Shown here: positions 1 through 64,000 of the stretch, piece after piece
How positions within the stretch are numbered: position 1 is the first letter of the stretch
Layout of the letters: each line of letters begins with the position of its first letter
Source: Actinomyces denticolens
GTDB lineage: Bacteria; Actinomycetota; Actinomycetes; Actinomycetales; Actinomycetaceae
Direction of reading: 5' to 3'
NCBI RefSeq assembly: GCF_002072185.1
Contig: NZ_MVIW01000016.1
Location: forward strand, 1-64,000
Length of the DNA stretch: 64,000 bases
Position numbers and translations under genes: made by a program
The notes under the pieces: generated by a model
The model's input: only the letters and a program-made list of their open reading frames with translations
The model's database searches: none
What the model was told of the DNA's origin: nothing

Positions 1-1423
1 CCGCGTCCAGCAGGGCCGCGGCGGCGGGCTCGGCGCGCAGCAGGACGGCGGGGGCGGAGGCCGTCAGGGGCACGCCGCGCCGCGCGAGCTCGCGGGAGAC
101 GGCCCGGGCGCGCCCGGCGGAGCGCACGATGACGGCCATCTCCCGCCAGGGCGTGGCGTGATGGATGTGCTCGGCGCGCAGGACGCGGGCCACATGCGCG
201 GCCTCCTGCGCGGCGGAGGAGGCGACGATCGGCTCGATCCCCGAGGGGGCGCCGGCGCCCCCCGGCCCGCCCGGAGGCGCCTCGCCCGGCGCCGGCTCAT
301 CCGTGGCAGAGCTGCCATCGCCCCGCTCCGGGCCGAGCACCGGGCGCCGGTGGGCGGCCGATCCCGTGACGGGCAGCCGCTCGGCCTGGTCCGCCCACAG
401 GGCCGCGAGCGCGGGCGTGCCGCGGTGCAGGGCTTCCAGGCGCAGGCGGCGCGCGGCTAGCCCGGAGCGGTCCTCGGCGGCCGAAAGAAGACTGGGAGAG
501 CCGCCGCGGAAGGTCTCGACGGCGACGTCCGGATCCCCCAGGACCACCACCTGGGCGCGGCTCCCGCGCTCATCGGGGCGGGCGAGCGCGGCCAGGAGCC
601 GGGCGGTGGCCGCGGTGCAGTCCTGGTAGTCGTCCACGACGACCAGTCCGGGCACGGGCGGTGGCACGGCGACGGCGTCGGTATTCCAGGTGGCCAGCGC
701 CTCGGCGGCGCGGTCCTGGAGGCGGGCGGTGTCCATGCGGCGGGTGTCCGCGCGGCGCTCGGCGGAGGGGCGGCCCTGGGCGTCCCAGGTGCGCAGGAGC
801 GCGGAGGCCGGCCCCCATAGGGGGACGTCGAGGGCGCGGCCGAGGGCGGCGAGGTCGTCAGCGGTGACGCCGAGCTCCCCGGCACGGGCGAGCAGGTTGC
901 GCAGCTCGGTGCGGAATGCGTGCGAGGAGACGGCCTCGGGGGGCAGGCCGGGCCACTGGTCGGGGCGGATGAGGGAGGCCAGCGCGGCGTCCTCCTCCGC
1001 GCCGGCCAGCAGGACCGGGGCGGGCAGCGGGTCCGGGCGCTGGGTGAGGGAGGCTGTGAGGATGGTCAGGGCCAGGGAGGCGGGCGTGCGGACGCGGACC
1101 ACTCCCCCGCCGTGAGCGCCGAGGAGGGCCCCGGCGCGCTGGCGCAGGCGGTCCGCGCGGATGCGGGTGGGGGCCAGCAGCACGGCATCGGTCCCCCGCC
1201 CGACGGCGCCGACGAGCATCCGCAGGGCGAGGCTCGTCTTGCCGGTGCCGGGAGCGCCGAGAACGACGAGGTTGTCCCCGCCGGCGGCCGCCTCGAGGAC
1301 GGCGCGCGCCGAATCGTCCGGTTCGGGCAGGGGCTCGGGCGCGGGGGCGGCCAGGAGGCGCAGCGGTGGGCTACTCGCGGCGCCGGCACTGCCGGCGCTC
1401 GGGGGGGCCTCCTGGATCCGCAT
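1..1423 (-). CDS. UvrD/Rep-family (AdnA-like) DNA helicase, partial
   Basis: Open frame of 474 codons that begins at ATG 1423 and runs off the left edge, so only the N-terminal part is present. A P-loop GAPGTGKTS lies at residues 56-64, and a Walker-B-like VVDDYQDC near residue 262 is followed by VVVLGDPDVAVETFRGG, the superfamily-1 helicase motif around GDxxQxIYxFRG. The DDYQD form, with Asp in place of the usual Glu, and the long Ala/Gly-rich insertions resemble actinobacterial AdnA/AdnB-type double-strand-break resection helicases, which carry a C-terminal RecB-like nuclease; that part would lie outside the window. The neighbouring DUF3107, ferritin-like and DEAD-helicase genes match the Rv3202c-Rv3211 order of M. 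tuberculosis. Superfamily is certain; the AdnA assignment is inferred. Confidence 0.85.
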   Translation of the reverse strand, partial: MRIQEAPPSAGSAGAASSPPLRLLAAPAPEPLPEPDDSARAVLEAAAGGDNLVVLGAPGTGKTSLALRMLVGAVGRGTDAVLLAPTRIRADRLRQRAGALLGAHGGGVVRVRTPASLALTILTASLTQRPDPLPAPVLLAGAEEDAALASLIRPDQWPGLPPEAVSSHAFRTELRNLLARAGELGVTADDLAALGRALDVPLWGPASALLRTWDAQGRPSAERRADTRRMDTARLQDRAAEALATWNTDAVAVPPPVPGLVVVDDYQDCTAATARLLAALARPDERGSRAQVVVLGDPDVAVETFRGGSPSLLSAAEDRSGLAARRLRLEALHRGTPALAALWADQAERLPVTGSAAHRRPVLGPERGDGSSATDEPAPGEAPPGGPGGAGAPSGIEPIVASSAAQEAAHVARVLRAEHIHHATPWREMAVIVRSAGRARAVSRELARRGVPLTASAPAVLLRAEPAAAALLDA

Positions 1424-1657
1424 GGGCCTATCTCACCACGCCCCTCTGACACGAATGGGCGCGCGCGGGCTCCGGCCCGGCGCCCGTCCCCGGCCCGGAC
1501 CGCTTGCCCGTCCGCGCGGCGCGAAAACCGGTGGGAGCGGGCCCGCGGCGCCACCGCCATGCGCCATCGGCGCCCTACGATCGGGGCAGCGCCGCGGGGC
1601 CCGCACTGGGGCCGCCTGCGCGACCACGCCCCCCAACCCGCTCTTCAAGGAGTTGCC

Positions 1658-1873
1658 ATGCAGGTCAGACTCGGTTTCAAGCACGCCGCCCGTCAGATCG
1701 AGATCGAGACCTCCGCCTCCCACGACGAGATCCTGGGCGCACTGGCCGACTCGGCGACGAAGGACGTCGTCCTCACGGACGACAAGGGCCGCAAGGTGCT
1801 CGTGCCCGCGGGTTCCCTGGCCTACGCCGAGCTCGGGGCGGCTGAGCAGCGCCGCGTCGGCTTCGGCATCTGA
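1658..1873 (+). CDS. DUF3107 family small protein
   Basis: A 71-residue protein starting MQVRLGFKHAARQIEIE and ending QRRVGFGI, which I recognise as the actinobacterial DUF3107 family (M. tuberculosis Rv3208A/TB9.4). Function unknown. AAGGAG at 1647-1652, 5 nt before the ATG, fixes the start. It is divergent from the UvrD-like helicase, with 234 bp between them, and convergent with the ferritin-like gene. Length and sequence match the family well. No membrane segment or signal peptide; compact alpha/beta composition. Confidence 0.88.
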   Translation: MQVRLGFKHAARQIEIETSASHDEILGALADSATKDVVLTDDKGRKVLVPAGSLAYAELGAAEQRRVGFGI

Positions 1874-1930
1874 GCCCGGGCCGCCCGCGCGACGGGCCCC
1901 GGGGGCGGCCCGCCCGTGATCCGGCCGGTC

Positions 1931-2611
1931 TCAGACGCGCAGCCCGAGGCCCTTCATGCGGCTCGTCGTTCCGGAGGACAGGACGGCGCTCAGGCGCGCC
2001 GCGCCCTGCTCCCCGCCGGCGAGCTCGGGGAAGCGGGCGAGCATGAGCTGGATCGCGCCGATCTCCTCACCCGCCACCCGGCGGCCCCACAGGCCCAGGC
2101 GGGCGACGAGCTGGGGGTCGCCGCCGAGATCGGCCATGAGCTCGGCGGCGGCGAAGGAGCCGAAGCGGTCCTCGGACAGGGCCTCCAGGACGGCGTTGCG
2201 CACGCGCGGGGGCAGGGAATCGGTCAGGGCCATGCCGAAGTCGACGAGCAGCCCGAAGGACAGATAGGTCTTGACCAGCCGCTCGGCCCAGTCGTGGGGC
2301 CGCAGGCGATCGTCGACGTCGCCCAGGGAGCCGAGGAAGCGCTCGGCGGCCGCCGGCACGTCCACGCCCTCGTCGGCGCCGATGCGGATGATCGCGTCGA
2401 AGGCGCTGACCTTGGCCGCGCTCATGCGCAGCAGCTCGATGCGAGCGGGCATCGCCGGGGCCTTGTCCGCGTCCTTGGCGTAACGCGTGCAGGCCACGGA
2501 GCAGCTGTAGCCGACGACGCCGAGCACGGCGGACATGAATCCGTCGGGCGCGCTGGGAGCGGTGCGCAGGGGCGTTGAGGCGGGGACCGGGTCAGGAACG
2601 GAAGCGCTCAT
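1931..2611 (-). CDS. Ferritin-like fold protein (MiaE-like/DUF family)
   Basis: A 226-residue, mostly helical protein resembling the actinobacterial ferritin-like-domain family that sits next to DUF3107 and the RhlE-type helicase in mycobacteria (Rv3210c). Helices contain ARIELLRMSAAKVSAFDAI and a late EEIGAIQLML segment, consistent with the helix pairs of a ferritin-like bundle; I could not assign a complete set of metal ligands, so enzymatic activity is unproven. ATG 2611 is chosen because a TACTCT hexamer (2623-2618 on the minus strand) lies exactly 6 nt upstream, as expected for a leaderless mRNA; a longer open frame upstream runs through unrelated sequence. It shares the upstream region with the DEAD-box gene. 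Confidence 0.8.
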   Translation of the reverse strand: MSASVPDPVPASTPLRTAPSAPDGFMSAVLGVVGYSCSVACTRYAKDADKAPAMPARIELLRMSAAKVSAFDAIIRIGADEGVDVPAAAERFLGSLGDVDDRLRPHDWAERLVKTYLSFGLLVDFGMALTDSLPPRVRNAVLEALSEDRFGSFAAAELMADLGGDPQLVARLGLWGRRVAGEEIGAIQLMLARFPELAGGEQGAARLSAVLSSGTTSRMKGLGLRV

Positions 2612-2976
2612 GGGCAAAGAGTAGAGCGCTGGCCCTGCCCCCGTGGCCGCCTTGAGCAAGGCGCGTGATGTGCCCCACCTCGGGGGGCCAATCGCCCTCG
2701 CAACGCCGCTGCGGGAGGAGAGGACCGGTAGTCTGCGGGGGTCCACGGTTGCCCGGTCGTCCAGCAGCCTGGTCCCGCCGGTTCGCGAGCCGCGCCCCGA
2801 GCGCGGCGGCGCCCCTGAGCCCGGAGCGGGACACGATTCACGATCGGCTGCCATATACACGACCGCGAGCGCGGCCCAGGGCCCCGTCGGCCCGGGGCCG
2901 CAGAGTCCTCCCGGCCCGCGCAGGCCCTCCTGCCGTACCGGGGCCCGAGGCCGCGGTCCCCATCCGAAGGAACGTC
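2612..2976. other. Divergent intergenic region
   Basis: 365 bp between the ferritin-like gene and the DEAD-box helicase. It holds the TACTCT hexamer of the ferritin-like gene at 2618-2623 and the GAAGGA ribosome-binding site of the helicase at 2966-2971. Open frames cross it on both strands, but they have no recognisable protein sequence or start context. I see no other element. Confidence 0.5.
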
Positions 2977-4713
2977 GTGACCGACGAGAACCCCGACATC
3001 ACCAGTCCCGCCGAGGCCGGCTCCGCCGCCGGCGCGCCCGGCCCGGCCGGCCCCGCGAACGCGCCCAGCACCCCGGATGCCCCGGTCTCGGGCCTCATCG
3101 AGACCGCAGGCGCCCACGCCCCCGTCCTGGACGAGGCCACCCCCGACATCACCGATGAGGGCGCTCAGGCGGACCTGGGCATCAAGTCCTTCGCGGACTT
3201 CGGCGTCGAGCCGGAGATCTGCGAGGCCCTGGCCGCCAAGGGCATCATCCATCCCTTCCCCATCCAGGCCCTCACCCTGCCAGTGGCGCTGGAGGGCAAC
3301 GACATCATCGGCCAGGCCAAGACCGGCACCGGTAAGACCCTGGGCTTCGGCATCCCGCTGCTCATGGACACCCTGGGCCCGGGCGAGGAGGGCTGGGACT
3401 CCGACCCCGCCTCCGGCAGCCCGCAGGCCCTCATCGTCCTGCCCACGCGCGAGCTGGCCAAGCAGGTCGCCGTCGAGCTGGAGCAGGCTGCGGCCAAGCG
3501 CACCGTGCGGATCGTGCAGGTCTACGGCGGGCGCGCCTACGAGCCGCAGATCGAGGCCCTGGAGAAGGGCGCCGAGATCGTTGTGGGCACCCCGGGCCGC
3601 CTCATCGATCTCATGGACCGCGCCGTCCTGGATCTCACCCACGTGACCACCGTGGTGCTCGACGAGGCGGATGAGATGCTGGACCTGGGCTTCCTGCCCG
3701 ATGTGGAGAAGATCCTGGCCCGCACCCGCCCGGATCGCCAGACCATGCTGTTCAGCGCCACGATGCCGGGCGCCGTCGTCGCCCTGGCCCGCCGTTACAT
3801 GACCCAGCCGACTCATATCCGCGCCCAGGACCCCGGCGATGAGTCGATGACGGTCAAATCGGTGGCGCAGGTCGTCTACCGCACGCACGCACTGAACAAG
3901 GTGGAGGTGGTCGCCCGGATCCTCCAGGCCGAGGGCCGGGGCCGCACGATCATCTTCGCCCGCACGAAGCGCACGGCCGCCCGGGTGGCCGACGACCTGG
4001 CCTCGCGCGGCTTCGCTACCGGCGCGCTGCACGGCGACCTCGGTCAGGGGGCGCGCGAGCAGGCCCTGCGCGCCTTCCGCAACGGCAAGGTGGACGTGCT
4101 GGTGGCCACCGATGTGGCGGCCCGCGGCATCGACGTCGACGACGTCACCCATGTCATCAACTACCAGTGCCCCGAGGACGAGAAGATCTACGTCCACCGC
4201 ATCGGGCGCACGGGCCGCGCCGGGAACGCGGGCACGGCCGTGACCTTCGTGGACTGGGATGACATCCCGCGCTGGCGGCTCATCGCCAAGGGCCTGGGCC
4301 TGCCAGTGACTGAGCCGGTCGAGACCTACCACACCAGCGAGCACCTCTACTCCGACCTGTCGATCCCCGAGGGCACCACGGGCACGCTGCCGCGCTCCAA
4401 GCGGACGCTGGCCGGGCTCGACGCCGAGGAGATCGAGGACCTGGGCGAGACCGGCAAGCACGGCGGGCGCGATGGGCGCGGGGCCCGGCGCGACGGCCGC
4501 AGCAGCCGTGAGAGGCGCGGCGGAGCCAGGGGCCGCGATGGGCGGGGCTCGCGCTCCCGCAGCGGCCGGGGCGGCAGCGCCTCGCGGGCCCCGGAGGACG
4601 GCGAGAGCCGGCAGTCCTCCAGGCGCGGGTCCGACTCCGAGGCCCCGCGGCGCGCGAGGAACCGCAAGCGGACGCGCGGCGGCAAGCCGATCGACTCCGC
4701 CGGCCAGGACTGA
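2977..4713 (+). CDS. DEAD-box ATP-dependent RNA helicase (RhlE-like)
   Basis: A 578-residue RNA helicase with all superfamily-2 motifs: the Q motif region FPIQALTL, motif I AKTGTGKT at about residues 114-121, PTREL, TPGR, DEAD at about 229, SAT at about 260, and HRIGRTGRAG near 408. It has a long acidic, low-complexity N-terminus and a basic C-terminal tail of about 90 residues rich in R, G, D and S (RGG-like), typical of actinobacterial RNA helicases acting on structured RNA or in RNA decay. GTG 2977 is chosen because GAAGGA ends 5 nt upstream; the open frame extends to 2665, but that extension looks like G+C-rich read-through. A 17-bp perfect hairpin follows at 4752-4790. Comparable to Rv3211. 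Confidence 0.93.
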   Translation: MTDENPDITSPAEAGSAAGAPGPAGPANAPSTPDAPVSGLIETAGAHAPVLDEATPDITDEGAQADLGIKSFADFGVEPEICEALAAKGIIHPFPIQALTLPVALEGNDIIGQAKTGTGKTLGFGIPLLMDTLGPGEEGWDSDPASGSPQALIVLPTRELAKQVAVELEQAAAKRTVRIVQVYGGRAYEPQIEALEKGAEIVVGTPGRLIDLMDRAVLDLTHVTTVVLDEADEMLDLGFLPDVEKILARTRPDRQTMLFSATMPGAVVALARRYMTQPTHIRAQDPGDESMTVKSVAQVVYRTHALNKVEVVARILQAEGRGRTIIFARTKRTAARVADDLASRGFATGALHGDLGQGAREQALRAFRNGKVDVLVATDVAARGIDVDDVTHVINYQCPEDEKIYVHRIGRTGRAGNAGTAVTFVDWDDIPRWRLIAKGLGLPVTEPVETYHTSEHLYSDLSIPEGTTGTLPRSKRTLAGLDAEEIEDLGETGKHGGRDGRGARRDGRSSRERRGGARGRDGRGSRSRSGRGGSASRAPEDGESRQSSRRGSDSEAPRRARNRKRTRGGKPIDSAGQD

Positions 4714-4751
4714 GCCGACTCGCCGCGGCGGCGGTCGGCGGGCCACTGCGT

Positions 4752-4790
4752 CGGCGCTGGGGCGCTCCGCGAGGGAGCGCCCCAGCGCCG
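4752..4790. terminator. Strong bidirectional hairpin between convergent genes
   Basis: A perfect 17-bp inverted repeat (arms 4752-4768 and 4774-4790, loop of 5 nt) sits between the DEAD-box helicase stop and the convergent MarC-like stop at 4793. There is no U-tract on either strand, as is common for actinobacterial terminators. Inferred to end transcription from both sides. Confidence 0.75.
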
Positions 4791-4792
4791 GC

Positions 4793-5422
4793 TCAGAAGT
4801 GCTCGCCGATGTAGCTGGTGATGCCGTCCCCGATCATCTGCACGGCGATGGCGGCCAGCAGCAGGCCCATGACGCGGGTCAGGACGAGGATCATCGCCTC
4901 GCCCAGGACCCGGTGCAGTGTGAGCGAGAAGCGCAGCGCCAGCCAGGTGATGACGTGGACGACGACGATCGCCAGGGTCACGGACACCCATCCGGCCACG
5001 GGCACGGGCGCGGACTCGACGGCGACCATGGCCGCGACGATCGCGCCGGGGCCCGCGAGCAGGGGCGTGCCCAGCGGGACGAGGGCGACATTGGCGTCGG
5101 CGGGGTCGGGGTCATCGTCCGCGCGGGAGTTCTCGGTGAGCAGTTCCAGTGCGACCAGTAGCAGGAGGAGCCCGCCTGAGACCTGGAGGGCGGCCACGGA
5201 TATCCCCAGGAGGCCCAGGATGTAGCGCCCGAAGATGGCGAAGGCGAGGATGACCGCGAGGCTGAGCAGGGTTGCCTGGCGGGCGGAGGCGCGGCGCCGC
5301 TCGGGGCTCTGGCGGCGGGTGAGGGACAGGAAGATGGGGATGGCGCCGAGCGGGTCCTGGATGACGAGGATCGTCGTGAAGGCGGTGAGGAACACGGCGG
5401 GGCTGAGGACGTCGTCGAGCAC
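4793..5422 (-). CDS. MarC family integral membrane protein
   Basis: A 209-residue hydrophobic protein with about six membrane segments and typical MarC/UPF0056 sequence: an N-terminal FTTILVIQDPLGAIPIFLSL, the central VPLGTPLLAGPGAIVAAMV, and a C-terminal LTRVMGLLLAAIAVQMI. The family's transported substrate is unknown; the old link to multiple antibiotic resistance is not supported. The start was set at GTG 5422 to give the usual family length and to place the first membrane segment near the N-terminus; the ribosome-binding site is weak, so the start is uncertain. It lies 56 bp after the PHP gene on the same strand and may be co-transcribed with it. Confidence 0.85.
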   Translation of the reverse strand: MLDDVLSPAVFLTAFTTILVIQDPLGAIPIFLSLTRRQSPERRRASARQATLLSLAVILAFAIFGRYILGLLGISVAALQVSGGLLLLLVALELLTENSRADDDPDPADANVALVPLGTPLLAGPGAIVAAMVAVESAPVPVAGWVSVTLAIVVVHVITWLALRFSLTLHRVLGEAMILVLTRVMGLLLAAIAVQMIGDGITSYIGEHF

Positions 5423-5478
5423 GGAGGGGCTTTCTGGGGTTCGGGGTCGAGGAGGGGCGGGCGCGGGCGCCGCCGGTG

Positions 5479-6321
5479 TCAGGGGGTGACGAGCGGGAGG
5501 GCCCCCTCGTCCACGATCCGCTCGAGGAGCTCGGGGGGCATGAGGTTCTCCCCCAGGCGATTGGGCTTGCCGGCGCCATGGTAGTCGGAGGATCCCGAGA
5601 CGCCCAGGCCGAGGCGGTCGGCGAGGTCCTGCGCGGCGCGGTGGTCGGCGGGCCCGTGGTCGCGGTGGTCGACCTCCAGGGCGGCGAGCCCGGCCTCGGC
5701 CATGGCGGCGAAGGTCTCGTCGGGCACGAGTCGGCGCTGGCGGTTGGAGGCCCGGGGGTGGGCGGCGACGGGCACGCCCCCGGCGGCACGCACGAGGGCG
5801 CAGGCCTCGACGGGGTCGAGCGCCCAGTGGAGCGCGTAGTAGGGGCTGGAGACGGCCAGGGGGCCGGCGAAGGCGGCGTCCCGGTTCTCGAAGGAGCCCG
5901 CAGCGACGAGCGCGTCGGCGATATGGGGCCGGCCGATGGTGTGGCCGGCCGACTGGGCGAGCACGTCCTCCCACGTGATGGGGTAATCGACGGCGATGCG
6001 CTCGACCATGCGCCGGGCGCGGGTTCCCCGGGAGTCGCGGGCATGGGCGAGGGCCTCGGCGAGGGCCGTGCTCCCGGGGTCGAAGAGGTAGGCGAGCAGG
6101 TGAAGGGTGACGCCGCTCGCGGCGCAGGAGATCTCGGTGCCGCGCAGGAGGGTCACGCCCGTGGACGGCACGGCGGCCGCGGCCTCGTCCCAGCCGATCG
6201 TCGTGTCGTGGTCGGTCAGGCCGACGACGTCGAGGCCCGCCTGGACGGCCGCCCGCATGAGCTCCGCCGGGGTGTCCGTGCCGTCGGAGCACGAGGAGTG
6301 GGTGTGGGGGTCGATGCGCAC
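5479..6321 (-). CDS. PHP domain phosphoesterase (RNase AM/TrpH-like)
   Basis: A 280-residue PHP-family metal-dependent phosphoesterase. Metal-binding motifs are visible in order: DPHTHSSCSDG at the N-terminus, GLTDHDT, RGTEIS, VAAHP and SGSSDYH near the C-terminus. Domain size and the late SDYHG fit the TrpH/YciV group, which hydrolyses 3',5'-nucleoside bisphosphates or trims RNA 5' ends; the substrate here is inferred. GTG 6321 is chosen because TAGACT (6333-6328 on the minus strand) lies exactly 6 nt upstream, suggesting a leaderless transcript. The downstream MarC-like gene is probably in the same unit. Confidence 0.88.
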   Translation of the reverse strand: MRIDPHTHSSCSDGTDTPAELMRAAVQAGLDVVGLTDHDTTIGWDEAAAAVPSTGVTLLRGTEISCAASGVTLHLLAYLFDPGSTALAEALAHARDSRGTRARRMVERIAVDYPITWEDVLAQSAGHTIGRPHIADALVAAGSFENRDAAFAGPLAVSSPYYALHWALDPVEACALVRAAGGVPVAAHPRASNRQRRLVPDETFAAMAEAGLAALEVDHRDHGPADHRAAQDLADRLGLGVSGSSDYHGAGKPNRLGENLMPPELLERIVDEGALPLVTP

Positions 6322-6402
6322 CGGCCAAGTCTAGGCGGGCGCGCCGGGCCGCTCCTCCCGCGCCCCCGCGCCCTCACGGCCCCGCGCCCTCGCGCCCCGG
6401 AA

Positions 6403-6489
6403 ACCGTCTCGGCCCGCTCCTGCGCCCTCATCCTCGCAGTTTGAGGGCGCAGGAGCGGGCCGAGACGGTACCTCGAGGATGAGGGCGCA
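6403..6489. repeat. Perfect 28-bp inverted repeat with competing second pairing
   Basis: Arms 6403-6430 and 6442-6469 are perfect 28-nt reverse complements around an 11-nt loop. A second, mutually exclusive pairing is possible: 6421-6436 is the exact reverse complement of 6474-6489. The element lies 24 bp beyond the stop of the monooxygenase gene and upstream of the PHP gene, all on the minus strand. It could act as a terminator for the former; the alternative pairing is unexplained. A single related stretch beginning GGAAACC lies at about 6866-6890. Confidence 0.8.
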
Positions 6490-6512
6490 ACGGGGGACCG
6501 AGGGCGAGCAGT

Positions 6513-6797
6513 TCACACGGTCTCGTATTGGACGATCGACGGCTCGGCGTCGCACAGCTCGAGGAGGGCGGGGACGAGGGCGGTGAAGTGGGTCGAGGCG
6601 TTATGGGCCTCGATGGCGGCGTCATCGGCCCAGGCCTCGAGGAAAGTGAGAACGGTGCGGTTCTGGCGGGCTTGAAGGAGTTCATAGGAGATGTTGCCCT
6701 CCTCAGCGAGGGAGGCGGCGACGAGCTCTCCGGCCCTGGCGATGAACTGGTCGACGGCGTCGGCCCTGACGGAGAAGGTGGCGATGATGCGGAACAT
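6513..6797 (-). CDS. Antibiotic biosynthesis monooxygenase (ABM) domain protein
   Basis: A 94-residue dimeric ferredoxin-like ABM-domain protein, related to YgiN quinol monooxygenases. The family pattern is visible: an N-terminal beta strand FRIIATFSVRAD, SYELLQ in the middle, LTFLEAWADDAAIEAHNAS and HFTALVPAL. Such proteins oxidise quinols or small aromatics without cofactors; the substrate here is unknown. AGGAG 6 nt before the ATG supports the start. A large inverted repeat follows the stop. It is divergent from the Gfo/Idh/MocA oxidoreductase, 130 bp away. Confidence 0.87.
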   Translation of the reverse strand: MFRIIATFSVRADAVDQFIARAGELVAASLAEEGNISYELLQARQNRTVLTFLEAWADDAAIEAHNASTHFTALVPALLELCDAEPSIVQYETV

Positions 6798-6927
6798 GGG
6801 GGCTCCTGTCTGGCATGCGCTGAGCCGCCGACGCTAGCACGTCGCGGACCGGGGCGCTCGTGCCTGGAAACCGCCTCGGCCCGCCCCACCGGTGACAGGG
6901 CGCTGGATCGGTGGGACAGTTGAGGGC

Positions 6928-8067
6928 ATGAGCGCAGCGACTACCGGCCAGTCCTCCCCCGTCACATCTGGCGCGCCCATCCTCCATCCCCCCTCCCACC
7001 GCCCCGCAAGTGCTGGGCGCCCGGTGCGCTTCGGCGTCGTCGGCGCGGGTTTCATCGCCGCTTGGTTCGCGCGGGCCGTGGCCGCCGAGCCCGCCGCCGA
7101 CATCGTCGCCGTCACCTCGGCCAGGCCCGAGAGCGCCGCCGCCTACGCCGCCGAGCACGGCATCCCCCATGTCCATCCCACCCTCGAGGCGATGCTCGCC
7201 GAGCACGGCCCGGACCGCGCCGCGCCCATCGACGTCATCTACATCGGCTCGCCCAACTCCCTGCACGCCTCCCAGGCGATCGCAGCCCTGGAGGCCGGAT
7301 ACGGGGTGCTCGTGGAGAAGCCCTTCGCCCTCACCCCCGCGCAGGCCCGGGCCATGGCCACCACTGCCGAGCGCACCGGCGGCTTCCTCATGGAGGCCTG
7401 GCAGACCGCCTTCGAGCCCGGCGCCGCCGCCATCCGCGCCGCTCTTGCCCGGCTCGGGATGCTGCGCCGCGCCACCCTCGTGCGCGAGCAGTTCTCCTCG
7501 CGTATGGTCGCCTACCGCGCCGGCGAGCTCCCCCCGGCGTTCAACCCGGCGCTAGGCGGCGGCTCGCTCATGGACCTCGGCATCTACCCCGTGAGCCTGG
7601 CCATCCACCTATTCGGACGCCCGGATCGCGTCACCGCCACCTCGCAACTCCTGGACTCCGGCGTCGACTCCCACGGCACGGTCGTCCTCTCCTACGACAC
7701 CGGGGAGCACGCCAGCCTGGAGGTGACCTGCCTGCACTCCAAGACCTCCGCCAACGCCCTGGGCAGTCAGATCTCCGGCGAGTCCAGCGTGATCCTCCTC
7801 GACCACTGCCAGTGGCCCGAGCGCATCAGTCTCATCACCGCGCCGGACTCCCCTGAGGAGTCCCGCGAGGACCTGTCGGTGAGCCGCTCGGGCGAGGTCA
7901 TGGGCCCCCTCCTGGCGGAGGTCTGCCGGCTCGTGAGCGCCGGCGCGCGCGGCTCCGAACTCCATCCCGTGGCCGCCTCGGTGGCCGCGATCGAGGTCCT
8001 GTCCGAGGCCCGCGCGCAGATCGGGGTCCGTTTCCCCGACGACGACGCTGTCGGCGCCGGCGTCTGA
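6928..8067 (+). CDS. Gfo/Idh/MocA family NAD(P)-dependent oxidoreductase
   Basis: A 379-residue oxidoreductase with an N-terminal Rossmann domain beginning VRFGVVGAGFIAAWFARAV near residue 33, the family signature EKPFALTPAQA, and a C-terminal alpha/beta dimerisation domain containing GGGSLMDLGIYPVSLAIHLFG. Family members oxidise sugars, inositols, or act as trans-dihydrodiol dehydrogenases; DLGIYP is frequent in the latter group, but the substrate cannot be deduced. The first 30 residues are Ser/Pro-rich and probably disordered. ATG 6928 was chosen over an upstream in-frame ATG at 6892. It stands alone: a repeat block follows before the aminopeptidase gene. Confidence 0.88.
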   Translation: MSAATTGQSSPVTSGAPILHPPSHRPASAGRPVRFGVVGAGFIAAWFARAVAAEPAADIVAVTSARPESAAAYAAEHGIPHVHPTLEAMLAEHGPDRAAPIDVIYIGSPNSLHASQAIAALEAGYGVLVEKPFALTPAQARAMATTAERTGGFLMEAWQTAFEPGAAAIRAALARLGMLRRATLVREQFSSRMVAYRAGELPPAFNPALGGGSLMDLGIYPVSLAIHLFGRPDRVTATSQLLDSGVDSHGTVVLSYDTGEHASLEVTCLHSKTSANALGSQISGESSVILLDHCQWPERISLITAPDSPEESREDLSVSRSGEVMGPLLAEVCRLVSAGARGSELHPVAASVAAIEVLSEARAQIGVRFPDDDAVGAGV

Positions 8068-8112
8068 GCCCATCACGCGAGAGGGCGCGGGCGCGAGGCA
8101 TCGGCTCATCGA

Positions 8113-8238
8113 CCGGTGCCAGCCGCACTGAGCGGTGCCGTTCTTCCCGAGTGGTGCGTCCTGCCCGCACCGGTGGGAGCGAACCGCACCGCTGAGTGCG
8201 CACGGCACCGCTGAGTGCGAACGGCGCCGCTGAATGCG
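8113..8238. repeat. Hairpin-rich intergenic repeat, family B, copy 1
   Basis: About 125 bp of short palindromic units (GCAC-N5/6-GTGC type) between the oxidoreductase and aminopeptidase P genes. It contains the exact 19-nt block GGTGCGTCCTGCCCGCACC at 8153-8171, which recurs identically at 18464-18482 and 37866-37884. Units such as GCACCGCTGAGTGCG repeat two to three times on the right side. No protein is encoded convincingly. Confidence 0.8.
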
Positions 8239-8300
8239 GCCCGGGCAGTCCGACCGCCCTCGGCTGGGCGGGCGCCCGGCCGCAGTGCGAGGATGCCCCC

Positions 8301-9908
8301 ATGAGCCAGTCCCTCTCCGATAGCCGCCCCCAGGCGCCCTCCGCCCCCGAGACCTCCGAGAGCAACCCGTCCGCCGCCCCGCAGTCCCTCGCGCAGCGCG
8401 GCAACAACCGCTCCCGCCAGCCCACCAACCAGGCGTTCCGCGACTTCATCGGCTCGGGCTGGGGACCGCGCCCCGCCGAGCTCACGCCGCGCGCCGAGGC
8501 CGCCGACTGGGCCGCAGCCCGCCGGGCGGCATTGGGCGCCCAGTTCCCCGGCGAGCGCCTTGTCCTCCCCGCCGGCCCCCTCAAGGTCCGCAACAACGAC
8601 TGCGACTACCGCTTCCGCCCGCACTCCGCCTTCTCGCACCTGGCGGGCACCGGCACCGATTTCGAGCCCGACGCCGTGCTCGTCCTGGAGCCCCTCACGC
8701 CCGCCGGCGCCCCCGCCCCCGAGGGCGGGGCCACGCATGAGGGCGTCCTGTACTTCCGGCCCCGCGCCTCGCGGACCTCCCAGGAGTTCTACGCCAATCC
8801 CCGCTATGGCGAGCTGTGGGTGGGGGCGCGTCCCTCCATCGAGGAGGTTGAGGCGGTCACCGGTATCCGCTGTGCCCATATCGATAGGCTCGGCGACGCC
8901 CTGGCCAAGGATGCCGGGCCCGACGGCGTGCGCCTGCGCGTCATCGCCCAGGCCGATGAGTCCGTCACCGCGCTCGTGGATCAGGTCCGGCAGGCCGCGG
9001 GGCTGGCCAGTGGGCAGGCCGCCGCTGAGGTGGACGACCTCCTCCTGGAGGCCGCCAGCGAGCTGCGCCTGCGCAAGGATGCCTGGGAGATCGCCCAGAT
9101 GCAGGCCGCCGTCGACGCCACGAAGGCCGGGTTCGACGACCTCATCCGCTCCATCCCGCGCGCGGTGGGCCACTGGCGCGGCGAGCGCGTGCTGGAGGGG
9201 GCCTTCGCCGCCATCGCCCGTGAGGAGGGCAACGGCCTGGGCTACGACACGATCGCCGCGGCCGGGGACCACGCCAATACCCTGCACTGGATCAACAACG
9301 ACGGACCCGTGCGCCCCGGCGAGCTCGTGCTCGTGGACGCCGGCGTGGAGATCGACTCCCTCTACACCGCGGACGTCACCCGCACGATCCCGGTCGACGG
9401 CGTCTTCACCGCCCCGCAGCGCCGCGTCTACCAGGCGGTGCTCGACGCCGCCGATGCCGCCTTCGCCCGCGCGAACGAGCCCGGCTGCCGCTTCAAGGAC
9501 GTCCACACCGCGGCCATGGAAGTCATCGCCGCCCGCCTGGAGGAGTGGGGGCTGCTGCCCGAGGGCGTGACCGCTGCGGACTCCCTGAGCCCCGATGGTC
9601 AGTACCATCGTCGCTGGATGGTGCACGGCACGAGCCACCACCTGGGCCTCGACGTCCACGACTGCGCGCAGGCCCGCCGTGAGATGAGCATGGACGCGCT
9701 CCTGGAGCCGGGCATGGTCTTCACGATCGAGCCGGGCCTGTACTTCCGCGCCGATGACCTGCTCGCCCCCGAGGAGCTGCGCGGTATCGGGATCCGCATC
9801 GAGGACGACGTCGTCGTGCGCCCCGATGGGAGCGTCGAGCGGCTGACGGCGGGCATCCCCCGCACGGTCGAGGATGTCGAGGCCTGGGTGAGCGGCCTCA
9901 TCGCCTGA
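8301..9908 (+). CDS. pepP: Xaa-Pro aminopeptidase (aminopeptidase P, M24B)
   Basis: A 535-residue cytoplasmic metallopeptidase removing N-terminal residues that precede proline. An N-terminal AMP_N (creatinase-like) domain at about residues 50-240 is followed by the pita-bread M24 catalytic domain. Metal ligands are visible in order: LVDAGVEIDSLYTADVTRT (two Asp), HGTSHHLGLDVHD (His), FTIEPGLYF (Glu) and IRIEDDVVV (Glu). ATG 8301 follows GCGAGGA and marks where family-like sequence begins after an about 50-residue low-complexity leader; the open frame continues upstream through the repeat block, which I exclude. It is convergent with the VOC-protein gene. The family is certain. Confidence 0.93.
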   Translation: MSQSLSDSRPQAPSAPETSESNPSAAPQSLAQRGNNRSRQPTNQAFRDFIGSGWGPRPAELTPRAEAADWAAARRAALGAQFPGERLVLPAGPLKVRNNDCDYRFRPHSAFSHLAGTGTDFEPDAVLVLEPLTPAGAPAPEGGATHEGVLYFRPRASRTSQEFYANPRYGELWVGARPSIEEVEAVTGIRCAHIDRLGDALAKDAGPDGVRLRVIAQADESVTALVDQVRQAAGLASGQAAAEVDDLLLEAASELRLRKDAWEIAQMQAAVDATKAGFDDLIRSIPRAVGHWRGERVLEGAFAAIAREEGNGLGYDTIAAAGDHANTLHWINNDGPVRPGELVLVDAGVEIDSLYTADVTRTIPVDGVFTAPQRRVYQAVLDAADAAFARANEPGCRFKDVHTAAMEVIAARLEEWGLLPEGVTAADSLSPDGQYHRRWMVHGTSHHLGLDVHDCAQARREMSMDALLEPGMVFTIEPGLYFRADDLLAPEELRGIGIRIEDDVVVRPDGSVERLTAGIPRTVEDVEAWVSGLIA

Positions 9909-10011
9909 GGCGACTGGGCCTCGCGCCCGGCCGGTCCCCGGATCCCGTGCCGGGCCCGGGGCTCAGTCGGCCCTACCGGGGCTCGATCGCCCTGATGAGT
10001 CCCGGGTGCGT

Positions 10012-10632
10012 TCAGGCGAGCTCGCTGTCGTCATCGAAGATGACCCGCATATCGCCCTGGGCGTGCTGGATGGCGAGGACATCGTCGTCGCACAGGCCGG
10101 CCATGCGCACGCGGGCGCCGTCGCCCAGGGGAAGCTCCACGCGGGCGATGGCGCGCACGCCATTGGGATGGGTGAAGTCCCGGGGGCGCGGGTCCTCGGA
10201 GAAATGGCTCATGAAGAACGGCATCTCGGGGTCCTCGGGGAAGAAGACGCGGTAGTGGAGGCGGCGCCCATGGGTGTCGACGCGCGTGGGGGCCACTCGC
10301 AGACCACGGAAGCCGAAGCGCTCGACGACCTCGTCGAACTCCGCGTCCCCGCCCTCCAGGCAGACGGTGCGCAGCCCCTCCGGCCCCTTCTCCCACGAGG
10401 TGAATCGGCGGGTCGCCCGCCCGCTGGCCGTGGGAAGGGCCGACATGAGGCGAAGGAGGGGCGCCGGGAGGGTTCGCGCGAGGAGCTCCAGGTAGGGGCC
10501 TTCGGAGAAGTAGACGAGGGCGTTGATCGGCCGCCTCGAGCTCCCGTACTCGACGGCGAAGCCCCGTTCCCGGAAGTCCCGGACCGCTGCGTCGAGATCC
10601 TGTGCCCAGTAGATGACGTGACCTGTGCGCAT
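10012..10632 (-). CDS. VOC/glyoxalase-like domain protein
   Basis: A 206-residue protein with vicinal-oxygen-chelate (glyoxalase_3-like) features: the N-terminal MRTGHVIYWAQDLDAAVRDFRERGF strand-helix typical of VOC modules, INALVYFSEGPYLELLA, then a second module with HYRVFFPEDPEMPFFMSHF and DFTHPNGVRAI. His and Glu residues in these strands could bind a metal. Function is unknown. ATG 10632 has TACTGT (10644-10639, minus) exactly 6 nt upstream, suggesting leaderless transcription. It is divergent from the CDF exporter: 76 bp hold both starts, so the palindrome at 10656-10671 could influence both genes. Confidence 0.8.
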   Translation of the reverse strand: MRTGHVIYWAQDLDAAVRDFRERGFAVEYGSSRRPINALVYFSEGPYLELLARTLPAPLLRLMSALPTASGRATRRFTSWEKGPEGLRTVCLEGGDAEFDEVVERFGFRGLRVAPTRVDTHGRRLHYRVFFPEDPEMPFFMSHFSEDPRPRDFTHPNGVRAIARVELPLGDGARVRMAGLCDDDVLAIQHAQGDMRVIFDDDSELA

Positions 10633-10655
10633 GCGGCCACAGTACCGGCATTCGC

Positions 10656-10671
10656 CTTAGGTCGCCCTAAG
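10656..10671. promoter_or_regulatory. Palindromic operator candidate, DtxR/MntR type
   Basis: CTTAGG-TCGC-CCTAAG is a perfect 6+4+6 palindrome just upstream of the -35 box of the CDF metal exporter. TTAGG/CCTAA half-sites are the core of DtxR/IdeR/MntR-family boxes. Its place upstream of a metal efflux gene suggests metal-responsive control; whether it activates or represses is not visible. Confidence 0.55.
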
Positions 10672-10674
10672 TTC

Positions 10675-10702
10675 TTGACTCATAAAATTATCTTGATACG
10701 AT
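10675..10702 (+). promoter_or_regulatory. Sigma-70 type promoter of the CDF gene
   Basis: TTGACT (10675-10680), a 16-bp A/T-rich spacer and TACGAT (10697-10702) form the best consensus promoter in the window. The expected start point, about 7 nt on, coincides with the GTG at 10709, so the mRNA should be leaderless. Confidence 0.8.
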
Positions 10703-10708
10703 CGAAGA

Positions 10709-11692
10709 GTGAGTCCCACCCAGCGCCCCAGCACCCGCTTCGCCCCCGGCCCCCACGATCGAGGCCGTTCCCACGATCACTCCCACGGCGATTCCCACGA
10801 CCACGGGGCGGATGCCTCGCGGCGCCGCCTGGCCATCGCACTCGCGCTGACCTCGTTCGTGCTCGTCGCCGAGGCGATCATCTCCGTGCTCACCGGCTCG
10901 CTCGCCCTTCTGGCGGACGCCGGCCACATGCTCACCGACTCCGCGGGACTCGTCATGGCGCTGACGGCGGCCCATCTGTCCGCCCGGCCGGCCACGGATC
11001 GCAGCACCTGGGGGCTGCGCCGCGCGGAGGCCCTCGGGGCGGCCCTTCAGGCGGGGATGCTCGGCGTCGTCGGCGCGGTGGTGGCCCTCCAGGCGGTGCG
11101 CCACCTCATCACCGCGCCGCCGGTTCAGGCCCACGGGATGGCGGCGATGGGCGTCATCGGCCTGATCGCCAACATCGTCGCGCTACTGGTCCTGGCGGGA
11201 GGGCGCGGGGAGAGCCTCAATACGCGCGCCGCGTTCCTCGAGGTCCTGGGCGACGCGCTGGGGTCGGTGGGCGTCATCGGCGCGGCCGTCGTGGTGGCAC
11301 TCACGGGCTGGGATCGCGCCGATGCCGTCGCCTCCCTCGTGATCGTGGCGCTCATCGTGCCCAGGGCGGCGGTGCTCCTGCGCCAGGCGATGCGCCATCT
11401 CATGGACTTCACGCCCGAGGACCTCGACCTGGCCGAGGTGCGCGCGCACATGTCCTCCCTGGAGCACGTCGAGGCGGTCCACGACCTGCACGCCTGGACG
11501 GTGGCCTCGGGGCTGCCCGTGCTCACCGCGCATGTGGTGGTGCGCGACGAGTGCCTGCGGGACGGGCACTCGGCGACGATCCTCGACCGCCTCCAGGAGT
11601 GCGCCGCCGAGCACTTCCCCGTGCGGATCCAGCACTCGACCTTCCAGATCGAGCCCATCTCCCATCTCGAGCACGAGCCCGCCTACTGCTGA
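10709..11692 (+). CDS. Cation diffusion facilitator (Zn/Co-type) metal exporter
   Basis: A 327-residue CDF transporter that should exchange cytoplasmic divalent metal for protons. A His-rich N-terminus (repeated HDHSHGD-type residues) is followed by six membrane segments and a C-terminal cytoplasmic metal-sensing domain with VEAVHDLHAWTVASG and a late HEP. The helix-2 site ADAGHMLTDSAG holds the usual HxxxD, while the helix-5 site reads EVLGD, with Glu where CzcD-type proteins have His; this could tune metal selectivity. GTG 10709 is the start: a promoter places transcription initiation on it and there is no ribosome-binding site. Substrate inferred as Zn2+ or a similar ion. A weak hairpin (11694-11726) follows. 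Confidence 0.92.
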   Translation: MSPTQRPSTRFAPGPHDRGRSHDHSHGDSHDHGADASRRRLAIALALTSFVLVAEAIISVLTGSLALLADAGHMLTDSAGLVMALTAAHLSARPATDRSTWGLRRAEALGAALQAGMLGVVGAVVALQAVRHLITAPPVQAHGMAAMGVIGLIANIVALLVLAGGRGESLNTRAAFLEVLGDALGSVGVIGAAVVVALTGWDRADAVASLVIVALIVPRAAVLLRQAMRHLMDFTPEDLDLAEVRAHMSSLEHVEAVHDLHAWTVASGLPVLTAHVVVRDECLRDGHSATILDRLQECAAEHFPVRIQHSTFQIEPISHLEHEPAYC

Positions 11693-11693
11693 G

Positions 11694-11726
11694 GAGGAGC
11701 GGCCGACCCCCTGGGCGGCGCTCCTC
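11694..11726. terminator. Hairpin between convergent genes
   Basis: GAGGAGCG (11694-11701) and CGCTCCTC (11719-11726) form an 8-bp stem with a 17-nt loop, between the CDF stop and the stop of the convergent YflT-domain gene at 11728. Candidate shared terminator; no U-tract. Confidence 0.4.
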
Positions 11727-11727
11727 G

Positions 11728-12519
11728 TCAGCGGCGCAGATAGGGGTCGTAGTCCTCGGGGACCGGGGGTTCGCCCTCGGCGGCACCGCCGGGCTCAGCC
11801 CCCTCGACAGGGCCGGGGGCGGCGGGGATGCCGGGAGCCGCGGGAGCGCCGAGGACTCCAGGGGCGGCGCCGGCCCCGCCGCCGCCCGAGGCCGCGCCGC
11901 CCGGCTGGATGCGCACGCCGAAGCGGGGCTGCTCGTCGGGGCGCGATCCGAATGCCGTGGGCCCGTCTTCGGACTCCGCACGGGCGCGACGGCGCTCCTC
12001 GGCACGGCGCGCGGCCTGGCCGCCCCGGCTCAGGTTGCCCGGCGCGTCGGCCAGCGCCCGGGCGGCCTCCTGGACCCGGTCCGAGGCGAGGATCGAGTAG
12101 CGCGAGGCCACCACCTGGCTAATGGAGGTGAAATCCCGACGGCCACGCGTGAGCGCATAGCCGACCGCCTGGAAGAGGATCCCCCACACAACGCCCAGCA
12201 GCACGGCGCCGAGGAGCATGGGGGGCGTCGAGGCGCTGCCAATGAAGTTCATCATGAGGGCGAAGAACACGCCGATCCACAGTCCGGACCCGGCGCCGCC
12301 GGCCACCGCCCGCCCCCAGCTCATGCGGCCGGTGATGCGCTCGACCTGCCGCAGATCCGTGCCGATGATCGACAGCAGCTGGACGGGGAAGCCCTCGTCC
12401 GACAGGGAGTCGACGGCGTGCTGCGCCTGCGCGTAGGTGGTGAAGGAGGCGATCTCCTCCCCCTGGGGCAGCGCGCCCCCGCGGCCGGCGGTCATGTCAG
12501 GACCCATCTGGATGCTCAT
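11728..12519 (-). CDS. YflT/general stress 17M-domain membrane protein
   Basis: A 263-residue protein. Residues about 20-75 form the heat-induced stress protein YflT domain (GEEIASFTTYAQAQHAVDSL through VQLLSIIGTDLRQVERITG), followed by two membrane segments (WIGVFFALMMNFIG and LLGAVLLGVVWGILFQAVGY), a basic stretch, and a Gly/Pro/Ala-rich tail ending DYDPYLRR. Comparable to M. tuberculosis Rv1234, which also lies near the MgtE-N/CBS, DUF1003 and Mrp genes. Function unknown. ATG 12519 has GACGAT 6 nt upstream, a weaker member of the leaderless pattern. Confidence 0.82.
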   Translation of the reverse strand: MSIQMGPDMTAGRGGALPQGEEIASFTTYAQAQHAVDSLSDEGFPVQLLSIIGTDLRQVERITGRMSWGRAVAGGAGSGLWIGVFFALMMNFIGSASTPPMLLGAVLLGVVWGILFQAVGYALTRGRRDFTSISQVVASRYSILASDRVQEAARALADAPGNLSRGGQAARRAEERRRARAESEDGPTAFGSRPDEQPRFGVRIQPGGAASGGGGAGAAPGVLGAPAAPGIPAAPGPVEGAEPGGAAEGEPPVPEDYDPYLRR

Positions 12520-12999
12520 GGCCCCATCGTCCCATGCCGACCGCCTCGGGACCGAGCCGGTCCGCCCTCCGCCGCCCCGATCCGCTCTCAGCGACCACGG
12601 GGCGGCGGGGGAATATCGGCCCGACGGCGCCCCTCAGGCATCAGCAGCGAGCGAGCGCCCGGCCGTTCGATTCCCATCAGGAGCATTCATCAGATCTCCG
12701 CCGCACCGACCGCGCCCTCGATTCAGAAGAGTCATGTACATAAGCGAAACGATGGAGTCGGCGGCAGAAAGAACAAGCCGATGCAATATATCACGAACTC
12801 ACAACGAATGCACCGCGCCATGGATTCACTATTCACATGATTCCATGCCCACAGGTAATCCAGTGGTCGCGACCGTGAACGCAGGCTCGCATTATCGGCC
12901 CATCCACCACGAGGGATTTGGGCGGCCCTTGGGGCATCACGCTCCCGCCCGAGCGGGGAGCTTGCACACGCCGGGAACATCTGCGACCCGGAGGCCATC
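12520..12999. other. Intergenic region with A+T-enriched segment
   Basis: 480 bp without a convincing gene. From about 12640 the base composition drops well below that of the surroundings (runs such as CAATATATCACGAACTC near 12783). Open frames crossing it have no start context, no recognisable sequence, and change composition midway. It may be the decayed remainder of acquired DNA that also includes the small gene at 13000. Confidence 0.45.
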
Positions 13000-13221
13000 G
13001 TGACCACTCAGAAGAGCGCGCGAATGCGGAATGGAACGGCACTTCAGTTCCTCTGGGGACTCCTTGTGATGAAGATCATCACCTGCTGCATCCGGGGGTT
13101 GCCCCTCTCAGTACTCAGCACATGGACGGACTTCACAACCTGGATATACGCGCTCGTCCCGGCCATGATCTTCGCCGTCAGCCACTACCGCTTCTCGAGA
13201 AGCCATCACAATCCGTCTTAA
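13000..13221 (+). CDS. Small hypothetical membrane protein
   Basis: A 73-residue protein I do not recognise. GTG 13000 follows a good GGAGG at 12990-12994. Two hydrophobic segments (ALQFLWGLLVMKIITCCI and IYALVPAMIFAVSHY) suggest a small two-pass membrane protein with a basic, His/Ser-rich C-terminus. Base composition is lower in G+C than in neighbouring genes. It lies between the YflT-domain gene and the MgtE-N/CBS gene, where the mycobacterial block has no such gene, so it may be lineage-specific or acquired. Could be spurious, but the ribosome-binding site and hydrophobic pattern favour a real gene. Confidence 0.5.
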   Translation: MTTQKSARMRNGTALQFLWGLLVMKIITCCIRGLPLSVLSTWTDFTTWIYALVPAMIFAVSHYRFSRSHHNPS

Positions 13222-13364
13222 GGCTCGGGAGAGCACAGGGCGGCGCCGAGGCGCCGAATGTCGGTGTCGGCGGGCGCGAGGATTCGCCGAGGGCTCTTCC
13301 GGCGGACCTTCCTCGCGCCCCCGGCTCACCGGCCCGCCCCCTCGGATACGACTAGGCTGTGCCC

Positions 13365-14657
13365 GTGGAGAACAGCAGGACGCGCAGCACAAGCAGGGTC
13401 TTCGTGGCCCGACTCGTCGGCACGACCGTCTTCGATCCCCTCGGGGATCCCGTCGGCCGTGTCCACGATGTCGTCGTCCTCATCCAGCTGCGCGGCGAGC
13501 CCCGCGCGGTGGGCTGCGTCATCGAGGTGCCCGGGCGGCGCCGCGTCTTCCTTCCGCTGTCGCGCATCACGGCGATCGAGCCGGGCGCGGTCATCACCAC
13601 GGGCGTGGTCAACATGCGCCGCTTCGAGCAGCGCAAGGTCGAGACCCTCGTGGTCGGCGAGCTCCTCGACCGCGTCGTCACCCTCAAGGACGGCACGGGC
13701 ACCGTGGAGATCCGCGATGTGGCCATCGAGCGCGACGCCGGCATGGACTGGAAGGTCACCCGCCTGTTCGTCCAGCGCGCCTCCTCGGGCCCTCTGGGGT
13801 TGCGGCGCGGGGAGACCGCCATGGTCCGCCCCGATGAGGTCACGGGCCTGGCCGGCGGCATGGAGCAGCAGGGAGTCACCGCCCTCCTGGCCACGCTGGA
13901 GGATCTCAAGCCCGCGGATCTGGCCGAGGCGCTGCGGGACCTCCCCCGCACTCGCCGCGTGGAGGTGGCGCGCGAGCTGCCCGATGACCGCCTCGCCGAC
14001 GCCGTCGAGGAGCTGGGCGATGACGACGCCGTCGCCCTCCTGTCCGCCCTGGAGTCGGCCCGTGCCGCCGACGTCCTGGAGGCCATGCAGCCCGACGACG
14101 CAGCCGACCTCGTCGCCGAGCTCCCCCAGCTCAAGGCCAACGAGCTCCTCGAGCTCATGCAGCCCGATGAGGCCGCCGACGTGCGCCGCCTCATGCGCTA
14201 CGACGAGTACACCGCCGGCGGCCTCATGACCACCGAGCCGATCATCCTGCCGCCCGAGGCGAGCGTGGCCACCCTGCTGGCCCAGGCCCGCAAGGCGGAG
14301 GTCCCCCCGGCCCTGGCGGCGGTGGCCTTCGTGTGCCGCCCACCGCTGGAGAGCCCGACGGGCATGTACCTGGGCATGGTCCACCTCCAGCGCGCCCTGC
14401 GCGAGCGCCCCCAGCAGATGGTGGGGCGCATCCTGGATAAGGACCTCGGCGCCGTCGGGCCCACCGATTCCATCGGCACGATCACGCGTCTCCTGGCCAC
14501 GTACAATCTCACGGCCATGCCGGTGTGCGATGAGGCCGGTCGCCTCGTGGGCGCGGTGAGCGTCGACGACGTCCTCGACCACCTCATGCCCGACGACTGG
14601 CGCGAGGCCGATGACGCCGTCACCGACGAGATGATCGAGAGGAGCGCCAATGCCTGA
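13365..14657 (+). CDS. MgtE N-terminal/CBS domain protein (cytosolic)
   Basis: A 430-residue protein with the soluble parts of a magnesium transporter but no membrane domain. A PRC-barrel-like N-terminus (FVARLVGTTVFDPLGDPVG) is followed by MgtE-N helical repeats (residues about 165-270, with ALESARAADVLEAMQPDDAADL) and a CBS pair containing YTAGGLMTTEP and YNLTAMPVCDEAGRLVGAVSVDDVLDHL. Comparable to Rv1232c. Probably a Mg2+ or nucleotide sensor acting with the following membrane protein. GTG 13365 has TAGGCT (13353-13358) 6 nt upstream; GTG 13359 is an alternative start. The stop overlaps the start of the DUF1003 gene by 8 bp. Confidence 0.87.
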   Translation: MENSRTRSTSRVFVARLVGTTVFDPLGDPVGRVHDVVVLIQLRGEPRAVGCVIEVPGRRRVFLPLSRITAIEPGAVITTGVVNMRRFEQRKVETLVVGELLDRVVTLKDGTGTVEIRDVAIERDAGMDWKVTRLFVQRASSGPLGLRRGETAMVRPDEVTGLAGGMEQQGVTALLATLEDLKPADLAEALRDLPRTRRVEVARELPDDRLADAVEELGDDDAVALLSALESARAADVLEAMQPDDAADLVAELPQLKANELLELMQPDEAADVRRLMRYDEYTAGGLMTTEPIILPPEASVATLLAQARKAEVPPALAAVAFVCRPPLESPTGMYLGMVHLQRALRERPQQMVGRILDKDLGAVGPTDSIGTITRLLATYNLTAMPVCDEAGRLVGAVSVDDVLDHLMPDDWREADDAVTDEMIERSANA

Positions 14658-15246
14658 GCAGCTCGACCAGCCGTTGGACCAGGGACGCGGTCGCCGACTG
14701 CGCGGGCTGCGCCCGCGCCGGTCCTCGCGCTCGGATGCCTTCGGACGCTTCGCCGAGGCCACCGCCCGCTTCATGGGCTCACCGAGGTTCGTCCTGTACA
14801 TGACGGTCTTCGTCATCGCCTGGATCGTGGCGAACATCGCCCTGGCGAGCGCCTCCAAGGCCTGGGACCCCTACCCGTTCATCCTGCTCAACCTGGCCTT
14901 CTCCACCCAGGCCTCCTACTCCGCCCCCCTCATCCTGCTGGCGCAGAACCGCCAGGACGACCGCGACCGCGTCACCGCCGAGCAGGACCGCCAGCGCGCC
15001 GAGCGCAATCTGGAGGACACCGAGTACCTCACCCGGGAGATCGCCGCGCTGCGTCTGGCGATGAACGACGTCGCCACCCGCGACTTCGTGCGCGGCGAGC
15101 TGCGGGACATGCTCTCCGAGATCCTCGCCGAGGAGCGCGCCATCCGCGAGGAGATCTCCGAGCTCGGCGACGACGAGCACGCCGAGGGCGATGAGGCGCC
15201 CGTCCTGGCCGAGACGACCTCCCCCGGGCTCGCCCACGGGGCCTGA
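14650..15246 (+). CDS. DUF1003 membrane protein
   Basis: A 198-residue protein of the DUF1003 family: a basic N-terminus, two membrane segments around FVLYMTVFVIAWIVANIA and PYPFILLNLAFSTQASYSAPLIL, the family signature NLAFSTQASYSAPLILLAQNRQ, and a long C-terminal coiled coil with DRDRVTAEQDRQRAERN. Function unknown; in mycobacteria (Rv1231c) it also neighbours the MgtE-N/CBS gene. The 8-bp overlap with that gene implies translational coupling, so the two products probably work together. Confidence 0.9.
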   Translation: MPEQLDQPLDQGRGRRLRGLRPRRSSRSDAFGRFAEATARFMGSPRFVLYMTVFVIAWIVANIALASASKAWDPYPFILLNLAFSTQASYSAPLILLAQNRQDDRDRVTAEQDRQRAERNLEDTEYLTREIAALRLAMNDVATRDFVRGELRDMLSEILAEERAIREEISELGDDEHAEGDEAPVLAETTSPGLAHGA

Positions 15247-15344
15247 CCCGGTCCGGCGCTCCCACTCGCCCACCCGGCCCCTCCACGATCTGACACAGTC
15301 GGCCCAGAGCTGGCGCACCCAGGGCGAGCCCGTAGGATGAGGGC

Positions 15345-16487
15345 ATGTCGATGCCCACTGAAGAGGCCGTCCGCGATGCGCTCGCCCGCGTCAACGACCC
15401 TGAGATCCGTCGTCCCATCACCGAGCTCGGAATGGTGGACTCCCTCGAGATCTCACCCGACGGCGTCGTGAGCGTCCATGTGCTCCTGACCGTGGCGGGC
15501 TGCCCGCTCAAGGACACGATCACGGAGGACACCACGAGGGAGGTCGGCGCCGTCGAGGGCGTCACCGATGTGCGCGTGAGCCTGGGCGTCATGACCGATG
15601 AGCAGCGGGCGGCCCTTCGCTCCCAGCTGCGCGGAGGGGCGGCGGAGCCCGTCATCCCCTTCACCCAGCCCGGCTCGCTCACCCGCGTCTACGCGGTCAC
15701 CTCCGGCAAGGGGGGCGTCGGCAAGTCCTCGGTGACGGCCAACCTCGCCGCCGCCATGGCCGCGCAGGGCCTGAGCGTGGGTGTCGTCGACGCGGATATC
15801 TACGGTTTCTCCATCCCCCGGATGCTGGGCTCGGAGCAGGTGCCCACCCAGCTCGATGGCATGATCGTCCCTCCCATCGCCCATGGCGTGAAGCTCATCT
15901 CGATCGGCATGTTCGTCGATGAGAAGCAGCCCGTCGTCTGGCGCGGCCCCATGCTGCACCGGGCGGTCCAGCAGTTCCTCTCCGATGTCTTCTGGGGGGA
16001 CCTCGACGTCCTCCTCCTCGACCTGCCCCCGGGCACCGGGGATGTGACGATCTCCGTGGCCCAGCTGCTGCCCAACGCGGAGATCCTCGTGGTCACCACG
16101 CCCCAGCAGGCGGCGGCGGAGGTGGCCGAGCGCACGGGCCTCATCGCCGCCCAGACCAAGCAGCGGGTGGTGGGCGTCATTGAGAACATGTCCTACTTGA
16201 CGCAGCCCGACGGCTCTCGCCTGGAGGTCTTCGGCTCCGGCGGCGGCCAGGCCGTGGCGGGCTCCCTGTCCGAGACTTTGGGCTACGACGTGCCGCTGCT
16301 CGCCCAACTGCCCCTGGACATCAAGCTGCGCGAGGGCTCCGACACCGGCGTGCCCGCGACCATCGGCGAGGGCGGGCATGCGCCCGCGGACGCCCCGGCC
16401 GCCCAGGAGCTGGCGGCGGTGGCGCAGAGGCTGTCCCACCGCTCCCGGGGCCTGTCCGGCCGTCCCCTCGGCGTCACCCCCGCCTGA
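15345..16487 (+). CDS. mrp: Mrp/NBP35-type Fe-S carrier ATPase
   Basis: A 380-residue P-loop ATPase of the Mrp/ApbC family, which carries and delivers iron-sulfur clusters. The N-terminal MIP18/DUF59 domain (residues 1-100) contains VAGCPLKDTI; the deviant Walker A GKGGVGKSSVTANLA is at about residues 124-138, followed by DADIYGFSIPRML, LLLDLPPGTGD and VGVIENMSYL. The C-terminal CxxC of many Mrp proteins is absent here (ENMSYLTQPDG), as is frequent in actinobacterial members. ATG 15345 has TAGGAT at 15333-15338, exactly 6 nt upstream, indicating a leaderless transcript. Matches Rv1229c in context. Confidence 0.93.
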   Translation: MSMPTEEAVRDALARVNDPEIRRPITELGMVDSLEISPDGVVSVHVLLTVAGCPLKDTITEDTTREVGAVEGVTDVRVSLGVMTDEQRAALRSQLRGGAAEPVIPFTQPGSLTRVYAVTSGKGGVGKSSVTANLAAAMAAQGLSVGVVDADIYGFSIPRMLGSEQVPTQLDGMIVPPIAHGVKLISIGMFVDEKQPVVWRGPMLHRAVQQFLSDVFWGDLDVLLLDLPPGTGDVTISVAQLLPNAEILVVTTPQQAAAEVAERTGLIAAQTKQRVVGVIENMSYLTQPDGSRLEVFGSGGGQAVAGSLSETLGYDVPLLAQLPLDIKLREGSDTGVPATIGEGGHAPADAPAAQELAAVAQRLSHRSRGLSGRPLGVTPA

Positions 16488-16508
16488 CCTTCCCATCCCC
16501 CTCCTCAT

Positions 16509-16562
16509 CGAGACCGGTCGTTATTGTCATCGAGACCGGTTGATACGGACGCCGAGACCGGT
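16509..16562. repeat. 22-bp-period repeat, family A, copy 1 (3 cores)
   Basis: Three CGAGACCGGT cores at 16509-16518, 16531-16540 and 16553-16562, spaced exactly 22 bp, in the convergent gap between mrp and tatB. The 12-nt spacers are similar but not identical (CGTTATTGTCAT, TGATACGGACGC). Each core centres on the palindrome ACCGGT. Confidence 0.85.
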
Positions 16563-16684
16563 CCGGGGCGGGCAGCGCGACGCGATCGGGGCGCGCCGGG
16601 GTCCCTCGCCGGGAACCATCGGTGGGGAGGATCGCCGTCGACGCACTGTTCCACGGGGTGAACCAGTCGAATGGCTGGCGGGGC

Positions 16685-17563
16685 TCAGTCGACGAGCGCT
16701 GACGCCGCAGCCTCGCGGGTCCGAGCGGCCTCCTTGGCGGCCCGCACGATGTCGCGCGGCGAGAGTGGGCACGGCGCGCTGGGCGCGGACGCCGACACGG
16801 CTGCGGGCTCCTCCACCAACGAGGTCGGCACGGTCACTGGCTCCGTCATCGCAGCGACGGGCTCGACGACGGCCGGCTCTGGTGCGGCGGGATCAGCAGT
16901 GGCAGGCCCGGCAGGCGCGGGCCCCGCCGCCGCAGCCGGCTCGCTGAGGCCGATTCCGACGCCTTCGGCATCGACCGACTCAGAGTCCGCAGGGGCATCA
17001 GCGGCCCTGGCCTCGCCGTCGGAGCCCTCCTCCGCGATCGCAGCCTCAGCATCCTCCTCAGCACCGGCCGCCGGACCGGCCTGGGACGCCTCCACCTGCG
17101 GGAGCTCGGCGGTGGCCGCCTCGCCCTCCTTCGCGGCCCGGGCGGCGGCGAGCGCCTCGGCCTTCTTCTCCTCGATCTTGGAGGCCAGGGAGCTCGCCCG
17201 GTCCTTGTCCCGAGCCTCCTTGACGGAGGCGTCAATGTCGTCGGTGGTCTCCTTGGCGGCGTCCTTGACCGCCTTGAATGGCGACTGGAGGTCCTTCTTG
17301 ATGGCGTCGAGGTCCTCCCCCAGGGCGTCGCGCACGATCTTGCGCGGGTCGTACTGGCGCGGGTCGAGGCTGGACAGGTCGAGGTCGGCGAGCTCGGGAC
17401 CGACCTCCTCGGCGATCTGCGTCTTGGTGCTCTCCAGGAAGACGCGCAGCCGGCGGACCATCTGAGTGAGCTTGCGGGTGTACTCGGGCAGCCTCTGGGG
17501 GCCGATGACCACGACGGCCACCAGCAGGAAGACCACGAACTCAGATGAGGAGAATCCCAGCAC
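16685..17563 (-). CDS. tatB: Sec-independent translocase TatB-like protein
   Basis: A 292-residue single-span protein. The N-terminal helix SSSEFVVFLLVAVVVIGPQRLPEYTRK has the Gly-Pro hinge and following amphipathic helix of TatA/TatB; length and the EVGPELADLDL region favour TatB, the substrate receptor of the twin-arginine translocase. The C-terminal half is a long Ala/Glu/Pro-rich, probably disordered tail. It lies next to mrp and an O-methyltransferase, as in M. tuberculosis (Rv1224). GTG 17563 is preceded by a consensus TATACT (17575-17570, minus) exactly 6 nt upstream, so the mRNA is probably leaderless. A family A repeat lies beyond the stop. Confidence 0.85.
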   Translation of the reverse strand: MLGFSSSEFVVFLLVAVVVIGPQRLPEYTRKLTQMVRRLRVFLESTKTQIAEEVGPELADLDLSSLDPRQYDPRKIVRDALGEDLDAIKKDLQSPFKAVKDAAKETTDDIDASVKEARDKDRASSLASKIEEKKAEALAAARAAKEGEAATAELPQVEASQAGPAAGAEEDAEAAIAEEGSDGEARAADAPADSESVDAEGVGIGLSEPAAAAGPAPAGPATADPAAPEPAVVEPVAAMTEPVTVPTSLVEEPAAVSASAPSAPCPLSPRDIVRAAKEAARTREAAASALVD

Positions 17564-17753
17564 GAGGCGAGTATAGAGAGCGCGGGCCGCGATGCCCTCA
17601 TGCGTCCGCTCCCGGCTCAGCGCGGAGCACCACAGTCGGGGCACGACGGCGGGTCGGGCGAGGATTTCCCCGGCCTCCTGGGACAATGCGGTTGCCGCGC
17701 GGATGGCGCGGTGAACTCGAGCGCACGCTTCACCGCCGTGGAAGGGACTCACT

Positions 17754-18389
17754 GTGAGCGCGGACAAGACTCTGACCTGGTCCTACACCGAGGAGTTCCC
17801 TTTTGAGGACGAGGTGACGGCCCAGGCCCGCCTGCGCGGCATCGAGCTCGGCACATCCCCCGTCTCCCCGGCCACCGGTGCCGCCCTGCGCGCTCTCGCC
17901 GCGGCGGCGGGAGCGAAGTCGGTGGCGGAGATCGGCACGGGCACGGGGGTCTCCGGGCTGTGGCTCATGGCCGGCATGGGCGCCGACGGCGTGCTGACGA
18001 CCATCGACGTCGAGGCGGAGTTCCAGCGGGAGGCGCGACGGGCCTTCGACGCCGCCGGGTACTCCGGCCATCGCACGCGCATCATCCAGGGCAGGGCCTC
18101 CGATGTCATGCCCCGTATGGCGGCGGGCTCCTACGACATGGTGGTGCTCGACGTCGACCCGCAGGACGCCGCGGACCTCCTCCAGGACGCGCTGCGGATG
18201 CTGCGCGCCGGGGGATCGCTCGTCATCACCCACGCGCTGTGGCGCGACCACGTGGCCGACCCCGCCCGCCGCGACGCCGTGACGGTGGCCGCCCGAGAAC
18301 TGGGCAAGACCCTGCGGGACGCCGACGGCCTCCTGACCTCGCTGCTCCCCGTCGGCGACGGACTGCTCGTGGCCGTGCGCCGGAGCTGA
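17754..18389 (+). CDS. O-methyltransferase (SAM-dependent, Rv1220c-like)
   Basis: A 211-residue class I methyltransferase of the O-methyltransferase family 3 (catechol/caffeoyl-CoA type). The SAM-binding motif I VAEIGTGTGVSGLWLM is at about residues 63-78, the acidic end of strand 2 is LTTIDVEAE, and motif IV is DMVVLDVD. The acceptor is unknown. GTG 17754 follows GAAGGGA with 6 nt spacing. The homologue Rv1220c lies in the same conserved block beside sigE, rseA and tatB. A family B repeat and a 12-bp hairpin terminator follow. Confidence 0.88.
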   Translation: MSADKTLTWSYTEEFPFEDEVTAQARLRGIELGTSPVSPATGAALRALAAAAGAKSVAEIGTGTGVSGLWLMAGMGADGVLTTIDVEAEFQREARRAFDAAGYSGHRTRIIQGRASDVMPRMAAGSYDMVVLDVDPQDAADLLQDALRMLRAGGSLVITHALWRDHVADPARRDAVTVAARELGKTLRDADGLLTSLLPVGDGLLVAVRRS

Positions 18390-18440
18390 GAGGCCGCGCG
18401 TCCTTCCGCCCCGACCGTGCTGAGCGGCGCGTTCCGCCCC

Positions 18441-18585
18441 GAGAGGTGCCATCCGCTCCCACCGGTGCGTCCTGCCCGCACCTGTCGGTGCGAACGGCAC
18501 CTGTCGGTGCGAGCGGCACCCCTCGGTGCGAACGGCACCCCTCGGTGCGAACGGCACCCCTCAGGGCGAGCGGCACCCCTCGGGG
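18441..18585. repeat. Hairpin-rich intergenic repeat, family B, copy 2
   Basis: Contains the shared block GGTGCGTCCTGCCCGCACC at 18464-18482, followed by five near-perfect tandem units of 19 bp (consensus CGGTGCGAACGGCACCCCT) through about 18582. Each unit boundary can form a small hairpin, GCACC-N4-GGTGC. The array lies in the convergent gap after the O-methyltransferase gene. Confidence 0.88.
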
Positions 18586-18597
18586 CCGAGGGCGATG

Positions 18598-18635
18598 GGA
18601 GAAGGACCGCCCCGATCCGGGAACGGTCCTTCTCC
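18598..18635. terminator. 12-bp hairpin between convergent genes
   Basis: GGAGAAGGACCG (18598-18609) and CGGTCCTTCTCC (18624-18635) are perfect complements around a 14-nt loop, between the O-methyltransferase and DUF3117 genes. A partial pyrimidine run follows on the plus strand. Candidate terminator. Confidence 0.65.
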
Positions 18636-18718
18636 TGCATAACGCGACTGCCTGGCCCCTCCGACGGCGGATGGGCGGGCAACCGACGGGTTCCGGCGCT
18701 CAGCGCCGGGCAAATGGG

Positions 18719-18886
18719 TCAGATCTTGACAGTGGCCAGCGCCTCTTTGAGGGCCTTGATCTCATCAGGGGTGATCTCGACGACCAGGCGGCCGCCGCCC
18801 TCGAGGGGCATGCGCATGATGATGGCGCGTCCCTCCTTGACGACCTCCAGGGGGCCGTCCCCGGTACGGGGCTTCATGGCAGCCAT
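18719..18886 (-). CDS. DUF3117 family protein
   Basis: A 55-residue protein beginning MAAMKPRTGDGPLEV and containing EGGGRLVVEITPDE, diagnostic of the small actinobacterial DUF3117 family (function unknown). ATG 18886 is chosen because GAAGGG lies 6 nt upstream and the family always begins at this Met; an ATG 15 bp earlier is less likely. A TAGAAT -10-like box on the minus strand (18943-18938) is a candidate promoter. It is usually found near sigE/O-methyltransferase genes in actinobacteria, as here. Confidence 0.92.
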   Translation of the reverse strand: MAAMKPRTGDGPLEVVKEGRAIIMRMPLEGGGRLVVEITPDEIKALKEALATVKI

Positions 18887-19168
18887 ATGCATCCCTTCCA
18901 TCGTGCTCGCGCGGTTCCGCCCGCGGTGCTGCCTCTCATTCTAAGGCATGATTTTCAGCAGCACGATAAGTAGGACACAGGGGCATGGGTCGGATGCCCG
19001 GACCAGTCGTCCTCACCGGCCACCTGGGCCGGGACCTGGGCGCCTCCCCTTGAATATCATGCGAGGGCGCGGTTCCCGGCACGGGCGATCATGCCTCTCG
19101 GCACTGCGCGCCGGCCCTGCCGCGGCACCCCAGCACGGGCGGCGCCCCAACGCCATCGGTGCCCTTGC

Positions 19169-19921
19169 TCATTCCGGCGACGTGGGGCGGATCCTCTGGG
19201 CGCCCGCGACCACGTACTCGACCGCCTCGGCGGCGGTGTCGACGACGTGCAGCAGGTCGAGGTCCTGCGGCGCGATCATGCCCGATCCGAGGAGCGAGGA
19301 GCGGATCCAGTCGACGAGCCCTCCCCAGTAGTCGCGCCCGACGAGCACCACCGGGAAGGACTCGACCTTGCGGGTCTGGACCAGTGTGATGGACTCGAAG
19401 AGCTCGTCGAGGGTGCCGAAGCCACCGGGCATGACGATGAATCCGTCGGAGTACTTGACGAACATCGTCTTGCGGGCGAAGAAGTAGCGGAAGTTGATGC
19501 CCAGGTCCACGTACTCGTTCATGGATTGCTCCATGGGCAGTTCGATGCCGAGTCCCACGGACAGGCCCCCGGCCTCATGGGCGCCCTTGTTGGCGGCCTC
19601 CATCATGCCCGGGCCGCCGCCGGTGATGACGCCGTAGCCGGAGCGGACCAGTCCCGCGGCGATCTCCTCGGCGAGGAGGTAGGCGGGATCGTCCCGCTTG
19701 GTGCGAGCCGAGCCGAAGACGCTGATGGCGGGGCCGATCTCCGCCAGGGCGCCGAATCCCTCGACGAACTCGGACTGGATGCGCAGTACCCGCCAGGGGT
19801 CGGCGTGGAGCCAGTCGGCGCGCTCGGCTGCGGCCAGGAGGCTCGCGTCGGAGGTGAGCTGGGGGATCTGGGTGCCGCGCAGGAGAACGGGGCCCTTGCG
19901 GTAGGTCTGGCGATCGGTCAT
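19169..19921 (-). CDS. LOG family protein (TIGR00730)
   Basis: A 250-residue Rossmann-fold protein of the LOG/YgdH family, with AISVFGSARTKRDD, the nucleotide-binding GGGPGMMEAANKGA and the catalytic-type PGGFGTLDELFE motif. Family members release free cytokinin or ribose-5-phosphate from nucleoside monophosphates; YgdH-type proteins act in nucleotide salvage. The substrate here is inferred. ATG 19921 has CACAAT (19933-19928, minus) exactly 6 nt upstream. It is divergent from the phosphohexomutase, the 151-bp gap holding both leaderless-type starts. Confidence 0.9.
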   Translation of the reverse strand: MTDRQTYRKGPVLLRGTQIPQLTSDASLLAAAERADWLHADPWRVLRIQSEFVEGFGALAEIGPAISVFGSARTKRDDPAYLLAEEIAAGLVRSGYGVITGGGPGMMEAANKGAHEAGGLSVGLGIELPMEQSMNEYVDLGINFRYFFARKTMFVKYSDGFIVMPGGFGTLDELFESITLVQTRKVESFPVVLVGRDYWGGLVDWIRSSLLGSGMIAPQDLDLLHVVDTAAEAVEYVVAGAQRIRPTSPE

Positions 19922-20072
19922 GCCCGCATTGTGTCATCGTGCGGGCGGCGAGCCCTATGTCACAGGTGCACCATAGCCTCTGACCAGCGACATCAGATGT
20001 TGTGGGAGGTGCCACGCATGAACGCCATCACCTTGTCCGCTAGAAGGAGGGGCCGACCGGTACGGTCAAGTC

Positions 20073-21818
20073 ATGACCCACTCCCCCAAGGTTGCCCCGA
20101 CCACCGGGGTTGTCCGTACTACCGTCGCGCAGTGGATCGCCGAGGACCCCGATGAGACCACTCGTGAGGAGCTGGCCGGGCTGCTGGCCCTCCACGAGGC
20201 CGGGGACCCTGCCGCCACAGCCGCCCTCACCGAGGCCTTCTCCGGTCCTCTGACCTTCGGGAGCGCGGGCATGCGCGGGAGGCTCGGCCCCGGTCTGGGC
20301 AGGATGAACCGGGCAGTGGTCATTCGCGCGACGGCCGGCCTGTGCGCCTACCTTCACCAGGAGGTCGGGGATGGATTCGTCGTCGTCATCGGTTACGACG
20401 CCCGGCACTGCTCCGACGTCTTCGCCCGCGACGCGGCCGCCGTCGTCACCGGCGCGGGGGGCCGGGCCCTCCTCATGGACTCCCACTGCCCCACCCCCCT
20501 GCTGACCTTCTCCCTGCGCGCGCTGGGAGCGGACGCGGGCATCATGGTCACCGCCTCGCACAATCCCGCCCAGGACTCCGGGTTCAAGGTCTACCTCGGC
20601 GGCCGCGCGGCGGGCGACTGGGACCGCGGCGCCCAGATCGCCCCCCCGCAGGACGCGGCGATCAGCGAGGCCATCACCGCCCTGGGAAGCCTGGAATCGA
20701 TCCCCCGTGCGGAATCCGGCTGGGAGCTGATCGGGCCCGAGCTGCGCGAGGAGTACATCGAGCGCGTGGTCACCGCCGCCAGGACGAGCGCGGCCGCGGA
20801 CCTGCGGATCGTCCTGAGCGCCATGCACGGGGTGGGCGGGCGGATCTGCCTCGAGGCGCTGCGCCGCGCGGGCTTCGACGACGTCGTCGTGGTCCCCGAG
20901 CAGTTCGAGCCGGATCCGGGATTTCCCACCGTGGACATCCCCAACCCCGAGGAGGCCGGCACCATGGACCTCCTGCTGGGCCTGGCCCGCCAGGAGCGCG
21001 CGGACCTGGCCATCGCCCTCGACCCCGACGCGGACCGCTGCTCCGTGGCCGTCCCCGATGAGACCGTGCCCGGCGGCTGGCGCCAGCTCACGGGCGACGC
21101 CGTCGGGATCCTCCTGGGCGAGCAGGCCGCCGAGCTGGCCGCCTTCACGGGCGCGGGCGTGCTCGCCTCCTCCATCGCCTCGGGCCGGATGCTGCGCAAG
21201 ATCGCCCAGGATCATGGGTTGGCGCACCGCATCACCCCCACGGGCTTCACCTGGATCAGCCGCGTGCCCGGGCTCGTCTTCGGCTACGAGGAGGCGATGG
21301 GCTACTGCGTGGACCCCGCCTCCGTGCGGGACAAGGACGGCATCGCCGCCGCGGTGCGCATGGCCCTGCTCTCCTCGGTCCTCAAGGCGCAGGGCCGCTC
21401 CCTGGTCTCGCTCCTGGATCGCCTCGCCCAGCGGCACGGCCTGCACCTGACCTGCCAGATGAGCGCGCGCGCCGACGACGCGGAGATCATCGACGGCATC
21501 ATGCGGCGCCTGCGCGAGGGAGGGGCCCCCGCGAAACTGGCGGGCTCGCCCGTGGTGGATGTCTTCGATCTCATGGACGGGGCCAGTGACGGCAATGGCG
21601 CGCAACTGCCGCCCGCGGATGGGATCATCATCAAGACGGCCGCCGACGACCGCGTTGTCCTTCGGCCCTCGAGCACCGAGCGCAAGCTCAAGTGCTACTG
21701 CGAGGTCGTCATGGATATCCCCGACGGCGAGCCGATCTCGGCGATCCGCGCCGCGGCCGCCGAGCGCCTGGAGGTCATCAAGGACGATCTGCGCGGCGCG
21801 CTGGGGATCCCCGCCTGA
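20073..21818 (+). CDS. Phosphohexomutase (phosphomannomutase/phosphoglucomutase)
   Basis: A 581-residue alpha-D-phosphohexomutase interconverting hexose 1- and 6-phosphates. Active-site serine loop TASHNPAQDSGFKVY (about residues 157-171), metal loop DPDADRC, sugar loop FGYEEAMGY and the C-terminal phosphate loop are visible. The last reads RPSSTERKLKCY where most homologues have RPSGTEPK, replacing Gly and Pro. Length fits the PGM2/ManB-like group. ATG 20073 has TACGGT at 20061-20066, exactly 6 nt upstream. With the mannose-1-phosphate guanylyltransferase at 26.5 kb it could supply GDP-mannose. The 3' end overlaps the convergent ABC permease gene by 41 bp. Confidence 0.9.
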   Translation: MTHSPKVAPTTGVVRTTVAQWIAEDPDETTREELAGLLALHEAGDPAATAALTEAFSGPLTFGSAGMRGRLGPGLGRMNRAVVIRATAGLCAYLHQEVGDGFVVVIGYDARHCSDVFARDAAAVVTGAGGRALLMDSHCPTPLLTFSLRALGADAGIMVTASHNPAQDSGFKVYLGGRAAGDWDRGAQIAPPQDAAISEAITALGSLESIPRAESGWELIGPELREEYIERVVTAARTSAAADLRIVLSAMHGVGGRICLEALRRAGFDDVVVVPEQFEPDPGFPTVDIPNPEEAGTMDLLLGLARQERADLAIALDPDADRCSVAVPDETVPGGWRQLTGDAVGILLGEQAAELAAFTGAGVLASSIASGRMLRKIAQDHGLAHRITPTGFTWISRVPGLVFGYEEAMGYCVDPASVRDKDGIAAAVRMALLSSVLKAQGRSLVSLLDRLAQRHGLHLTCQMSARADDAEIIDGIMRRLREGGAPAKLAGSPVVDVFDLMDGASDGNGAQLPPADGIIIKTAADDRVVLRPSSTERKLKCYCEVVMDIPDGEPISAIRAAAAERLEVIKDDLRGALGIPA

Positions 21819-22671
21819 TCCCCCGCCAGCAGGCCGCCGCCAGGTAGACCGAGGCGGCGACGGCGGCGATCATGCCTCCCACGGAGAGCCGAAGCGCCAC
21901 GCCCAGCACGAGGCCGGCCAGTGCGCTCGCCGCGCCGAGCAGGGGAGCCCCGATGAGGAGCCCGCGCGCGGTTCGCGCCGAGGGCGCCAGCGCGGCCGCG
22001 GGGGCGGCGATGAGGGCGATGGGCAGGATGGTGCCGACGGCGGGCACGAGCACCACGATGGTGGCGGTGATGAGGATGAGCACCGCGCCCTCGGCCCAGC
22101 CCGCCCGCAGGCCCGCGGCGCGGTGGCCCACCGGGTCGAAGGCGTGGAAGACGAGGGACCGCCCCGTCAGGGCGACCACCAACACGGCCACCGCCAGGAC
22201 CGCGCCCACTGCGGCCACGTCCACGCGCCCGACGTTGAGCACGGAGCCGGTGAGGAAGGAGTCGATCTTCAACGGCAGGGGCCTGAACCAGCCGGCCAGG
22301 AAGTAACCCAGCGCGAAGCCGATGGTGAGCACGATGCCGGCGGCGGACTGGGGCCCCAGGCCCTCGACGCGGGCCAGCGCGCGCATGAGCGCGGCCATGG
22401 GCAGGCACATGAGGGCCGCGCCCGCGAGCAGCATGGTGCTCAGCAGTTCGAACCCGGGGCGCCCGTGCCCCAGGGCGGCCGCGATCCAGGTGGCGACGAC
22501 GACGCCGATGATCGCCCCGGGGAAGGTCGCGTGAGTGAGGGACTCGGTGAAGAAGACGCGGCGGGACAGCAGGGCGAGGGCGCCGACGAGGCCGGCGAGA
22601 AGCCCCATGAGGACCACTTCGACGACCGGCAGGACCAGCAGGCCCGGTGAGACCTCGCCGATGCCGCTCAT
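21778..22671 (-). CDS. Zn/Mn ABC transporter permease 2
   Basis: A 297-residue ABC-3 family permease with eight or nine predicted membrane segments. Family sequences include FFTESLTHATFPGAIIGVV near the start, FHAFDPVGHRAAGL in the middle, and VGTILPIALIAAPAAAL near the end. It starts at ATG 22671, sharing ATGA with the stop of permease 1, so the two are translationally coupled. Two different permeases imply a heterodimeric channel. The last 13 codons read antisense through the end of the phosphohexomutase gene. Confidence 0.9.
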   Translation of the reverse strand: MSGIGEVSPGLLVLPVVEVVLMGLLAGLVGALALLSRRVFFTESLTHATFPGAIIGVVVATWIAAALGHGRPGFELLSTMLLAGAALMCLPMAALMRALARVEGLGPQSAAGIVLTIGFALGYFLAGWFRPLPLKIDSFLTGSVLNVGRVDVAAVGAVLAVAVLVVALTGRSLVFHAFDPVGHRAAGLRAGWAEGAVLILITATIVVLVPAVGTILPIALIAAPAAALAPSARTARGLLIGAPLLGAASALAGLVLGVALRLSVGGMIAAVAASVYLAAACWRGIRRGSPARRADRP

Positions 22672-23624
22672 GACCGCCCCGCTCCGCGCGCCCGGCGCCG
22701 CGCCGAGGTGACGATGATCGCGCACAGGAGCAGCGCCGTCGTCGCGAGACTGACGGCTGCCTGCGGGGAGACGGGCCGGGGAAGGGGCATGACGGCGGCG
22801 AGCATGCCCAGGTAGCCGCCGAGCACTCCGGTGGCCACGGCGATGATGACCATGGTTCGCACCCGGCGGGCGAGGACCCGCCCCGTGGCACCGGGGACGA
22901 TGAGGGCGCCGATGACCAGGAGCGTGCCCACGGCGGTGGAGGCCGAGACGACGACGGCCGCGATGGCCGCGTTGAGGGCCAGGTCGAGGGCGAGGAGCCG
23001 GTGTCCGGCGGCGCGGGCCCCCACGGGGTCGAAGGCGTAGGCGACCTGTCCGCGCCAGGTGGCGGCCACGAGGGCGACGGCGACGAGGCATGCGATGAGC
23101 GCGTGGGCGAGCCCGGCGTCGGTGACCTCCAGGAGCCGCCCGAACATGAGGGCCTCCAGCTGCCCGGACCGGTCCCCCTCGGCCAGGGACAGGATGATGC
23201 CCACGGAGAAGAAGCCGGTGAGCAGGACGGCGGTGCCGGCCTCGGCCCCGCCGCCCCCGGCTGAGCGGCGGGCCCCGGCGACGCGCCCCGAGTGGTGGGT
23301 GAGCAGGGTCAGGCCGACCGCCGCGACCATGGCGACGGCGGAGGCGGCGGGGATGATCGCCTCGATCCCCCAGAAGGCGGCGCCGGCCACGATCCCGGGG
23401 AAGACGGCGTGGACGAGGGCCTCGGCGCTGAACTCCGCGCCCCGCAGGTTGACGAGCACCCCGACGACGCCCGAGACGATCCCCAGCAGGACCACCATGA
23501 CCAGGGGCCGGAAGAAGAAGGGGGCGGCGGCCAGGGGCACGAGGCCGGGGACGCCGACAAGCGCCAGCCGCAGCTGCTCGACGGCGCCGGCCACGAGGGC
23601 GGTGAGGGGATCGGTGGCGCTCAT
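22668..23624 (-). CDS. Zn/Mn ABC transporter permease 1
   Basis: A 318-residue ABC-3 family permease (ZnuB/MntB/TroC type). Hydrophobic throughout, with the conserved EFSAEALVHAVFPGIVAGA, YAFDPVGARAAGHRL and VGTLLVIGALIVPGATGRVL. It starts at ATG 23624, overlapping the ATPase stop (ATGA), and its own stop overlaps the start of permease 2. Part of a four-gene importer with binding protein, ATPase and the second permease. Confidence 0.9.
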   Translation of the reverse strand: MSATDPLTALVAGAVEQLRLALVGVPGLVPLAAAPFFFRPLVMVVLLGIVSGVVGVLVNLRGAEFSAEALVHAVFPGIVAGAAFWGIEAIIPAASAVAMVAAVGLTLLTHHSGRVAGARRSAGGGGAEAGTAVLLTGFFSVGIILSLAEGDRSGQLEALMFGRLLEVTDAGLAHALIACLVAVALVAATWRGQVAYAFDPVGARAAGHRLLALDLALNAAIAAVVVSASTAVGTLLVIGALIVPGATGRVLARRVRTMVIIAVATGVLGGYLGMLAAVMPLPRPVSPQAAVSLATTALLLCAIIVTSARRRARGAGRS

Positions 23625-24421
23625 CGGGCCTCCTCCGCCCCGAGCAGGAGGTCGTCACGGCCACTCGCGCCGGCCCCGTAGGCCTGTTCGATGAGGCCGG
23701 GGACGAGGACCTCCTCGCGGGGCCCGAAGGCGATCTGGCGCCCGGCGAGCAGGGCCACCTGCTCGCAGCACTCGCGGGCGATGACGAGGTCATGGGTGGA
23801 GATGACCAGGGCGACGCCGTCGTCCTTGAGAGCGGCGATGATGCGCAGGAGGGCGTCGCGGTTGGGCTGGTCGAGGCCGTTGAAGGGCTCGTCGAGGGCG
23901 ATGAGCCGGGGGCGGGCGGCGATGCAGCGGGCCACGAGGACGCGCTGCTGCTGCCCGCCGGACAGGGTGCCGAAGCGCCGTCCCGCGGCCTCGGCCAGGC
24001 CCACGGACTCCAGCGCGGCCAGGGCGCGCCGCCGGGCCTCGCGGCGGCGCGCCCCGAGCAGCGGGAGCGCGCCGAGGCGGGCCATGGAGGCGGTGATCCC
24101 CATGAGGACGACGTCGAGGACGGTGACCGGGAAGGCGGGGTCGAGGTCGGCGACCTGGGGGACGTATCCGATCGAGCCCCTCCGGGCACGGCCGGGCGCC
24201 CTCCCGCAGACCTCGATGCGCCCGGCGACGACATCGACCATGCCGAGCAGGCCCCGCAGCAGGGTGGTCTTGCCCGAGCCGTTGGGGCCGATGAGGGCGA
24301 GGGCGGTGCCGGGCCCCACCTCGCCGGTGACGCCGGTGAGCGCCACGGCGCGCCCGTAGGCGAGGGCGGCGCCATCGCAGTGGACGACAGCGCCCCCGCC
24401 CCCGGGATGGCCGAGGCTCAC
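23621..24421 (-). CDS. Zn/Mn ABC transporter ATP-binding protein
   Basis: A 266-residue ABC ATPase with Walker A IGPNGSGKTTLLRG (about residues 38-51), the signature LSGGQQQRVLVARCIA, Walker B LIALDEPFNGLD and the switch histidine STHDL. Context places it with the metal-type permeases and binding protein. GTG 24421 overlaps the binding-protein stop (GTGA), so translation is coupled. Drives import of Zn2+ or Mn2+ at the cytoplasmic membrane. Confidence 0.93.
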   Translation of the reverse strand: MSLGHPGGGGAVVHCDGAALAYGRAVALTGVTGEVGPGTALALIGPNGSGKTTLLRGLLGMVDVVAGRIEVCGRAPGRARRGSIGYVPQVADLDPAFPVTVLDVVLMGITASMARLGALPLLGARRREARRRALAALESVGLAEAAGRRFGTLSGGQQQRVLVARCIAARPRLIALDEPFNGLDQPNRDALLRIIAALKDDGVALVISTHDLVIARECCEQVALLAGRQIAFGPREEVLVPGLIEQAYGAGASGRDDLLLGAEEAR

Positions 24422-25623
24422 TGCGCCGCCGCCTTGGGGGTCCAGGCGGCCAGCGAGGCGGGGACGGGGGCCGCGGTGCCGCCCCAGGCGTTGGTGAGCC
24501 CGGTGACGTTGTGGAGGATGGATCCGATGTAGGTCTCGCCGTCGGATCCGGGCTCGCCCAGCGAGTCGCCGTAGAGGGCCTCGTCGCCGATGATCGCCTT
24601 GACGCCCGCGGTCTGGGCCACTTTGCGCACGGAAGCGGGGTTGTTGGAGTTCTCGGCGAAGATGGCCACGGCGCCCGAGGCCTTCACGGCGTCGGCGGTG
24701 GTCTGGATCTGCTGGGCCGTGGCGTCCTGCTGGGCGTTGAAGTCGGACAGGGCGGCGCCCTCGAATCTCAGGCCGTAGGCCTTCGCCAGGTAGCCGAAGG
24801 CGTCATGACTGGTGAACAGGACGCGCTTGTCCGCCGGGACGGTCTCGAGGCTGGAGCGGGCCCAGGCGTCGAGCTCGGTGAGCAGGGAGGCGTAGGCCTC
24901 GGTGTGCTCGTTGATGGTGGCGGCGCCGGCCGGGGAGGCCTTGGCGAGGGCCTCGCCGATGTTGCGCACCTGGATCATGGCGCCGGCCGGGGAGGTCCAG
25001 ACATGCGGGTCGAAGCGGAACTCGGGCTCCGATTCGCCCTCCTCGGGGGCGAAGGGCCAGGGAGCGGCGTCGACCTTCCGGCTCCCGCGCTCGACGGTGT
25101 AGGGCAGGCCCTTCTCCTTGGCCCTCTGGGCGTCGAGGTCATCGACATCGGCGGCTCCGTAGACGCCGGAGGTGATGACCATGGTGCCCTTGAAGCCGGT
25201 GGAGGCGACGGCGTCGTCGAGGAAGTGCTCCAGGTCCACCCCCGAGACGAGGAAGAGATCGGCCTCGGACAGGGCCTTGGCCTGCGCGGCGGTCATATCG
25301 TGCTCGTGGGCGGAGGCGTTGGGGGCGAGCAGGCAGGTGAGGTTGATGCCGGCGCCGGCCTTGGCTCCCTCAGGGCCCAGGTGGGTGGTGGCGCCGTCGG
25401 CGCCGGTGCGGTCGAGGGCCAGTGAGTCCGAGCCGGAGGGATTGCCCCCGGTGGCGATCTGGGTGACGTAGTCGCAGATCTGGGTGGTGGAGGCGACGAC
25501 CTTGATGGCTCCTGTCCGGCCGCCCGAAGGGGTCTCGGCGCAGGCGGCCAGTGCGGGGACGGCGAGGGCGAGGGAGGCGAGCGCGATGGCGGCGCGGCGC
25601 CCGGGGCAGGGGAGGCTTCTCAT
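24418..25623 (-). CDS. Metal ABC transporter substrate-binding lipoprotein (ZnuA/TroA-like)
   Basis: A 401-residue cluster A-I solute-binding protein. The signal peptide has the lipobox LAAC (VPALAACAETPSGG), so it is membrane-anchored by lipid. Likely metal ligands appear in ASAHEHD, FDPHVWTSP, FTSHDAFGYLAKAYGL and GDEALYGDSLG, i.e. His, His, His/Asp and Asp; the metal is Zn2+ or Mn2+. A Glu/Asp-rich insertion sits between the first two. ATG 25623 has TATTCT (25636-25631, minus) 7 nt upstream, so the operon is probably leaderless, and a palindromic operator candidate lies directly upstream. First gene of the operon. Confidence 0.92.
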   Translation of the reverse strand: MRSLPCPGRRAAIALASLALAVPALAACAETPSGGRTGAIKVVASTTQICDYVTQIATGGNPSGSDSLALDRTGADGATTHLGPEGAKAGAGINLTCLLAPNASAHEHDMTAAQAKALSEADLFLVSGVDLEHFLDDAVASTGFKGTMVITSGVYGAADVDDLDAQRAKEKGLPYTVERGSRKVDAAPWPFAPEEGESEPEFRFDPHVWTSPAGAMIQVRNIGEALAKASPAGAATINEHTEAYASLLTELDAWARSSLETVPADKRVLFTSHDAFGYLAKAYGLRFEGAALSDFNAQQDATAQQIQTTADAVKASGAVAIFAENSNNPASVRKVAQTAGVKAIIGDEALYGDSLGEPGSDGETYIGSILHNVTGLTNAWGGTAAPVPASLAAWTPKAAAQ

Positions 25624-25638
25624 GAGGCCGAGAATAGT

Positions 25639-25652
25639 TTCGGCTAGCCGAA
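25639..25652. promoter_or_regulatory. Palindromic operator of the metal importer operon
   Basis: TTCGGCTAGCCGAA is a perfect 14-bp palindrome starting 3 bp upstream of the -10-like TATTCT of the importer, where a bound protein would block RNA polymerase. GGCTAGCC-type cores occur in DtxR/MntR/TroR boxes, so a metal-dependent repressor is the likely ligand. Further half-sites (CCCGAAAC) lie at about 25664-25673. Confidence 0.65.
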
Positions 25653-25764
25653 CTTCGCAAACCCGAAACTCTGTGAGCGCTTGGCGCCCGTGCCGCAGCC
25701 GCATTCGGTCTTCGCCGCCCCCATCGCGGCCGGCCCGGGGCCCGATGCGGCCGCGGTGCCCGCA

Positions 25765-26460
25765 CTAGCCGGGTCGCCCGCACCGATCGCACCGATCGCA
25801 CTGCGCGGGCAGGATGACGGCCAGGACACGGGACCAGTGCCCCAGCGCCGGCATGGCGCCGCGCTCGCCGACTGACCCCAGATCGGCGAGATCAAGATCG
25901 TGGAGCCGCCCCCGGCCCGGTTCGTAGACGCGGATGCGGCCGCGGCCCGGGTCACTCGCGCGGCCGCCGTCCCAGGGCAGGCCGAGCACGTAGTGCCTGG
26001 GGATCGCCGGGCCGGCCACGACGCGCGCCCCCAGGCGATTGAGCCCACTCCGCCGGGCGCCTCCCGCCGGGCGGCGGAGCAGCGGCCCGCCGGTGAGCAG
26101 GATGACGGGCCTGCCCTCGGCCAGGTGACCCCGCGCCCGCTCCACGACGCCGGGGAAGGCGCGCCCGGAGTCGCGCACCCAGCGGACCCTGTAGCGCCGC
26201 CCCGTCATGCGGCTCAGCGCGCGGGCCAGCGCCCAGGGAGGCGAGCCGAGGGCGCGGGGCCAGGGCAGGAGCCACAGGATCGCGCGGCGGTTGAGCCCGC
26301 GCTGGATGGCGCGCTGCGAGCGCACGGGGTCGGTGATGCGCCCTGCCCCCTCCAGCAGACGGGCGGCGAGCACGCAGGTGGCCCCGCAGGTGGTGGGGTC
26401 CATCTGGGACATCGAGGTCACGGCGCCGAGGAGCGCCTCGCGACCGCCCCGTTCCGCCAT
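25765..26460 (-). CDS. Possible C39-like cysteine peptidase-fold protein
   Basis: A 231-residue protein of uncertain identity. Near the N-terminus, MSQMDPTTCGATCVLAARL resembles the Gln...Cys active-site region of C39/papain-like peptidases (Q..D.TCGxxC), and a later IPRHYVLGLPW could supply the His, with an acidic residue following in RVYEPGRG. The middle is very basic. It lies 21 bp downstream of the mannose-1-phosphate guanylyltransferase on the same strand, so it is probably co-transcribed; no export signal is visible. Function not assigned; the peptidase idea rests on motif spacing only. Confidence 0.6.
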   Translation of the reverse strand: MAERGGREALLGAVTSMSQMDPTTCGATCVLAARLLEGAGRITDPVRSQRAIQRGLNRRAILWLLPWPRALGSPPWALARALSRMTGRRYRVRWVRDSGRAFPGVVERARGHLAEGRPVILLTGGPLLRRPAGGARRSGLNRLGARVVAGPAIPRHYVLGLPWDGGRASDPGRGRIRVYEPGRGRLHDLDLADLGSVGERGAMPALGHWSRVLAVILPAQCDRCDRCGRPG

Positions 26461-26481
26461 GGCCGTCCTCCGCTCCCCGGA

Positions 26482-27666
26482 CTACAGCAGGTCCGTCCGG
26501 CCGCTCTCCTTGAGGCGGTCGACGGCGCCCTTGACCTCCTGGGCGCGCTCCGGCGTCGTCACCAGCAGGGCATCGGGGGTGTCGACGACCACGAGACCGG
26601 GGACCCCGAGCAGCACGACCCGGCGGCCCGTCGTCGAGGCGACGAGCGCGCCCGGGGAGCCCAGTGCCTCGACGTCGGCTCTCCGCCCGCCCTGGCCGGC
26701 GTCGTCGAGCACGGCGGCGCCCGCGGCGGGCCCCTCGGATCGCGCGGGGACGAGGGCGGACAGCGCGTCGAAGCCGCCGACGTCGTCCCAGCCCATGGCG
26801 GCCGGGACGGTGGCCACTCCCCCGGCGGCGGCCACGGGCTCGGCGATGGCGTGGTCGATGGCGATCCGCTCCAGGCCTGGCCAGACCCGCTCCAGGACTG
26901 CCGCCCTCTCCGGGGTGTCCCAGGCGGCGGCGATCTCCTCCACGCCGGCGGCGAGCTCGGGGCGCTGAGCCGCGAGATGGTCGAGGAGGACGCCCGCGCG
27001 GACGACGAACATGCCGGCGTTCCAGCGGTACTCGCCGGTGGCGAGGTAGGCGGCGGCGGCCGCCGCGTCGGGCTTCTCGGTGAAGCCGAGGACCACGCGG
27101 CCGTCCGGCGCCCCGGGCACTGAGGTGGGCTCGCCCGCGTGGATGTAGCCGAAGGCGGTGGAGGGGTGGGTGGCCTCGATGCCGATCGTGACCACCCAGC
27201 CGTCCTCGGCCAGCGCCGCGGCCTGTCGCACGGCCCCGGCGAAGGCGGCCTCGTCGGCGATGGTCTGGTCGGCGGCGAATGAGCCGACGACGGCGTCCGG
27301 TCCGTGCCGCCGGGCGATGACGGCCGTGGCCAGGCCGATAGCTGCCATGGAGTCGCGGGGGGAGGGCTCGGCGAGGATCGACTCGGCGGGCACGCCCGGC
27401 AGCTGCGCGGCGACGGCCTCGACGTGAGCGGCGCCGGTGACGATCGTCGTCGTGGCGGCCACGGGCTCCAAGCGGGCGACGGTGCCCTGCAGGAGGGTGC
27501 GCCCGGCGCCGGTGAGGTCGAGGAGGAACTTCGGGCGCTCGCGGCGGCTGAGCGGCCAGAGCCTGGTGCCCGCGCCGCCGGCGGGGATGATGGCGTGGAT
27601 GGGCTTGCCCTGGCGGGCCTGCGACGCGACGCGCCGGGCCCCGGGACTGTCGGGGGAGTCGGTCAT
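26482..27666 (-). CDS. manC: Mannose-1-phosphate guanylyltransferase
   Basis: A 394-residue nucleotidyltransferase converting mannose-1-phosphate and GTP to GDP-mannose. Signature GGAGTRLWPLSRRERPKFLLDL is at about residues 29-50; ILAEPSPRDSMAAIGLA, GFTEKPDAAAA and RWNAGMFV follow, all typical of ManC/GMP. No second (isomerase) domain, so it is the monofunctional form. ATG 27666 has TAACCT (27678-27673, minus) exactly 6 nt upstream. GDP-mannose would feed lipomannan or cell-surface glycans, with the phosphohexomutase at 20 kb a plausible partner. Confidence 0.92.
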   Translation of the reverse strand: MTDSPDSPGARRVASQARQGKPIHAIIPAGGAGTRLWPLSRRERPKFLLDLTGAGRTLLQGTVARLEPVAATTTIVTGAAHVEAVAAQLPGVPAESILAEPSPRDSMAAIGLATAVIARRHGPDAVVGSFAADQTIADEAAFAGAVRQAAALAEDGWVVTIGIEATHPSTAFGYIHAGEPTSVPGAPDGRVVLGFTEKPDAAAAAAYLATGEYRWNAGMFVVRAGVLLDHLAAQRPELAAGVEEIAAAWDTPERAAVLERVWPGLERIAIDHAIAEPVAAAGGVATVPAAMGWDDVGGFDALSALVPARSEGPAAGAAVLDDAGQGGRRADVEALGSPGALVASTTGRRVVLLGVPGLVVVDTPDALLVTTPERAQEVKGAVDRLKESGRTDLL

Positions 27667-27685
27667 TGGCCCAGGTTAGCGGGGA

Positions 27686-28816
27686 TCAGCCCTCCGCAGG
27701 CGCGTCCCGGCCGGCCGGGCGCGCCGGGCCCTCGGCCGCCACCGGGGCCCGGCCCCCGGGAGGCGCAGGAGGCAGGTAGTCGGGATGCTCCGTGGGATCG
27801 ACCTCGACGGTGCCGGTCAGGGACTGCCGGGGCCAGGACAGGGTTGCGGGGACCGACAGGGTGACGTAGTTCGGGCGGGCCCTGGCGTGGACCTCATCGG
27901 GGTGCTCGATGAGGGTGGGCCGGGGAGGATTGGCGATCCAGGCCGCGACGATGAGGAGGATGCGGCTGGCCAGGTGCAGCCAGAGGATGAGGATGACGAT
28001 CGCGGTGAAGGAGGCCAGGAGGGGGTTGTGCCAGTTCGACCCGACGGCGCGCGAGCCGATCTCTCGCAGCGCGCCGAAGGCGACGGCGCCCAGGCACACG
28101 CCCTCGGCCAGGTCCTTGCGGGGGACGCGGATGCCGCAGGCGGCCAGCAGGAGGGCCAGCACTGCGGCGTCGATGAGGAAGGAGATGACGACGGCCACCA
28201 CGTGGGTGCCGGCGCCGCTGAGCCAGGCGGGCAGCCCGATGAGGCCGGCGGTGGAGCCGGCGAGCGCCGTCGTCAGGGCGGACGCGGTGGCGGTGGCGAG
28301 CACGCCGGCCATCATGACGAGCAGCGCCACGAGGTTCCACGCCCACGCCCTCAGGGGGTTCTCCGGGAGGCGGGCGATGCCGAACATGGCGCGCAGGGCG
28401 GTCTTGAGGACCCCCATGAGGGCGACGGCGGAGTAGAGGAGGAAACCGCCCGCGGCGAGCGAGCCGATGTTGAGCGCCGAGCCGAGGGTGAGTTGGTCGA
28501 CGGTCACCAGGCCGCCCGAGCCGGTGTCGATGACACCGGGGAGGGCCTGGCCGATCTGGTCGAGAACGCGATCGCGCAGGGCCGGACGGCTGCCGAGCAG
28601 GCCCATGAGGATCGTAACGCCGATGGCCAGGGCGGAGAACACGGAGAACAGGCCCGTGTAGGCGATGCCCCCGGCCAGGAGCGCGCCGCGGGCCATGGCG
28701 TATCGGGCCAGCGCCCGCCCCGGGCGACTGGATTTGAAGCGGTCGACGAGCGCGGCGGCACTGGCGCGCATCGTGGTGATCGCACTCGCCATGCCGCTCC
28801 CGCCGCGACGCCTCAC
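27686..28816 (-). CDS. YihY/BrkB family membrane protein
   Basis: A 376-residue membrane protein of the YihY (formerly called RNase BN) family, with six membrane segments. Family features include the GGIAYTGLFSVFSALAIGV segment after the amphipathic N-terminus and WLHLASRILLIVAAWIAN near the end of the membrane domain. The C-terminal 80 residues are Pro-rich and probably cytosolic. The transport role is unknown. The GTG at 28816 overlaps the stop of the upstream 2'-5' ligase gene (GTGA), suggesting coupling; ATG 28792 with GGGAG upstream is the alternative start. Confidence 0.85.
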   Translation of the reverse strand: MRRRGGSGMASAITTMRASAAALVDRFKSSRPGRALARYAMARGALLAGGIAYTGLFSVFSALAIGVTILMGLLGSRPALRDRVLDQIGQALPGVIDTGSGGLVTVDQLTLGSALNIGSLAAGGFLLYSAVALMGVLKTALRAMFGIARLPENPLRAWAWNLVALLVMMAGVLATATASALTTALAGSTAGLIGLPAWLSGAGTHVVAVVISFLIDAAVLALLLAACGIRVPRKDLAEGVCLGAVAFGALREIGSRAVGSNWHNPLLASFTAIVILILWLHLASRILLIVAAWIANPPRPTLIEHPDEVHARARPNYVTLSVPATLSWPRQSLTGTVEVDPTEHPDYLPPAPPGGRAPVAAEGPARPAGRDAPAEG

Positions 28817-29367
28817 GCCGGCGCCGCCCCGCCCAGGGGGATGCGCGCCAGGAGCGCGCAGTGGTCCCGGTTCAGGGTGTGCAGGAGCACCTGCCCGGCG
28901 ATGAAAGCGGCGTCGAGGGCCGCCCCGGCCCGCATGGCGGCGTCGAGAGCGGCCTGGCCCACCTCGTGGGCGAGGGTGACGTGGGGGTGGAAGGGGAAGC
29001 GCAGGGGGGCGCTGAGGGGGCCGGAGGCGTCGCGGATGTCCTGCTGAAGGGAGCGCAGCGCATCGCCGCCGCCGATCACCTTGAGATAGGCGACGGCGCT
29101 GACGGGCAGGAAGGTCGCGGCACCCGACAGGCGCAGGTCGATCGGCGCGTGGGCGCGGGCGACTTCGACAAGGTGCTCCTTGATGGAGTCGAGCCGGTCG
29201 GTCGGCACCGCCGTGGGCGGCAGGAGGGTGATGTGGGGGGCGATACGGGCGGCGAGCGGGTCTCCGGCGTCGCGGCGGATATCGCGGATCGTGGCGGCGA
29301 AGGGCTCGGGAACGGGCACGGTGACACCGACCACGCTCTCGCGGTCGGCAGGCTCAGGGACCTCCAT
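28813..29367 (-). CDS. 2'-5' RNA ligase/phosphodiesterase (2H) family protein
   Basis: A 184-residue 2H-phosphoesterase. The two defining motifs are present: APHITLLPP (about residues 43-51) and FHPHVTLAH (about residues 126-134), the paired H-x-T/S catalytic sites. Members act on 2'-5' RNA linkages or cyclic phosphates; substrate here unknown. ATG 29367; a conventional SD-like GGAGG lies upstream. It is divergent from galactokinase (137 bp) and coupled to the downstream YihY-family gene. Confidence 0.85.
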   Translation of the reverse strand: MEVPEPADRESVVGVTVPVPEPFAATIRDIRRDAGDPLAARIAPHITLLPPTAVPTDRLDSIKEHLVEVARAHAPIDLRLSGAATFLPVSAVAYLKVIGGGDALRSLQQDIRDASGPLSAPLRFPFHPHVTLAHEVGQAALDAAMRAGAALDAAFIAGQVLLHTLNRDHCALLARIPLGGAAPA

Positions 29368-29504
29368 GACCCTCCTCTCCGTGCGTTAGGGGCGCACTCG
29401 GCGGTCTCATCGGGCGTCCGCGGCGGCGGGGTCCGCCGCGGGCCGACCAAGCCTAACCCGCATCGACCCCCCAAAGGCGTCGCCCGCATGGCACGATGTG
29501 CGTT

Positions 29505-30818
29505 ATGAGCGACCTCACCACCGACGCTGACGCCGTCACGCCCCCCGCCGCCCCTGATTTCTCCCCCGCCTTGACGAATGAGGAGGGCATCGCCCAGGCC
29601 ACCGCCCTGTTCCACGAGGCCTTCGACTCCGACCCCGACGGCGTCTGGTACGCGCCGGGTCGCGTCAACATCATCGGGGAGCACACCGACTACAACGGCG
29701 GCCTGGCGCTGCCCATCGCCCTGCCGCATCGGGCATTCCTGGCGCTGCGCCGCCGGGATGACCGCACGGTGCGCCTCATCTCCCCGCAGACGCGCGAGGC
29801 CGTGGACGTGCTCGATCTGGACGCCATCGGCCCCAAGGGCACCCCCGGCGAGGTCCCCCAGTGGGCCGCCTACATCGCGGGGGTCGCCTGGGCCCTCGAG
29901 CGCGATGGTCTCGGCCCCCTGCCGGGCTTCGACGCCGCCCTGGTCTCCTGCGTGCCGCTGGGGGCGGGCCTGTCCTCCTCGGCCGCCCTGGAGTGCGCCA
30001 CGAGCGTGGCCCTCGATGAGATCGCGGGGCTCGCGCTGGCCGGGCCCGCCGACGCGCCCGCGGACGCCGGCCGCGCCCGCCTGGTGACCTCCTGCGTGCG
30101 GGCGGAGAACGAGATGGCCGGGGCTCCCACGGGCGGCATGGACCAGTCTGCCTCCCTGCGGTGCCACGCCGGCCATGCCCTCGAGCTCGACTGCCGCGAC
30201 GGCGAGGTCGTTCACGTCCCCTTCGACCTGGCCGCCGAGGGCCTGGCCCTGCTCGTCATCGACACCCGCGCCAAGCACTCACTGGCCGATGGTCAGTACG
30301 GCGCGCGCAGATCGGCCTGCGAGCGCGCGGCGGAGATCCTCGGCGTCGACCTCCTGGCGGATATCGCCCCCGAGGGCCTGGAGGAGGCGCTGGCCGTCCT
30401 GCGCGAGCGCGGTGGCGAGGAGGCGGAGGTCCTGGTGGCCCGCACCCGCCACGTCGTCACCGAGATCGCCCGGACCGTCGAGCTCGTCTCCCTCCTGTCC
30501 GACGGCGCTCCACTGAGCGGGGAGAAGCTGAGCAGAGTCGGGTGGCTCATGGACGCCTCGCACGAGTCGCTGCGCGTGGACTACGAGGTGACCTGCCCCG
30601 AGTTGGACGTGGCCGTCGAGGCGGCGCGCGCCGTCGGCGCCCACGGGGCCCGTATGACCGGCGGCGGGTTCGGGGGCAGCGCGATCGCCCTGGTGGACGC
30701 CGATCGGGTGGACGACGTGGCGCGCGCCGTCGTCGCCGCCTACGGGCGCGAGGGATTCGCCCCGCCGGCGTTCCTCGACGCCGTCCCCAGCGCCCCGGCG
30801 GGCCGCGCGAAGGGCTGA
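29505..30818 (+). CDS. galK: Galactokinase
   Basis: A 437-residue GHMP-family kinase phosphorylating galactose at C1 in the Leloir pathway. The galactokinase signature APGRVNIIGEHTDYNGG (about residues 48-64), ATP loop GAGLSSSAALE and the C-terminal MTGGGFGGSAIAL are all clear. No galT or galE lies nearby. ATG 29505 has CACGAT at 29492-29497, 7 nt upstream; an in-frame ATG at 29496 is less likely. A family A repeat lies 11 bp after the stop. Confidence 0.94.
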   Translation: MSDLTTDADAVTPPAAPDFSPALTNEEGIAQATALFHEAFDSDPDGVWYAPGRVNIIGEHTDYNGGLALPIALPHRAFLALRRRDDRTVRLISPQTREAVDVLDLDAIGPKGTPGEVPQWAAYIAGVAWALERDGLGPLPGFDAALVSCVPLGAGLSSSAALECATSVALDEIAGLALAGPADAPADAGRARLVTSCVRAENEMAGAPTGGMDQSASLRCHAGHALELDCRDGEVVHVPFDLAAEGLALLVIDTRAKHSLADGQYGARRSACERAAEILGVDLLADIAPEGLEEALAVLRERGGEEAEVLVARTRHVVTEIARTVELVSLLSDGAPLSGEKLSRVGWLMDASHESLRVDYEVTCPELDVAVEAARAVGAHGARMTGGGFGGSAIALVDADRVDDVARAVVAAYGREGFAPPAFLDAVPSAPAGRAKG

Positions 30819-30829
30819 GCCCCCTTCAC

Positions 30830-30861
30830 CGAGACCGGTCGATACTGTCATCGAGACCGGC
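30830..30861. repeat. 22-bp-period repeat, family A, copy 2 (2 cores)
   Basis: Cores CGAGACCGGT (30830-30839) and CGAGACCGGC (30852-30861), exactly 22 bp apart, with spacer CGATACTGTCAT, directly after the galK stop. The remainder of the gap to 31137 (319 bp in all) contains no gene I can support and must carry the promoter of the surface-protein gene. Confidence 0.85.
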
Positions 30862-31137
30862 TGCACCCCTCGCTCCGTCATGGCCCCTGCCACGGAAGCG
30901 CGGCTTGCGAACAGATTGTCACCATCCCAGCCGATCAGGGCGATAACAATGCCATTGCGCCACTGGCCCCCGCACCCCTGAGGTTGCTACTGTCGCTTGC
31001 AGTCGCCGAGGTATGACGAATCCCCATCGTCGCCTCGGCCTCTCCCTACCAGGACGAACATTCCCGCACCCCGCCGCGCCGCCCCACATGTCGGCGGGGG
31101 AGGGAGTGTCGTGCCCGATCCGCGACGAAGAGTGACA

Positions 31138-33963
31138 ATGAGTTCCCGTTCCCATGCCCTGCCACATACCAGCCGCATCGCCCGCTGCGCCCTACTAGCC
31201 CTCTGCGCACTCGCCCTCATCTGCGTTGACGCGGTCAGCATTTCCCGCCCCCTCAGCACCATCGCGCCCGCCCAGGCGGCGGGCGCGATCTTCGACTGCT
31301 CCCCCGGGAACGTGTACAACGTGACTCAGAACGGGTACATCAACAGGATCTCACCCAACGGCACTGTCTCCGAAGTGGCCGGAAGCGACCTTCCCAGGGA
31401 TTGGTTCTACAGCGGAGACAGCGCGAACGGCCTGGGCATCGAGAAGAATGGAACCGGCGCCTACTTCCTCATCCAGAGTTCGAGGGACTACAACAACTCA
31501 CGATTCGTCAGGATCGTCCATTACACTAATGGGCGATGGACATCGACGGGCGACGTGGACTCCGCTCGCTACGGACTCCTCGCCGGGACCTATATCGCCG
31601 GAGGCGTTCAGCCCTCGACCGGCGACTACTACTTCGGTGGCTACCAGGAGCACTACGACGCGTGGAGCGGAGAGAACCACATGTACTTCCGCCTCTGGCG
31701 GCTCCCCCATGGCTCCGGAATGAGCGCCAGCCAGATCCAGGACGTCGGATACATCGACGTCGGCAGGAAGGTCAGCGGCGACGGCAATGGCGACCTGGCC
31801 TTCGACGATGCCGGGAACATGTTCATCGTCCGGAGCGCGAGGGACTCAGGGTTCACCCAAATCCATTCTGTGACCGCTGCGGCGCTCGCCGCGAATGCCG
31901 ACATCAACTACCGCATCCCGTCGACCACCACCAAGGCCGACAACGTCTCGGGAAATCTGGCGGTCAACGGCATCGCCTTCGACGCCGAGGGGAAGCTCTA
32001 CCTCTCCGACTACGACAATGTGAGCACTTACGACCCGGTCAGCTTCGACGTCATCGCCTACAACATCAACAGGAAGGTCTTTAGCAAAAGCACCGACCTG
32101 GCCAGTTGCGGCTCGCCCGCGACCTTCGTCCTGAAGAAGAACATCGTCAAGCGGGAAAAGCCCGACGATCAGTTCAAGCTCTCGGTGAGCTACGCCCCGG
32201 CGGGAGGCGAGATCGCCTCGGTCGAGACCACGGGAAGCGCCAACGGCGTGCAGAGCGAGGTCATCGGCATCTTCCCAGTGAGGATCGGCACGAACTTCTC
32301 CTTCTCGGAACGCGCGGCCAACGGCGCGAGCCTCTCCGACTACTCCCCATCGTGGAGTTGCACGAAGAACGGGAGCAGCACCCCATTCGCCCAGGGCGGG
32401 GGAACCGGCAGCACGGTACAGATCCCCCGGGAGAACAGTGTCGTCGTGGAGTGCACGATCACCAACGGTCCTCTCACCGGCTCCCTGGCCTGGGACAAGA
32501 CGGCCAGCAACGCGCCATCTCAGCTGCTGCCCGGCTCCGAGTGGTCCCTGACCGGCCCCGGCGGCACGACGCTGGCGGTGAAGGACTGCGCCTCCGCCGG
32601 GCAGTGCGACGGCACGAACGACGCCGATCCGGCCCCCGGCAAGCTCCGCGTCGAGAATCTGCCCCTGGGCGACTACTCCCTCTCCGAAACCCTGGCCCCC
32701 AAGAACTACAAGAAGGCCACGACCGTCTGGACCGGGAGGATCACGAAGGCCCAGCGCGCGGCGCGCATCAGCGGCGTCACCAATGATCCCCTCGAGGCCA
32801 CCCTCACGATGACCAAGAAGGCCCTCGCGGTGAACGGGACCCCGCTGCCCTCCTCCCGCAAGGGCTGGGAGCTGACCGCCGCCGCCCAGGACGCCTCCAC
32901 CGTGGTGGGCGGCACCCAGACCACGGGGGACGACGGCACGGTCGCCAATCCCTGGACCGTCACCGTTCCCGCCGGCAAGGACACCGGCACCGTGACCATC
33001 AGTGAGGCGGCGGCCGTGGGCTGGGAGAACAAGGCGATCTCCTGCACGTCCGGGGATGGCTCCTCCCTCACCGTCACCCCCACCGGCAAGCCCGGCGAGG
33101 GCACGATCACCGTCTCGCCGGGCGCGAAGATCGCCTGCGAGTTCATCAACCAGCGCAAGCCCGGCACGCTCACCTGGACCAAGACCGACGCCGGCACCGC
33201 GAAGGAGATCCCCGGATCCTCCTGGACGATCAAGGGCGCGAGCCCCGGCGTCGCAGAAGTGACCGTGACGGACTGCGTCGAGGACGGGAAGTGCCAGGGC
33301 GGCATCGCCGACTCCGACCCCGCGCCCGGCAAGTTCAAGGTGACGAACCTGCCCTGGGACCGCTACGCCGTGACCGAGGCCGCCCCTCCCGGTGGCTATG
33401 TCCTGGACACCACCGTCAGACCCGCGGAGATCTCGAGCACGAAACTCGACGTCGATCTTGGAACCATCACGAACACCCGGGCCACCGGCGCAGTGACCTG
33501 GAAGAAGGTCGATGGCGATAACAACGCGGCCCTGGCGGGCTCCGAATGGACCCTCACCGGGCCCTCCTTCCCCGCAGCGACTGTGATCACCGACTGCGAC
33601 TCCGGCGATTGCAAGGCCAAGGCCGCGGGCGCAACCTACTACGACGCCGACCCGGCTCCCGGCAGCTTCCGGGTCGAGGGCATTCCCGCCGACGGCGCGA
33701 CCCTGGCACTCACCGAGTCCAAGGCGCCGGCCGGGTACCGGCTCGACAAGAAGGCGCAGGCCTTCAGCATCACGATCGGAGCGGATGGCGCCGTCGTGAA
33801 CCACGTGTTCAACGACCCCTTCCCGAACTACAAGAGCCCGGTGCCCGCGCTCCCGCTGACCGGCGGGATGGGAGCCGATTCCTTCTACCTCGGAGGACTC
33901 GGCCTGGGCCTCATGACGGTCATCGCGCTCGTTGTCAGGCAGCTGCGCCGTCGTCGGGCCTGA
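31138..33963 (+). CDS. LPLTG-anchored surface protein with SpaA-like repeats
   Basis: A 941-residue secreted cell-wall protein. The signal peptide (hydrophobic CALLALCALALICVDAVSI, cleavage likely after PAQAA) leads to a beta-rich N-terminal domain of about 290 residues, a middle domain, and three related SpaA/prealbumin-like modules starting near WDKTA, WTKTD and WKKVD. Each module carries DC-x4/5-C followed by DADPAPG or DSDPAPG and ends in a TE/SE motif, suggesting disulfides and isopeptide bonds. The C-terminus has the sortase motif LPLTG, a hydrophobic helix and RRRRA. Likely adhesive; neither a sortase nor a pilin partner lies nearby. ATG 31138 follows GAAGAG. The N-terminal domain is not identified; a propeller-like fold is possible. 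Confidence 0.88.
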   Translation: MSSRSHALPHTSRIARCALLALCALALICVDAVSISRPLSTIAPAQAAGAIFDCSPGNVYNVTQNGYINRISPNGTVSEVAGSDLPRDWFYSGDSANGLGIEKNGTGAYFLIQSSRDYNNSRFVRIVHYTNGRWTSTGDVDSARYGLLAGTYIAGGVQPSTGDYYFGGYQEHYDAWSGENHMYFRLWRLPHGSGMSASQIQDVGYIDVGRKVSGDGNGDLAFDDAGNMFIVRSARDSGFTQIHSVTAAALAANADINYRIPSTTTKADNVSGNLAVNGIAFDAEGKLYLSDYDNVSTYDPVSFDVIAYNINRKVFSKSTDLASCGSPATFVLKKNIVKREKPDDQFKLSVSYAPAGGEIASVETTGSANGVQSEVIGIFPVRIGTNFSFSERAANGASLSDYSPSWSCTKNGSSTPFAQGGGTGSTVQIPRENSVVVECTITNGPLTGSLAWDKTASNAPSQLLPGSEWSLTGPGGTTLAVKDCASAGQCDGTNDADPAPGKLRVENLPLGDYSLSETLAPKNYKKATTVWTGRITKAQRAARISGVTNDPLEATLTMTKKALAVNGTPLPSSRKGWELTAAAQDASTVVGGTQTTGDDGTVANPWTVTVPAGKDTGTVTISEAAAVGWENKAISCTSGDGSSLTVTPTGKPGEGTITVSPGAKIACEFINQRKPGTLTWTKTDAGTAKEIPGSSWTIKGASPGVAEVTVTDCVEDGKCQGGIADSDPAPGKFKVTNLPWDRYAVTEAAPPGGYVLDTTVRPAEISSTKLDVDLGTITNTRATGAVTWKKVDGDNNAALAGSEWTLTGPSFPAATVITDCDSGDCKAKAAGATYYDADPAPGSFRVEGIPADGATLALTESKAPAGYRLDKKAQAFSITIGADGAVVNHVFNDPFPNYKSPVPALPLTGGMGADSFYLGGLGLGLMTVIALVVRQLRRRRA

Positions 33964-33979
33964 TCCCGCCGCGGCGGGA
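33964..33979. terminator. Palindrome after the surface-protein gene
   Basis: TCCCGCCGCGGCGGGA, a perfect 16-bp palindrome beginning 1 nt after the surface-protein stop codon, in the convergent gap with exonuclease III. Candidate terminator; the loop would be very small and there is no U-tract. Confidence 0.4.
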
Positions 33980-34059
33980 GGCGGCCCCGTGGCTGCCGGG
34001 ACCGGATCCGGGGCCCTCCCCCTCCACCCGGTCTCGGCCCGCCCGGGGCCGCGCCCCGG

Positions 34060-34905
34060 CTACAGCCGGTAGTCGACGACGAGCGGGGCGTGATCGGACC
34101 AGCGCCCCTGGTAGTCATCGGCGCGGTCCACGCGCAGGCTCTCGGCGCGCTCGGCCAGGCCGGGCGTGATGACGTGGTAGTCGAGGCGCCAGCCGACGTT
34201 GTTGTCGAAGGCCTTGCCGCGCTGGGACCACCACGTGTAGGGGCCCTGGGCGTCGGGGTGGAGGCGGCGGGAGGCGTCCACCCACCCGGCGTCGAACCAG
34301 GACTCCAAATGGGCGATCTCGTCATCGAGGACGCCGGCGACCTTGTTGTGGTTGGGCTTCCAGTTCTTGATGTCCCGCTCGGAGCGCACCACGTTGAGGT
34401 CGCCGGCCATGAGGATCTCGCGGGCGCCGTCGGAGGCCGCCCGCTCGGCCAGGAGCGCGGCCATGCGGGCGTCGACGAGGTCGAGGTGGGCGTACTTCTG
34501 ATCCATCTTCTCCGTGCCGATCTGGCCGGAGTGCAAGTAGGCGGAGATGACGGTGAGGACATGAGGCGAGCCCGGGGCCGCGCCCGGCAGAGAGAGGTCG
34601 GCCTCCAGCCAGCGCCCGGAGTCGACGTCGGGTTCCTCGGTCCCGGGCACGGCGACACCCAGTCGGGTCTCCCCCAGCTCGATGCCACTGCCCTCGCGCA
34701 CGGCGACGGCGACCCCCGCCCTGCCCTTGACGCGGCAGGGCCAGACGACGGATTCATAGCCGGGCAGGAGCGGGGCGGCGATCTCGGGGTCGGCGCGCAC
34801 CTCCTGCAGGAGGAGGACATCGGGCGCGGCGGCCTTGAGCCACTCCCCCATGCCCTTGCGGGCGGCGGCCCGGATGCCGTTGACGTTGACAGTGGCGATT
34901 CGCAT
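34060..34905 (-). CDS. xthA: Exodeoxyribonuclease III (AP endonuclease)
   Basis: A 281-residue EEP-superfamily nuclease of base-excision repair that cleaves at abasic sites and removes 3' blocks. Catalytic motifs: ATVNVNGIRAA (Asn), LLLQEVR (Glu), MAGDLNVV (Asp/Asn), RLDYHV and the C-terminal WSDHAPLVVDYRL (Asp-His). Length is normal for the family. ATG 34905 has TACGCT (34918-34913, minus) 7 nt upstream, consistent with a leaderless mRNA. It is divergent from acylphosphatase. Confidence 0.93.
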   Translation of the reverse strand: MRIATVNVNGIRAAARKGMGEWLKAAAPDVLLLQEVRADPEIAAPLLPGYESVVWPCRVKGRAGVAVAVREGSGIELGETRLGVAVPGTEEPDVDSGRWLEADLSLPGAAPGSPHVLTVISAYLHSGQIGTEKMDQKYAHLDLVDARMAALLAERAASDGAREILMAGDLNVVRSERDIKNWKPNHNKVAGVLDDEIAHLESWFDAGWVDASRRLHPDAQGPYTWWSQRGKAFDNNVGWRLDYHVITPGLAERAESLRVDRADDYQGRWSDHAPLVVDYRL

Positions 34906-35000
34906 GGCGCCCAGCGTACGCGGCCGGGACGCGCTCGACGCGGGGCCGCACCCGGAGGAGTCGAGCGGCGAATCCGAGTGCCGCCTGTCACAATGGGGAC

Positions 35001-35327
35001 ATGAAGAGCATCGGCCACGACAGCGGCGCGGGCGCGCAGGCGGCGGCGCGACAGCGCACGATCCACGCCCTGGTCTCAGGGCGGGTCCAGGGCGTCGGCT
35101 TCCGCTGGTCCTGCATGGAGGAGGGAGAGCGCCTCGGCCTGGTGGGCGAGGCGCGCAACCTGCCCGATGGCGACGTGGAGGTGCTGGCGCAGGGAGCCGC
35201 CGACGACGTGGCGCGCCTCATCGCCTGGCTCTACCGCGGGCCGCGCTGGGCCTCGGTGAGCGCCGTCGTCATCACGGACCTGACGCCCGGGAGTCTGAGG
35301 AAGCGCGCCTTCGTCATGGGCAACTGA
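35001..35327 (+). CDS. acyP: Acylphosphatase
   Basis: A 108-residue acylphosphatase hydrolysing carboxyl-phosphate bonds. The signature VSGRVQGVGFRWSC supplies the catalytic Arg, and GEARNLPDGDVEVLAQG supplies the catalytic Asn. An about 20-residue N-terminal extension precedes the usual start of the domain. ATG 35001 has CACAAT at 34989-34994, exactly 6 nt upstream, the same hexamer as for the LOG-family gene. Confidence 0.92.
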   Translation: MKSIGHDSGAGAQAAARQRTIHALVSGRVQGVGFRWSCMEEGERLGLVGEARNLPDGDVEVLAQGAADDVARLIAWLYRGPRWASVSAVVITDLTPGSLRKRAFVMGN

Positions 35328-35370
35328 TCCCCCGCCCGCCCCGTCCCTCCTCTCTCGATCACAGGGGGCG

Positions 35371-36270
35371 TCAGGCGGCGGCGCGCTCGGCCGTTTCCAC
35401 GACATTGGCCAGCAGGAGGGCGCGGGTCATCGGGCCCACTCCCCCGGGGTTCGGGGAGAGCCACGAGGCCACCTGGTCGACGCCGTCGGCCACGTCCCCG
35501 GCGATCCGGCCCTTGCCGGTGGCGGGATCCACCACGCGTGACACGCCCACGTCGAGCACGACGGCGCCCGGTGCCACCATCGCAGGAGTAATGATCCCGG
35601 CCGAGCCGGCCGCGGAGATGACGACATCCGCGCGGCGCACGTGCGCGGCGAGGTCGGCGGTGCCCGTGTGACACACGTCCACCGTGGCGTTGACGTCCTT
35701 GCGGGCCAGCAGGAGGCCGATGGTGCGCCCCACGGTGACGCCGCGGCCGACGACGCACACGTCCTTGCCGGCCAGGTCGATGCCGTGGCGGGTCATGAGC
35801 TCGATGCAGCCGCGCGGGGTGCACGGCAGCGGCGAGTCGATGGGCCCGGTGCCGCGCAGGACGAGTCGGCCGAGGTTCGTGGGGTGGAGCCCGTCGGCGT
35901 CCTTGTCGGGGTCGATGCGCTCCAGGATCGCGTTGGTGTCGACGCCGCGGGGCAGCGGCAGCTGGACGATGTAGCCGGTGCAGGCGGGATCGGCGTTGAG
36001 GCGGTCGATCGCGGCCTCGATCTCCCCCTGCATTGCGGTGGCGGGAAGGTCCACGCGAATGGACTCGATGCCGACCTCGCGGCAGTCCGAGTGCTTGCCG
36101 GCCACGTATTTGACACTGCCCGGGTCCTCGCCGACCAGCACTGTGCCCAGCCCGGGCACGACGCCGCGCGCCCGCAGCACCGCCACTCGCTCGGCGAGCT
36201 CGGCCTTGATGGCGGCGGCGGTGGCCTTACCGTCCAGGACGCGGGCAGCGCCCTCCCAGGGGGCCCTCAC
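35371..36270 (-). CDS. folD: Bifunctional 5,10-methylene-THF dehydrogenase/cyclohydrolase
   Basis: A 299-residue FolD converting methylene-THF to formyl-THF. Recognisable are [23 protein letters not shown] (catalytic Tyr/Lys region), [23 protein letters not shown] and the NADP-binding [14 protein letters not shown], then [18 protein letters not shown] 36270 overlaps the glyA stop (GTGA), so folD is translated by coupling to glyA and both fall under the ZTP riboswitch. The product supplies 10-formyl-THF for purine synthesis, which fits ZTP control. Confidence 0.94.
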
Positions 36271-37577
36271 TGAACCAGGCCCGGGTAGAGCGGGAAGGCG
36301 TCGGTCAGGGCCGTCACCCGCGAGCGCAGGCCCGCGAGCAGGTCCTCGGTGGCGTTGCCGGCGGCGCCCACGGTCAGCGCGGTGGCGATGATCTCGGCGA
36401 CCTCGGTGAACTCGGCCTCGCCGAAGCCGCGGGTGGCCAGAGCGGGGGTGCCGATGCGCAGCCCGGAGGTGACGCGCGGGGGGCGGGGGTCGAAGGGCAC
36501 GGCGTTGCGGTTGACGGTGATCCCCGCGGCGTGGAGGAGATCCTCGGCCTGCTGGCCGTCGAGGGCGGAGTCGCGCAGATCCACCAGGACGAGGTGGACG
36601 TCGGTGCCGCCGGTCACCAGGCTGATGCCCGCGCCGCGCACGTCGTCGGCGAGGAGGCGCTCGGCGAGGATCCGGGCACCGGCAAGGGTACGGGCCTGCC
36701 GGTCGGCGAACTCGGGGGTCCCGGCGATCTTCATGGCGATGGCCTTGGCGGCGATGACGTGCATGAGGGGCCCGCCCTGCTGGCCGGGGAAGACGGCGGA
36801 GTTGAGCTTCTTGCCCCACTGCTCGGCGCGGTTGGACAGGATCATGCCCGAGCGCGGCCCGCCGAGGGTCTTGTGGACGGTCGTGGACACGACGTCGGAG
36901 GCGGGCAGGGGGCTGGGGTGCAGGCCCGCTGCGACGAGCCCGGCGAAGTGCGCCATGTCGGTCCACAGGGCGGCGCCGACCTCGTCGGCGATCGAGCGGA
37001 AGGCGTCGAAGTCCAGGTGGCGGGGGTAGGCGGACCAGCCGGCGATGATGACGCGGGGACGCTCGCGCAGGGCGGTCTCACGCACCTGCTCCATCTCGAT
37101 GCGGTGGGTGGTCTCATCGACGCCGTAGGCGGTGGCGTGGTAGTTCTTCCCGGAGAAGTTGATCCTCATGCCGTGGGTGAGGTGCCCGCCGTGGGCCAGG
37201 GACAGGCCGAGGATGGTGTCCCCGGAGTCGGCCAGCGCGTGGAGGACGGCGGCGTTGGCCTGGGCGCCGGCATGGGGCTGGACATTGGCGTACTCGGCGC
37301 CGAAGACGGCCTTGGCGCGGTCGATGGCGAGCTGCTCGGCGACGTCGACGACCTCGCAGCCGCCGTAGTAGCGCTTGCCGGGGTAGCCCTCGGCGTACTT
37401 GTTGGTGAGCACACTGCCCTGGGCCTGGAGGACGGCGCGGGGAACGAAGTTCTCCGAGGCGATCATCTCGAGCGTTCCGCGCTGGCGGTCGAGCTCGCTG
37501 TCCAGGACGGCGGCGATCTCCGGGTCGAGCTCGGCCAGGGGGAGGTTGTTGAGGGAGACGGTGGCTGGGGCGGTCAT
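36267..37577 (-). CDS. glyA: Serine hydroxymethyltransferase
   Basis: A 436-residue PLP enzyme interconverting serine and glycine while producing methylene-THF. Features: [40 protein letters not shown] and the PLP-lysine motif [19 protein letters not shown] 37577 follows AGGAG with 4 nt spacing. The mRNA leader contains a ZTP (pfl) riboswitch (37706-37630), and folD is coupled downstream, so the pair responds to the 10-formyl-THF shortage signalled by ZTP/ZMP. Confidence 0.95.
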
Positions 37578-37629
37578 GCTTCTCCTGCGGGTATCGGGCG
37601 CGCGTGCGCGCTGCGGCGGGCGATCCGCG

Positions 37630-37706
37630 GCCCAGGCGGGCGACCCCGGATCTGCGTGTCATGCCGCTCCCCGGTGGTGATCCACCCGGCGCCAGTCGCG
37701 ACGGCA
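37630..37706 (-). promoter_or_regulatory. ZTP (pfl) riboswitch in glyA leader
   Basis: On the minus strand the leader shows the conserved pfl-RNA blocks in order: TGCCG (37706-37702), GACTGGCG (37697-37690), a GGTGG-ATCA-CCACC hairpin running into CCACCGGGGAGCGGCA (37677-37662), where CGGCA pairs back with TGCCG to close P1, then after a linker CCGCCTGGGC (37639-37630), the 3' ligand-binding pseudoknot domain. This class binds ZTP/ZMP and switches on folate one-carbon genes, matching glyA-folD. The expression platform is not obvious; about 50 nt remain before the start codon with the AGGAG site. Confidence 0.92.
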
Positions 37707-37821
37707 CTACCCTATCGCTCCGGGCGCCTCACTGCGACGCGGGGCGGCGGGGACGACGCGGGGCGGGGGACAACGGGGGCGTCGGAGAGACGCGGGGCGG
37801 CAACGGGGGACGGCGCGCCGG

Positions 37822-37926
37822 TCGAACGGTGCCATCCGCCCCGAGTGGCACCGTTCTCCCCCAGTGGTGCGTCCTGCCCGCACCAGTGGGTGCGAACCGC
37901 GCTTCCCAGTGCGAACCGCACCGGTC
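37822..37926. repeat. Hairpin-rich intergenic repeat, family B, copy 3
   Basis: Contains the exact block GGTGCGTCCTGCCCGCACC at 37866-37884, flanked on the left by GAACGGTGCCATCCGCCCCGA, which resembles GAGAGGTGCCATCCGCTCCC of copy 2, and on the right by GTGCGAACCGC-type units. It lies between the stop of the COG0523 gene and the glyA leader, both on the minus strand. No coding function seen. Confidence 0.82.
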
Positions 37927-37949
37927 GGCCCCGCCCGCCCCGCGGCTCC

Positions 37950-39176
37950 TCAGTCGCCGCCGAACCAGTCATCCATGGCATCGCCGTCGGGGCCGCTCCA
38001 GGCCAGGGCCGTCACGAACTCATCGGGCCTCAGGAGGATGCGGGAGAAGGCCTCGCGCACGCGGTCGCAGGCGGCGTCGTCGGCGATGCCGGTGACCACG
38101 AGGTGGCAGCGCGGGCCGACGAGCCCGCCCGCGCCGGCCCCCAGCGCCTCCTCCTCGTCCCAGGGAGCGGGCGCCTCGTCCCAGGTGCCGGCGTCGCCCA
38201 CGGTGACGGCGCCGCCGGCGACCTCCCAGGCGCAGACGCGCCCGGGGCGGCTGGGCAGCCAGAAGCAGCCGCGCGCGCACATGCCTGCCCCGGCGAGGTC
38301 GGCGACGAGCTCGCGCAGCCGCTCGGGATGGAAGGGCCGGTCGGAGGCGAGGTCGAGGGTGCGCACGCCGTGCTCGACCGGCCCGCCCCAGGCGCGGGTG
38401 GAGGCGGGGTGGACTCGGGCGACGGCGGCGCGGGCGTCGTGGCGCACCGACAGGAGGGCGTCGAGGACGGGCGCGTCGAATCCTGGCAGGAGGAGGGCGT
38501 CGTGGGCCCGCAAGTGCTCGACGAGGTCCGCGCCCGCGCCCTCCTCCCCCACCGCGATGACGACATCGGCGTAGCCGAGCCCCAGCATATGAACCTCTCC
38601 GGTGCAGCGGGGATCGTCCTCTCCCCAGGCCAGTCCGCGGTCGGCCAGGGGGATATGGGTGAGGATCTCGTCGACGGCGGTGGCGGTGAGCACCGCGTGG
38701 GCGACGCCCGCGAGCGCGGCGCCGGGGACGGCCTCGAGCGCCTCCGCCAGGCGCGGCACGAGGTGGACGATCTCGATCGCCGGGGGCAGGAGGATGACGG
38801 TGGCGCCGCCCGGCTCGTCGGCGGCGCGGTCCTCGGCCACGGCGAGGAGCACTTCGCGCAGGGAGCAGGTGGGGCAGGAGGTGGGCATGTCGACGTCGAG
38901 AACGACGGGCTCGACGAGCGCCGGGGAGGACTCGCCGTCGGGGGCCTGCGATCCCGCCGAGGACAGGCTGATGACACCGTGCTCGCCCTGATCGGGGCGG
39001 ATCGTGGCGGCGATGACGAGGGCGTCCTCGCCGTGGAGGCTGAGGGCCGCCAGATCCAGCAGGGCGGGATCGACGGCGCTGATGAGGGCGATCCGATGGT
39101 CGGCGCCCGCGGCGGGATCGTGGGGGCCGTGGGAGGCGGGCCGGTCCGCCCCCGGTCGGGATGAGTCGAGAGTCAT
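37950..39176 (-). CDS. COG0523 (CobW-like) protein lacking a P-loop
   Basis: A 408-residue protein related to COG0523 zinc metallochaperones (YciC/ZigA type), divergent from zinc-free ribosomal protein genes as in many Zur regulons. The metal-binding CxxC corresponds to [10 protein letters not shown] at about residue 100, and a CobW C-terminal domain is recognisable ([29 protein letters not shown]). Where COG0523 GTPases have GxxGxGKT, this protein reads [18 protein letters not shown], so it probably does not bind GTP in the usual way. ATG 39176; the last residues are DDWFGGD. A role in zinc shortage is inferred from context. Confidence 0.8.
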
Positions 39177-39195
39177 GAGGGCTCCAACTTGACGG

Positions 39196-39209
39196 TAATG
39201 AGATTCAAT
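39196..39209. promoter_or_regulatory. Candidate Zur box of the ribosomal paralogue cluster
   Basis: TAATGAGATTCAAT resembles the core of actinobacterial Zur sites (AATGA..ATTCATT-like), in the 48-bp gap between the COG0523 gene and rpmB, overlapping the region upstream of the -10-like AATACT (39213-39218). The match is partial; gene content strongly predicts a Zur site here. Confidence 0.5.
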
Positions 39210-39224
39210 CCCAATACTGCACCC

Positions 39225-39464
39225 ATGACCACCTACTGCCAAGTCACGGGAGCCCGGCCGGTCTTCGGCAAGTCCGTCTCCCACTCCCACCGCCGCACGA
39301 ACCGGCGCTGGGATCCCAACCTCCAGCGCAAGCGCTACTGGGCGCCCTCGCTCGGGCGCACCATCACGCTGACCGTGAGCGCGCGCGGGATCAAGACCAT
39401 CGACAAGAAGGGCATCGACGCCGTCGTGGCCGACATGCTCGCCCGAGGGGAGAAGTTGCGATGA
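39225..39464 (+). CDS. rpmB: 50S ribosomal protein L28 (alternative copy)
   Basis: A 79-residue L28 with [28 protein letters not shown] and the C-terminal [18 protein letters not shown]. First gene of a five-gene cluster of alternative ribosomal proteins of the kind expressed when Zur senses low zinc. ATG 39225 has AATACT at 39213-39218, exactly 6 nt upstream, so a leaderless transcript is likely. Its stop overlaps the rpmG start (ATGA). Confidence 0.95.
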
Positions 39465-39631
39465 GCAAGACCGCAAAGGACCTGCGCCCCATCATCAAGA
39501 TGGTGTCCACCGCGGGCACGGGCTACACCTACGTCACCCGCAAGAACCGCCGCAACACCCCCGACCGCCTCGTGCTGCGCAAGTTCGACCCCGTGGTGCG
39601 CCGCCACGTCGAGTTCAAGGAGTCCCGCTGA
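39461..39631 (+). CDS. rpmG: 50S ribosomal protein L33, zinc-free type
   Basis: A 56-residue L33 beginning [20 protein letters not shown] and ending EFKESR. It has no Cys, i.e. it is the C-minus form that does not bind zinc. It overlaps rpmB by 4 bp and rpsN by 1 bp (TGATG), so it is translationally coupled on both sides. Allows ribosomes to release or save zinc. Confidence 0.95.
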
Positions 39632-39936
39632 TGGCCAAGAACTCCAAGATCGCCGCGGACAAGCGCCGCCGCGCCGTCGTCGCCCGCTACGCCGAGCGCC
39701 GCGCCGAGCTCAAGAGGGCCTCCGTCAACCCGCACCTGAGTGCTGAGGAGCGCGAGGCCGCCATGGCCGCTCTGCACGCCCTGCCCCGTGATGCCTCCCC
39801 CACGCGAGTGCGCAACCGGGACGTCGTCGACGGGCGCCCGCGCGGCTACCTGCGCGCCACCGGGACCTCCCGCGTGCGATTCCGCGAAATGGCCGCGCGC
39901 GGCGAGCTGCCCGGCATCGTCAAGTCGTCCTGGTGA
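39631..39936 (+). CDS. rpsN: 30S ribosomal protein S14, zinc-free type
   Basis: A 101-residue S14 of the long, Cys-free type: [20 protein letters not shown] at the N-terminus, then [22 protein letters not shown] and ending GIVKSSW. Zinc-binding S14 is about 61 residues with two CxxC motifs; both the length and the absence of Cys mark this as the paralogue for zinc limitation. Coupled to rpmG. Confidence 0.95.
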
Positions 39937-39949
39937 TGAGGAGCAGCCC

Positions 39950-40228
39950 ATGAGACCCGGAATCCACCCCGACTACCGCCCGATCGTCTTCCGCGACAAG
40001 AGCGCGGACTTCGCCTTCCTCACCCGCTCGACCATGACCTCCGCCGAGACCATTGAGTGGGAGGACGGCAATACCTACCCCGTCGTCGACGTCGAGGTCT
40101 CCAGCGCCTCCCACCCGTTCTGGACCGGCCAGGGCCGGATCCTGGACACGGCCGGCCGTGTGGAGAAGTTCGAGCGCCGCTACGGCAAGCGCGCCCGCCC
40201 CGCCGCCAACCCCTCGAAGGAGTCCTGA
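39950..40228 (+). CDS. rpmE2: 50S ribosomal protein L31 type B (zinc-free)
   Basis: A 92-residue type-B L31: [45 protein letters not shown]-like middle, [21 protein letters not shown]. No CxxC, so no zinc. ATG 39950 follows GAGGAG. It lies 13 bp after rpsN and 2 bp before rpmJ. Confidence 0.95.
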
Positions 40229-40230
40229 GA

Positions 40231-40353
40231 ATGAAGGTCCGCGCCTCGATCCGCTCCCTGGCCAAGCAGCCGGGCTCGAAGGTGGTGCGCCGCCGCGGCC
40301 ACACCTACGTCATCAACAAGAAGAACCCGCGCCTCAAGGCCCGCCAGGGCTGA
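40231..40353 (+). CDS. rpmJ: 50S ribosomal protein L36, zinc-free type
   Basis: A 40-residue L36 beginning [19 protein letters not shown] and ending NPRLKARQG, lacking the CxxC...H zinc site of the standard form and resembling YkgO-type paralogues. Last gene of the cluster; GAAGGAG upstream of ATG 40231 is the ribosome-binding site. A 13-bp hairpin follows. Confidence 0.94.
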
Positions 40354-40395
40354 GCCGCGCCCGCGTGGGAGCCCTCCTCCCCGCCCCATCCCCTC

Positions 40396-40429
40396 GCGAC
40401 CCGCGCCGACCATGACCGGCGCGGGTCGC
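40396..40429 (+). terminator. Hairpin after the ribosomal paralogue operon
   Basis: GCGACCCGCGCCG (40396-40408) and CGGCGCGGGTCGC (40417-40429) form a perfect 13-bp stem with an 8-nt loop, 43 nt after the rpmJ stop. No U-tract. The rest of the gap to 40733 (380 bp in all) shows no gene; the ribosome-binding site GGAAGGAAG of the next gene is at 40721-40729. Confidence 0.7.
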
Positions 40430-40733
40430 TCCCGCTCCCGGCGGGCGGAGGGTCCGTCAAACCTGCTGCCGTGCGGTGGACGGAGCAGGAGAGCGCCGAC
40501 GGCGATCGCCGGAATCGCAGCGTTCCCTCCCGCGCCACCGAGCGGCTCGTTCCTTCACGGCAGCAGAATTGACACGGTGGCGCACCGGGGATGCTGGGGC
40601 CCGCTCGCAGCGCCCCGCATGGGGAGCCCTGCCGTGGGGGCATCGTTGTCGACGGCGCCCGCCGACCCTAGGCTGTTGCCCGCGCCCATCGGCGCCGGGC
40701 CCCGACCCCGGCACGGCGCGGGAAGGAAGAACG

Positions 40734-41174
40734 ATGCACGCCAGGAGCCGAGGGCAGAGAGTCGTTGTCTCCGCAGTCACCGCCGCAGCGGCGGCCCTGT
40801 GGATCGGGGGCCTGAGCGGCTGCGCCCCGGAGAAATCCGACGACGGCAACACCGACGCCGACTACGTCAGGGTCTGCAAGGACCCCGCCACGGGCGAGCG
40901 CACCGAGGACACGAACTGCCCCGACGACTACGGGAGCACCCGCTCGAGCAGCCATTCGAGCGGCCCCCACTGGGTCTACACGCCGATCTCGCGCGGCTCC
41001 TCGGTCAGCGCCCCGGGGGTCGGCGAGAAAGTGCCCTCGGGGTACAGCGACTCCAAGCCGTCGTCGAGCAGCAAGGTCACCACCTCGGGCCGCTCGGGGG
41101 GCTCCTACTCGCGGGGCTCGGGGACCAGCCACGGGGGCTTCGGCTCCGGCTCCAAGGGCGGATCGGGGTCCTGA
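40734..41174 (+). CDS. Ser/Gly-rich lipoprotein, DUF1190 (YgiB)-like
   Basis: A 146-residue lipoprotein: Arg-rich N-terminus, hydrophobic VVVSAVTAAAAALWIGG and lipobox LSGC at about residues 28-31. The mature part has Cys residues in VCKDPATGER and TNCPDDYG, then a Ser/Gly-rich tail with SHGGFGSGSK, similar to the RGGFG tail of DUF1190 proteins (YgiB/YjfM). In E. coli these precede the ATP-grasp genes ygiC/yjfC, exactly as here: the next gene starts directly after the stop (TGAGTG). Start supported by GGAAGGAAG 4 nt upstream. Function unknown. Confidence 0.75.
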   Translation: MHARSRGQRVVVSAVTAAAAALWIGGLSGCAPEKSDDGNTDADYVRVCKDPATGERTEDTNCPDDYGSTRSSSHSSGPHWVYTPISRGSSVSAPGVGEKVPSGYSDSKPSSSSKVTTSGRSGGSYSRGSGTSHGGFGSGSKGGSGS

Positions 41175-42425
41175 GTGCTGCGCGTCCCATCCTCACCGCG
41201 CCCCGGCTGGCGCGACACCATCGCCCGCCAGGGCCTCGTCTTCTCCGAGACCACCGACCCCGCCACGGGGGCCAACACGAGTTACTGGAACGAGTTCGCC
41301 TGCTACGAGCTCACCGTGGACGAGGTCGACCTCCTGGAGCGCACCAGTGAGAGCCTCCACATGATGGCCAAGGACGCGGCGGGGTTCCTCGCCGAGGAGT
41401 CCCTCAAGCCCGGCTCCCCCTTCAACCTCGGCATCCCGCGCGAGGCCATCGAGTACGCCACGGTCTCCCTCGACCGCGACGACCCCTCGCTCTACTCGCG
41501 CTTCGACCTCATCTACTCGGGCAATGACGGGCGCCCGCCGAAGATGCTGGAGTACAACGCGGACACCCCCACCGGGCTGGTGGAGGCCGCCCTCATCCAG
41601 TGGTACTGGCACGAGGACGTCCACCTGAAGGCGGGCCTGACGGGCATCGACCAGTGGAACGGCATCCACGAGGAGCTCATCGCCCAGTGGGGGCGCATCG
41701 ATGAGCGCCTCGGCCGACTCCACGGCCTGCGCCCCCACATGTACCACTTCGCCTACACCGACGCCGACGACTCCGGCGAGGACCTCATGACCACGGGTTA
41801 CCTCATGGACACCGCCACGCAGGCGGGCCTGACCGGCATGCTCGTGGAGATGAAGCAGCTCGGGCTGGATCGGGAGACCGCCCGCTTCACCGACGGGGAG
41901 AACCGCCACCTCGAGGCGATCTTCAAGCTCTACCCGTGGGAGGAGATGATGTTCGAGGAGTTCGGCCCCGCGATCTGCGCGCTCAAGCCGGACTACTGGT
42001 TCCAGCCCGCCTGGACGATGTTCCTGTCCACCAAGGCGCTCTCGGCGGCACTGTGGCACCTCTATCCGAACCACCCCAACCTCATCCCCACCTACATGTA
42101 CCCCGATGAGGCCCGCGCCCGCCACGACACGATGGGCATGAGCGAGTACGTCATCAAGCCGCTGCACGCCCGCGAGGGCGCGAACATCGAGCTGCACGGG
42201 GAGGGCCGGCACATCGTCCAGCCCGGCGGCTGGGGCGTCGAGGGCTACGTCATCCAGGAGTTCTGCAAGCTCCCCGACTTCACCGGCTCCGACCACCTGC
42301 ACAACCGCCCCGTCCTGGGCACTTGGATGGTGGGCGACGAGTGCTACGGACTGGGCATCCGCGAGTCCGACGGGCCCGTCACGGACTACTACTGCCGGTT
42401 CGTGCCCAACCGGATCCGCCTCTGA
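41175..42425 (+). CDS. Glutathionylspermidine synthase-like ATP-grasp enzyme (YgiC type)
   Basis: A 416-residue protein of the glutathionylspermidine synthase preATP-grasp family. Features include YWNEFACYELTVDEVDLLE, PKMLEYNADTPTGLVEAALIQWYW and the metal/ATP region KPLHAREGANIELHGEG, with VIQEFCKLPDF late. YgiC/YjfC members ligate an amine or amino acid to an acid at ATP cost; the true substrates are unknown. GTG 41175 begins immediately after the lipoprotein stop. Followed by an APC permease, suggesting a substrate uptake and ligation cassette. Confidence 0.87.
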   Translation: MLRVPSSPRPGWRDTIARQGLVFSETTDPATGANTSYWNEFACYELTVDEVDLLERTSESLHMMAKDAAGFLAEESLKPGSPFNLGIPREAIEYATVSLDRDDPSLYSRFDLIYSGNDGRPPKMLEYNADTPTGLVEAALIQWYWHEDVHLKAGLTGIDQWNGIHEELIAQWGRIDERLGRLHGLRPHMYHFAYTDADDSGEDLMTTGYLMDTATQAGLTGMLVEMKQLGLDRETARFTDGENRHLEAIFKLYPWEEMMFEEFGPAICALKPDYWFQPAWTMFLSTKALSAALWHLYPNHPNLIPTYMYPDEARARHDTMGMSEYVIKPLHAREGANIELHGEGRHIVQPGGWGVEGYVIQEFCKLPDFTGSDHLHNRPVLGTWMVGDECYGLGIRESDGPVTDYYCRFVPNRIRL

Positions 42426-42444
42426 AACGCACTGAGGAGCACCA

Positions 42445-43740
42445 CTGGTACTCGAATCGACGACGCCGCTGCGGGCGCGCGCGGGAGCGGCACGGGACGC
42501 GCGCGCCGCGAGCGGCCCGCGCCTGACCACCGCCCAGGGAACCGCGCTCGCCATGTCCGCCACCGCTCCGTGGTACTCGATCATGGTGACGGCCCCGCTC
42601 ATCGCCGCCCTGGTCGGCGCGGGCACCGCCGTCGTCTACCTGCTCGCGGCGATCCCCGCCGCCCTCGTGGCCGCCGGGATGAGCGCCAACGACCGCCGCG
42701 ACCCGGACAAGGGCAGCGTCTACACCTGGGTGCGGCGCCGCCTGCCGCGCACCGGTTGGTTCGCGGGATTCTGCCTGGCCTCCACCGGCGTCATCGTCAC
42801 CTCCGGCATGGCCTACGTGGCGGCCGACCTCCTCGCCCCCACCGCACCGGCGGCGATCAAGGCCGGCCTGGCGGCGGCGCTCACCGGTCTCGCAGCGCTC
42901 ATCGACCTCTACGAGCTGCGGCTCATGGCGGCCCTCCAGTACCTGGCGGTGATCGCGGGCGTGGGGGCGACGATCGTCTGCGCCGAACTCGTGACCGGGG
43001 GCGGGGTGCGGCTGGCGCCCATGGCCGGCTCGCCCCTCGACTGGTTCCACGCGGTGCTGCTGGCCGTCTTCGCCTACTGGGGATTCGACGCGATCTTCGC
43101 CCTGACCGAGGTCACGAGCACTGGGGCGCCGCAGCGGGTGACCGCGCTGACCGTGGTGGGGCTCGTCGGGTTCTTCGCAATCGGCGGGACGGCGTACAGC
43201 GCCATCGACCCCGCCCCGGTCACGGGCCATCCGGTGGTGCGCATCGCGGTGGTCTCCTCGGCGATCATGAGCCTGGGCTCGACGCTCGTGCCGACGGCGC
43301 GCGGGATCGAGGCGATGGCCGACGCCGGCCAGGTCCCCTCCTGGGCGGGCCGCCTGCGGCGGACCTCCTGGGCGACGGCGGTGGTCACGGCCGCCTCGGT
43401 GGCGTGGACGGGCCTGCTGTTCGTCTCCGAGGGGCTCTTCACGGACACCGTCGAGGCCCTCAGCGTGCTCGTGGGACTGTACTTCTCCGCGAGCTCGCTC
43501 ATCGCGGCGCTGCGCGCCCGCTCCCGGCGCGAGCGGTGGGTCCAGGTCCTGGCGGTCGCGCTCATGGTGGCCATCACGACGGCGGTGGCGATCCAGATGC
43601 TCGATCCGGCTTACGGGGCGACGGCGGTCGGCGGCATTGGCGGGGTGGGGCTCATCGTCGTCGGGCTCAGTGCGCTGGGTGTGGCGGGGGCGTTGCGCTA
43701 CGGCGGCCTCGAATCGGGGACGCGCGGCGGGGCTGGGTAG
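42445..43740 (+). CDS. APC-superfamily permease, probable CTG start
   Basis: A hydrophobic permease with about 11-12 membrane segments (431 residues from CTG 42445). Its first segment belongs to LTTAQGTALAMSATAPWYSI, like helix 1 of amino-acid/polyamine permeases, and this begins upstream of the only ATG (42553). Between the in-frame stop at 42433 and that ATG there is no ATG, GTG or TTG; CTG 42445 has GAGGAG (42434-42439) 5 nt upstream and is therefore the likely start. The alternative from ATG 42553 would lose part of helix 1. Third gene of the lipoprotein/ATP-grasp cassette; substrate unknown. Its TAG stop overlaps the -10 box of purU. Confidence 0.82.
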   Translation: MVLESTTPLRARAGAARDARAASGPRLTTAQGTALAMSATAPWYSIMVTAPLIAALVGAGTAVVYLLAAIPAALVAAGMSANDRRDPDKGSVYTWVRRRLPRTGWFAGFCLASTGVIVTSGMAYVAADLLAPTAPAAIKAGLAAALTGLAALIDLYELRLMAALQYLAVIAGVGATIVCAELVTGGGVRLAPMAGSPLDWFHAVLLAVFAYWGFDAIFALTEVTSTGAPQRVTALTVVGLVGFFAIGGTAYSAIDPAPVTGHPVVRIAVVSSAIMSLGSTLVPTARGIEAMADAGQVPSWAGRLRRTSWATAVVTAASVAWTGLLFVSEGLFTDTVEALSVLVGLYFSASSLIAALRARSRRERWVQVLAVALMVAITTAVAIQMLDPAYGATAVGGIGGVGLIVVGLSALGVAGALRYGGLESGTRGGAG

Positions 43741-43750
43741 GCTGCATCCC

Positions 43751-44653
43751 ATGACTGCTCCTGCGACCGCGACCGCGACGGCTCCCGCCACGCCGTCGGC
43801 GCCCTCCCCCGCCGCCCATCTCGTGCTCACCCTGTCCTGCCCGGACCGCCCCGGCATCGTCCACGCGGTCACGGGGGCGCTGGCCCGGCGCGGGGGCAAT
43901 ATCACCGAGTCCTCCCAGTTCGGCGACGAGGAGACCGGCCTGTTCTTCATGCGCGTGACGGTGCTCACCCGCGTGCCCCGCTCGGAGTTGGAGGCCGACC
44001 TCGCCGAGCTCGCCGAGGCCTACTCCATGCGGTGGGAACTGGGCGAGGTGGACCGCCCCCTGCGCACGCTCATCATGGTGAGCAAGGCCGCCCACTGCCT
44101 GACCGATCTGCTCTTCCGGGCGCGGAGCCAGGGCCTGCCGATCGACGTCGTGGGCGTGGTGGGCAACCACGAGGACCTGCGGCCCGTCGCCGAGTTCTAC
44201 GGCGTTCCCTTCCACTGCATCCCCGTCACCAAGGACACCAAGGCGCAGGCCGAGACCGAACTGCTGGGGCTCGTCGACGAGCTCGGCGTGGAGCTCGTGG
44301 TGCTGGCGCGCTACATGCAGATCCTCTCGGAGTCCCTGTGCGAGCGGCTGCGCGGCAACGTCATCAACATCCACCACTCCTTCCTGCCGTCCTTCAAGGG
44401 CGCCAAGCCCTACCACCAGGCGCACGCGCGCGGCGTCAAGCTCATCGGCGCCACCGCCCACTACGTGACGGCGGACCTGGACGAGGGGCCGATCATCGAG
44501 CAGGACGTCACACGCGCCTCGCACAGCGACTCCCCCGTGGCGCTCCAGCGCAAGGGTCAGGACGTCGAGCGCCGGGTGCTGGCGCAGGCCGTCAAGTGGC
44601 ACGCCGAGCACCGCGTCCTCCTCAACGGCAACCGCACGGTGGTCTTCTCCTGA
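43751..44653 (+). CDS. purU: Formyltetrahydrofolate deformylase
   Basis: A 300-residue PurU hydrolysing 10-formyl-THF to formate and THF. The N-terminal ACT domain begins LVLTLSCPDRPGIVHAVTGAL; the C-terminal formyltransferase-like domain has VVGNHEDLRPVAEFYGVPFHCIP, VINIHHSFLPSFKGAKPYHQAH (catalytic Asn-His) and ATAHYVTADLDEGPIIEQDV (Asp). ATG 43751 has TAGGCT (43738-43743) 7 nt upstream. Balances the folate pools with the glyA-folD unit. Confidence 0.94.
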   Translation: MTAPATATATAPATPSAPSPAAHLVLTLSCPDRPGIVHAVTGALARRGGNITESSQFGDEETGLFFMRVTVLTRVPRSELEADLAELAEAYSMRWELGEVDRPLRTLIMVSKAAHCLTDLLFRARSQGLPIDVVGVVGNHEDLRPVAEFYGVPFHCIPVTKDTKAQAETELLGLVDELGVELVVLARYMQILSESLCERLRGNVINIHHSFLPSFKGAKPYHQAHARGVKLIGATAHYVTADLDEGPIIEQDVTRASHSDSPVALQRKGQDVERRVLAQAVKWHAEHRVLLNGNRTVVFS

Positions 44654-44665
44654 CGGACCGCACTG

Positions 44666-45238
44666 ATGCCGCCGCCGCAGCGCACGCACCGCCGTCACCA
44701 CCGTTGTGCCCAGCCGAGCGCGCCCGCTCTGGTCGTCCTCGGAGGCCTGCCGGCCACGGGCAAGTCGGCGGTGGCAGATCAGCTGTGCCGTGATGCCACC
44801 TGGGCGTGGGTGCGCATCGACTCCATCGAGCAGGCGCTGCGGAACTCCGGTGAGATGGGCCCCGGCGGCGTGCAGGGCGCCGGCTACGCCGTCGGGTACG
44901 CGGTGGCGGGCGACCTGCTGCGCAGCGGCCTGAGCGTCGTCACCGAGTGCGTCAACCCGATCGGCTTGACCCGCGCCGCGTGGCGCGAGGTCGCCCGAGT
45001 CCATGGGGCGGACCTGCTCGAGGTCGAGCTGTGGTGCCAGGACCCGCAGGTCCACCGCTGCCGGGCCGAGAGCAGGGCGGTCGACATCCCGGGCCTCGTC
45101 CTGCCCGCTTGGGAGGAGATCTGCGGGCGCGTTTATGAACCGTGGCGCGACGCCGACCTGCGCATCGACACCTGCGCGGTGTCCCCAGCCGAGGCCGCTG
45201 GTCTCATCCGCTCGGCGGTACGGGCGCAGGCCGACTGA
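44666..45238 (+). CDS. P-loop kinase-like protein (AAA_33 type)
   Basis: A 190-residue P-loop protein with Walker A GLPATGKS at residues 27-34, followed by WVRIDSIEQAL and VVTECVNPIGLTRAAWREVA, the arrangement of zeta-toxin/adenylylsulfate-kinase-like AAA_33 kinases. The phosphate acceptor is unknown. It lies 12 bp after purU and may be co-transcribed. The first 18 residues are His/Arg-rich and variable. A late WEEICGRVYEPW stretch is typical of the family. Confidence 0.8.
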   Translation: MPPPQRTHRRHHRCAQPSAPALVVLGGLPATGKSAVADQLCRDATWAWVRIDSIEQALRNSGEMGPGGVQGAGYAVGYAVAGDLLRSGLSVVTECVNPIGLTRAAWREVARVHGADLLEVELWCQDPQVHRCRAESRAVDIPGLVLPAWEEICGRVYEPWRDADLRIDTCAVSPAEAAGLIRSAVRAQAD

Positions 45239-45379
45239 GGTACGCGTCTCGCCGATGCCCTCCGCACGGCCCGTCTCCTTCGGCGGACGCCCCGTGCGGA
45301 CCAGGCACGCACGGAGCATGATGGGGGGTGGCGTCGGGACGCCCTCGACGCCCTCGCTCCGCGCGCTGAGGAGGCTCTC

Positions 45380-45883
45380 ATGACCCCCGCACCCACCGGT
45401 CCGGGCACCGACGACGTCCTGGCCGCCGCCGAGCGCTACACCGCCGGCTTCCAGCCCGTCGGCCCCGGCGCCCGTCTCGCCGTCGTCGCCTGCATGGACA
45501 ATCGTCTCGACGTCACCCGCCTGCTGGGGCTGGCGGGCGGCGACGCCTACGTCATCCGCAACGCGGGCGGGATCCTCACCGAGGATGTGCGCCGCTCGCT
45601 CGCCATCGCCCAGAACGCGCTCGGGGTCGAGGAGATCCTCCTCATCCACCACACCGACTGCGGCATGTCCCACCTCAACGACTCGGAGTTCGCGAGCTCC
45701 TTGGCCGAGCGCACCGGCCTGCGCCCCACCTGGAGACCGGGAGGCTTCGCCTCCGCCGAGCAGGACCTGCGCGAGATGCTCACGGCCCTGGCCGCCGACC
45801 CGCACGTGCCGGCGGGGGCGGCCGCCCGCGGCTTCGTCTACAACGTCGACAACGGCCGGCTCACGGAGGTCGAGCGGCCATGA
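45380..45883 (+). CDS. Beta-class carbonic anhydrase
   Basis: A 167-residue zinc enzyme hydrating CO2. Zinc ligands and the Asp/Arg dyad are visible: VACMDNRLDV (Cys, Asp, Arg), IHHTDCGMSH (His, Cys). YVIRNAGG is typical of the small beta-class (Rv1284-like) enzymes. ATG 45380 follows GAGGAGG. The stop overlaps the DinB-like start (ATGA). Confidence 0.9.
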   Translation: MTPAPTGPGTDDVLAAAERYTAGFQPVGPGARLAVVACMDNRLDVTRLLGLAGGDAYVIRNAGGILTEDVRRSLAIAQNALGVEEILLIHHTDCGMSHLNDSEFASSLAERTGLRPTWRPGGFASAEQDLREMLTALAADPHVPAGAAARGFVYNVDNGRLTEVERP

Positions 45884-46425
45884 CGACGACGACGTCCTCC
45901 CATCCTCAGGTCCTCGCCGTGCTCCTCGACGCCCTGGAGCGCTCCCGCGAGCGCCTCGGACGCGCCCTCGCCGACGTGACGGCCGAGCAGGCCGGCGCCC
46001 GCCCGGTCGATGCCCTGGCCCCGCGCATCGACTCCCTGGCCTGGCTCGTGTGGCACACGGCCCGGGAGATCGACTTGCAGGTCAGCGATCTCGCGGGCCA
46101 GGAAGCCCTGTGGACCTCGCGCTACGCACGGCTCCTGGACCTGCCCCTGCCTGACGACACCGAGGACTGGCGCCACAGCCCCGAGGAGTCGGCCCGGGTG
46201 CGCGTGAGCGACCTGGCCCCGCTCATCGAGTACCTCGACGCCGCCTACGCGCTCGCCCGCGACTACATCGGCTCGCTCGACCCCGCCACGCTCAACGAGG
46301 TCATCGACCGCTCCTGGGACCCGCCGGTCACACGCGCCGCACGACTGGTCTCGATCATCGACGACGCCGCCCAGCACTCCGGCCAGGCGGTCTGGGCACG
46401 CCGCTTGCTCGGCCTAGAAGGTTGA
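45880..46425 (+). CDS. DinB-like (DUF664/YfiT) metal-binding protein
   Basis: A 181-residue four-helix DinB-superfamily protein. Likely metal-binding His residues occur in WLVWHTAREIDLQV and IDDAAQHSGQ, as in DUF664/mycothiol-dependent maleylpyruvate isomerase-like members. Translation is coupled to carbonic anhydrase through a 4-bp overlap. Possibly a thiol-transferase; the partner thiol is unknown. The low-G+C patch begins directly after its stop. Confidence 0.83.
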   Translation: MTTTTSSHPQVLAVLLDALERSRERLGRALADVTAEQAGARPVDALAPRIDSLAWLVWHTAREIDLQVSDLAGQEALWTSRYARLLDLPLPDDTEDWRHSPEESARVRVSDLAPLIEYLDAAYALARDYIGSLDPATLNEVIDRSWDPPVTRAARLVSIIDDAAQHSGQAVWARRLLGLEG

Positions 46426-46737
46426 TCGGACATGCGCAGAATTGGCTGGCGACATCGGAAAACGCAAGATAGGGAGTCAAGTCGAGGCTCTGCCTCGCTC
46501 CGACTGGACGAGCCTTGGCAGTATCTGTATTTTTTCTGACCGCCAGGTCAATGCGTTCATCGAGAACAACACTCATCACACTTCAAGGGCGACTATCCGT
46601 GAATCAGGACTAAGCAAGATCGCCCAGATCAAGGTTTCACAGTCGAAGACCAAGCCCCCAGCCATTGAGGATAGCAGGTTCGCGCGAGGAGAGAAAGCGA
46701 AAGAAATTCTTGCTCCCAAGGCTCGCTCGAAGCTTTC
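46426..46737. other. Low-G+C segment without clear gene
   Basis: 312 bp of distinctly lower G+C than the surroundings. One frame is open from about 46442 to 46798 (118 codons), but it has no ribosome-binding site, no recognisable sequence and runs into the next gene in another frame. Best read as non-coding or eroded acquired DNA. Confidence 0.4.
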
Positions 46738-47358
46738 ATGCGAAGGGACCTGCGAGTACATCGCATCACTGCCAACGGATACTTTACACCCTTTCTAACC
46801 ACTTATGACACAAACAAATTCGACCACTTTCTCTTCGGTTCCCTTGTCGATATTACAGACCAGTATCTCGCCGCGCTCCGCCTATTCGGATCTGCCCATA
46901 ATCTTCTCGACAGAATCTCCAATTCAGGCCGTTCTCATACGACCGGATGGTACAGCTCCTCAACTCCGGGAATCATCAAACTCATCGACCTTGCGCGCGA
47001 GAACAAGAGAATACACGCATCACACCTCGACCTCGATTCGCGCACAACGATGTTGTACGACGCGGTCAACATCGTTCTCGGGCAGGGGCAGACTCATTTG
47101 ACCAACAGTTCACTTTCTCCTTGCGCAAGATCCTACACAATTGGAGAAGGACTATTCAACGTGCTCGCGAGGATCGACATCCAAACGCCTGAAGGAGCCC
47201 ATTTACCCCGAGACATTCCCTCGCTCACTCATGCGTTCATAGGATCTCCTCTATATATTCGATACAAGGAACGACCTCGATATTACAGCGGAGCGCCTCA
47301 GCTCCCTGCCGCCGACTCCCCATACATGAATTGGGGCATACTGGCCGATACCAGATAA
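46738..47358 (+). CDS. Hypothetical protein in low-G+C island
   Basis: A 206-residue protein I do not recognise. The frame has gene-like codon texture but uses A/T-ending codons (AGA, ATA, CTA, TTG) that neighbours avoid, indicating recent transfer. It is soluble, rich in Leu, Ser, Tyr and Asn, with FDHFLFGSLVDITDQYLAAL and KLIDLARENKRIHASHLDLD, and ends SPYMNWGILADTR; no signal peptide, P-loop or Cys cluster. Upstream in-frame stops at 46672 and 46666 limit it; ATG 46738 lacks a good ribosome-binding site, so the real start, or a lost 5' part, is uncertain. Confidence 0.5.
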   Translation: MRRDLRVHRITANGYFTPFLTTYDTNKFDHFLFGSLVDITDQYLAALRLFGSAHNLLDRISNSGRSHTTGWYSSSTPGIIKLIDLARENKRIHASHLDLDSRTTMLYDAVNIVLGQGQTHLTNSSLSPCARSYTIGEGLFNVLARIDIQTPEGAHLPRDIPSLTHAFIGSPLYIRYKERPRYYSGAPQLPAADSPYMNWGILADTR

Positions 47359-47397
47359 ACCGGACGGAAGGCGCGCCACCATCCCTGTGGACGGCGA

Positions 47398-47429
47398 GCC
47401 GGTCTCGATGGCGTTTTCGACCGGTCTCG
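47398..47429. repeat. 22-bp-period repeat, family A, copy 5 (2 cores, reverse)
   Basis: In reverse orientation: GCCGGTCTCG (47398-47407) and ACCGGTCTCG (47420-47429), 22 bp apart, in the convergent gap between the low-G+C hypothetical gene and nagA. Spacer read on the minus strand: CGAAAACGCCAT. Confidence 0.85.
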
Positions 47430-47452
47430 CTGATAGGTGGGGGGCGGGAGGG

Positions 47453-48706
47453 TCAGGCGGCGTGAGGGCTGGTGAAGTCGACGTCGGCGCCTCGGCGCAG
47501 GACCCGCACGGGGGTGAGCCCGGCGTCGGTGACCAGCACGTCGGCCCATAGACCCGGCCGCAGCGCGCCGATACTGGGGTCCCCGAGGATCCGCGCGCCC
47601 TGGACGGAGGCCGCGTACACGGCGTCCACCAGGTCCACGCCGCCCTTCCAGGTGGTGCGCACGACATCGAGCAGGTGCGCCGTCCCGCCGGCGATCGCCT
47701 CCTTGCCGGTCAGCCGGGCGACACCCCCGGAGACGGTGACGGCCTGGGGGCCGAGGACGTAGTCGCCATCGGGCATGCCGGCCGCGGCCATCGCGTCGGT
47801 GATGAGGACAACGCTGTCCCGCCCCAGCGTCTCGAACATGTCGAGCACGATCGCCGGATCGAGGTGGACGCCGTCGCCGATCATCTCCAGGACGCACTCG
47901 CCCCGCTGGGCGGCGGCCAGGAACTCCGGCACCGGCCCCGGAGCGCGGTGGTGCATGGGGCGCATGCCGTTGAACAGGTGCGTCGCCGTCGAGCGCGGCG
48001 AGCGGACCGGCTCTCCGGCCTCCAGGCGCGCCGCGATGCGGGCGGCGGCGTCGGCCAGGGCGGCCCGCACGGGGGTGGCGCCGGAGTCGGTGTGCCCGAA
48101 GGAGGGCAGGGCGCCGCCCTCGATGAGCGCGGCGTTGACGCCGTCGTCACCCGTGATGCCGGGCTTCTCCGGGGCGATCGTCATCGTGACCACGTGACCG
48201 CGCCCCAGCTCGATGAGCTCACGGGTGAGCCGAGCATCGGGATCGACGATGTAGGTGGGATCCTGGGCTCCGCAGCGCTCCACGGAGACGAACGGCCCCT
48301 CGAAGTGGATGCCGGCGAGCTCGCCCGCTTCGCACAGCTCGGCCAGGACCTTGGTGCGCTCCCTCAGGACATCGGCGGACGCCGTCACGCAGGAGGCCAC
48401 GAGACTGGTGGTGCCGTGGCGGCGGTGCTCCAGGACGGAAACCATCGCCTGCACGGGGGTGGTGGCGTTGGGGAACGACTCGCCGCCCCCGCCGTGGCAG
48501 TGGACGTCCACGAGCCCGGGCAGGAGGTAACCGCCCTCGGGGGCCGCCTCGGCGCCCTGAAGCGCCTCACCGAATCCCGCGCCCGTCGCCGCCGAGGCCT
48601 GACCGACCCAGGCGATATGGCGGTCGGCGACGACGACGAGGCCGTCGTCGATGATGGCGTCCGGTGTGACGACTCGTCCGCGCAGGGCGGTGGCAGCGCT
48701 GCTCAT
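47453..48706 (-). CDS. nagA: N-acetylglucosamine-6-phosphate deacetylase
   Basis: A 417-residue amidohydrolase removing acetate from GlcNAc-6-phosphate in amino-sugar catabolism or wall recycling. Motifs: LVDVHCHGGGGESF, HFEGPFVS (metal Glu), SFGHTDSGA, ATHLFNGMRPMHHR, EMIGDGVHLDP and LITDAMAAAGM (catalytic Asp). ATG 48706 has TATGCT (48718-48713, minus) exactly 6 nt upstream; an upstream in-frame ATG at 48760 is rejected. No nagB is adjacent. A family A repeat lies 23 bp after the stop. Confidence 0.93.
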   Translation of the reverse strand: MSSAATALRGRVVTPDAIIDDGLVVVADRHIAWVGQASAATGAGFGEALQGAEAAPEGGYLLPGLVDVHCHGGGGESFPNATTPVQAMVSVLEHRRHGTTSLVASCVTASADVLRERTKVLAELCEAGELAGIHFEGPFVSVERCGAQDPTYIVDPDARLTRELIELGRGHVVTMTIAPEKPGITGDDGVNAALIEGGALPSFGHTDSGATPVRAALADAAARIAARLEAGEPVRSPRSTATHLFNGMRPMHHRAPGPVPEFLAAAQRGECVLEMIGDGVHLDPAIVLDMFETLGRDSVVLITDAMAAAGMPDGDYVLGPQAVTVSGGVARLTGKEAIAGGTAHLLDVVRTTWKGGVDLVDAVYAASVQGARILGDPSIGALRPGLWADVLVTDAGLTPVRVLRRGADVDFTSPHAA

Positions 48707-48756
48707 GCTCGCAGCATAGACCCAGACATCAGACAACCGCGACCGCGCTGGTCGCA

Positions 48757-50037
48757 TCAACGGGCCAGCCGCTCCTCGATGCCGCGCACGGCTCGCTCCA
48801 CATCCCTCTCGAGGCGCGCCGAGCGCCGGACCCCGGAGGCCCAGATCAGCCCCGCGCCCACTGGCCGCACCGCGACGACGCGCCCGCGGTCCACGAGCAG
48901 GGGCCGGAACATGCCGTTCATGGAGGGGCAGATGAGGCGCTCACCGGCGTCGTCCGTCAGGCAGCCGCGGTCCTTGTAGCCCACATGGAGCTCATCGAAG
49001 GAGGCCAGGAAGAGCGTCCGCTCAGCGTCCTCTCGGTTGGCGGCGAGCAGATCGGGCAGGTCCGCGCGCAGGTGCAGCACGGCGGCGCTGGTCGGCGCCT
49101 CCTCCCCGGTGCCCAGCAGCCGCAGACTCCCTCGGGCCCCTCCTGAGGCCACCGCCCGGGCCAGCGGCACGGCGCCGGTGCCCGGGTCGACCGCGTAGTC
49201 CCGGGCGTTCGTCATCTCGACGGCGTCCGCAAGCGCCCGGGCGGCCTCCCCCTTGGGCAGGGTGGTCCAGCGGGAGAGGTCCTCCGCAGTGATCGGACCG
49301 TGGCTCGTGGCATAGCGCCGGGCGATCTCGGCGAGGGCCGCGCGGTGGCCGGACTGCCCCCTCGCGACTCCTTCTCCGCCTCCCGGCCCGCTCTCGGAGC
49401 CGGGCAGGGGACGGGCGTCGATGATGAGGTGCTCGCCGCCCTCGCGCGGTCCCTGGACGAGGGCGCCGATCGCGTGGAGGCCGACGACGAGGTGTCGCTT
49501 CGCGTAGCCCTCCGGGGCGCCGGAGGCGATGAGATCGGGCAGGACGCCGTCGTCGTGCCAGGCCTCGACGATCTCGGCGCGGGTGGCTCCCGGGCGCCCG
49601 GCGGCCACTGCCCGATCGATCGCCTCCCACGCGGCCCGCGCGGCGCGCTCCATGCCGGCCGAGCCGTGCCCGAAGCGCTCGGCGTCGAGGCGCATCCAGT
49701 TCGACATGCGGTGAACGAGCGCCTCGCGCATCCAGTGGTGGTCGGCAGCCGTCGTGACGTGGACGGTGCCGCGCATGGGCCAGGAGCGCACGAGCTCGCG
49801 GGCCGCGAAAGCCTCCTCGATCCTGGTGCGCCCCACCTGCGGCGCGGTGCGCGAGGCGATGGCGTGCGGGATGGCGGAGACCTGCTGGCCCTGGATGGCG
49901 AGCTGCCGCCGCACGGCCTCGACCGGATCTGGGGCGGCGGTCGCGGGCACGAGCCCCTGCGCCACGATCCGCAGCAGCGAGGCCTGCCGGGGCAGGGGCC
50001 AGCCGACAGGGGCCTTGCGAGGAGCGCGAGCGGTCAT
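48757..50037 (-). CDS. Winged-helix (HTH_42) protein, AlkZ/YcaQ-like
   Basis: A 426-residue protein of the HTH_42 superfamily, which includes the DNA glycosylases AlkZ/AlkX (YcaQ) that excise bulky or crosslinked bases. N-terminal DPVEAVRRQLAIQGQQVSAIP fits the region with the catalytic Q-x-Q motif; WPMRGTVHVTTAADHHWM follows, and the C-terminus has LFLASFDELHVGYKDRGCL, LICPSMNGMFRPLLVDRGRVV. It lies 13 bp after nucS on the same strand, so the pair form a probable repair operon. Glycosylase activity is inferred. Confidence 0.82.
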   Translation of the reverse strand: MTARAPRKAPVGWPLPRQASLLRIVAQGLVPATAAPDPVEAVRRQLAIQGQQVSAIPHAIASRTAPQVGRTRIEEAFAARELVRSWPMRGTVHVTTAADHHWMREALVHRMSNWMRLDAERFGHGSAGMERAARAAWEAIDRAVAAGRPGATRAEIVEAWHDDGVLPDLIASGAPEGYAKRHLVVGLHAIGALVQGPREGGEHLIIDARPLPGSESGPGGGEGVARGQSGHRAALAEIARRYATSHGPITAEDLSRWTTLPKGEAARALADAVEMTNARDYAVDPGTGAVPLARAVASGGARGSLRLLGTGEEAPTSAAVLHLRADLPDLLAANREDAERTLFLASFDELHVGYKDRGCLTDDAGERLICPSMNGMFRPLLVDRGRVVAVRPVGAGLIWASGVRRSARLERDVERAVRGIEERLAR

Positions 50038-50050
50038 GAGAACGTCGCTA

Positions 50051-50746
50051 TCAGAAGAGCCGCGATTCGACGTCGTCCATGCCGCGCATCGCGTCGTAGT
50101 CCAGGACGACGCAGCGGATGCCCCGGTCCTCGGCGAGCACGCGCGCCTGGGGCTTGATGGTCTGAGCGGCGAAAACCCCGCGCACGGGGGCGAGCAGGGG
50201 ATCGCGCCCGAGAAGGTCGAGGTAGCGCGTGAGCTGCTCGACGCCGTCGATCCCGCCCACGCGCTTGATCTCGACGACGATGCTCGCCCCCGTGGAGTCC
50301 TTGGCCATGATGTCCACCGGGCCGATGGCGGTGGGGTACTCGCGGCGCACGAGGCGGTGACCGGGGCCCAGGACCTCGATCTGCTCGGCGAGGAGCTCCT
50401 GGAGGTGGGCCTCGACGCCGTCCTTGAGCAGGCCCGGTTCGGGGCCCAGATCCACCGAGTCGTCCGAGATGATCTCGTGGATGCGGATGACGAGGCGGTC
50501 GTCGGTCTTGGTGGAGGCCACCTCCCAGCGGGCGACGACGCCGGCCTCGCGGTCCTCCTCGTCCGGCTCCAACTCGGTCAGGCGCGCGGGCGGGCTCATC
50601 CAGTTCAGCGGCTTGTAGGAGCCGCCGTCGCAGTGGACGAGCACGGAGCCGTCCGCCTTGACCATGATCAGGCGGTTGGCCCGGTCCAGGTGGGCGGACA
50701 GGCGGCCGGAGTAGTCCACGGAGCAGGAAGCGATGACGACGCGCAC
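50051..50746 (-). CDS. nucS: Mismatch-specific endonuclease NucS/EndoMS
   Basis: A 231-residue NucS, which replaces MutS/MutL-type mismatch repair in actinobacteria by cutting both strands at mismatches. The N-terminal dimerisation domain starts [20 protein letters not shown]; the nuclease core has [11 protein letters not shown] and [21 protein letters not shown] (PD-(D/E)xK type). The C-terminal VESRLF resembles the beta-clamp-binding tail. GTG 50746 has TAGGGT (50758-50753, minus) exactly 6 nt upstream. As in other actinobacteria it lies near the ATP synthase and DUF2550 genes. Confidence 0.95.
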
Positions 50747-50823
50747 CGGCCCACCCTAACGGGTAGCCTCGGGCGCGGACGACAGGACGACGCCCTGGCA
50801 GCCGCGATGCGAGAGGAGTCCGC

Positions 50824-51597
50824 ATGAGCCCTTCCGAGAAGATCCCTGGCCCTCCGGGCCTCCCCGACGATCTCTACAGCGCCAACGCGGACATCCACGC
50901 GGCGCTGGTCCTGCCCTACGTGGAGGCGATGGGCCCCGCGCTCACGGAGATCCTCGGCGGCGACGACGGCGCTCCACCCGGGCTGCCGATCCTCGACCTC
51001 GGCTCGGGCACCGGCGCGCTCCTGCCCTGCCTCGCAGCCCTCGGGGACCATCCGCTGCACGCCGTCGAGCCGCATCCGGCCATGCGGGCGGGGCTCATGG
51101 CCACCGTCTGCGCCCTTCCCGGCCTGGCGCGGCGCGCCACCGTCCTGCCCGGGACCCTCGATGACGCCGCGCCCCTCCTGCCCTCCCGCCTCGGCGCGGT
51201 CGTCGCGCTCAACATGCTCGGGCACCTCGATGAGGCGGAGGAGGAGAGGCTCTGGGACTTCACGGGCGAACGCCTGGCCCCGGGAGGCGTCGTCGTCATC
51301 TCCCTCCAGGGCCCGCTGGAGCCCGTGGAGGTTCCGTGGACCGACTTCGGGCAGAGCGCCGTCGGCGGGCTGCGATACGGCACGGAGGGGCGGGCCGAGC
51401 CCGACGGCGACTCGATGCGCTGGACCATGCGGTGGACGGTCCGCACGGCGGCGGGAGACGTGATCGATGAGCGCGCGGCCCGCACCTCCTGGAGGATCCT
51501 CACCCCGGAGCACTTGCGCGCCAGGGCCGCGCGGGTCGGCCTGGAGCCTGGACCGGTGCGCGATGATCTCCTCCTGCTCTCCTTCGTCCGCCGCTGA
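50824..51597 (+). CDS. Class I SAM-dependent methyltransferase
   Basis: A 257-residue methyltransferase with motif I LPILDLGSGTGALLPCLAAL at about residues 55-74, the acidic AVEPHP, and VVALNMLGHLDEAEE as the motif IV/post region. It looks like a small-molecule or tRNA/protein methyltransferase of the Methyltransf_25 type; the substrate is unknown. ATG 50824 follows AGGAG. It is divergent from nucS, 77 bp away. Confidence 0.83.
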   Translation: MSPSEKIPGPPGLPDDLYSANADIHAALVLPYVEAMGPALTEILGGDDGAPPGLPILDLGSGTGALLPCLAALGDHPLHAVEPHPAMRAGLMATVCALPGLARRATVLPGTLDDAAPLLPSRLGAVVALNMLGHLDEAEEERLWDFTGERLAPGGVVVISLQGPLEPVEVPWTDFGQSAVGGLRYGTEGRAEPDGDSMRWTMRWTVRTAAGDVIDERAARTSWRILTPEHLRARAARVGLEPGPVRDDLLLLSFVRR

Positions 51598-51697
51598 GCG
51601 GGTCTCCTCGACTGGCGGGCTGATCCACGCGGCCGCCCGGGATGAGGGATGATCCGCCTGTTGATCGAGGCTCGCCGCGTCCTGAGGAGTCCCACGA

Positions 51698-53164
51698 GTG
51701 AGCAGCACGAGCACCACGGCACCGCCCGCACCCGGCTCCACCCCCGTCCCGGAGAGCCGGCGCCTCCCCCTGCGCCGGGGCCCGTACCTCACCGGGACGG
51801 CCGGATCGGATCGGCTCATCGGCCTCGACGCCGCTCGGGGCCTCGCGCTGTTCGGCATGGCGGCGGCCCATGTGGGCATCACGAGCTGCGGGCTCAACAC
51901 GCTGCCGGGCTGGCTCAACCTGGCGCACGGCCGCTCCGCGGTGCTCTTCGCGGTCATCGCGGGGTTCTCACTCGGGATCATGTCCGGGCGCGAGAGGCCC
52001 CACACGGGCGATCGCCTCGTGCGCACGCGGCTGCGGATCCTCGTGCGCGCGGTACTGCTCATGGCCATCGCCGGGGTGCTCATCACCTTCACCACCGGGG
52101 TGGTGATCATCCTGGGCTACTACGCCGCCTGGTTCGCCGCGGCACTGCCGGTCCTCCATTGGCGCGCCCGACGGCTGTTCATCGCCGCTGCGGCGACGGC
52201 CGTCGTCGGGCCGCTCGTGCTCAAGGCGCTCCCGCCGGCGATGGCACGCATGGGGCTGGCCTCCTGGCCCGCCGCCTCCGACGGCTCCGAGGCGCTCCTG
52301 GGCCTGTTCGTCACGGGCGCCTATCCAGGGGCGGTGTGGATGTCCTTCATCCTCCTGGGGATAGGGCTCGCGAGGATGGGGATCAGCGGGGCCCGGCGCG
52401 TGGCCCGGCTGGCGGCGATCGGGGCGCTGTGCGCGGTGCTCGGCTACGGCGGCGCCTACCTGCTCACGCGCGCGGCGGGGGCGGAGAGGCCCGACGAGTT
52501 CCACCTCACCGTGTCCACGAGCCGGGGCGCCTCCGAGGGCGGCTCGGATCCCGGTGGCCCCATCATCGGTGCCGATGGCTCCTCCGGTTCCGCGCTCGCT
52601 CAGGGCACCGCCGCCGCGACGCCGGTCTGCGGCGATGGCGAGGCGATCAGCGGCTCCTCCGAGTGGCCGGTGCTGCTGTCGGCCAAGCCGCACACGAACA
52701 GCTTCTTCGAGGTGCTCGGCTCCGGAGGGGTCGCGGTGGCCGTCATCGCCCTGCTGCAACTGCTGGCATCGGCGGGGGCATGGGCGAGGTGGCCGCTCGC
52801 GCCGCTGGCGGCCATGGGATCGATGTCGCTGACGATCTACAGTGCGCATATCGTGGTGATCTGGGCCTTCGACCTCATGAGCGCCCAGGACAACCGCCCG
52901 CTGATGACCATGATGGGCGGCCTGGCAGCCTTCGCGATGGCCTGGCTGGCCGTCTTCGCCCGCGGGCCGATGGAGCACATCATCCATGTGATCTCCCTGC
53001 GGGCCGCCCGCGCCTCCAGTGACCCGCCCCTTTTCGCCGAGACCGGTCGATATCGCCATCGAAACCGGTCGAAAACGGCAACGAAACCGGTCCATCCCTC
53101 GCTCGCAATTCCCCAAGGCGCCCCGTGCGACGCCACGTCTCGCTCAGATCACGGACAGATCTAG
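51698..53164 (+). CDS. DUF418/heparan acyltransferase-like membrane protein
   Basis: A 488-residue membrane protein with about ten segments. The start LIGLDAARGLALFGMAAAHVG is the DUF1624/DUF418 (acyltransferase-like) signature with the membrane His; SMSLTIYSAHIVVIWAF occurs near the end, also typical. A long polar loop of about 90 residues (STSRGASEGGSDPGG onward) probably faces outside. GTG 51698 follows GAGGAG. The last 40 or so codons, from PLFAETGRYRHRNRSK on, are encoded by a family A repeat (53038-53091) and its flank, so the original C-terminus has probably been replaced. Confidence 0.83.
   Translation: MSSTSTTAPPAPGSTPVPESRRLPLRRGPYLTGTAGSDRLIGLDAARGLALFGMAAAHVGITSCGLNTLPGWLNLAHGRSAVLFAVIAGFSLGIMSGRERPHTGDRLVRTRLRILVRAVLLMAIAGVLITFTTGVVIILGYYAAWFAAALPVLHWRARRLFIAAAATAVVGPLVLKALPPAMARMGLASWPAASDGSEALLGLFVTGAYPGAVWMSFILLGIGLARMGISGARRVARLAAIGALCAVLGYGGAYLLTRAAGAERPDEFHLTVSTSRGASEGGSDPGGPIIGADGSSGSALAQGTAAATPVCGDGEAISGSSEWPVLLSAKPHTNSFFEVLGSGGVAVAVIALLQLLASAGAWARWPLAPLAAMGSMSLTIYSAHIVVIWAFDLMSAQDNRPLMTMMGGLAAFAMAWLAVFARGPMEHIIHVISLRAARASSDPPLFAETGRYRHRNRSKTATKPVHPSLAIPQGAPCDATSRSDHGQI
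53038..53091. repeat. 22-bp-period repeat, family A, copy 3 (3 cores)
   Basis: Cores CGAGACCGGT (53038-53047), CGAAACCGGT (53060-53069) and CGAAACCGGT (53082-53091), exactly 22 bp apart, spacers CGATATCGCCAT and CGAAAACGGCAA. The only copy lying inside an open frame: it encodes part of the C-terminus of the DUF418-like protein. Confidence 0.88.
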
Positions 53165-53281
53165 CGCACAGGTCAGCGGGCCTCTACCGTGAGCACGACG
53201 GCGCTGGCGCCGTCGCGGGTCCGCCCTGAGGCCTGCGCTCTCCCTGGTCAACATCATCGGTTCTCCTGGAAGGCATGCCCC

Positions 53282-54169
53282 ATGAATCCCCTCCCGCCCG
53301 CCCCGAGCAAGGCCGCCCGCGCCTCCTCCCAGCAGCACGCCCCTCGGCGCCCCCTCCGACTCACGATGATCCGTGGCGCCGGACTGGGATGCTCCCTGCT
53401 GCTCGCCCTGGGCGCCTGCTCATCCGATGGCGGCACCATCAGCACCACCTCGACGCCGTCGGCGACCATCGCCGCCACCGCCGTCGAGACCGGCGGGCCG
53501 GACTCGACCAGCGCCCCCTCCGACGCCCCGGCGGCCCTTCTCTCCACGGTCCAGCCCGGCGAGGGATATATCTGCGACGGCGAGAGCACCGATGGCTCGG
53601 ACGCCAGCGGGGGCTGCCGTCGGCAGACCGCCGGGCTGGCCCCCGAGGAGGCCACCGGGGCCCCGCTCCATCCCCCACCGGCGACGACGCGCCTGGGGAG
53701 TAACGACACCGGATCACCACCTCATGCCTCATCTGATGCGGGCCCGAACCGGTCTCGACCGTCATTTCGACCGGTTTCGATGACGTTTTCGACCGGTCTC
53801 GCTCATAAGAGGGGGTTAGAGGAGTGTGGGTTGGGTGGGGGCGGCGGACTCCATCCAGGCGACGAGGGCGGAGTGGGACGCCTCGTGCATCGCCAGCTTG
53901 TAGCGCCGGCCCGCGATGGTGCAGGGGACCTCGAGGACCTTGCCGTTCTCGAAGCGCCTCACGGCCTGACCGAGCTCGATCGACTCCCTGGCCCAGTGGG
54001 CGGCGGGCCGAGGGGACACCGAGATGAGCCGGTACCAGCGCAGGGAGTTATCGGTGAACAGCGCCAGCCCGGAGGTCCAGGTCATGCCCCCCGGCCGCTG
54101 CAGGGCGCACTCGAAGGAGCCCACGCGCCCGGCGATCGAGCGCAGCCGGGTCAGGAAGATGACGAGTAG
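53282..54169 (+). CDS. Lipoprotein gene with abnormal 3' end (possible remnant)
   Basis: ATG 53282 opens a frame for a lipoprotein: basic N-terminus, hydrophobic GLGCSLLLALGAC with lipobox LGAC at about residue 46, then a Ser/Thr-rich segment and a short part with two Cys (GYICDGESTDG, SGGCRRQ). From about 53740 the frame enters a family A repeat and then runs 350 bp antisense through the DUF2550 gene, so the second half cannot be authentic. The natural stop was probably lost when the repeat arrived, or a frameshift is present: another frame stops at 53703. Real product likely 130-150 residues. Function unknown. Confidence 0.45.
   Translation: MNPLPPAPSKAARASSQQHAPRRPLRLTMIRGAGLGCSLLLALGACSSDGGTISTTSTPSATIAATAVETGGPDSTSAPSDAPAALLSTVQPGEGYICDGESTDGSDASGGCRRQTAGLAPEEATGAPLHPPPATTRLGSNDTGSPPHASSDAGPNRSRPSFRPVSMTFSTGLAHKRGLEECGLGGGGGLHPGDEGGVGRLVHRQLVAPARDGAGDLEDLAVLEAPHGLTELDRLPGPVGGGPRGHRDEPVPAQGVIGEQRQPGGPGHAPRPLQGALEGAHAPGDRAQPGQEDDE
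53748..53801. repeat. 22-bp-period repeat, family A, copy 4 (3 cores, reverse)
   Basis: Reverse-orientation cores ACCGGTCTCG (53748-53757), ACCGGTTTCG (53770-53779) and ACCGGTCTCG (53792-53801), exactly 22 bp apart, ending 14 bp before the stop of the convergent DUF2550 gene. Spacers on the minus strand: CGAAAACGTCAT and CGAAATGACGGT. Confidence 0.88.
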
Positions 54170-54225
54170 GACGACGGCGAGCAGGGCCACCAGCGCGAGG
54201 ACTACCAGCACCTGCTCCATCATCG

Positions 54226-54229
<4 letters not shown>
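53816..54229 (-). CDS. DUF2550 membrane protein
   Basis: A 137-residue protein with one N-terminal membrane helix (VLVVLALVALLAVVLLVIFL) and a cytosolic domain with FECALQRPGGMTWTSGLALFTDNSLRWYRL, the DUF2550 family that follows atpC throughout actinobacteria (Rv1312). GTG 54229 overlaps the atpC stop (GTGA), so it is coupled to the ATP synthase operon. Function unknown; it may act in respiration or membrane assembly. Confidence 0.92.
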
Positions 54230-56084
<1,855 letters not shown>

Positions 56085-56137
56085 CTATTGACGTTGAGTC
56101 GGGTCTTGCGGGCGGCGGGGCCGCCGGGGTGGTGGGT

Positions 56138-57082
56138 CTACTCTGCGGCGAGGGAGTCGGCGCCGGAGACGATCTCGGAGATCTCCTGGGTGATATCCGC
56201 CTGGCGCGCCGCGTTGGCGAGCCGGGTGTACGTGGTGATGAGCTCCTCGGCGTTGTCGGTGGCCGTGTGCATGGCCTGCTGGCGGCTGGCCAGCTCGGAG
56301 GCGGCCGACTGCAGCAGGGCGTTGCGGATGCGCGAGCCCACGTAGCGGGTGAGGAGCGCGTCGAGCACCTTGGAGGTGGAGGGCACGAACTCGTAGAGGG
56401 GCTGGGTGCCCTTGATCGCGGAGAGCTGGACCGCCTGAGTGGCGGCGATGTCCTCGCGGTTGATCTCGCCCGGGCCGCCCAGGTCCACGACCGTCAGCGG
56501 GAGCATTCGGCGGACCTCCGGCACCTGGGAGACCATGGAGACGTAGCGGGTGAAGACGATGTGCACCTCGGCCACTCCCCCGGCGTCGCCGGGGGCGAGG
56601 AAGTACTCGAGGAGGAGGGAGGCGACCTCCTCGATGTGCTCGGCGCTGGGGCGGTCGGAGTCCCCGGTCCAGGAGTACTCCACGGGGCGGCCGCGGAAGG
56701 CGAAGTAGTTCTGCGCGCGGCGCCCGTAGGTGAACAGGATCGGCTCCTTGCCGTCCTCCACGAGGTGCTCGATGAGCCGCTCGGACTCGCGCAGGATGGT
56801 GGCGGAGTAGGCGCCGGCCATGCCGCGGTCGGAGGTGACCACGACGACGGCCACCCGATCGGTGTCCTCGCGCTCGCGCGTGATGGGGTGGTCGAGCCCG
56901 GAGTAGGTTCCGACGGCGGCCACCGCCTGGCTCAGCGCGTGATCGTAGGGCCCGGCCTCGGCAGCGCTGCGGCGCGCGGCGCCGATCCGGGAGGAGGCGA
57001 TGAGCTCCATGGCCCGGAACACCTTCTGGAGCGTCTGGGTCGACCGGATGCGCTGCTTGTAGACGCGCTGATTACCTGCCAC
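56138..57082 (-). CDS. atpG: ATP synthase gamma subunit
   Basis: A 314-residue central-stalk subunit beginning MAGNQRVYKQRIRSTQTL, with the conserved AMELIASSRIGAAR and DRGMAGAYSATILRESE, and ending in the C-terminal helix with DITQEISEIVSGADSL. GTG 57082, 3 bp after the atpA stop, with AAGAGGGG in the end of atpA as ribosome-binding site. Confidence 0.96.
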   Translation of the reverse strand: MAGNQRVYKQRIRSTQTLQKVFRAMELIASSRIGAARRSAAEAGPYDHALSQAVAAVGTYSGLDHPITREREDTDRVAVVVVTSDRGMAGAYSATILRESERLIEHLVEDGKEPILFTYGRRAQNYFAFRGRPVEYSWTGDSDRPSAEHIEEVASLLLEYFLAPGDAGGVAEVHIVFTRYVSMVSQVPEVRRMLPLTVVDLGGPGEINREDIAATQAVQLSAIKGTQPLYEFVPSTSKVLDALLTRYVGSRIRNALLQSAASELASRQQAMHTATDNAEELITTYTRLANAARQADITQEISEIVSGADSLAAE

Positions 57083-57085
57083 GGG

Positions 57086-58717
57086 TCAGCCCCTCTTGAG
57101 CACGATCTGCTCGCTCGTGCGCTCGGCGACGACCTCGTCCTCGGCGTCGGCGACCTCCCCGGAGAGCATCCGCCCGCCGGAGAGGTAGGTGGTGCGGAAG
57201 GACTCGACGGCGGAGCGCAACTCGGCCTCGGTGTCCTCGGAGAGCTGCCCGGTGTCGCGGATGGCCGCCAGGACGGTCGAGTTGCGGCGCAGGTGGTCCA
57301 GGAGGGCCGCCTCGAATGGCAGGACATCGGCCACCTCGAGGTCGTCGAGGTATCCGTTGGTGCCCGTCCACACGCTGACCACCTGCTCCTCGACGGGGTA
57401 GGGGGTGAACTGCGGCTGCTTGAGCAGCTCCATGAGGCGCTCGCCGCGGGTCAGCTGGGCGCGGGTGGTGGCGTCCAGGTCGGAGGCGAACATGGCGAAG
57501 GCCTGCATGGAGCGGTACTGCGCCAGCGTGATCTTGAGGGTCCCGGCGACCTTCTTCATCGCCTTGACCTGGGCCGCCCCGCCGACTCGGGAGACCGAGA
57601 TGCCGACGTCGACGGCGGGGCGCTGATCGGAGTTGAACAGGTCGGACTGAAGGAAGATCTGCCCGTCGGTGATGGAGATGACGTTGGTGGGGATGTAGGC
57701 CGAGACGTCGTTGGCCTTGGTCTCGATGACCGGCAGGCCGGTCATGGAGCCGGCGCCGAGGTCGTCGGAGAGCTTCGCGCAGCGCTCGAGCAGGCGCGAG
57801 TGCAGGTAGAAGACGTCACCGGGGTAGGCCTCGCGGCCCGGCGGGCGGCGCAGGAGGAGGGAGACGGCGCGGTAGGCCTCGGCCTGCTTGGACAGGTCGT
57901 CGAAGACGATGAGGACGTGCTTGCCGGCGTACATCCAGTGCTGGCCGATGGCCGAGCCGGTGTACGGGGAGAGGTACTTGAATCCGGCGGGGTCGGAGGC
58001 CGGGGAGGCGACGATCGTGGTGTACTCCAGTGCGCCGCGCTCCTCGAGGGCTGCGCGCACGGCGGCGATGGTCGATCCCTTCTGGCCGGTGGCCACGTAG
58101 ATGCAGCGGACCTGCTTGGCGGGGTCTCCGCTGTCCCAGGCCGCCTTCTGGTTGAGGATGGTGTCCAGGGCGATGGCGGTCTTGCCGGTCTTGCGGTCGC
58201 CGATGATGAGCTGACGCTGGCCGCGGCCGATCGGGATCATCGAGTCAATGGCCTTCAGCCCCGTCTGGAGCGGCTCGTGGACGGACTTGCGGGCCATGAC
58301 GCCGGGGGCCTGGAGCTCCAGGGCGCGGCGCCCCTCGGCGGCGATCTCGCCCAGGCCGTCGATGGGGCGGCCCAGGGGGTCCACCACGCGGCCCAGGAAG
58401 GCGTCGCCCACGGGGACGGACAGGACCTCGCCGGTGCGGCGCACGGTCTGCCCCTCGTCGATGCCCGCGAAGTCGCCCAGGACGACGACGCCGATCTGGC
58501 GCTCGTCGAGGTTCATGGCCAGGCCGGCGGTGCCGTCCTCGAAGGTGAGCAGCTCGTTGGCCATGACGCCGGGCAGGCCCTCGACGTGGGCGATGCCGTC
58601 GGCGGCGAAGATGACGTGCCCGACCTCCTCGGCGGCGACTCCCGCGGGCTTGTAGGCCCGCGCGAAATCACTGAGCGCCGAGCGGATCTCCTCGGCCTTG
58701 ATGGTCAGCTCTGCCAT
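57086..58717 (-). CDS. atpA: ATP synthase alpha subunit
   Basis: A 543-residue non-catalytic F1 subunit. Visible are [14 protein letters not shown] at the start, P-loop [22 protein letters not shown], and [18 protein letters not shown] 58717 follows AAGGAG with 8 nt spacing. The C-terminal extension of about 30 residues with acidic [11 protein letters not shown] is typical of actinobacteria and has been linked to latency of ATP hydrolysis in mycobacteria. Confidence 0.97.
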
Positions 58718-58784
58718 CTTTGGTCTCCTTCACGAAGCATTGAGTCGGTGGGGGCGGCCTGCGCCCGGTGGGGGGACACGGGGC

Positions 58785-59600
58785 TCATCCCGCGAGCTGG
58801 GCGCGCAGGTCGGCGACGGCGCTGCGCACGGTGTGGTCGATGATGTGGCTCTTGATGGTGATGCGCGCCCCGCCGATGACGGCGGGATCGACTGAGGTGT
58901 TGAGCTCGACCTCGGTGCCGAGGCGCTTGGTGAGGATGGCCAGCAGCCGGGCCTCCTGCGCGCTGGTCATGGGGGCGGCGGTGACGACATCGGCGATGCT
59001 GCGGCGCTGGAGGGCCGCCGCGCGCTCGACCACGCGGCGCAGGTTGCGCCGGGGCCCGCCCTCGGCGTGGTGGCGCACGCACCAGCGGACCAGGCTCATG
59101 GCGGGGGCGGACAGGTGCGGTCCGAAGACCTGATCCGCCAGGCGCACCCGCTGCTCGGTGGTAGTGCGCCGAGAGGGCTCCAGGGCCTCGCGCAGCTCGC
59201 GGTCCTGGCCGATGATCTCCGAGGCCTCGAAGACCTCCCGCTCGATGTCGGCCACGGTGCCATCGGCGTGGGCACCGGCGAGGATCGCCTCGATGCCCAG
59301 GTCGTGCAGGGCGGAGACGAGATCGACGGGCTTGGACCAGCGCCCGCGCGCCATGCCCCGCAGGAGCTCGACGACGCGCTCGTCGAGGCGGCCGGAGAAG
59401 AGCCGGGAGGCGAGGGCGGCCTTGTCCTCGCCGCTGCGCCCGGGATCGGTCAGCGGCCCGCGCAGCGGGTTCGCGGCGATCTCGTGGGCCATGGCCAGGA
59501 TCTGCTGGCCCAGCTCCTGGCCGTAGGCGCCCGCGTCGCGCAGGACGGGGGTCCAGGCGGCGCGGGTGGCGGCGCGGGTCGCGGCTGTGCCCTGATTCAC
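58785..59600 (-). CDS. atpH: ATP synthase delta subunit
   Basis: A 271-residue stator subunit. The long form, with an N-terminal extension, is usual in actinobacteria outside the b-delta fusion group; here b and delta are separate genes. C-terminal LTKRLGTEVELNTSVDPAVIGG and IIDHTVRSAVADLRAQL are characteristic of the family. GTG 59600 overlaps the atpF stop (GTGA). Confidence 0.94.
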   Translation of the reverse strand: MNQGTAATRAATRAAWTPVLRDAGAYGQELGQQILAMAHEIAANPLRGPLTDPGRSGEDKAALASRLFSGRLDERVVELLRGMARGRWSKPVDLVSALHDLGIEAILAGAHADGTVADIEREVFEASEIIGQDRELREALEPSRRTTTEQRVRLADQVFGPHLSAPAMSLVRWCVRHHAEGGPRRNLRRVVERAAALQRRSIADVVTAAPMTSAQEARLLAILTKRLGTEVELNTSVDPAVIGGARITIKSHIIDHTVRSAVADLRAQLAG

Positions 59601-60193
59601 CGGAGCTCCTCCACGGAGGCGCCGCCGTCGACGCCCGGGGTCGCGGGGGCGGCCTCGAGCTCATCGAGGAAGCGGTCGATGACGCGGCTGGACAGCTCGG
59701 TGTCCTTGAGCTGCTCGCCGACGATCCGCTCGGCGAGTGTGGAGGCGAGCAGGCCCACCTCCGTGCGCAGCGAGATCTGCGCGGCCTGGCGCTCGGCGAG
59801 GATCTGGCGCTGGGCGGCGTCGAGGGCCTTGCCCGCCTCGCCCTGGGCCTCGGCACGGGCGGCGGCCACGATGGAGGCGGCCTCGCTCTGGGCCTTCTCC
59901 CGGATGGAGGCGGCCTCGCGGCGCGCCTCCTCCACGAGGCGGGCGGCCCGCTGCTCGGCACCGGCCTGATCCTTCTTGGCCTTGTCCGCGACGGCGAGGC
60001 CCTCCTCGATGCGCGCGGTGCGCTCGTCGAGGACCTTCGTGAAGCGGGGCAGGACGTACTTGATGAGCACCAGCGCCACGATGGCGAAGGAGATCGTGCC
60101 CCAGACCAGGTCATAGGTGTGGGGCAGGAGGAGGCTGTGCTCCTCCCCCGACTCCGCGGCCGCGGCGAGGGTGGTGATCATGACGGGGGCCAT
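59597..60193 (-). CDS. atpF: ATP synthase b subunit
   Basis: A 198-residue stator protein: one N-terminal membrane helix (about residues 27-47, LVWGTISFAIVALVLIKYVL), then a long charged coiled coil (FTKVLDERTARIEEGLAVAD, EARREAASIREKAQSEA). ATG 60193 is given; ATG 60181 is also possible. Coupled to atpH by a 4-bp overlap. Confidence 0.94.
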   Translation of the reverse strand: MAPVMITTLAAAAESGEEHSLLLPHTYDLVWGTISFAIVALVLIKYVLPRFTKVLDERTARIEEGLAVADKAKKDQAGAEQRAARLVEEARREAASIREKAQSEAASIVAAARAEAQGEAGKALDAAQRQILAERQAAQISLRTEVGLLASTLAERIVGEQLKDTELSSRVIDRFLDELEAAPATPGVDGGASVEELR

Positions 60194-60211
60194 GGGGATG
60201 ACCGTCGCCGA

Positions 60212-61343
<1,132 letters not shown>

Positions 61344-61467
61344 ATGGCCTCCTCAAGGCAGTCCGGGGCGATCGATCAGGGCGAGGGCGCCGGTGGGGCC
61401 CGCCGGGGGCGGCGATCACTGACGTCGCGCCCACCACATTACTCCACGTTGCCCGGCGCGACGACAG

Positions 61468-61947
61468 TCATCTCGCATCGGCGGGGCGCGATGGCGCGGG
61501 ATCTGCGCCCCTCTCGCTCTCGACGACCAGGGTCCGCCCGGCCGCCAGGGTCACGACCTCCACGGCGGTCACCACGATGAGGGCGAGCGCCAGGGAGGCG
61601 AGGAACCACGTGCCGGAGAACTCCTCCCGATGGGGCCCGGCCAGCAGGACCACTCCCACCATGACGGCGATCTTGGCGGCGAAGGAGAGCATGACGCCGC
61701 CGGAGGCCAGGAGGGGGAAGCGCTGCCACGGCACGAGCAGGACGACGGCGGTGATGAGGGTCAGCGCCAGTCCCGCGCCGCTGCCCCAGGCGGCTCCGGC
61801 CAGGGCCCGACCACCGCCGGCAGCGCCCGCGGCAAAAGTGGTGACGGCCGTCACTGTTCCGATGATGGCGACCCGTCGCCCGGCCCTGCGGAACACCGCC
61901 GCGGTGGGCTGGGCGATGGCGCTCCCGGCGCCCTCGGGCGCGCTCAC
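61468..61947 (-). CDS. atpI: ATP synthase protein I-like membrane protein
   Basis: A 159-residue membrane protein with four segments (AIIGTVTAVTTFAAGAAGG, ALTLITAVVLLVPW, LSFAAKIAVMVGVVLLAG, SLALALIVVTAVEVVTLA) lying directly before atpB, the place of AtpI (Rv1303). AtpI assists c-ring assembly in some bacteria; sequence conservation is low, so the name rests mainly on topology and position. GTG 61947 overlaps the stop of the WecA-like gene (GTGA). Confidence 0.8.
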   Translation of the reverse strand: MSAPEGAGSAIAQPTAAVFRRAGRRVAIIGTVTAVTTFAAGAAGGGRALAGAAWGSGAGLALTLITAVVLLVPWQRFPLLASGGVMLSFAAKIAVMVGVVLLAGPHREEFSGTWFLASLALALIVVTAVEVVTLAAGRTLVVESERGADPAPSRPADAR

Positions 61948-63173
61948 GGGCGCTCCCCGCTCGTGGGGACGGCGGCGTCGGGGCCTCGGGGCGCATCGGC
62001 GCGATCGGGGGTCGCATGGGGGCGGACGCGCCCGGGCGCCGCGGATCGGAGCGCGCGACGCGCCTGGTGCCGGGCGCGCCTCCTGGCCCCGGGGCCGATG
62101 CCGGGGATGAGGTCCGTGGTCAGGGCGAGCGCGATGACGACGGCGATGAGGGCTCCGCAGGCCACGCGCTGCCAGGGCAGGACGGCCAGCGCTGCGACGG
62201 AGAAGGCGCCGATGGCGGCCCACAGGTACATGGTGAGGACGGCCCGGCGGTGCGAGTGCCCGCCCGCGAGGAGCCGGTGGTGCAGGTGGAGCTTGTCGGG
62301 GTGGAAGGGGCTCTTGCCCGCCAGGGTTCGGCGGGTGACCGCCATGATCATGTCGGCCAGGGGCAGCAGGAGGATGGCGACGGGGAGGATGAGGGGGAGG
62401 AACACGGGCACGGCCGAGGAGCCGGTGATCGTTCCGGGATCGATCTGGCCGGTGACGATGATCGTGCCGGCCGCCGAGACCAGCCCGAGCTGCATGGAGC
62501 CGGAGTCGCCCATGAAGATCGTGGCGGGGTGGAAGTTGTGGGGCAGGAAGCCCAGGCACACGCCGATGAGGGCGGCCATGATGGTGGCCGCCAGGGAGGT
62601 GTAGGCCTGGGGGCTGGTGGCCCTGGTGAGGATGTAGACGTAGATGAAGAAGGCCGTGGCGCCGATCCCGATGATCCCCGCGGCGAGGCCGTCGAGGCCG
62701 TCGACGAAGTTGACGGCGTTGATGACCACGATGATGACCAGCACGGTGGCTGCCAGGGACAGCCGGGAGGAGCCGATGGTCAGCCCTCCCACGGGGAAGG
62801 TGATGAGCTGCACCCCCTTGGAGGCCATGACGCCGGCGGCGAGGATCTGGCCCGCGAGCTTCGTCATCCAGTCGAGCTCCCACAGGTCGTCGACGACGCC
62901 CAGGAGGCACACCAGTCCCGCACCGATGACCACCGCCCCGGCGCTGGCATCGATCGTGCCGGCGAGGTAGGGGATCCTCGAGGCCACGGCGATGGCGGTC
63001 GCCAGTCCCACGAACATGGCGACGCCGCCGAGCCTGGGGATCGGCGAGGTGTGGACGTCCCGGTCCCGCACGGGGGTCAGCGCATGGGAGACGAGGGCGA
63101 TATGCCGCACGATCGGCACGGAGATGTAGGTGGCCGCGGCGGCGATGAGCAGGATGAGAAGGTAGACCCTCAT
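61944..63173 (-). CDS. WecA-like undecaprenyl-phosphate glycosyl-1-phosphate transferase
   Basis: A 409-residue polyprenol-phosphate sugar-phosphate transferase of the MraY/WecA/TagO family, starting glycan synthesis on a lipid carrier; Rv1302 (the rfe/wecA gene) is the mycobacterial match. Motifs: SPIPRLGGVAMFVG, LGVVDDLWELDW (Asp pair), NAVNFVDGLDGLAAG, IFMGDSGSMQLG and HPDKLHLHHRLL. ATG 63173 overlaps the sua5 stop. The C-terminal 50 residues are basic and Pro-rich. The sugar is probably GlcNAc. Confidence 0.92.
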   Translation of the reverse strand: MRVYLLILLIAAAATYISVPIVRHIALVSHALTPVRDRDVHTSPIPRLGGVAMFVGLATAIAVASRIPYLAGTIDASAGAVVIGAGLVCLLGVVDDLWELDWMTKLAGQILAAGVMASKGVQLITFPVGGLTIGSSRLSLAATVLVIIVVINAVNFVDGLDGLAAGIIGIGATAFFIYVYILTRATSPQAYTSLAATIMAALIGVCLGFLPHNFHPATIFMGDSGSMQLGLVSAAGTIIVTGQIDPGTITGSSAVPVFLPLILPVAILLLPLADMIMAVTRRTLAGKSPFHPDKLHLHHRLLAGGHSHRRAVLTMYLWAAIGAFSVAALAVLPWQRVACGALIAVVIALALTTDLIPGIGPGARRRARHQARRALRSAAPGRVRPHATPDRADAPRGPDAAVPTSGERP

Positions 63174-63871
63174 GCGCGGTCCTCCCCAGCCCGCGCGGCG
63201 CCTGCGAGCACCTCCCGGATGCGGGCGGCCGGGATGCGCCCCTCGCGCAGCACGCGGGGCCTGACGGCGTCATCGCCGGCCAGGGAGACGATGGTCGAGG
63301 GGACGGGGCCGGGGGTGGGTCCCCCGTCGATGAGCAGGATGTCGGGGCGGCCGCCCTCGGCCTCGCCGGGGTCATCGGTGACCAGCCCGGGGAAGGCCCT
63401 CCTCGCACCGGCGGCGTCGGTGGCCGGCGGCTCCCCGGTGGGGTTGGCGCTGGTGACCGCCATGGGGCCGGTGGCGCGCAGGAGCGCCAGGGCCAAGGGG
63501 TGGTCGGGCATGCGCACGGCGATGGTCCCGCCGGTCTCCCCCAGGTCCCATGCCAGCTCGGGCGCGGCGTCGAGGACGAGGGTCAGGGCGCCTGGCCAGA
63601 ACCCGTCCATGAGGGCGCGCGCCGCGTCAGGGGGATCGACGACGACGCCGTCGAGCTGGTCGCGGCCCGCCACGAGCACGGGCGGGGGCATCTGGCGGCC
63701 GCGGCCCTTGGCGTCCAGGAGGCGCGCGACGGCGCCCGCATCGGCGGCGGCGGTGCCGATGCCGTAGACCGTGTCCGTCGGCAGGATGACCAGTCCTCCG
63801 GCCCGGGCGCGCGCCGCCGCGGCATCGATGGCGGCGGTCCGGGCGCTGGTGGGGGGGTTGACGAGGGTCAC
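63170..63871 (-). CDS. sua5: L-threonylcarbamoyladenylate synthase
   Basis: A 233-residue YrdC/Sua5-fold enzyme making threonylcarbamoyl-AMP for t6A37 of tRNAs. GGLVILPTDTVYGIG near residue 25, KGRGRQMPPPVLVA, GFWPGALTLVLDA, IAVRMPDHPLALALL and PMAVTSANPTGEPP are the family motifs. KGRGRQMP replaces the commoner KxR.P...P form slightly. GTG 63871; start context is weak. Overlaps the WecA-like gene by 4 bp and heads the run of genes leading into the ATP synthase operon, as in Rv1301-Rv1311. Confidence 0.92.
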   Translation of the reverse strand: MTLVNPPTSARTAAIDAAAARARAGGLVILPTDTVYGIGTAAADAGAVARLLDAKGRGRQMPPPVLVAGRDQLDGVVVDPPDAARALMDGFWPGALTLVLDAAPELAWDLGETGGTIAVRMPDHPLALALLRATGPMAVTSANPTGEPPATDAAGARRAFPGLVTDDPGEAEGGRPDILLIDGGPTPGPVPSTIVSLAGDDAVRPRVLREGRIPAARIREVLAGAARAGEDRA

Positions 63872-63944
63872 GCCCCGTATCCTCGCACGGATCGGACCGG
63901 GGTCGGCCGAGGGCCCGGCCCCGCGCCCGGGCGCCGCTCAACGT

Positions 63945-63979
63945 GCCGGCCGAACGTGCCGACGGCCGTGTCGGCCGGC
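63945..63979. terminator. Hairpin upstream of sua5, right edge
   Basis: GCCGGCCGA (63945-63953) and TCGGCCGGC (63971-63979) form a perfect 9-bp stem with a 17-nt loop. A minus-strand stop (TCA at 63984-63986) just beyond could end a gene entering from the right; prmC is the usual neighbour of sua5, but only about five codons are visible, too few to identify. Confidence 0.4.
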
Positions 63980-64000
63980 CGCGTCAGCCGACGAGGGCGG

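Follow-up and report, generated by a model that had tools for sequence, protein, structure and literature searches.

Inward-facing arrays of a 22-bp repeat in Actinomyces as candidate ends of small mobile units

Arrays of a 22-bp repeat are scattered between the genes of A. denticolens and some related Actinomyces. We prefer to read them as the termini of one family of small mobile units that do not move autonomously; this is an even call. Five such arrays occur in the window (the whole 64,000-nt stretch of DNA analysed here). In the proposed scheme, the end of a unit would be a row of two to five direct 22-bp repeats, each made up of a conserved CGARACCGG part and a dialect-specific spacer, and the two ends would face inward. 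Each repeat would form one binding site of a putative trans-acting DNA-binding protein, the 22-bp step would set these sites on one helix face, and the protein would move the units, or would have done so once. A change in its specificity, or recombination among copies, could switch the spacer dialect throughout a genome. Solo arrays would be single-ended or decayed copies, and palindromes with a 6-7 bp loop the minimal, MITE-like form.

The five loci reported in an earlier, sequence-only reading of the window are present, with an exact core spacing of 22 bp. The pattern CGARACCGGT-N12-CGARACCGGT (at most three mismatches) matches eight times in the window; 0.02 matches are expected (100 shuffles). 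The genome to which the window belongs (G000) contains 127 CGARACCGGT pairs at an allowed gap of 0-30 nt, and the reversed control contains none; the earlier reading was to be dropped if the motif proved no commoner than expected genome-wide, and this is not the case. Among the matches listed, all G000 pairs are 32 nt long, i.e. they have the 22-bp period. The window shuffles, the reversed control and a genus-wide scan together reject a chance origin. Across the window and 40 stretches fetched around motif matches (458,861 bases), 114/120 pairs of neighbouring same-strand cores (at most one mismatch, less than 120 bp from each other) have the 22-bp spacing, and 5/183 exact cores are solitary. 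One of the twelve exact cores in the window is solitary (at 42883). The spacing thus holds in other copies and in five dialects, with rare exceptions in the genomes G032 and G014, where other steps occur (e.g. 19 bp). No description of these Actinomyces repeats was found in the open-licence PMC literature.

Two window arrays lie on the + strand behind + strand genes. The stop of an Mrp/NUBPL-type gene (15345-16487) is followed after 21 nt by a three-core array (16509..16562), and that of a galactokinase-type gene (29496-30818) after 11 nt by a two-core array (30830..30861). The three-core array is retained at the orthologous A. gaoshouyii site in a different spacer dialect. On the - strand, an amidohydrolase-family gene (47453-48706 or 48760, -) has its stop at 47453, and a two-core array (47398..47429) follows after 23 nt; the orthologous A. 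gaoshouyii site (L080) also has arrays. The remaining two arrays have three cores each. One (53038..53091, +) is within the last codons of ORF 51698-53164, and the other (53748..53801, -) follows a DUF2550 gene (53816-54229, -), 14 nt from its stop at 53816. The arrays had been placed at or just beyond gene 3' ends; four of them start 11-23 nt behind stops, and the fifth is the one at 53038, within the last codons. They had also been said to differ in orientation between loci. They do, though not arbitrarily: four of the five follow a stop of the same direction (16487, 30818, 47453, 53816). The observation that three arrays lie between convergent genes stands.

ORF 51698-53164, which has HGSNAT/DUF418 matches, is convergent with the gene preceding the array at 53748, and the arrays at 53038 and 53748 are therefore treated as one inward-facing pair. 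They are the left and right ends of an array-bounded unit (53038..53801) with 656 bp between the arrays. Its orthologous sites vary: G032 has a +3 array, 883 bp and a -4 array, G067 (A. timonensis-like) has a +2 and a -2 array, and A. gaoshouyii has a single + array, with the stop of the ORF's ortholog 28 nt ahead of it. The inner segment (53092..53747, +) is partially similar to those of G067 and G032. By eye, it contains a lipobox-like reading frame that starts at ATG 53282 and stays open across the right array. A second frame holds ORF 53275-53703, for which Pfam gives no match.

Inward pairing is general in the complete genome G032. Of the consecutive neighbours arranged +/-, 34/37 are at most 2.5 kb apart; of those arranged -/+, 0/36 are. 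The inner gaps include 6 bp (15 pairs), 57-59 bp (4 pairs) and 0.4-1.9 kb (10 pairs). The pairs with a 6-bp loop are 70-bp palindromes, and short-loop palindromes are near-perfect, with identical inner spacers on both arms in 20/22. The arms of the 40-70 bp class are unequal (identical in 0/11), which counts against the mobile reading.

Some units carry genes. A unit of about 2 kb, with a DUF6318 gene and a PKD-like gene, is found at three unrelated places in G032, in either orientation. Homology between its copies stops no more than about a dozen bases from the outermost cores, and the flanks beyond are unrelated. The spacers of its arrays are unusual and peculiar to the unit right up to the ends, which means that each array travelled in full. 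The unit has no match in a phage collection and one in a plasmid collection, to an A. oris record (24% of the query at 74%). Two clean vacant sites were found, one in G067 against the G032 unit of L250 and one in G000 against a G014 unit (L258/L129). A third candidate, L245, was dropped because its right-hand neighbour also differs in G000 and G067. Two identical direct arrays in A. gaoshouyii flank a PhdYefM-type antitoxin gene with a partner ORF; G000 has one array at this site and lacks those genes. With the outermost core taken as the end, direct repeats of at least 4 nt occur at the outer ends of 0/55 units, i.e. there is no target duplication, and this too weighs against mobility.

At the pattern searched, 35 of 49 genomes of the genus have no arrays. 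Some related Actinomyces have the same 22-bp arrays with other spacers, which we call dialects. The period is kept across five dialects, while the spacers vary, as does even the final core base. Among orthologous first units, 5/416 bases differ at positions 1-13 (1.2%) and 48% differ at positions 14-22; position 18 is G in 32/32 G000 units and A in 26/32 A. gaoshouyii units. Copies at orthologous sites change dialect together, and their copy number varies by whole 22-bp units. The array is kept in 38/40 orthologous comparisons (35 G000 sites; loci fetched by motif) and in 20/27 look-ups of G032 cargo sites. Most array sites are thus old, a further point against the mobile reading. Some orthologous palindromes have different spacers on both arms, which needs re-insertion or conversion. 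Outside Actinomyces, a public genome scan gave, among the matches listed, single matches in unrelated genera, which are taken as chance. Three motif matches in viral contigs are apparently unrelated; at L112, a replication-initiator-like gene contains three cores of similar sequence, spaced by about 22 bp.

The placement of the arrays would also suit another role. There is a strong preference for sites just behind stop codons: arrays are mostly co-directional with the preceding gene and start a median of 16 nt behind its stop. A home-made gene finder that was also used misplaces some genes, and its 'inside' and 'divergent' classes are unreliable. The leader ahead of arrays is C-rich (55% C and 17% G, compared with 41/37 at other gene ends). 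Gene ends with arrays are convergent in 24/37 cases, those without in 62/265. In G032, + arrays are concentrated toward dnaA, with 40/53 in the origin half. All of this, together with sites mostly kept between species and an almost invariant core, would suit a host 3'-end element: a fixed multi-site platform for a chromosomal DNA-binding protein that acts as an RNA polymerase roadblock, in convergent-gene insulation or in chromosome organisation, its dialects reflecting co-evolution with that protein. We consider this unlikely, if a serious rival, since it leaves unexplained the three-copy unit with boundaries close to the cores at its two extremes, the clean vacant sites, the genes between arrays and the absence of this pattern from 35/49 genomes. 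In addition, the ribosomal-protein cluster of G000, A. gaoshouyii and G032 contains an array-bounded unit, located between its S17 and L14 genes. A strong stop would be odd at this place, though the downstream genes could be transcribed from a promoter inside the unit.

It is distinctly improbable that the arrays act as an RNA (or ssDNA) hairpin, in which pairing between successive palindromic cores would give a terminator or an mRNA 3'-stabilising stem-loop. The GACCGGTC cores are able to pair, short-loop palindromes give long perfect stems, and 68/109 distinct arrays of G000 and A. gaoshouyii fold better than shuffles (z below -2). However, three other dialects fold weakly (mean z between -0.4 and -1.9; 1/25 arrays with z below -2) and yet retain the 22-bp period. 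Three-core arrays show no covariation between spacer 1 and spacer 2: 791/2000 and 1129/2000 shuffles are as good as the real partners, and a hairpin with covarying spacers is rejected. An intrinsic terminator consists of a GC hairpin and then a T tract; TTTT is rare behind stops with arrays (3/37) and without (5/128), and the 90-nt folding energy is not stronger with arrays (-40.4 vs -42.5). Between 44001 and 64000 there are five terminator-like sites (3.0 expected). None overlaps an array, and one (47380-47363, -) starts 17 nt behind the 47398 array. A known RNA family is rejected, as Rfam has no family at the arrays. The hairpin and terminator roles that the sequence-only reading had offered as alternatives are weakened by the spacers without covariation and by the unit inside the S17-L14 cluster. 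The period is beyond chance, and the arrays are best read as successive putative protein sites on one DNA face; the period survives in five dialects while core-core folding is weak in three. A dispersed element with a strict period and possible successive protein sites is what had been proposed; the pairing, the cargo, the dialect switching and an orientation that mostly follows the neighbouring gene had been missed.

It is likewise improbable that the core is mere shared homology, used by XerC/XerD or by RecA together with natural transformation to exchange units and whole genes between array sites without a dedicated mover: copy number differing by whole 22-bp units, spacers that look exchanged, the genes between identical direct arrays in A. 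gaoshouyii and the presence of only two tyrosine recombinases in four array-rich genomes fit this, but the arrays of the three-copy unit travelled whole with their own spacers, 32-54 bp of homology is short for RecA, and the arrays do not resemble dif.

The mobile reading calls for an enzyme, and the searches run recovered none, which counts against it. The Y1 transposase family PF01797 has no match in 49 genomes; a control is positive in 5/14. PF00589 (tyrosine recombinase) has two matches each in G000, G035, G012 and G014, presumably XerC and XerD, and three in G032 and G067. An integron-like integrase is rejected for the four genomes with two matches each, at the level of this family search. 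PF00239 (serine recombinase) has no match in G012, partial matches only in G032 and G014, and one or two matches in G000, G035 and G067; a serine recombinase common to array-rich genomes is rejected on the absence from G012. Among the cargo genes read in a sample of units, no transposase was recognised and no unit with a recombinase.

Several known systems share features with the arrays. Integron gene cassettes consist of one gene each, followed by a repeat after the stop codon, and share cargo of the toxin-antitoxin type. The arrays differ in being scattered over the genome, also behind core genes such as dnaA, and the two tyrosine recombinases at PF00589 level in each of G000, G035, G012 and G014 are presumably XerC and XerD. 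DNA uptake sequences have a core of about 10 nt, species dialects and inverted pairs behind genes. They also occur as many single copies, including within genes, and are rejected here on the rarity of solitary cores (1/12 in the window, 5/183 in stretches chosen around matches); the cores of the arrays are in a 22-bp register. MITEs are short, non-autonomous units with terminal inverted repeats and many near-identical copies, as are the 70-bp palindromes; a parent element would carry a transposase and have the same ends, and no unit with a recombinase was recognised in the sample read. Mu-type elements have arrays of about 22-bp sites at both ends, inverted, with varied cargo between, and Tn7 inserts just behind glmS, much as the arrays lie behind genes. 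Tn7-like ends have the same layout (PMC8649781). The arrays likewise form inverted rows of about 22-bp sites at both ends. They differ from both types in that the repeat itself is outermost, there are more than 100 pairs per genome, target duplication is lacking, and no transposase is recognised among the unit genes read. REP/BIME/REPIN elements, which go with RAYT transposases, are alike in their more than 100 extragenic copies, short-loop inverted doublets forming hairpins, and miniature non-autonomous units patchy among species (PMC3116915). Inverted doublets in more than 100 copies are found here as well (127 G000 pairs; 34/37 +/- neighbours at most 2.5 kb apart in G032). The arrays differ in having a tandem 22-bp array per arm, gene cargo in some units, placement and orientation behind stop codons, and spacer dialects. 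RAYT-linked REPs are rejected, with no Y1/RAYT gene in any of the 49 genomes.

More tentatively, the units may be a gene-cassette system of their own kind, in which single genes are moved as units that end in inverted iteron arrays and are placed behind stops without target duplication. The putative protein would be no Y1 transposase and no additional tyrosine or serine recombinase, and its recognition dialect would be species-specific, with all copies changing together.

If the mobile reading is true, some Actinomyces genomes contain a type of mobile unit not described before, in about a hundred copies each, and the mover would be either a new enzyme or a known enzyme newly used. Mobile units would then decide intergenic content in these genomes and bring in single genes. 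The dialects and the almost invariant core provide a natural experiment in the co-evolution of protein and DNA across the same loci.

The sequence-only reading had singled out five loci with cores at a 22-bp step (16509-16562, 30830-30861, 47398-47429, 53038-53091 and 53748-53801). These arrays are real: two-core matches with up to 3 mismatches occur 8 times in the window, against 0.02 expected. Its motif is also abundant throughout the Actinomyces denticolens genome (G000; 2.83 Mb in 90 contigs), where CGARACCGGT-N0-30-CGARACCGGT is found 127 times (70 on the + strand, 57 on the -) and the reversed control 0 times. With gaps of 0-30 nt permitted, the spacing of 22 bp is held by all copies among the matches listed. 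In the window together with 40 stretches chosen for their hits (458,861 bases; 63 array groups), 114 of 120 same-strand neighbouring cores keep the 22-bp step, and 5 of 183 exact cores have no neighbour. Two cores are present in 43 of 77 distinct arrays, three in 32 and four in 2. One G000 locus (L145, 4685-7626) has three arrays in the same direction, about 0.46 and 2.3 kb apart; an identical 25 bp follows two of them, and a similar sequence the third.

Strict-core matches are found in 8 of 59 genomes, G000 included. The looser pattern CGARACCGG-N13-CGARACCGG matches in 14 of 49 genus genomes, with a control of 0 in every genome. Six of these are rich in arrays (G032, 210; G000, 147; G012, 141; G067, 119; G035, 109; G014, 104), and the remaining eight have 1 to 16 matches each. 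Named loci among the matches listed are from Actinomyces gaoshouyii, A. timonensis, A. ruminicola and A. israelii; shared coordinates or sequence suggest that G035 is A. gaoshouyii and that G067 corresponds to A. timonensis. In a public genome scan, unrelated genera gave single motif matches among the matches listed. A viral contig (L112, about 2780-2836) carries three similar cores about 22 bp apart within what we read as a replication-initiator-like gene; they resemble origin iterons and are probably unrelated to the Actinomyces arrays. Typical units are CGAGACCGGT-CGAAAACGYCAT and CGAGACCGGT-CGAAGTGGCGAT in G000, CGAGACCGGT-CGAAAATAGGAG and CGAGACCGGT-CGAAAACAGCAT in G035 and G032, CGAGACCGGG-CGAACAGCACSG in G067, CGAGACCGGG-ACATATGTACCG and CGAGACCGGG-ACATATGGCTCA in G012, and CGAAACCGGC-GGAAACGACACG in G014. 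All five dialects have the 22-bp period in common.

Orthologous sites in G000 and A. gaoshouyii were compared where the strand layout is the same (24 sites, 32 first units; sites of other layout were dropped). Differences number 5 in 416 cases over positions 1-13 and reach 48% over positions 14-22; at position 18, 32/32 G000 units have G and 26/32 A. gaoshouyii units have A. Inner spacers are the same on both arms of most short-loop palindromes (G000 7/8, A. gaoshouyii 10/11, fetched G032 loci 3/3) and in 0/11 of the 40-70 bp class. Spacers therefore turn over much faster than cores, and in step genome-wide. Possible causes are gene conversion, re-insertion and selection imposed by a binding protein that itself changes. 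Core number at orthologous sites varies by whole 22-bp units (e.g. L120/L093 and L129/L065).

Arrays face inward in pairs. In the complete G032 genome (at least 104 arrays below 2.096 Mb, exact matches), 34 of 37 consecutive +/- pairs but 0 of 36 -/+ pairs lie within 2.5 kb, among the matches listed. This asymmetry is partly expected were arrays simply tracking gene ends. Inner gaps among the matches listed cluster at 6 bp (15), 57-59 bp (4) and 0.4-1.9 kb (10), and the last class is the telling one for paired ends. Genes were called inside 7 of its 10 units. Among the inner genes of the G032 and G014 units read are some for DUF6318 and PKD-like proteins (the latter a weak match), two for transporters, and others for a metal-sensing repressor, an FMN oxidoreductase and a protein weakly matching DUF559. 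Unit borders can be seen in the DUF6318/PKD unit, present in three G032 copies, in both orientations, with an alignment that spans array to array. Outside the outermost cores, about a dozen bases are common to two copies at one end and about eight to another two at the opposite end; beyond these the flanks are unrelated. Two identical direct arrays in A. gaoshouyii enclose a PhdYefM-type antitoxin gene and partner ORF; the G000 equivalent is one array only. A. oris (NZ_CP116225.1; L337, 2303-2439) has a different inverted repeat, GGTGTCACGTTTGGCGACTTT / AAAGTCGCCGATTGTGACACC, beside a DUF6318 gene and its neighbour.

For nine G032 units of gene size, the corresponding sites were checked in G000, G035 and G067. 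An array is present at the orthologous site in 20 of 27 look-ups. At the L250 site in G067, the whole unit is absent and both flanking genes are kept, a clean vacant site; a second is seen at L129 in G000, where G014 has a unit (L258). In three look-ups the DUF6318/PKD unit is retained with its arrays decayed or cut off, and one without an array has a contig border at the site. The L245 site lacks arrays in G000 and G067, but its right-hand neighbour differs in both, and it was rejected as unclean; our confidence in the main reading was lowered from marginally above even to even. The window unit at 53038-53801 has counterparts in G032 ([+3]883 bp[-4]) and G067 ([+2]..[-2]); at that site A. gaoshouyii has a single + array.

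By home-made, imperfect gene calls, 37 of 323 genes in the G000 stretches are followed by an array in their own direction no more than 80 nt from the stop (median 16 nt). Convergent ends make up 24 of these 37, compared with 62 of 265 array-free ends. C accounts for 55% and G for 17% of the leader from stop to array; the figures behind 128 array-free genes are 41% and 37%. A stop within 80 nt is found on the 5' side alone in 26 of the 49 single arrays, on the 3' side alone in 2 and on both sides in 5; the other 16 have none. Arrays could act as hairpins, and those of G000 and A. gaoshouyii do fold more stably than their shuffled versions, with z below -2 in 68 of 109 distinct arrays. This explanation is weakened, however, by G067, G012 and G014, where folding is weak (mean z from -0.4 to -1.9, with 1 array in 25 below -2), and by three-core arrays, whose spacers 1 and 2 match no better than with shuffled partners. 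Two placements also argue against it: in G000, A. gaoshouyii and G032 an array-bounded unit (about 1.2 kb) separates the S17 gene from the L14 gene within the ribosomal-protein cluster, and in G000 an additional array lies between the L15 and SecY genes.

In G000 an array pair (L127, 4241-4363) separates dnaA from dnaN, 11 nt past the dnaA stop, and G032 has another at the corresponding place by homology (C1:1750-1872). On that contig + arrays concentrate toward dnaA (23, 7, 6 and 17 array groups per successive 600-kb quarter), and the origin half holds 40 of 53 (binomial p 1.3e-4). The DnaA-box-like TCCACAG occurs within 40 nt behind 14 of 77 G000 arrays (about 0.17 expected; e.g. L127 from 4273), and CCACAG at a constant 7 nt offset behind 15 of 77. 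A ZMP/ZTP riboswitch (52.2 bits) is at 37623-37709 (-) in the window.

An insertion-sequence-like repeat of G000 (GGACCAGCGCTCCTATGTTGT...) has ends (L294-L302) at the ends of contigs C2, C3, C11, C12, C42 (twice), C63, C68 and C46. Of the nine, eight follow the final core of a two-core array, at a distance of 4-5 nt in seven cases and 12 nt in one, as though the repeat targeted arrays. This brings to mind ISPpu9, which is reported to be inserted in REPs (PMC8450116). The repeat was not found in five other array-rich genomes at up to 2 mismatches.

No Y1 transposase was found in 49 genomes, and none of 55 units has direct repeats of at least 4 nt at its outer ends. PF00589 has two matches each in G000, G035, G012 and G014 and three each in G032 and G067; PF00239 has no match in G012, and those in G032 and G014 are all partial. 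In Tn7-like ends transposase sites are likewise arrayed, with 22-bp repeats (PMC8649781), so the shape of the Actinomyces arrays has a precedent; they may be no more than similar in form. Array anatomy, inward pairing, the borders of one three-copy unit, two clean vacant sites and dialect turnover are established here. The arrays are presumably bound by a protein, and a trans-acting factor would have moved the units in the past. Some Actinomyces carry a family of array-ended units with species dialects, a putative partner protein and evidence of past movement; the chances seem evenly balanced that the arrays are the ends of small non-autonomous mobile units.
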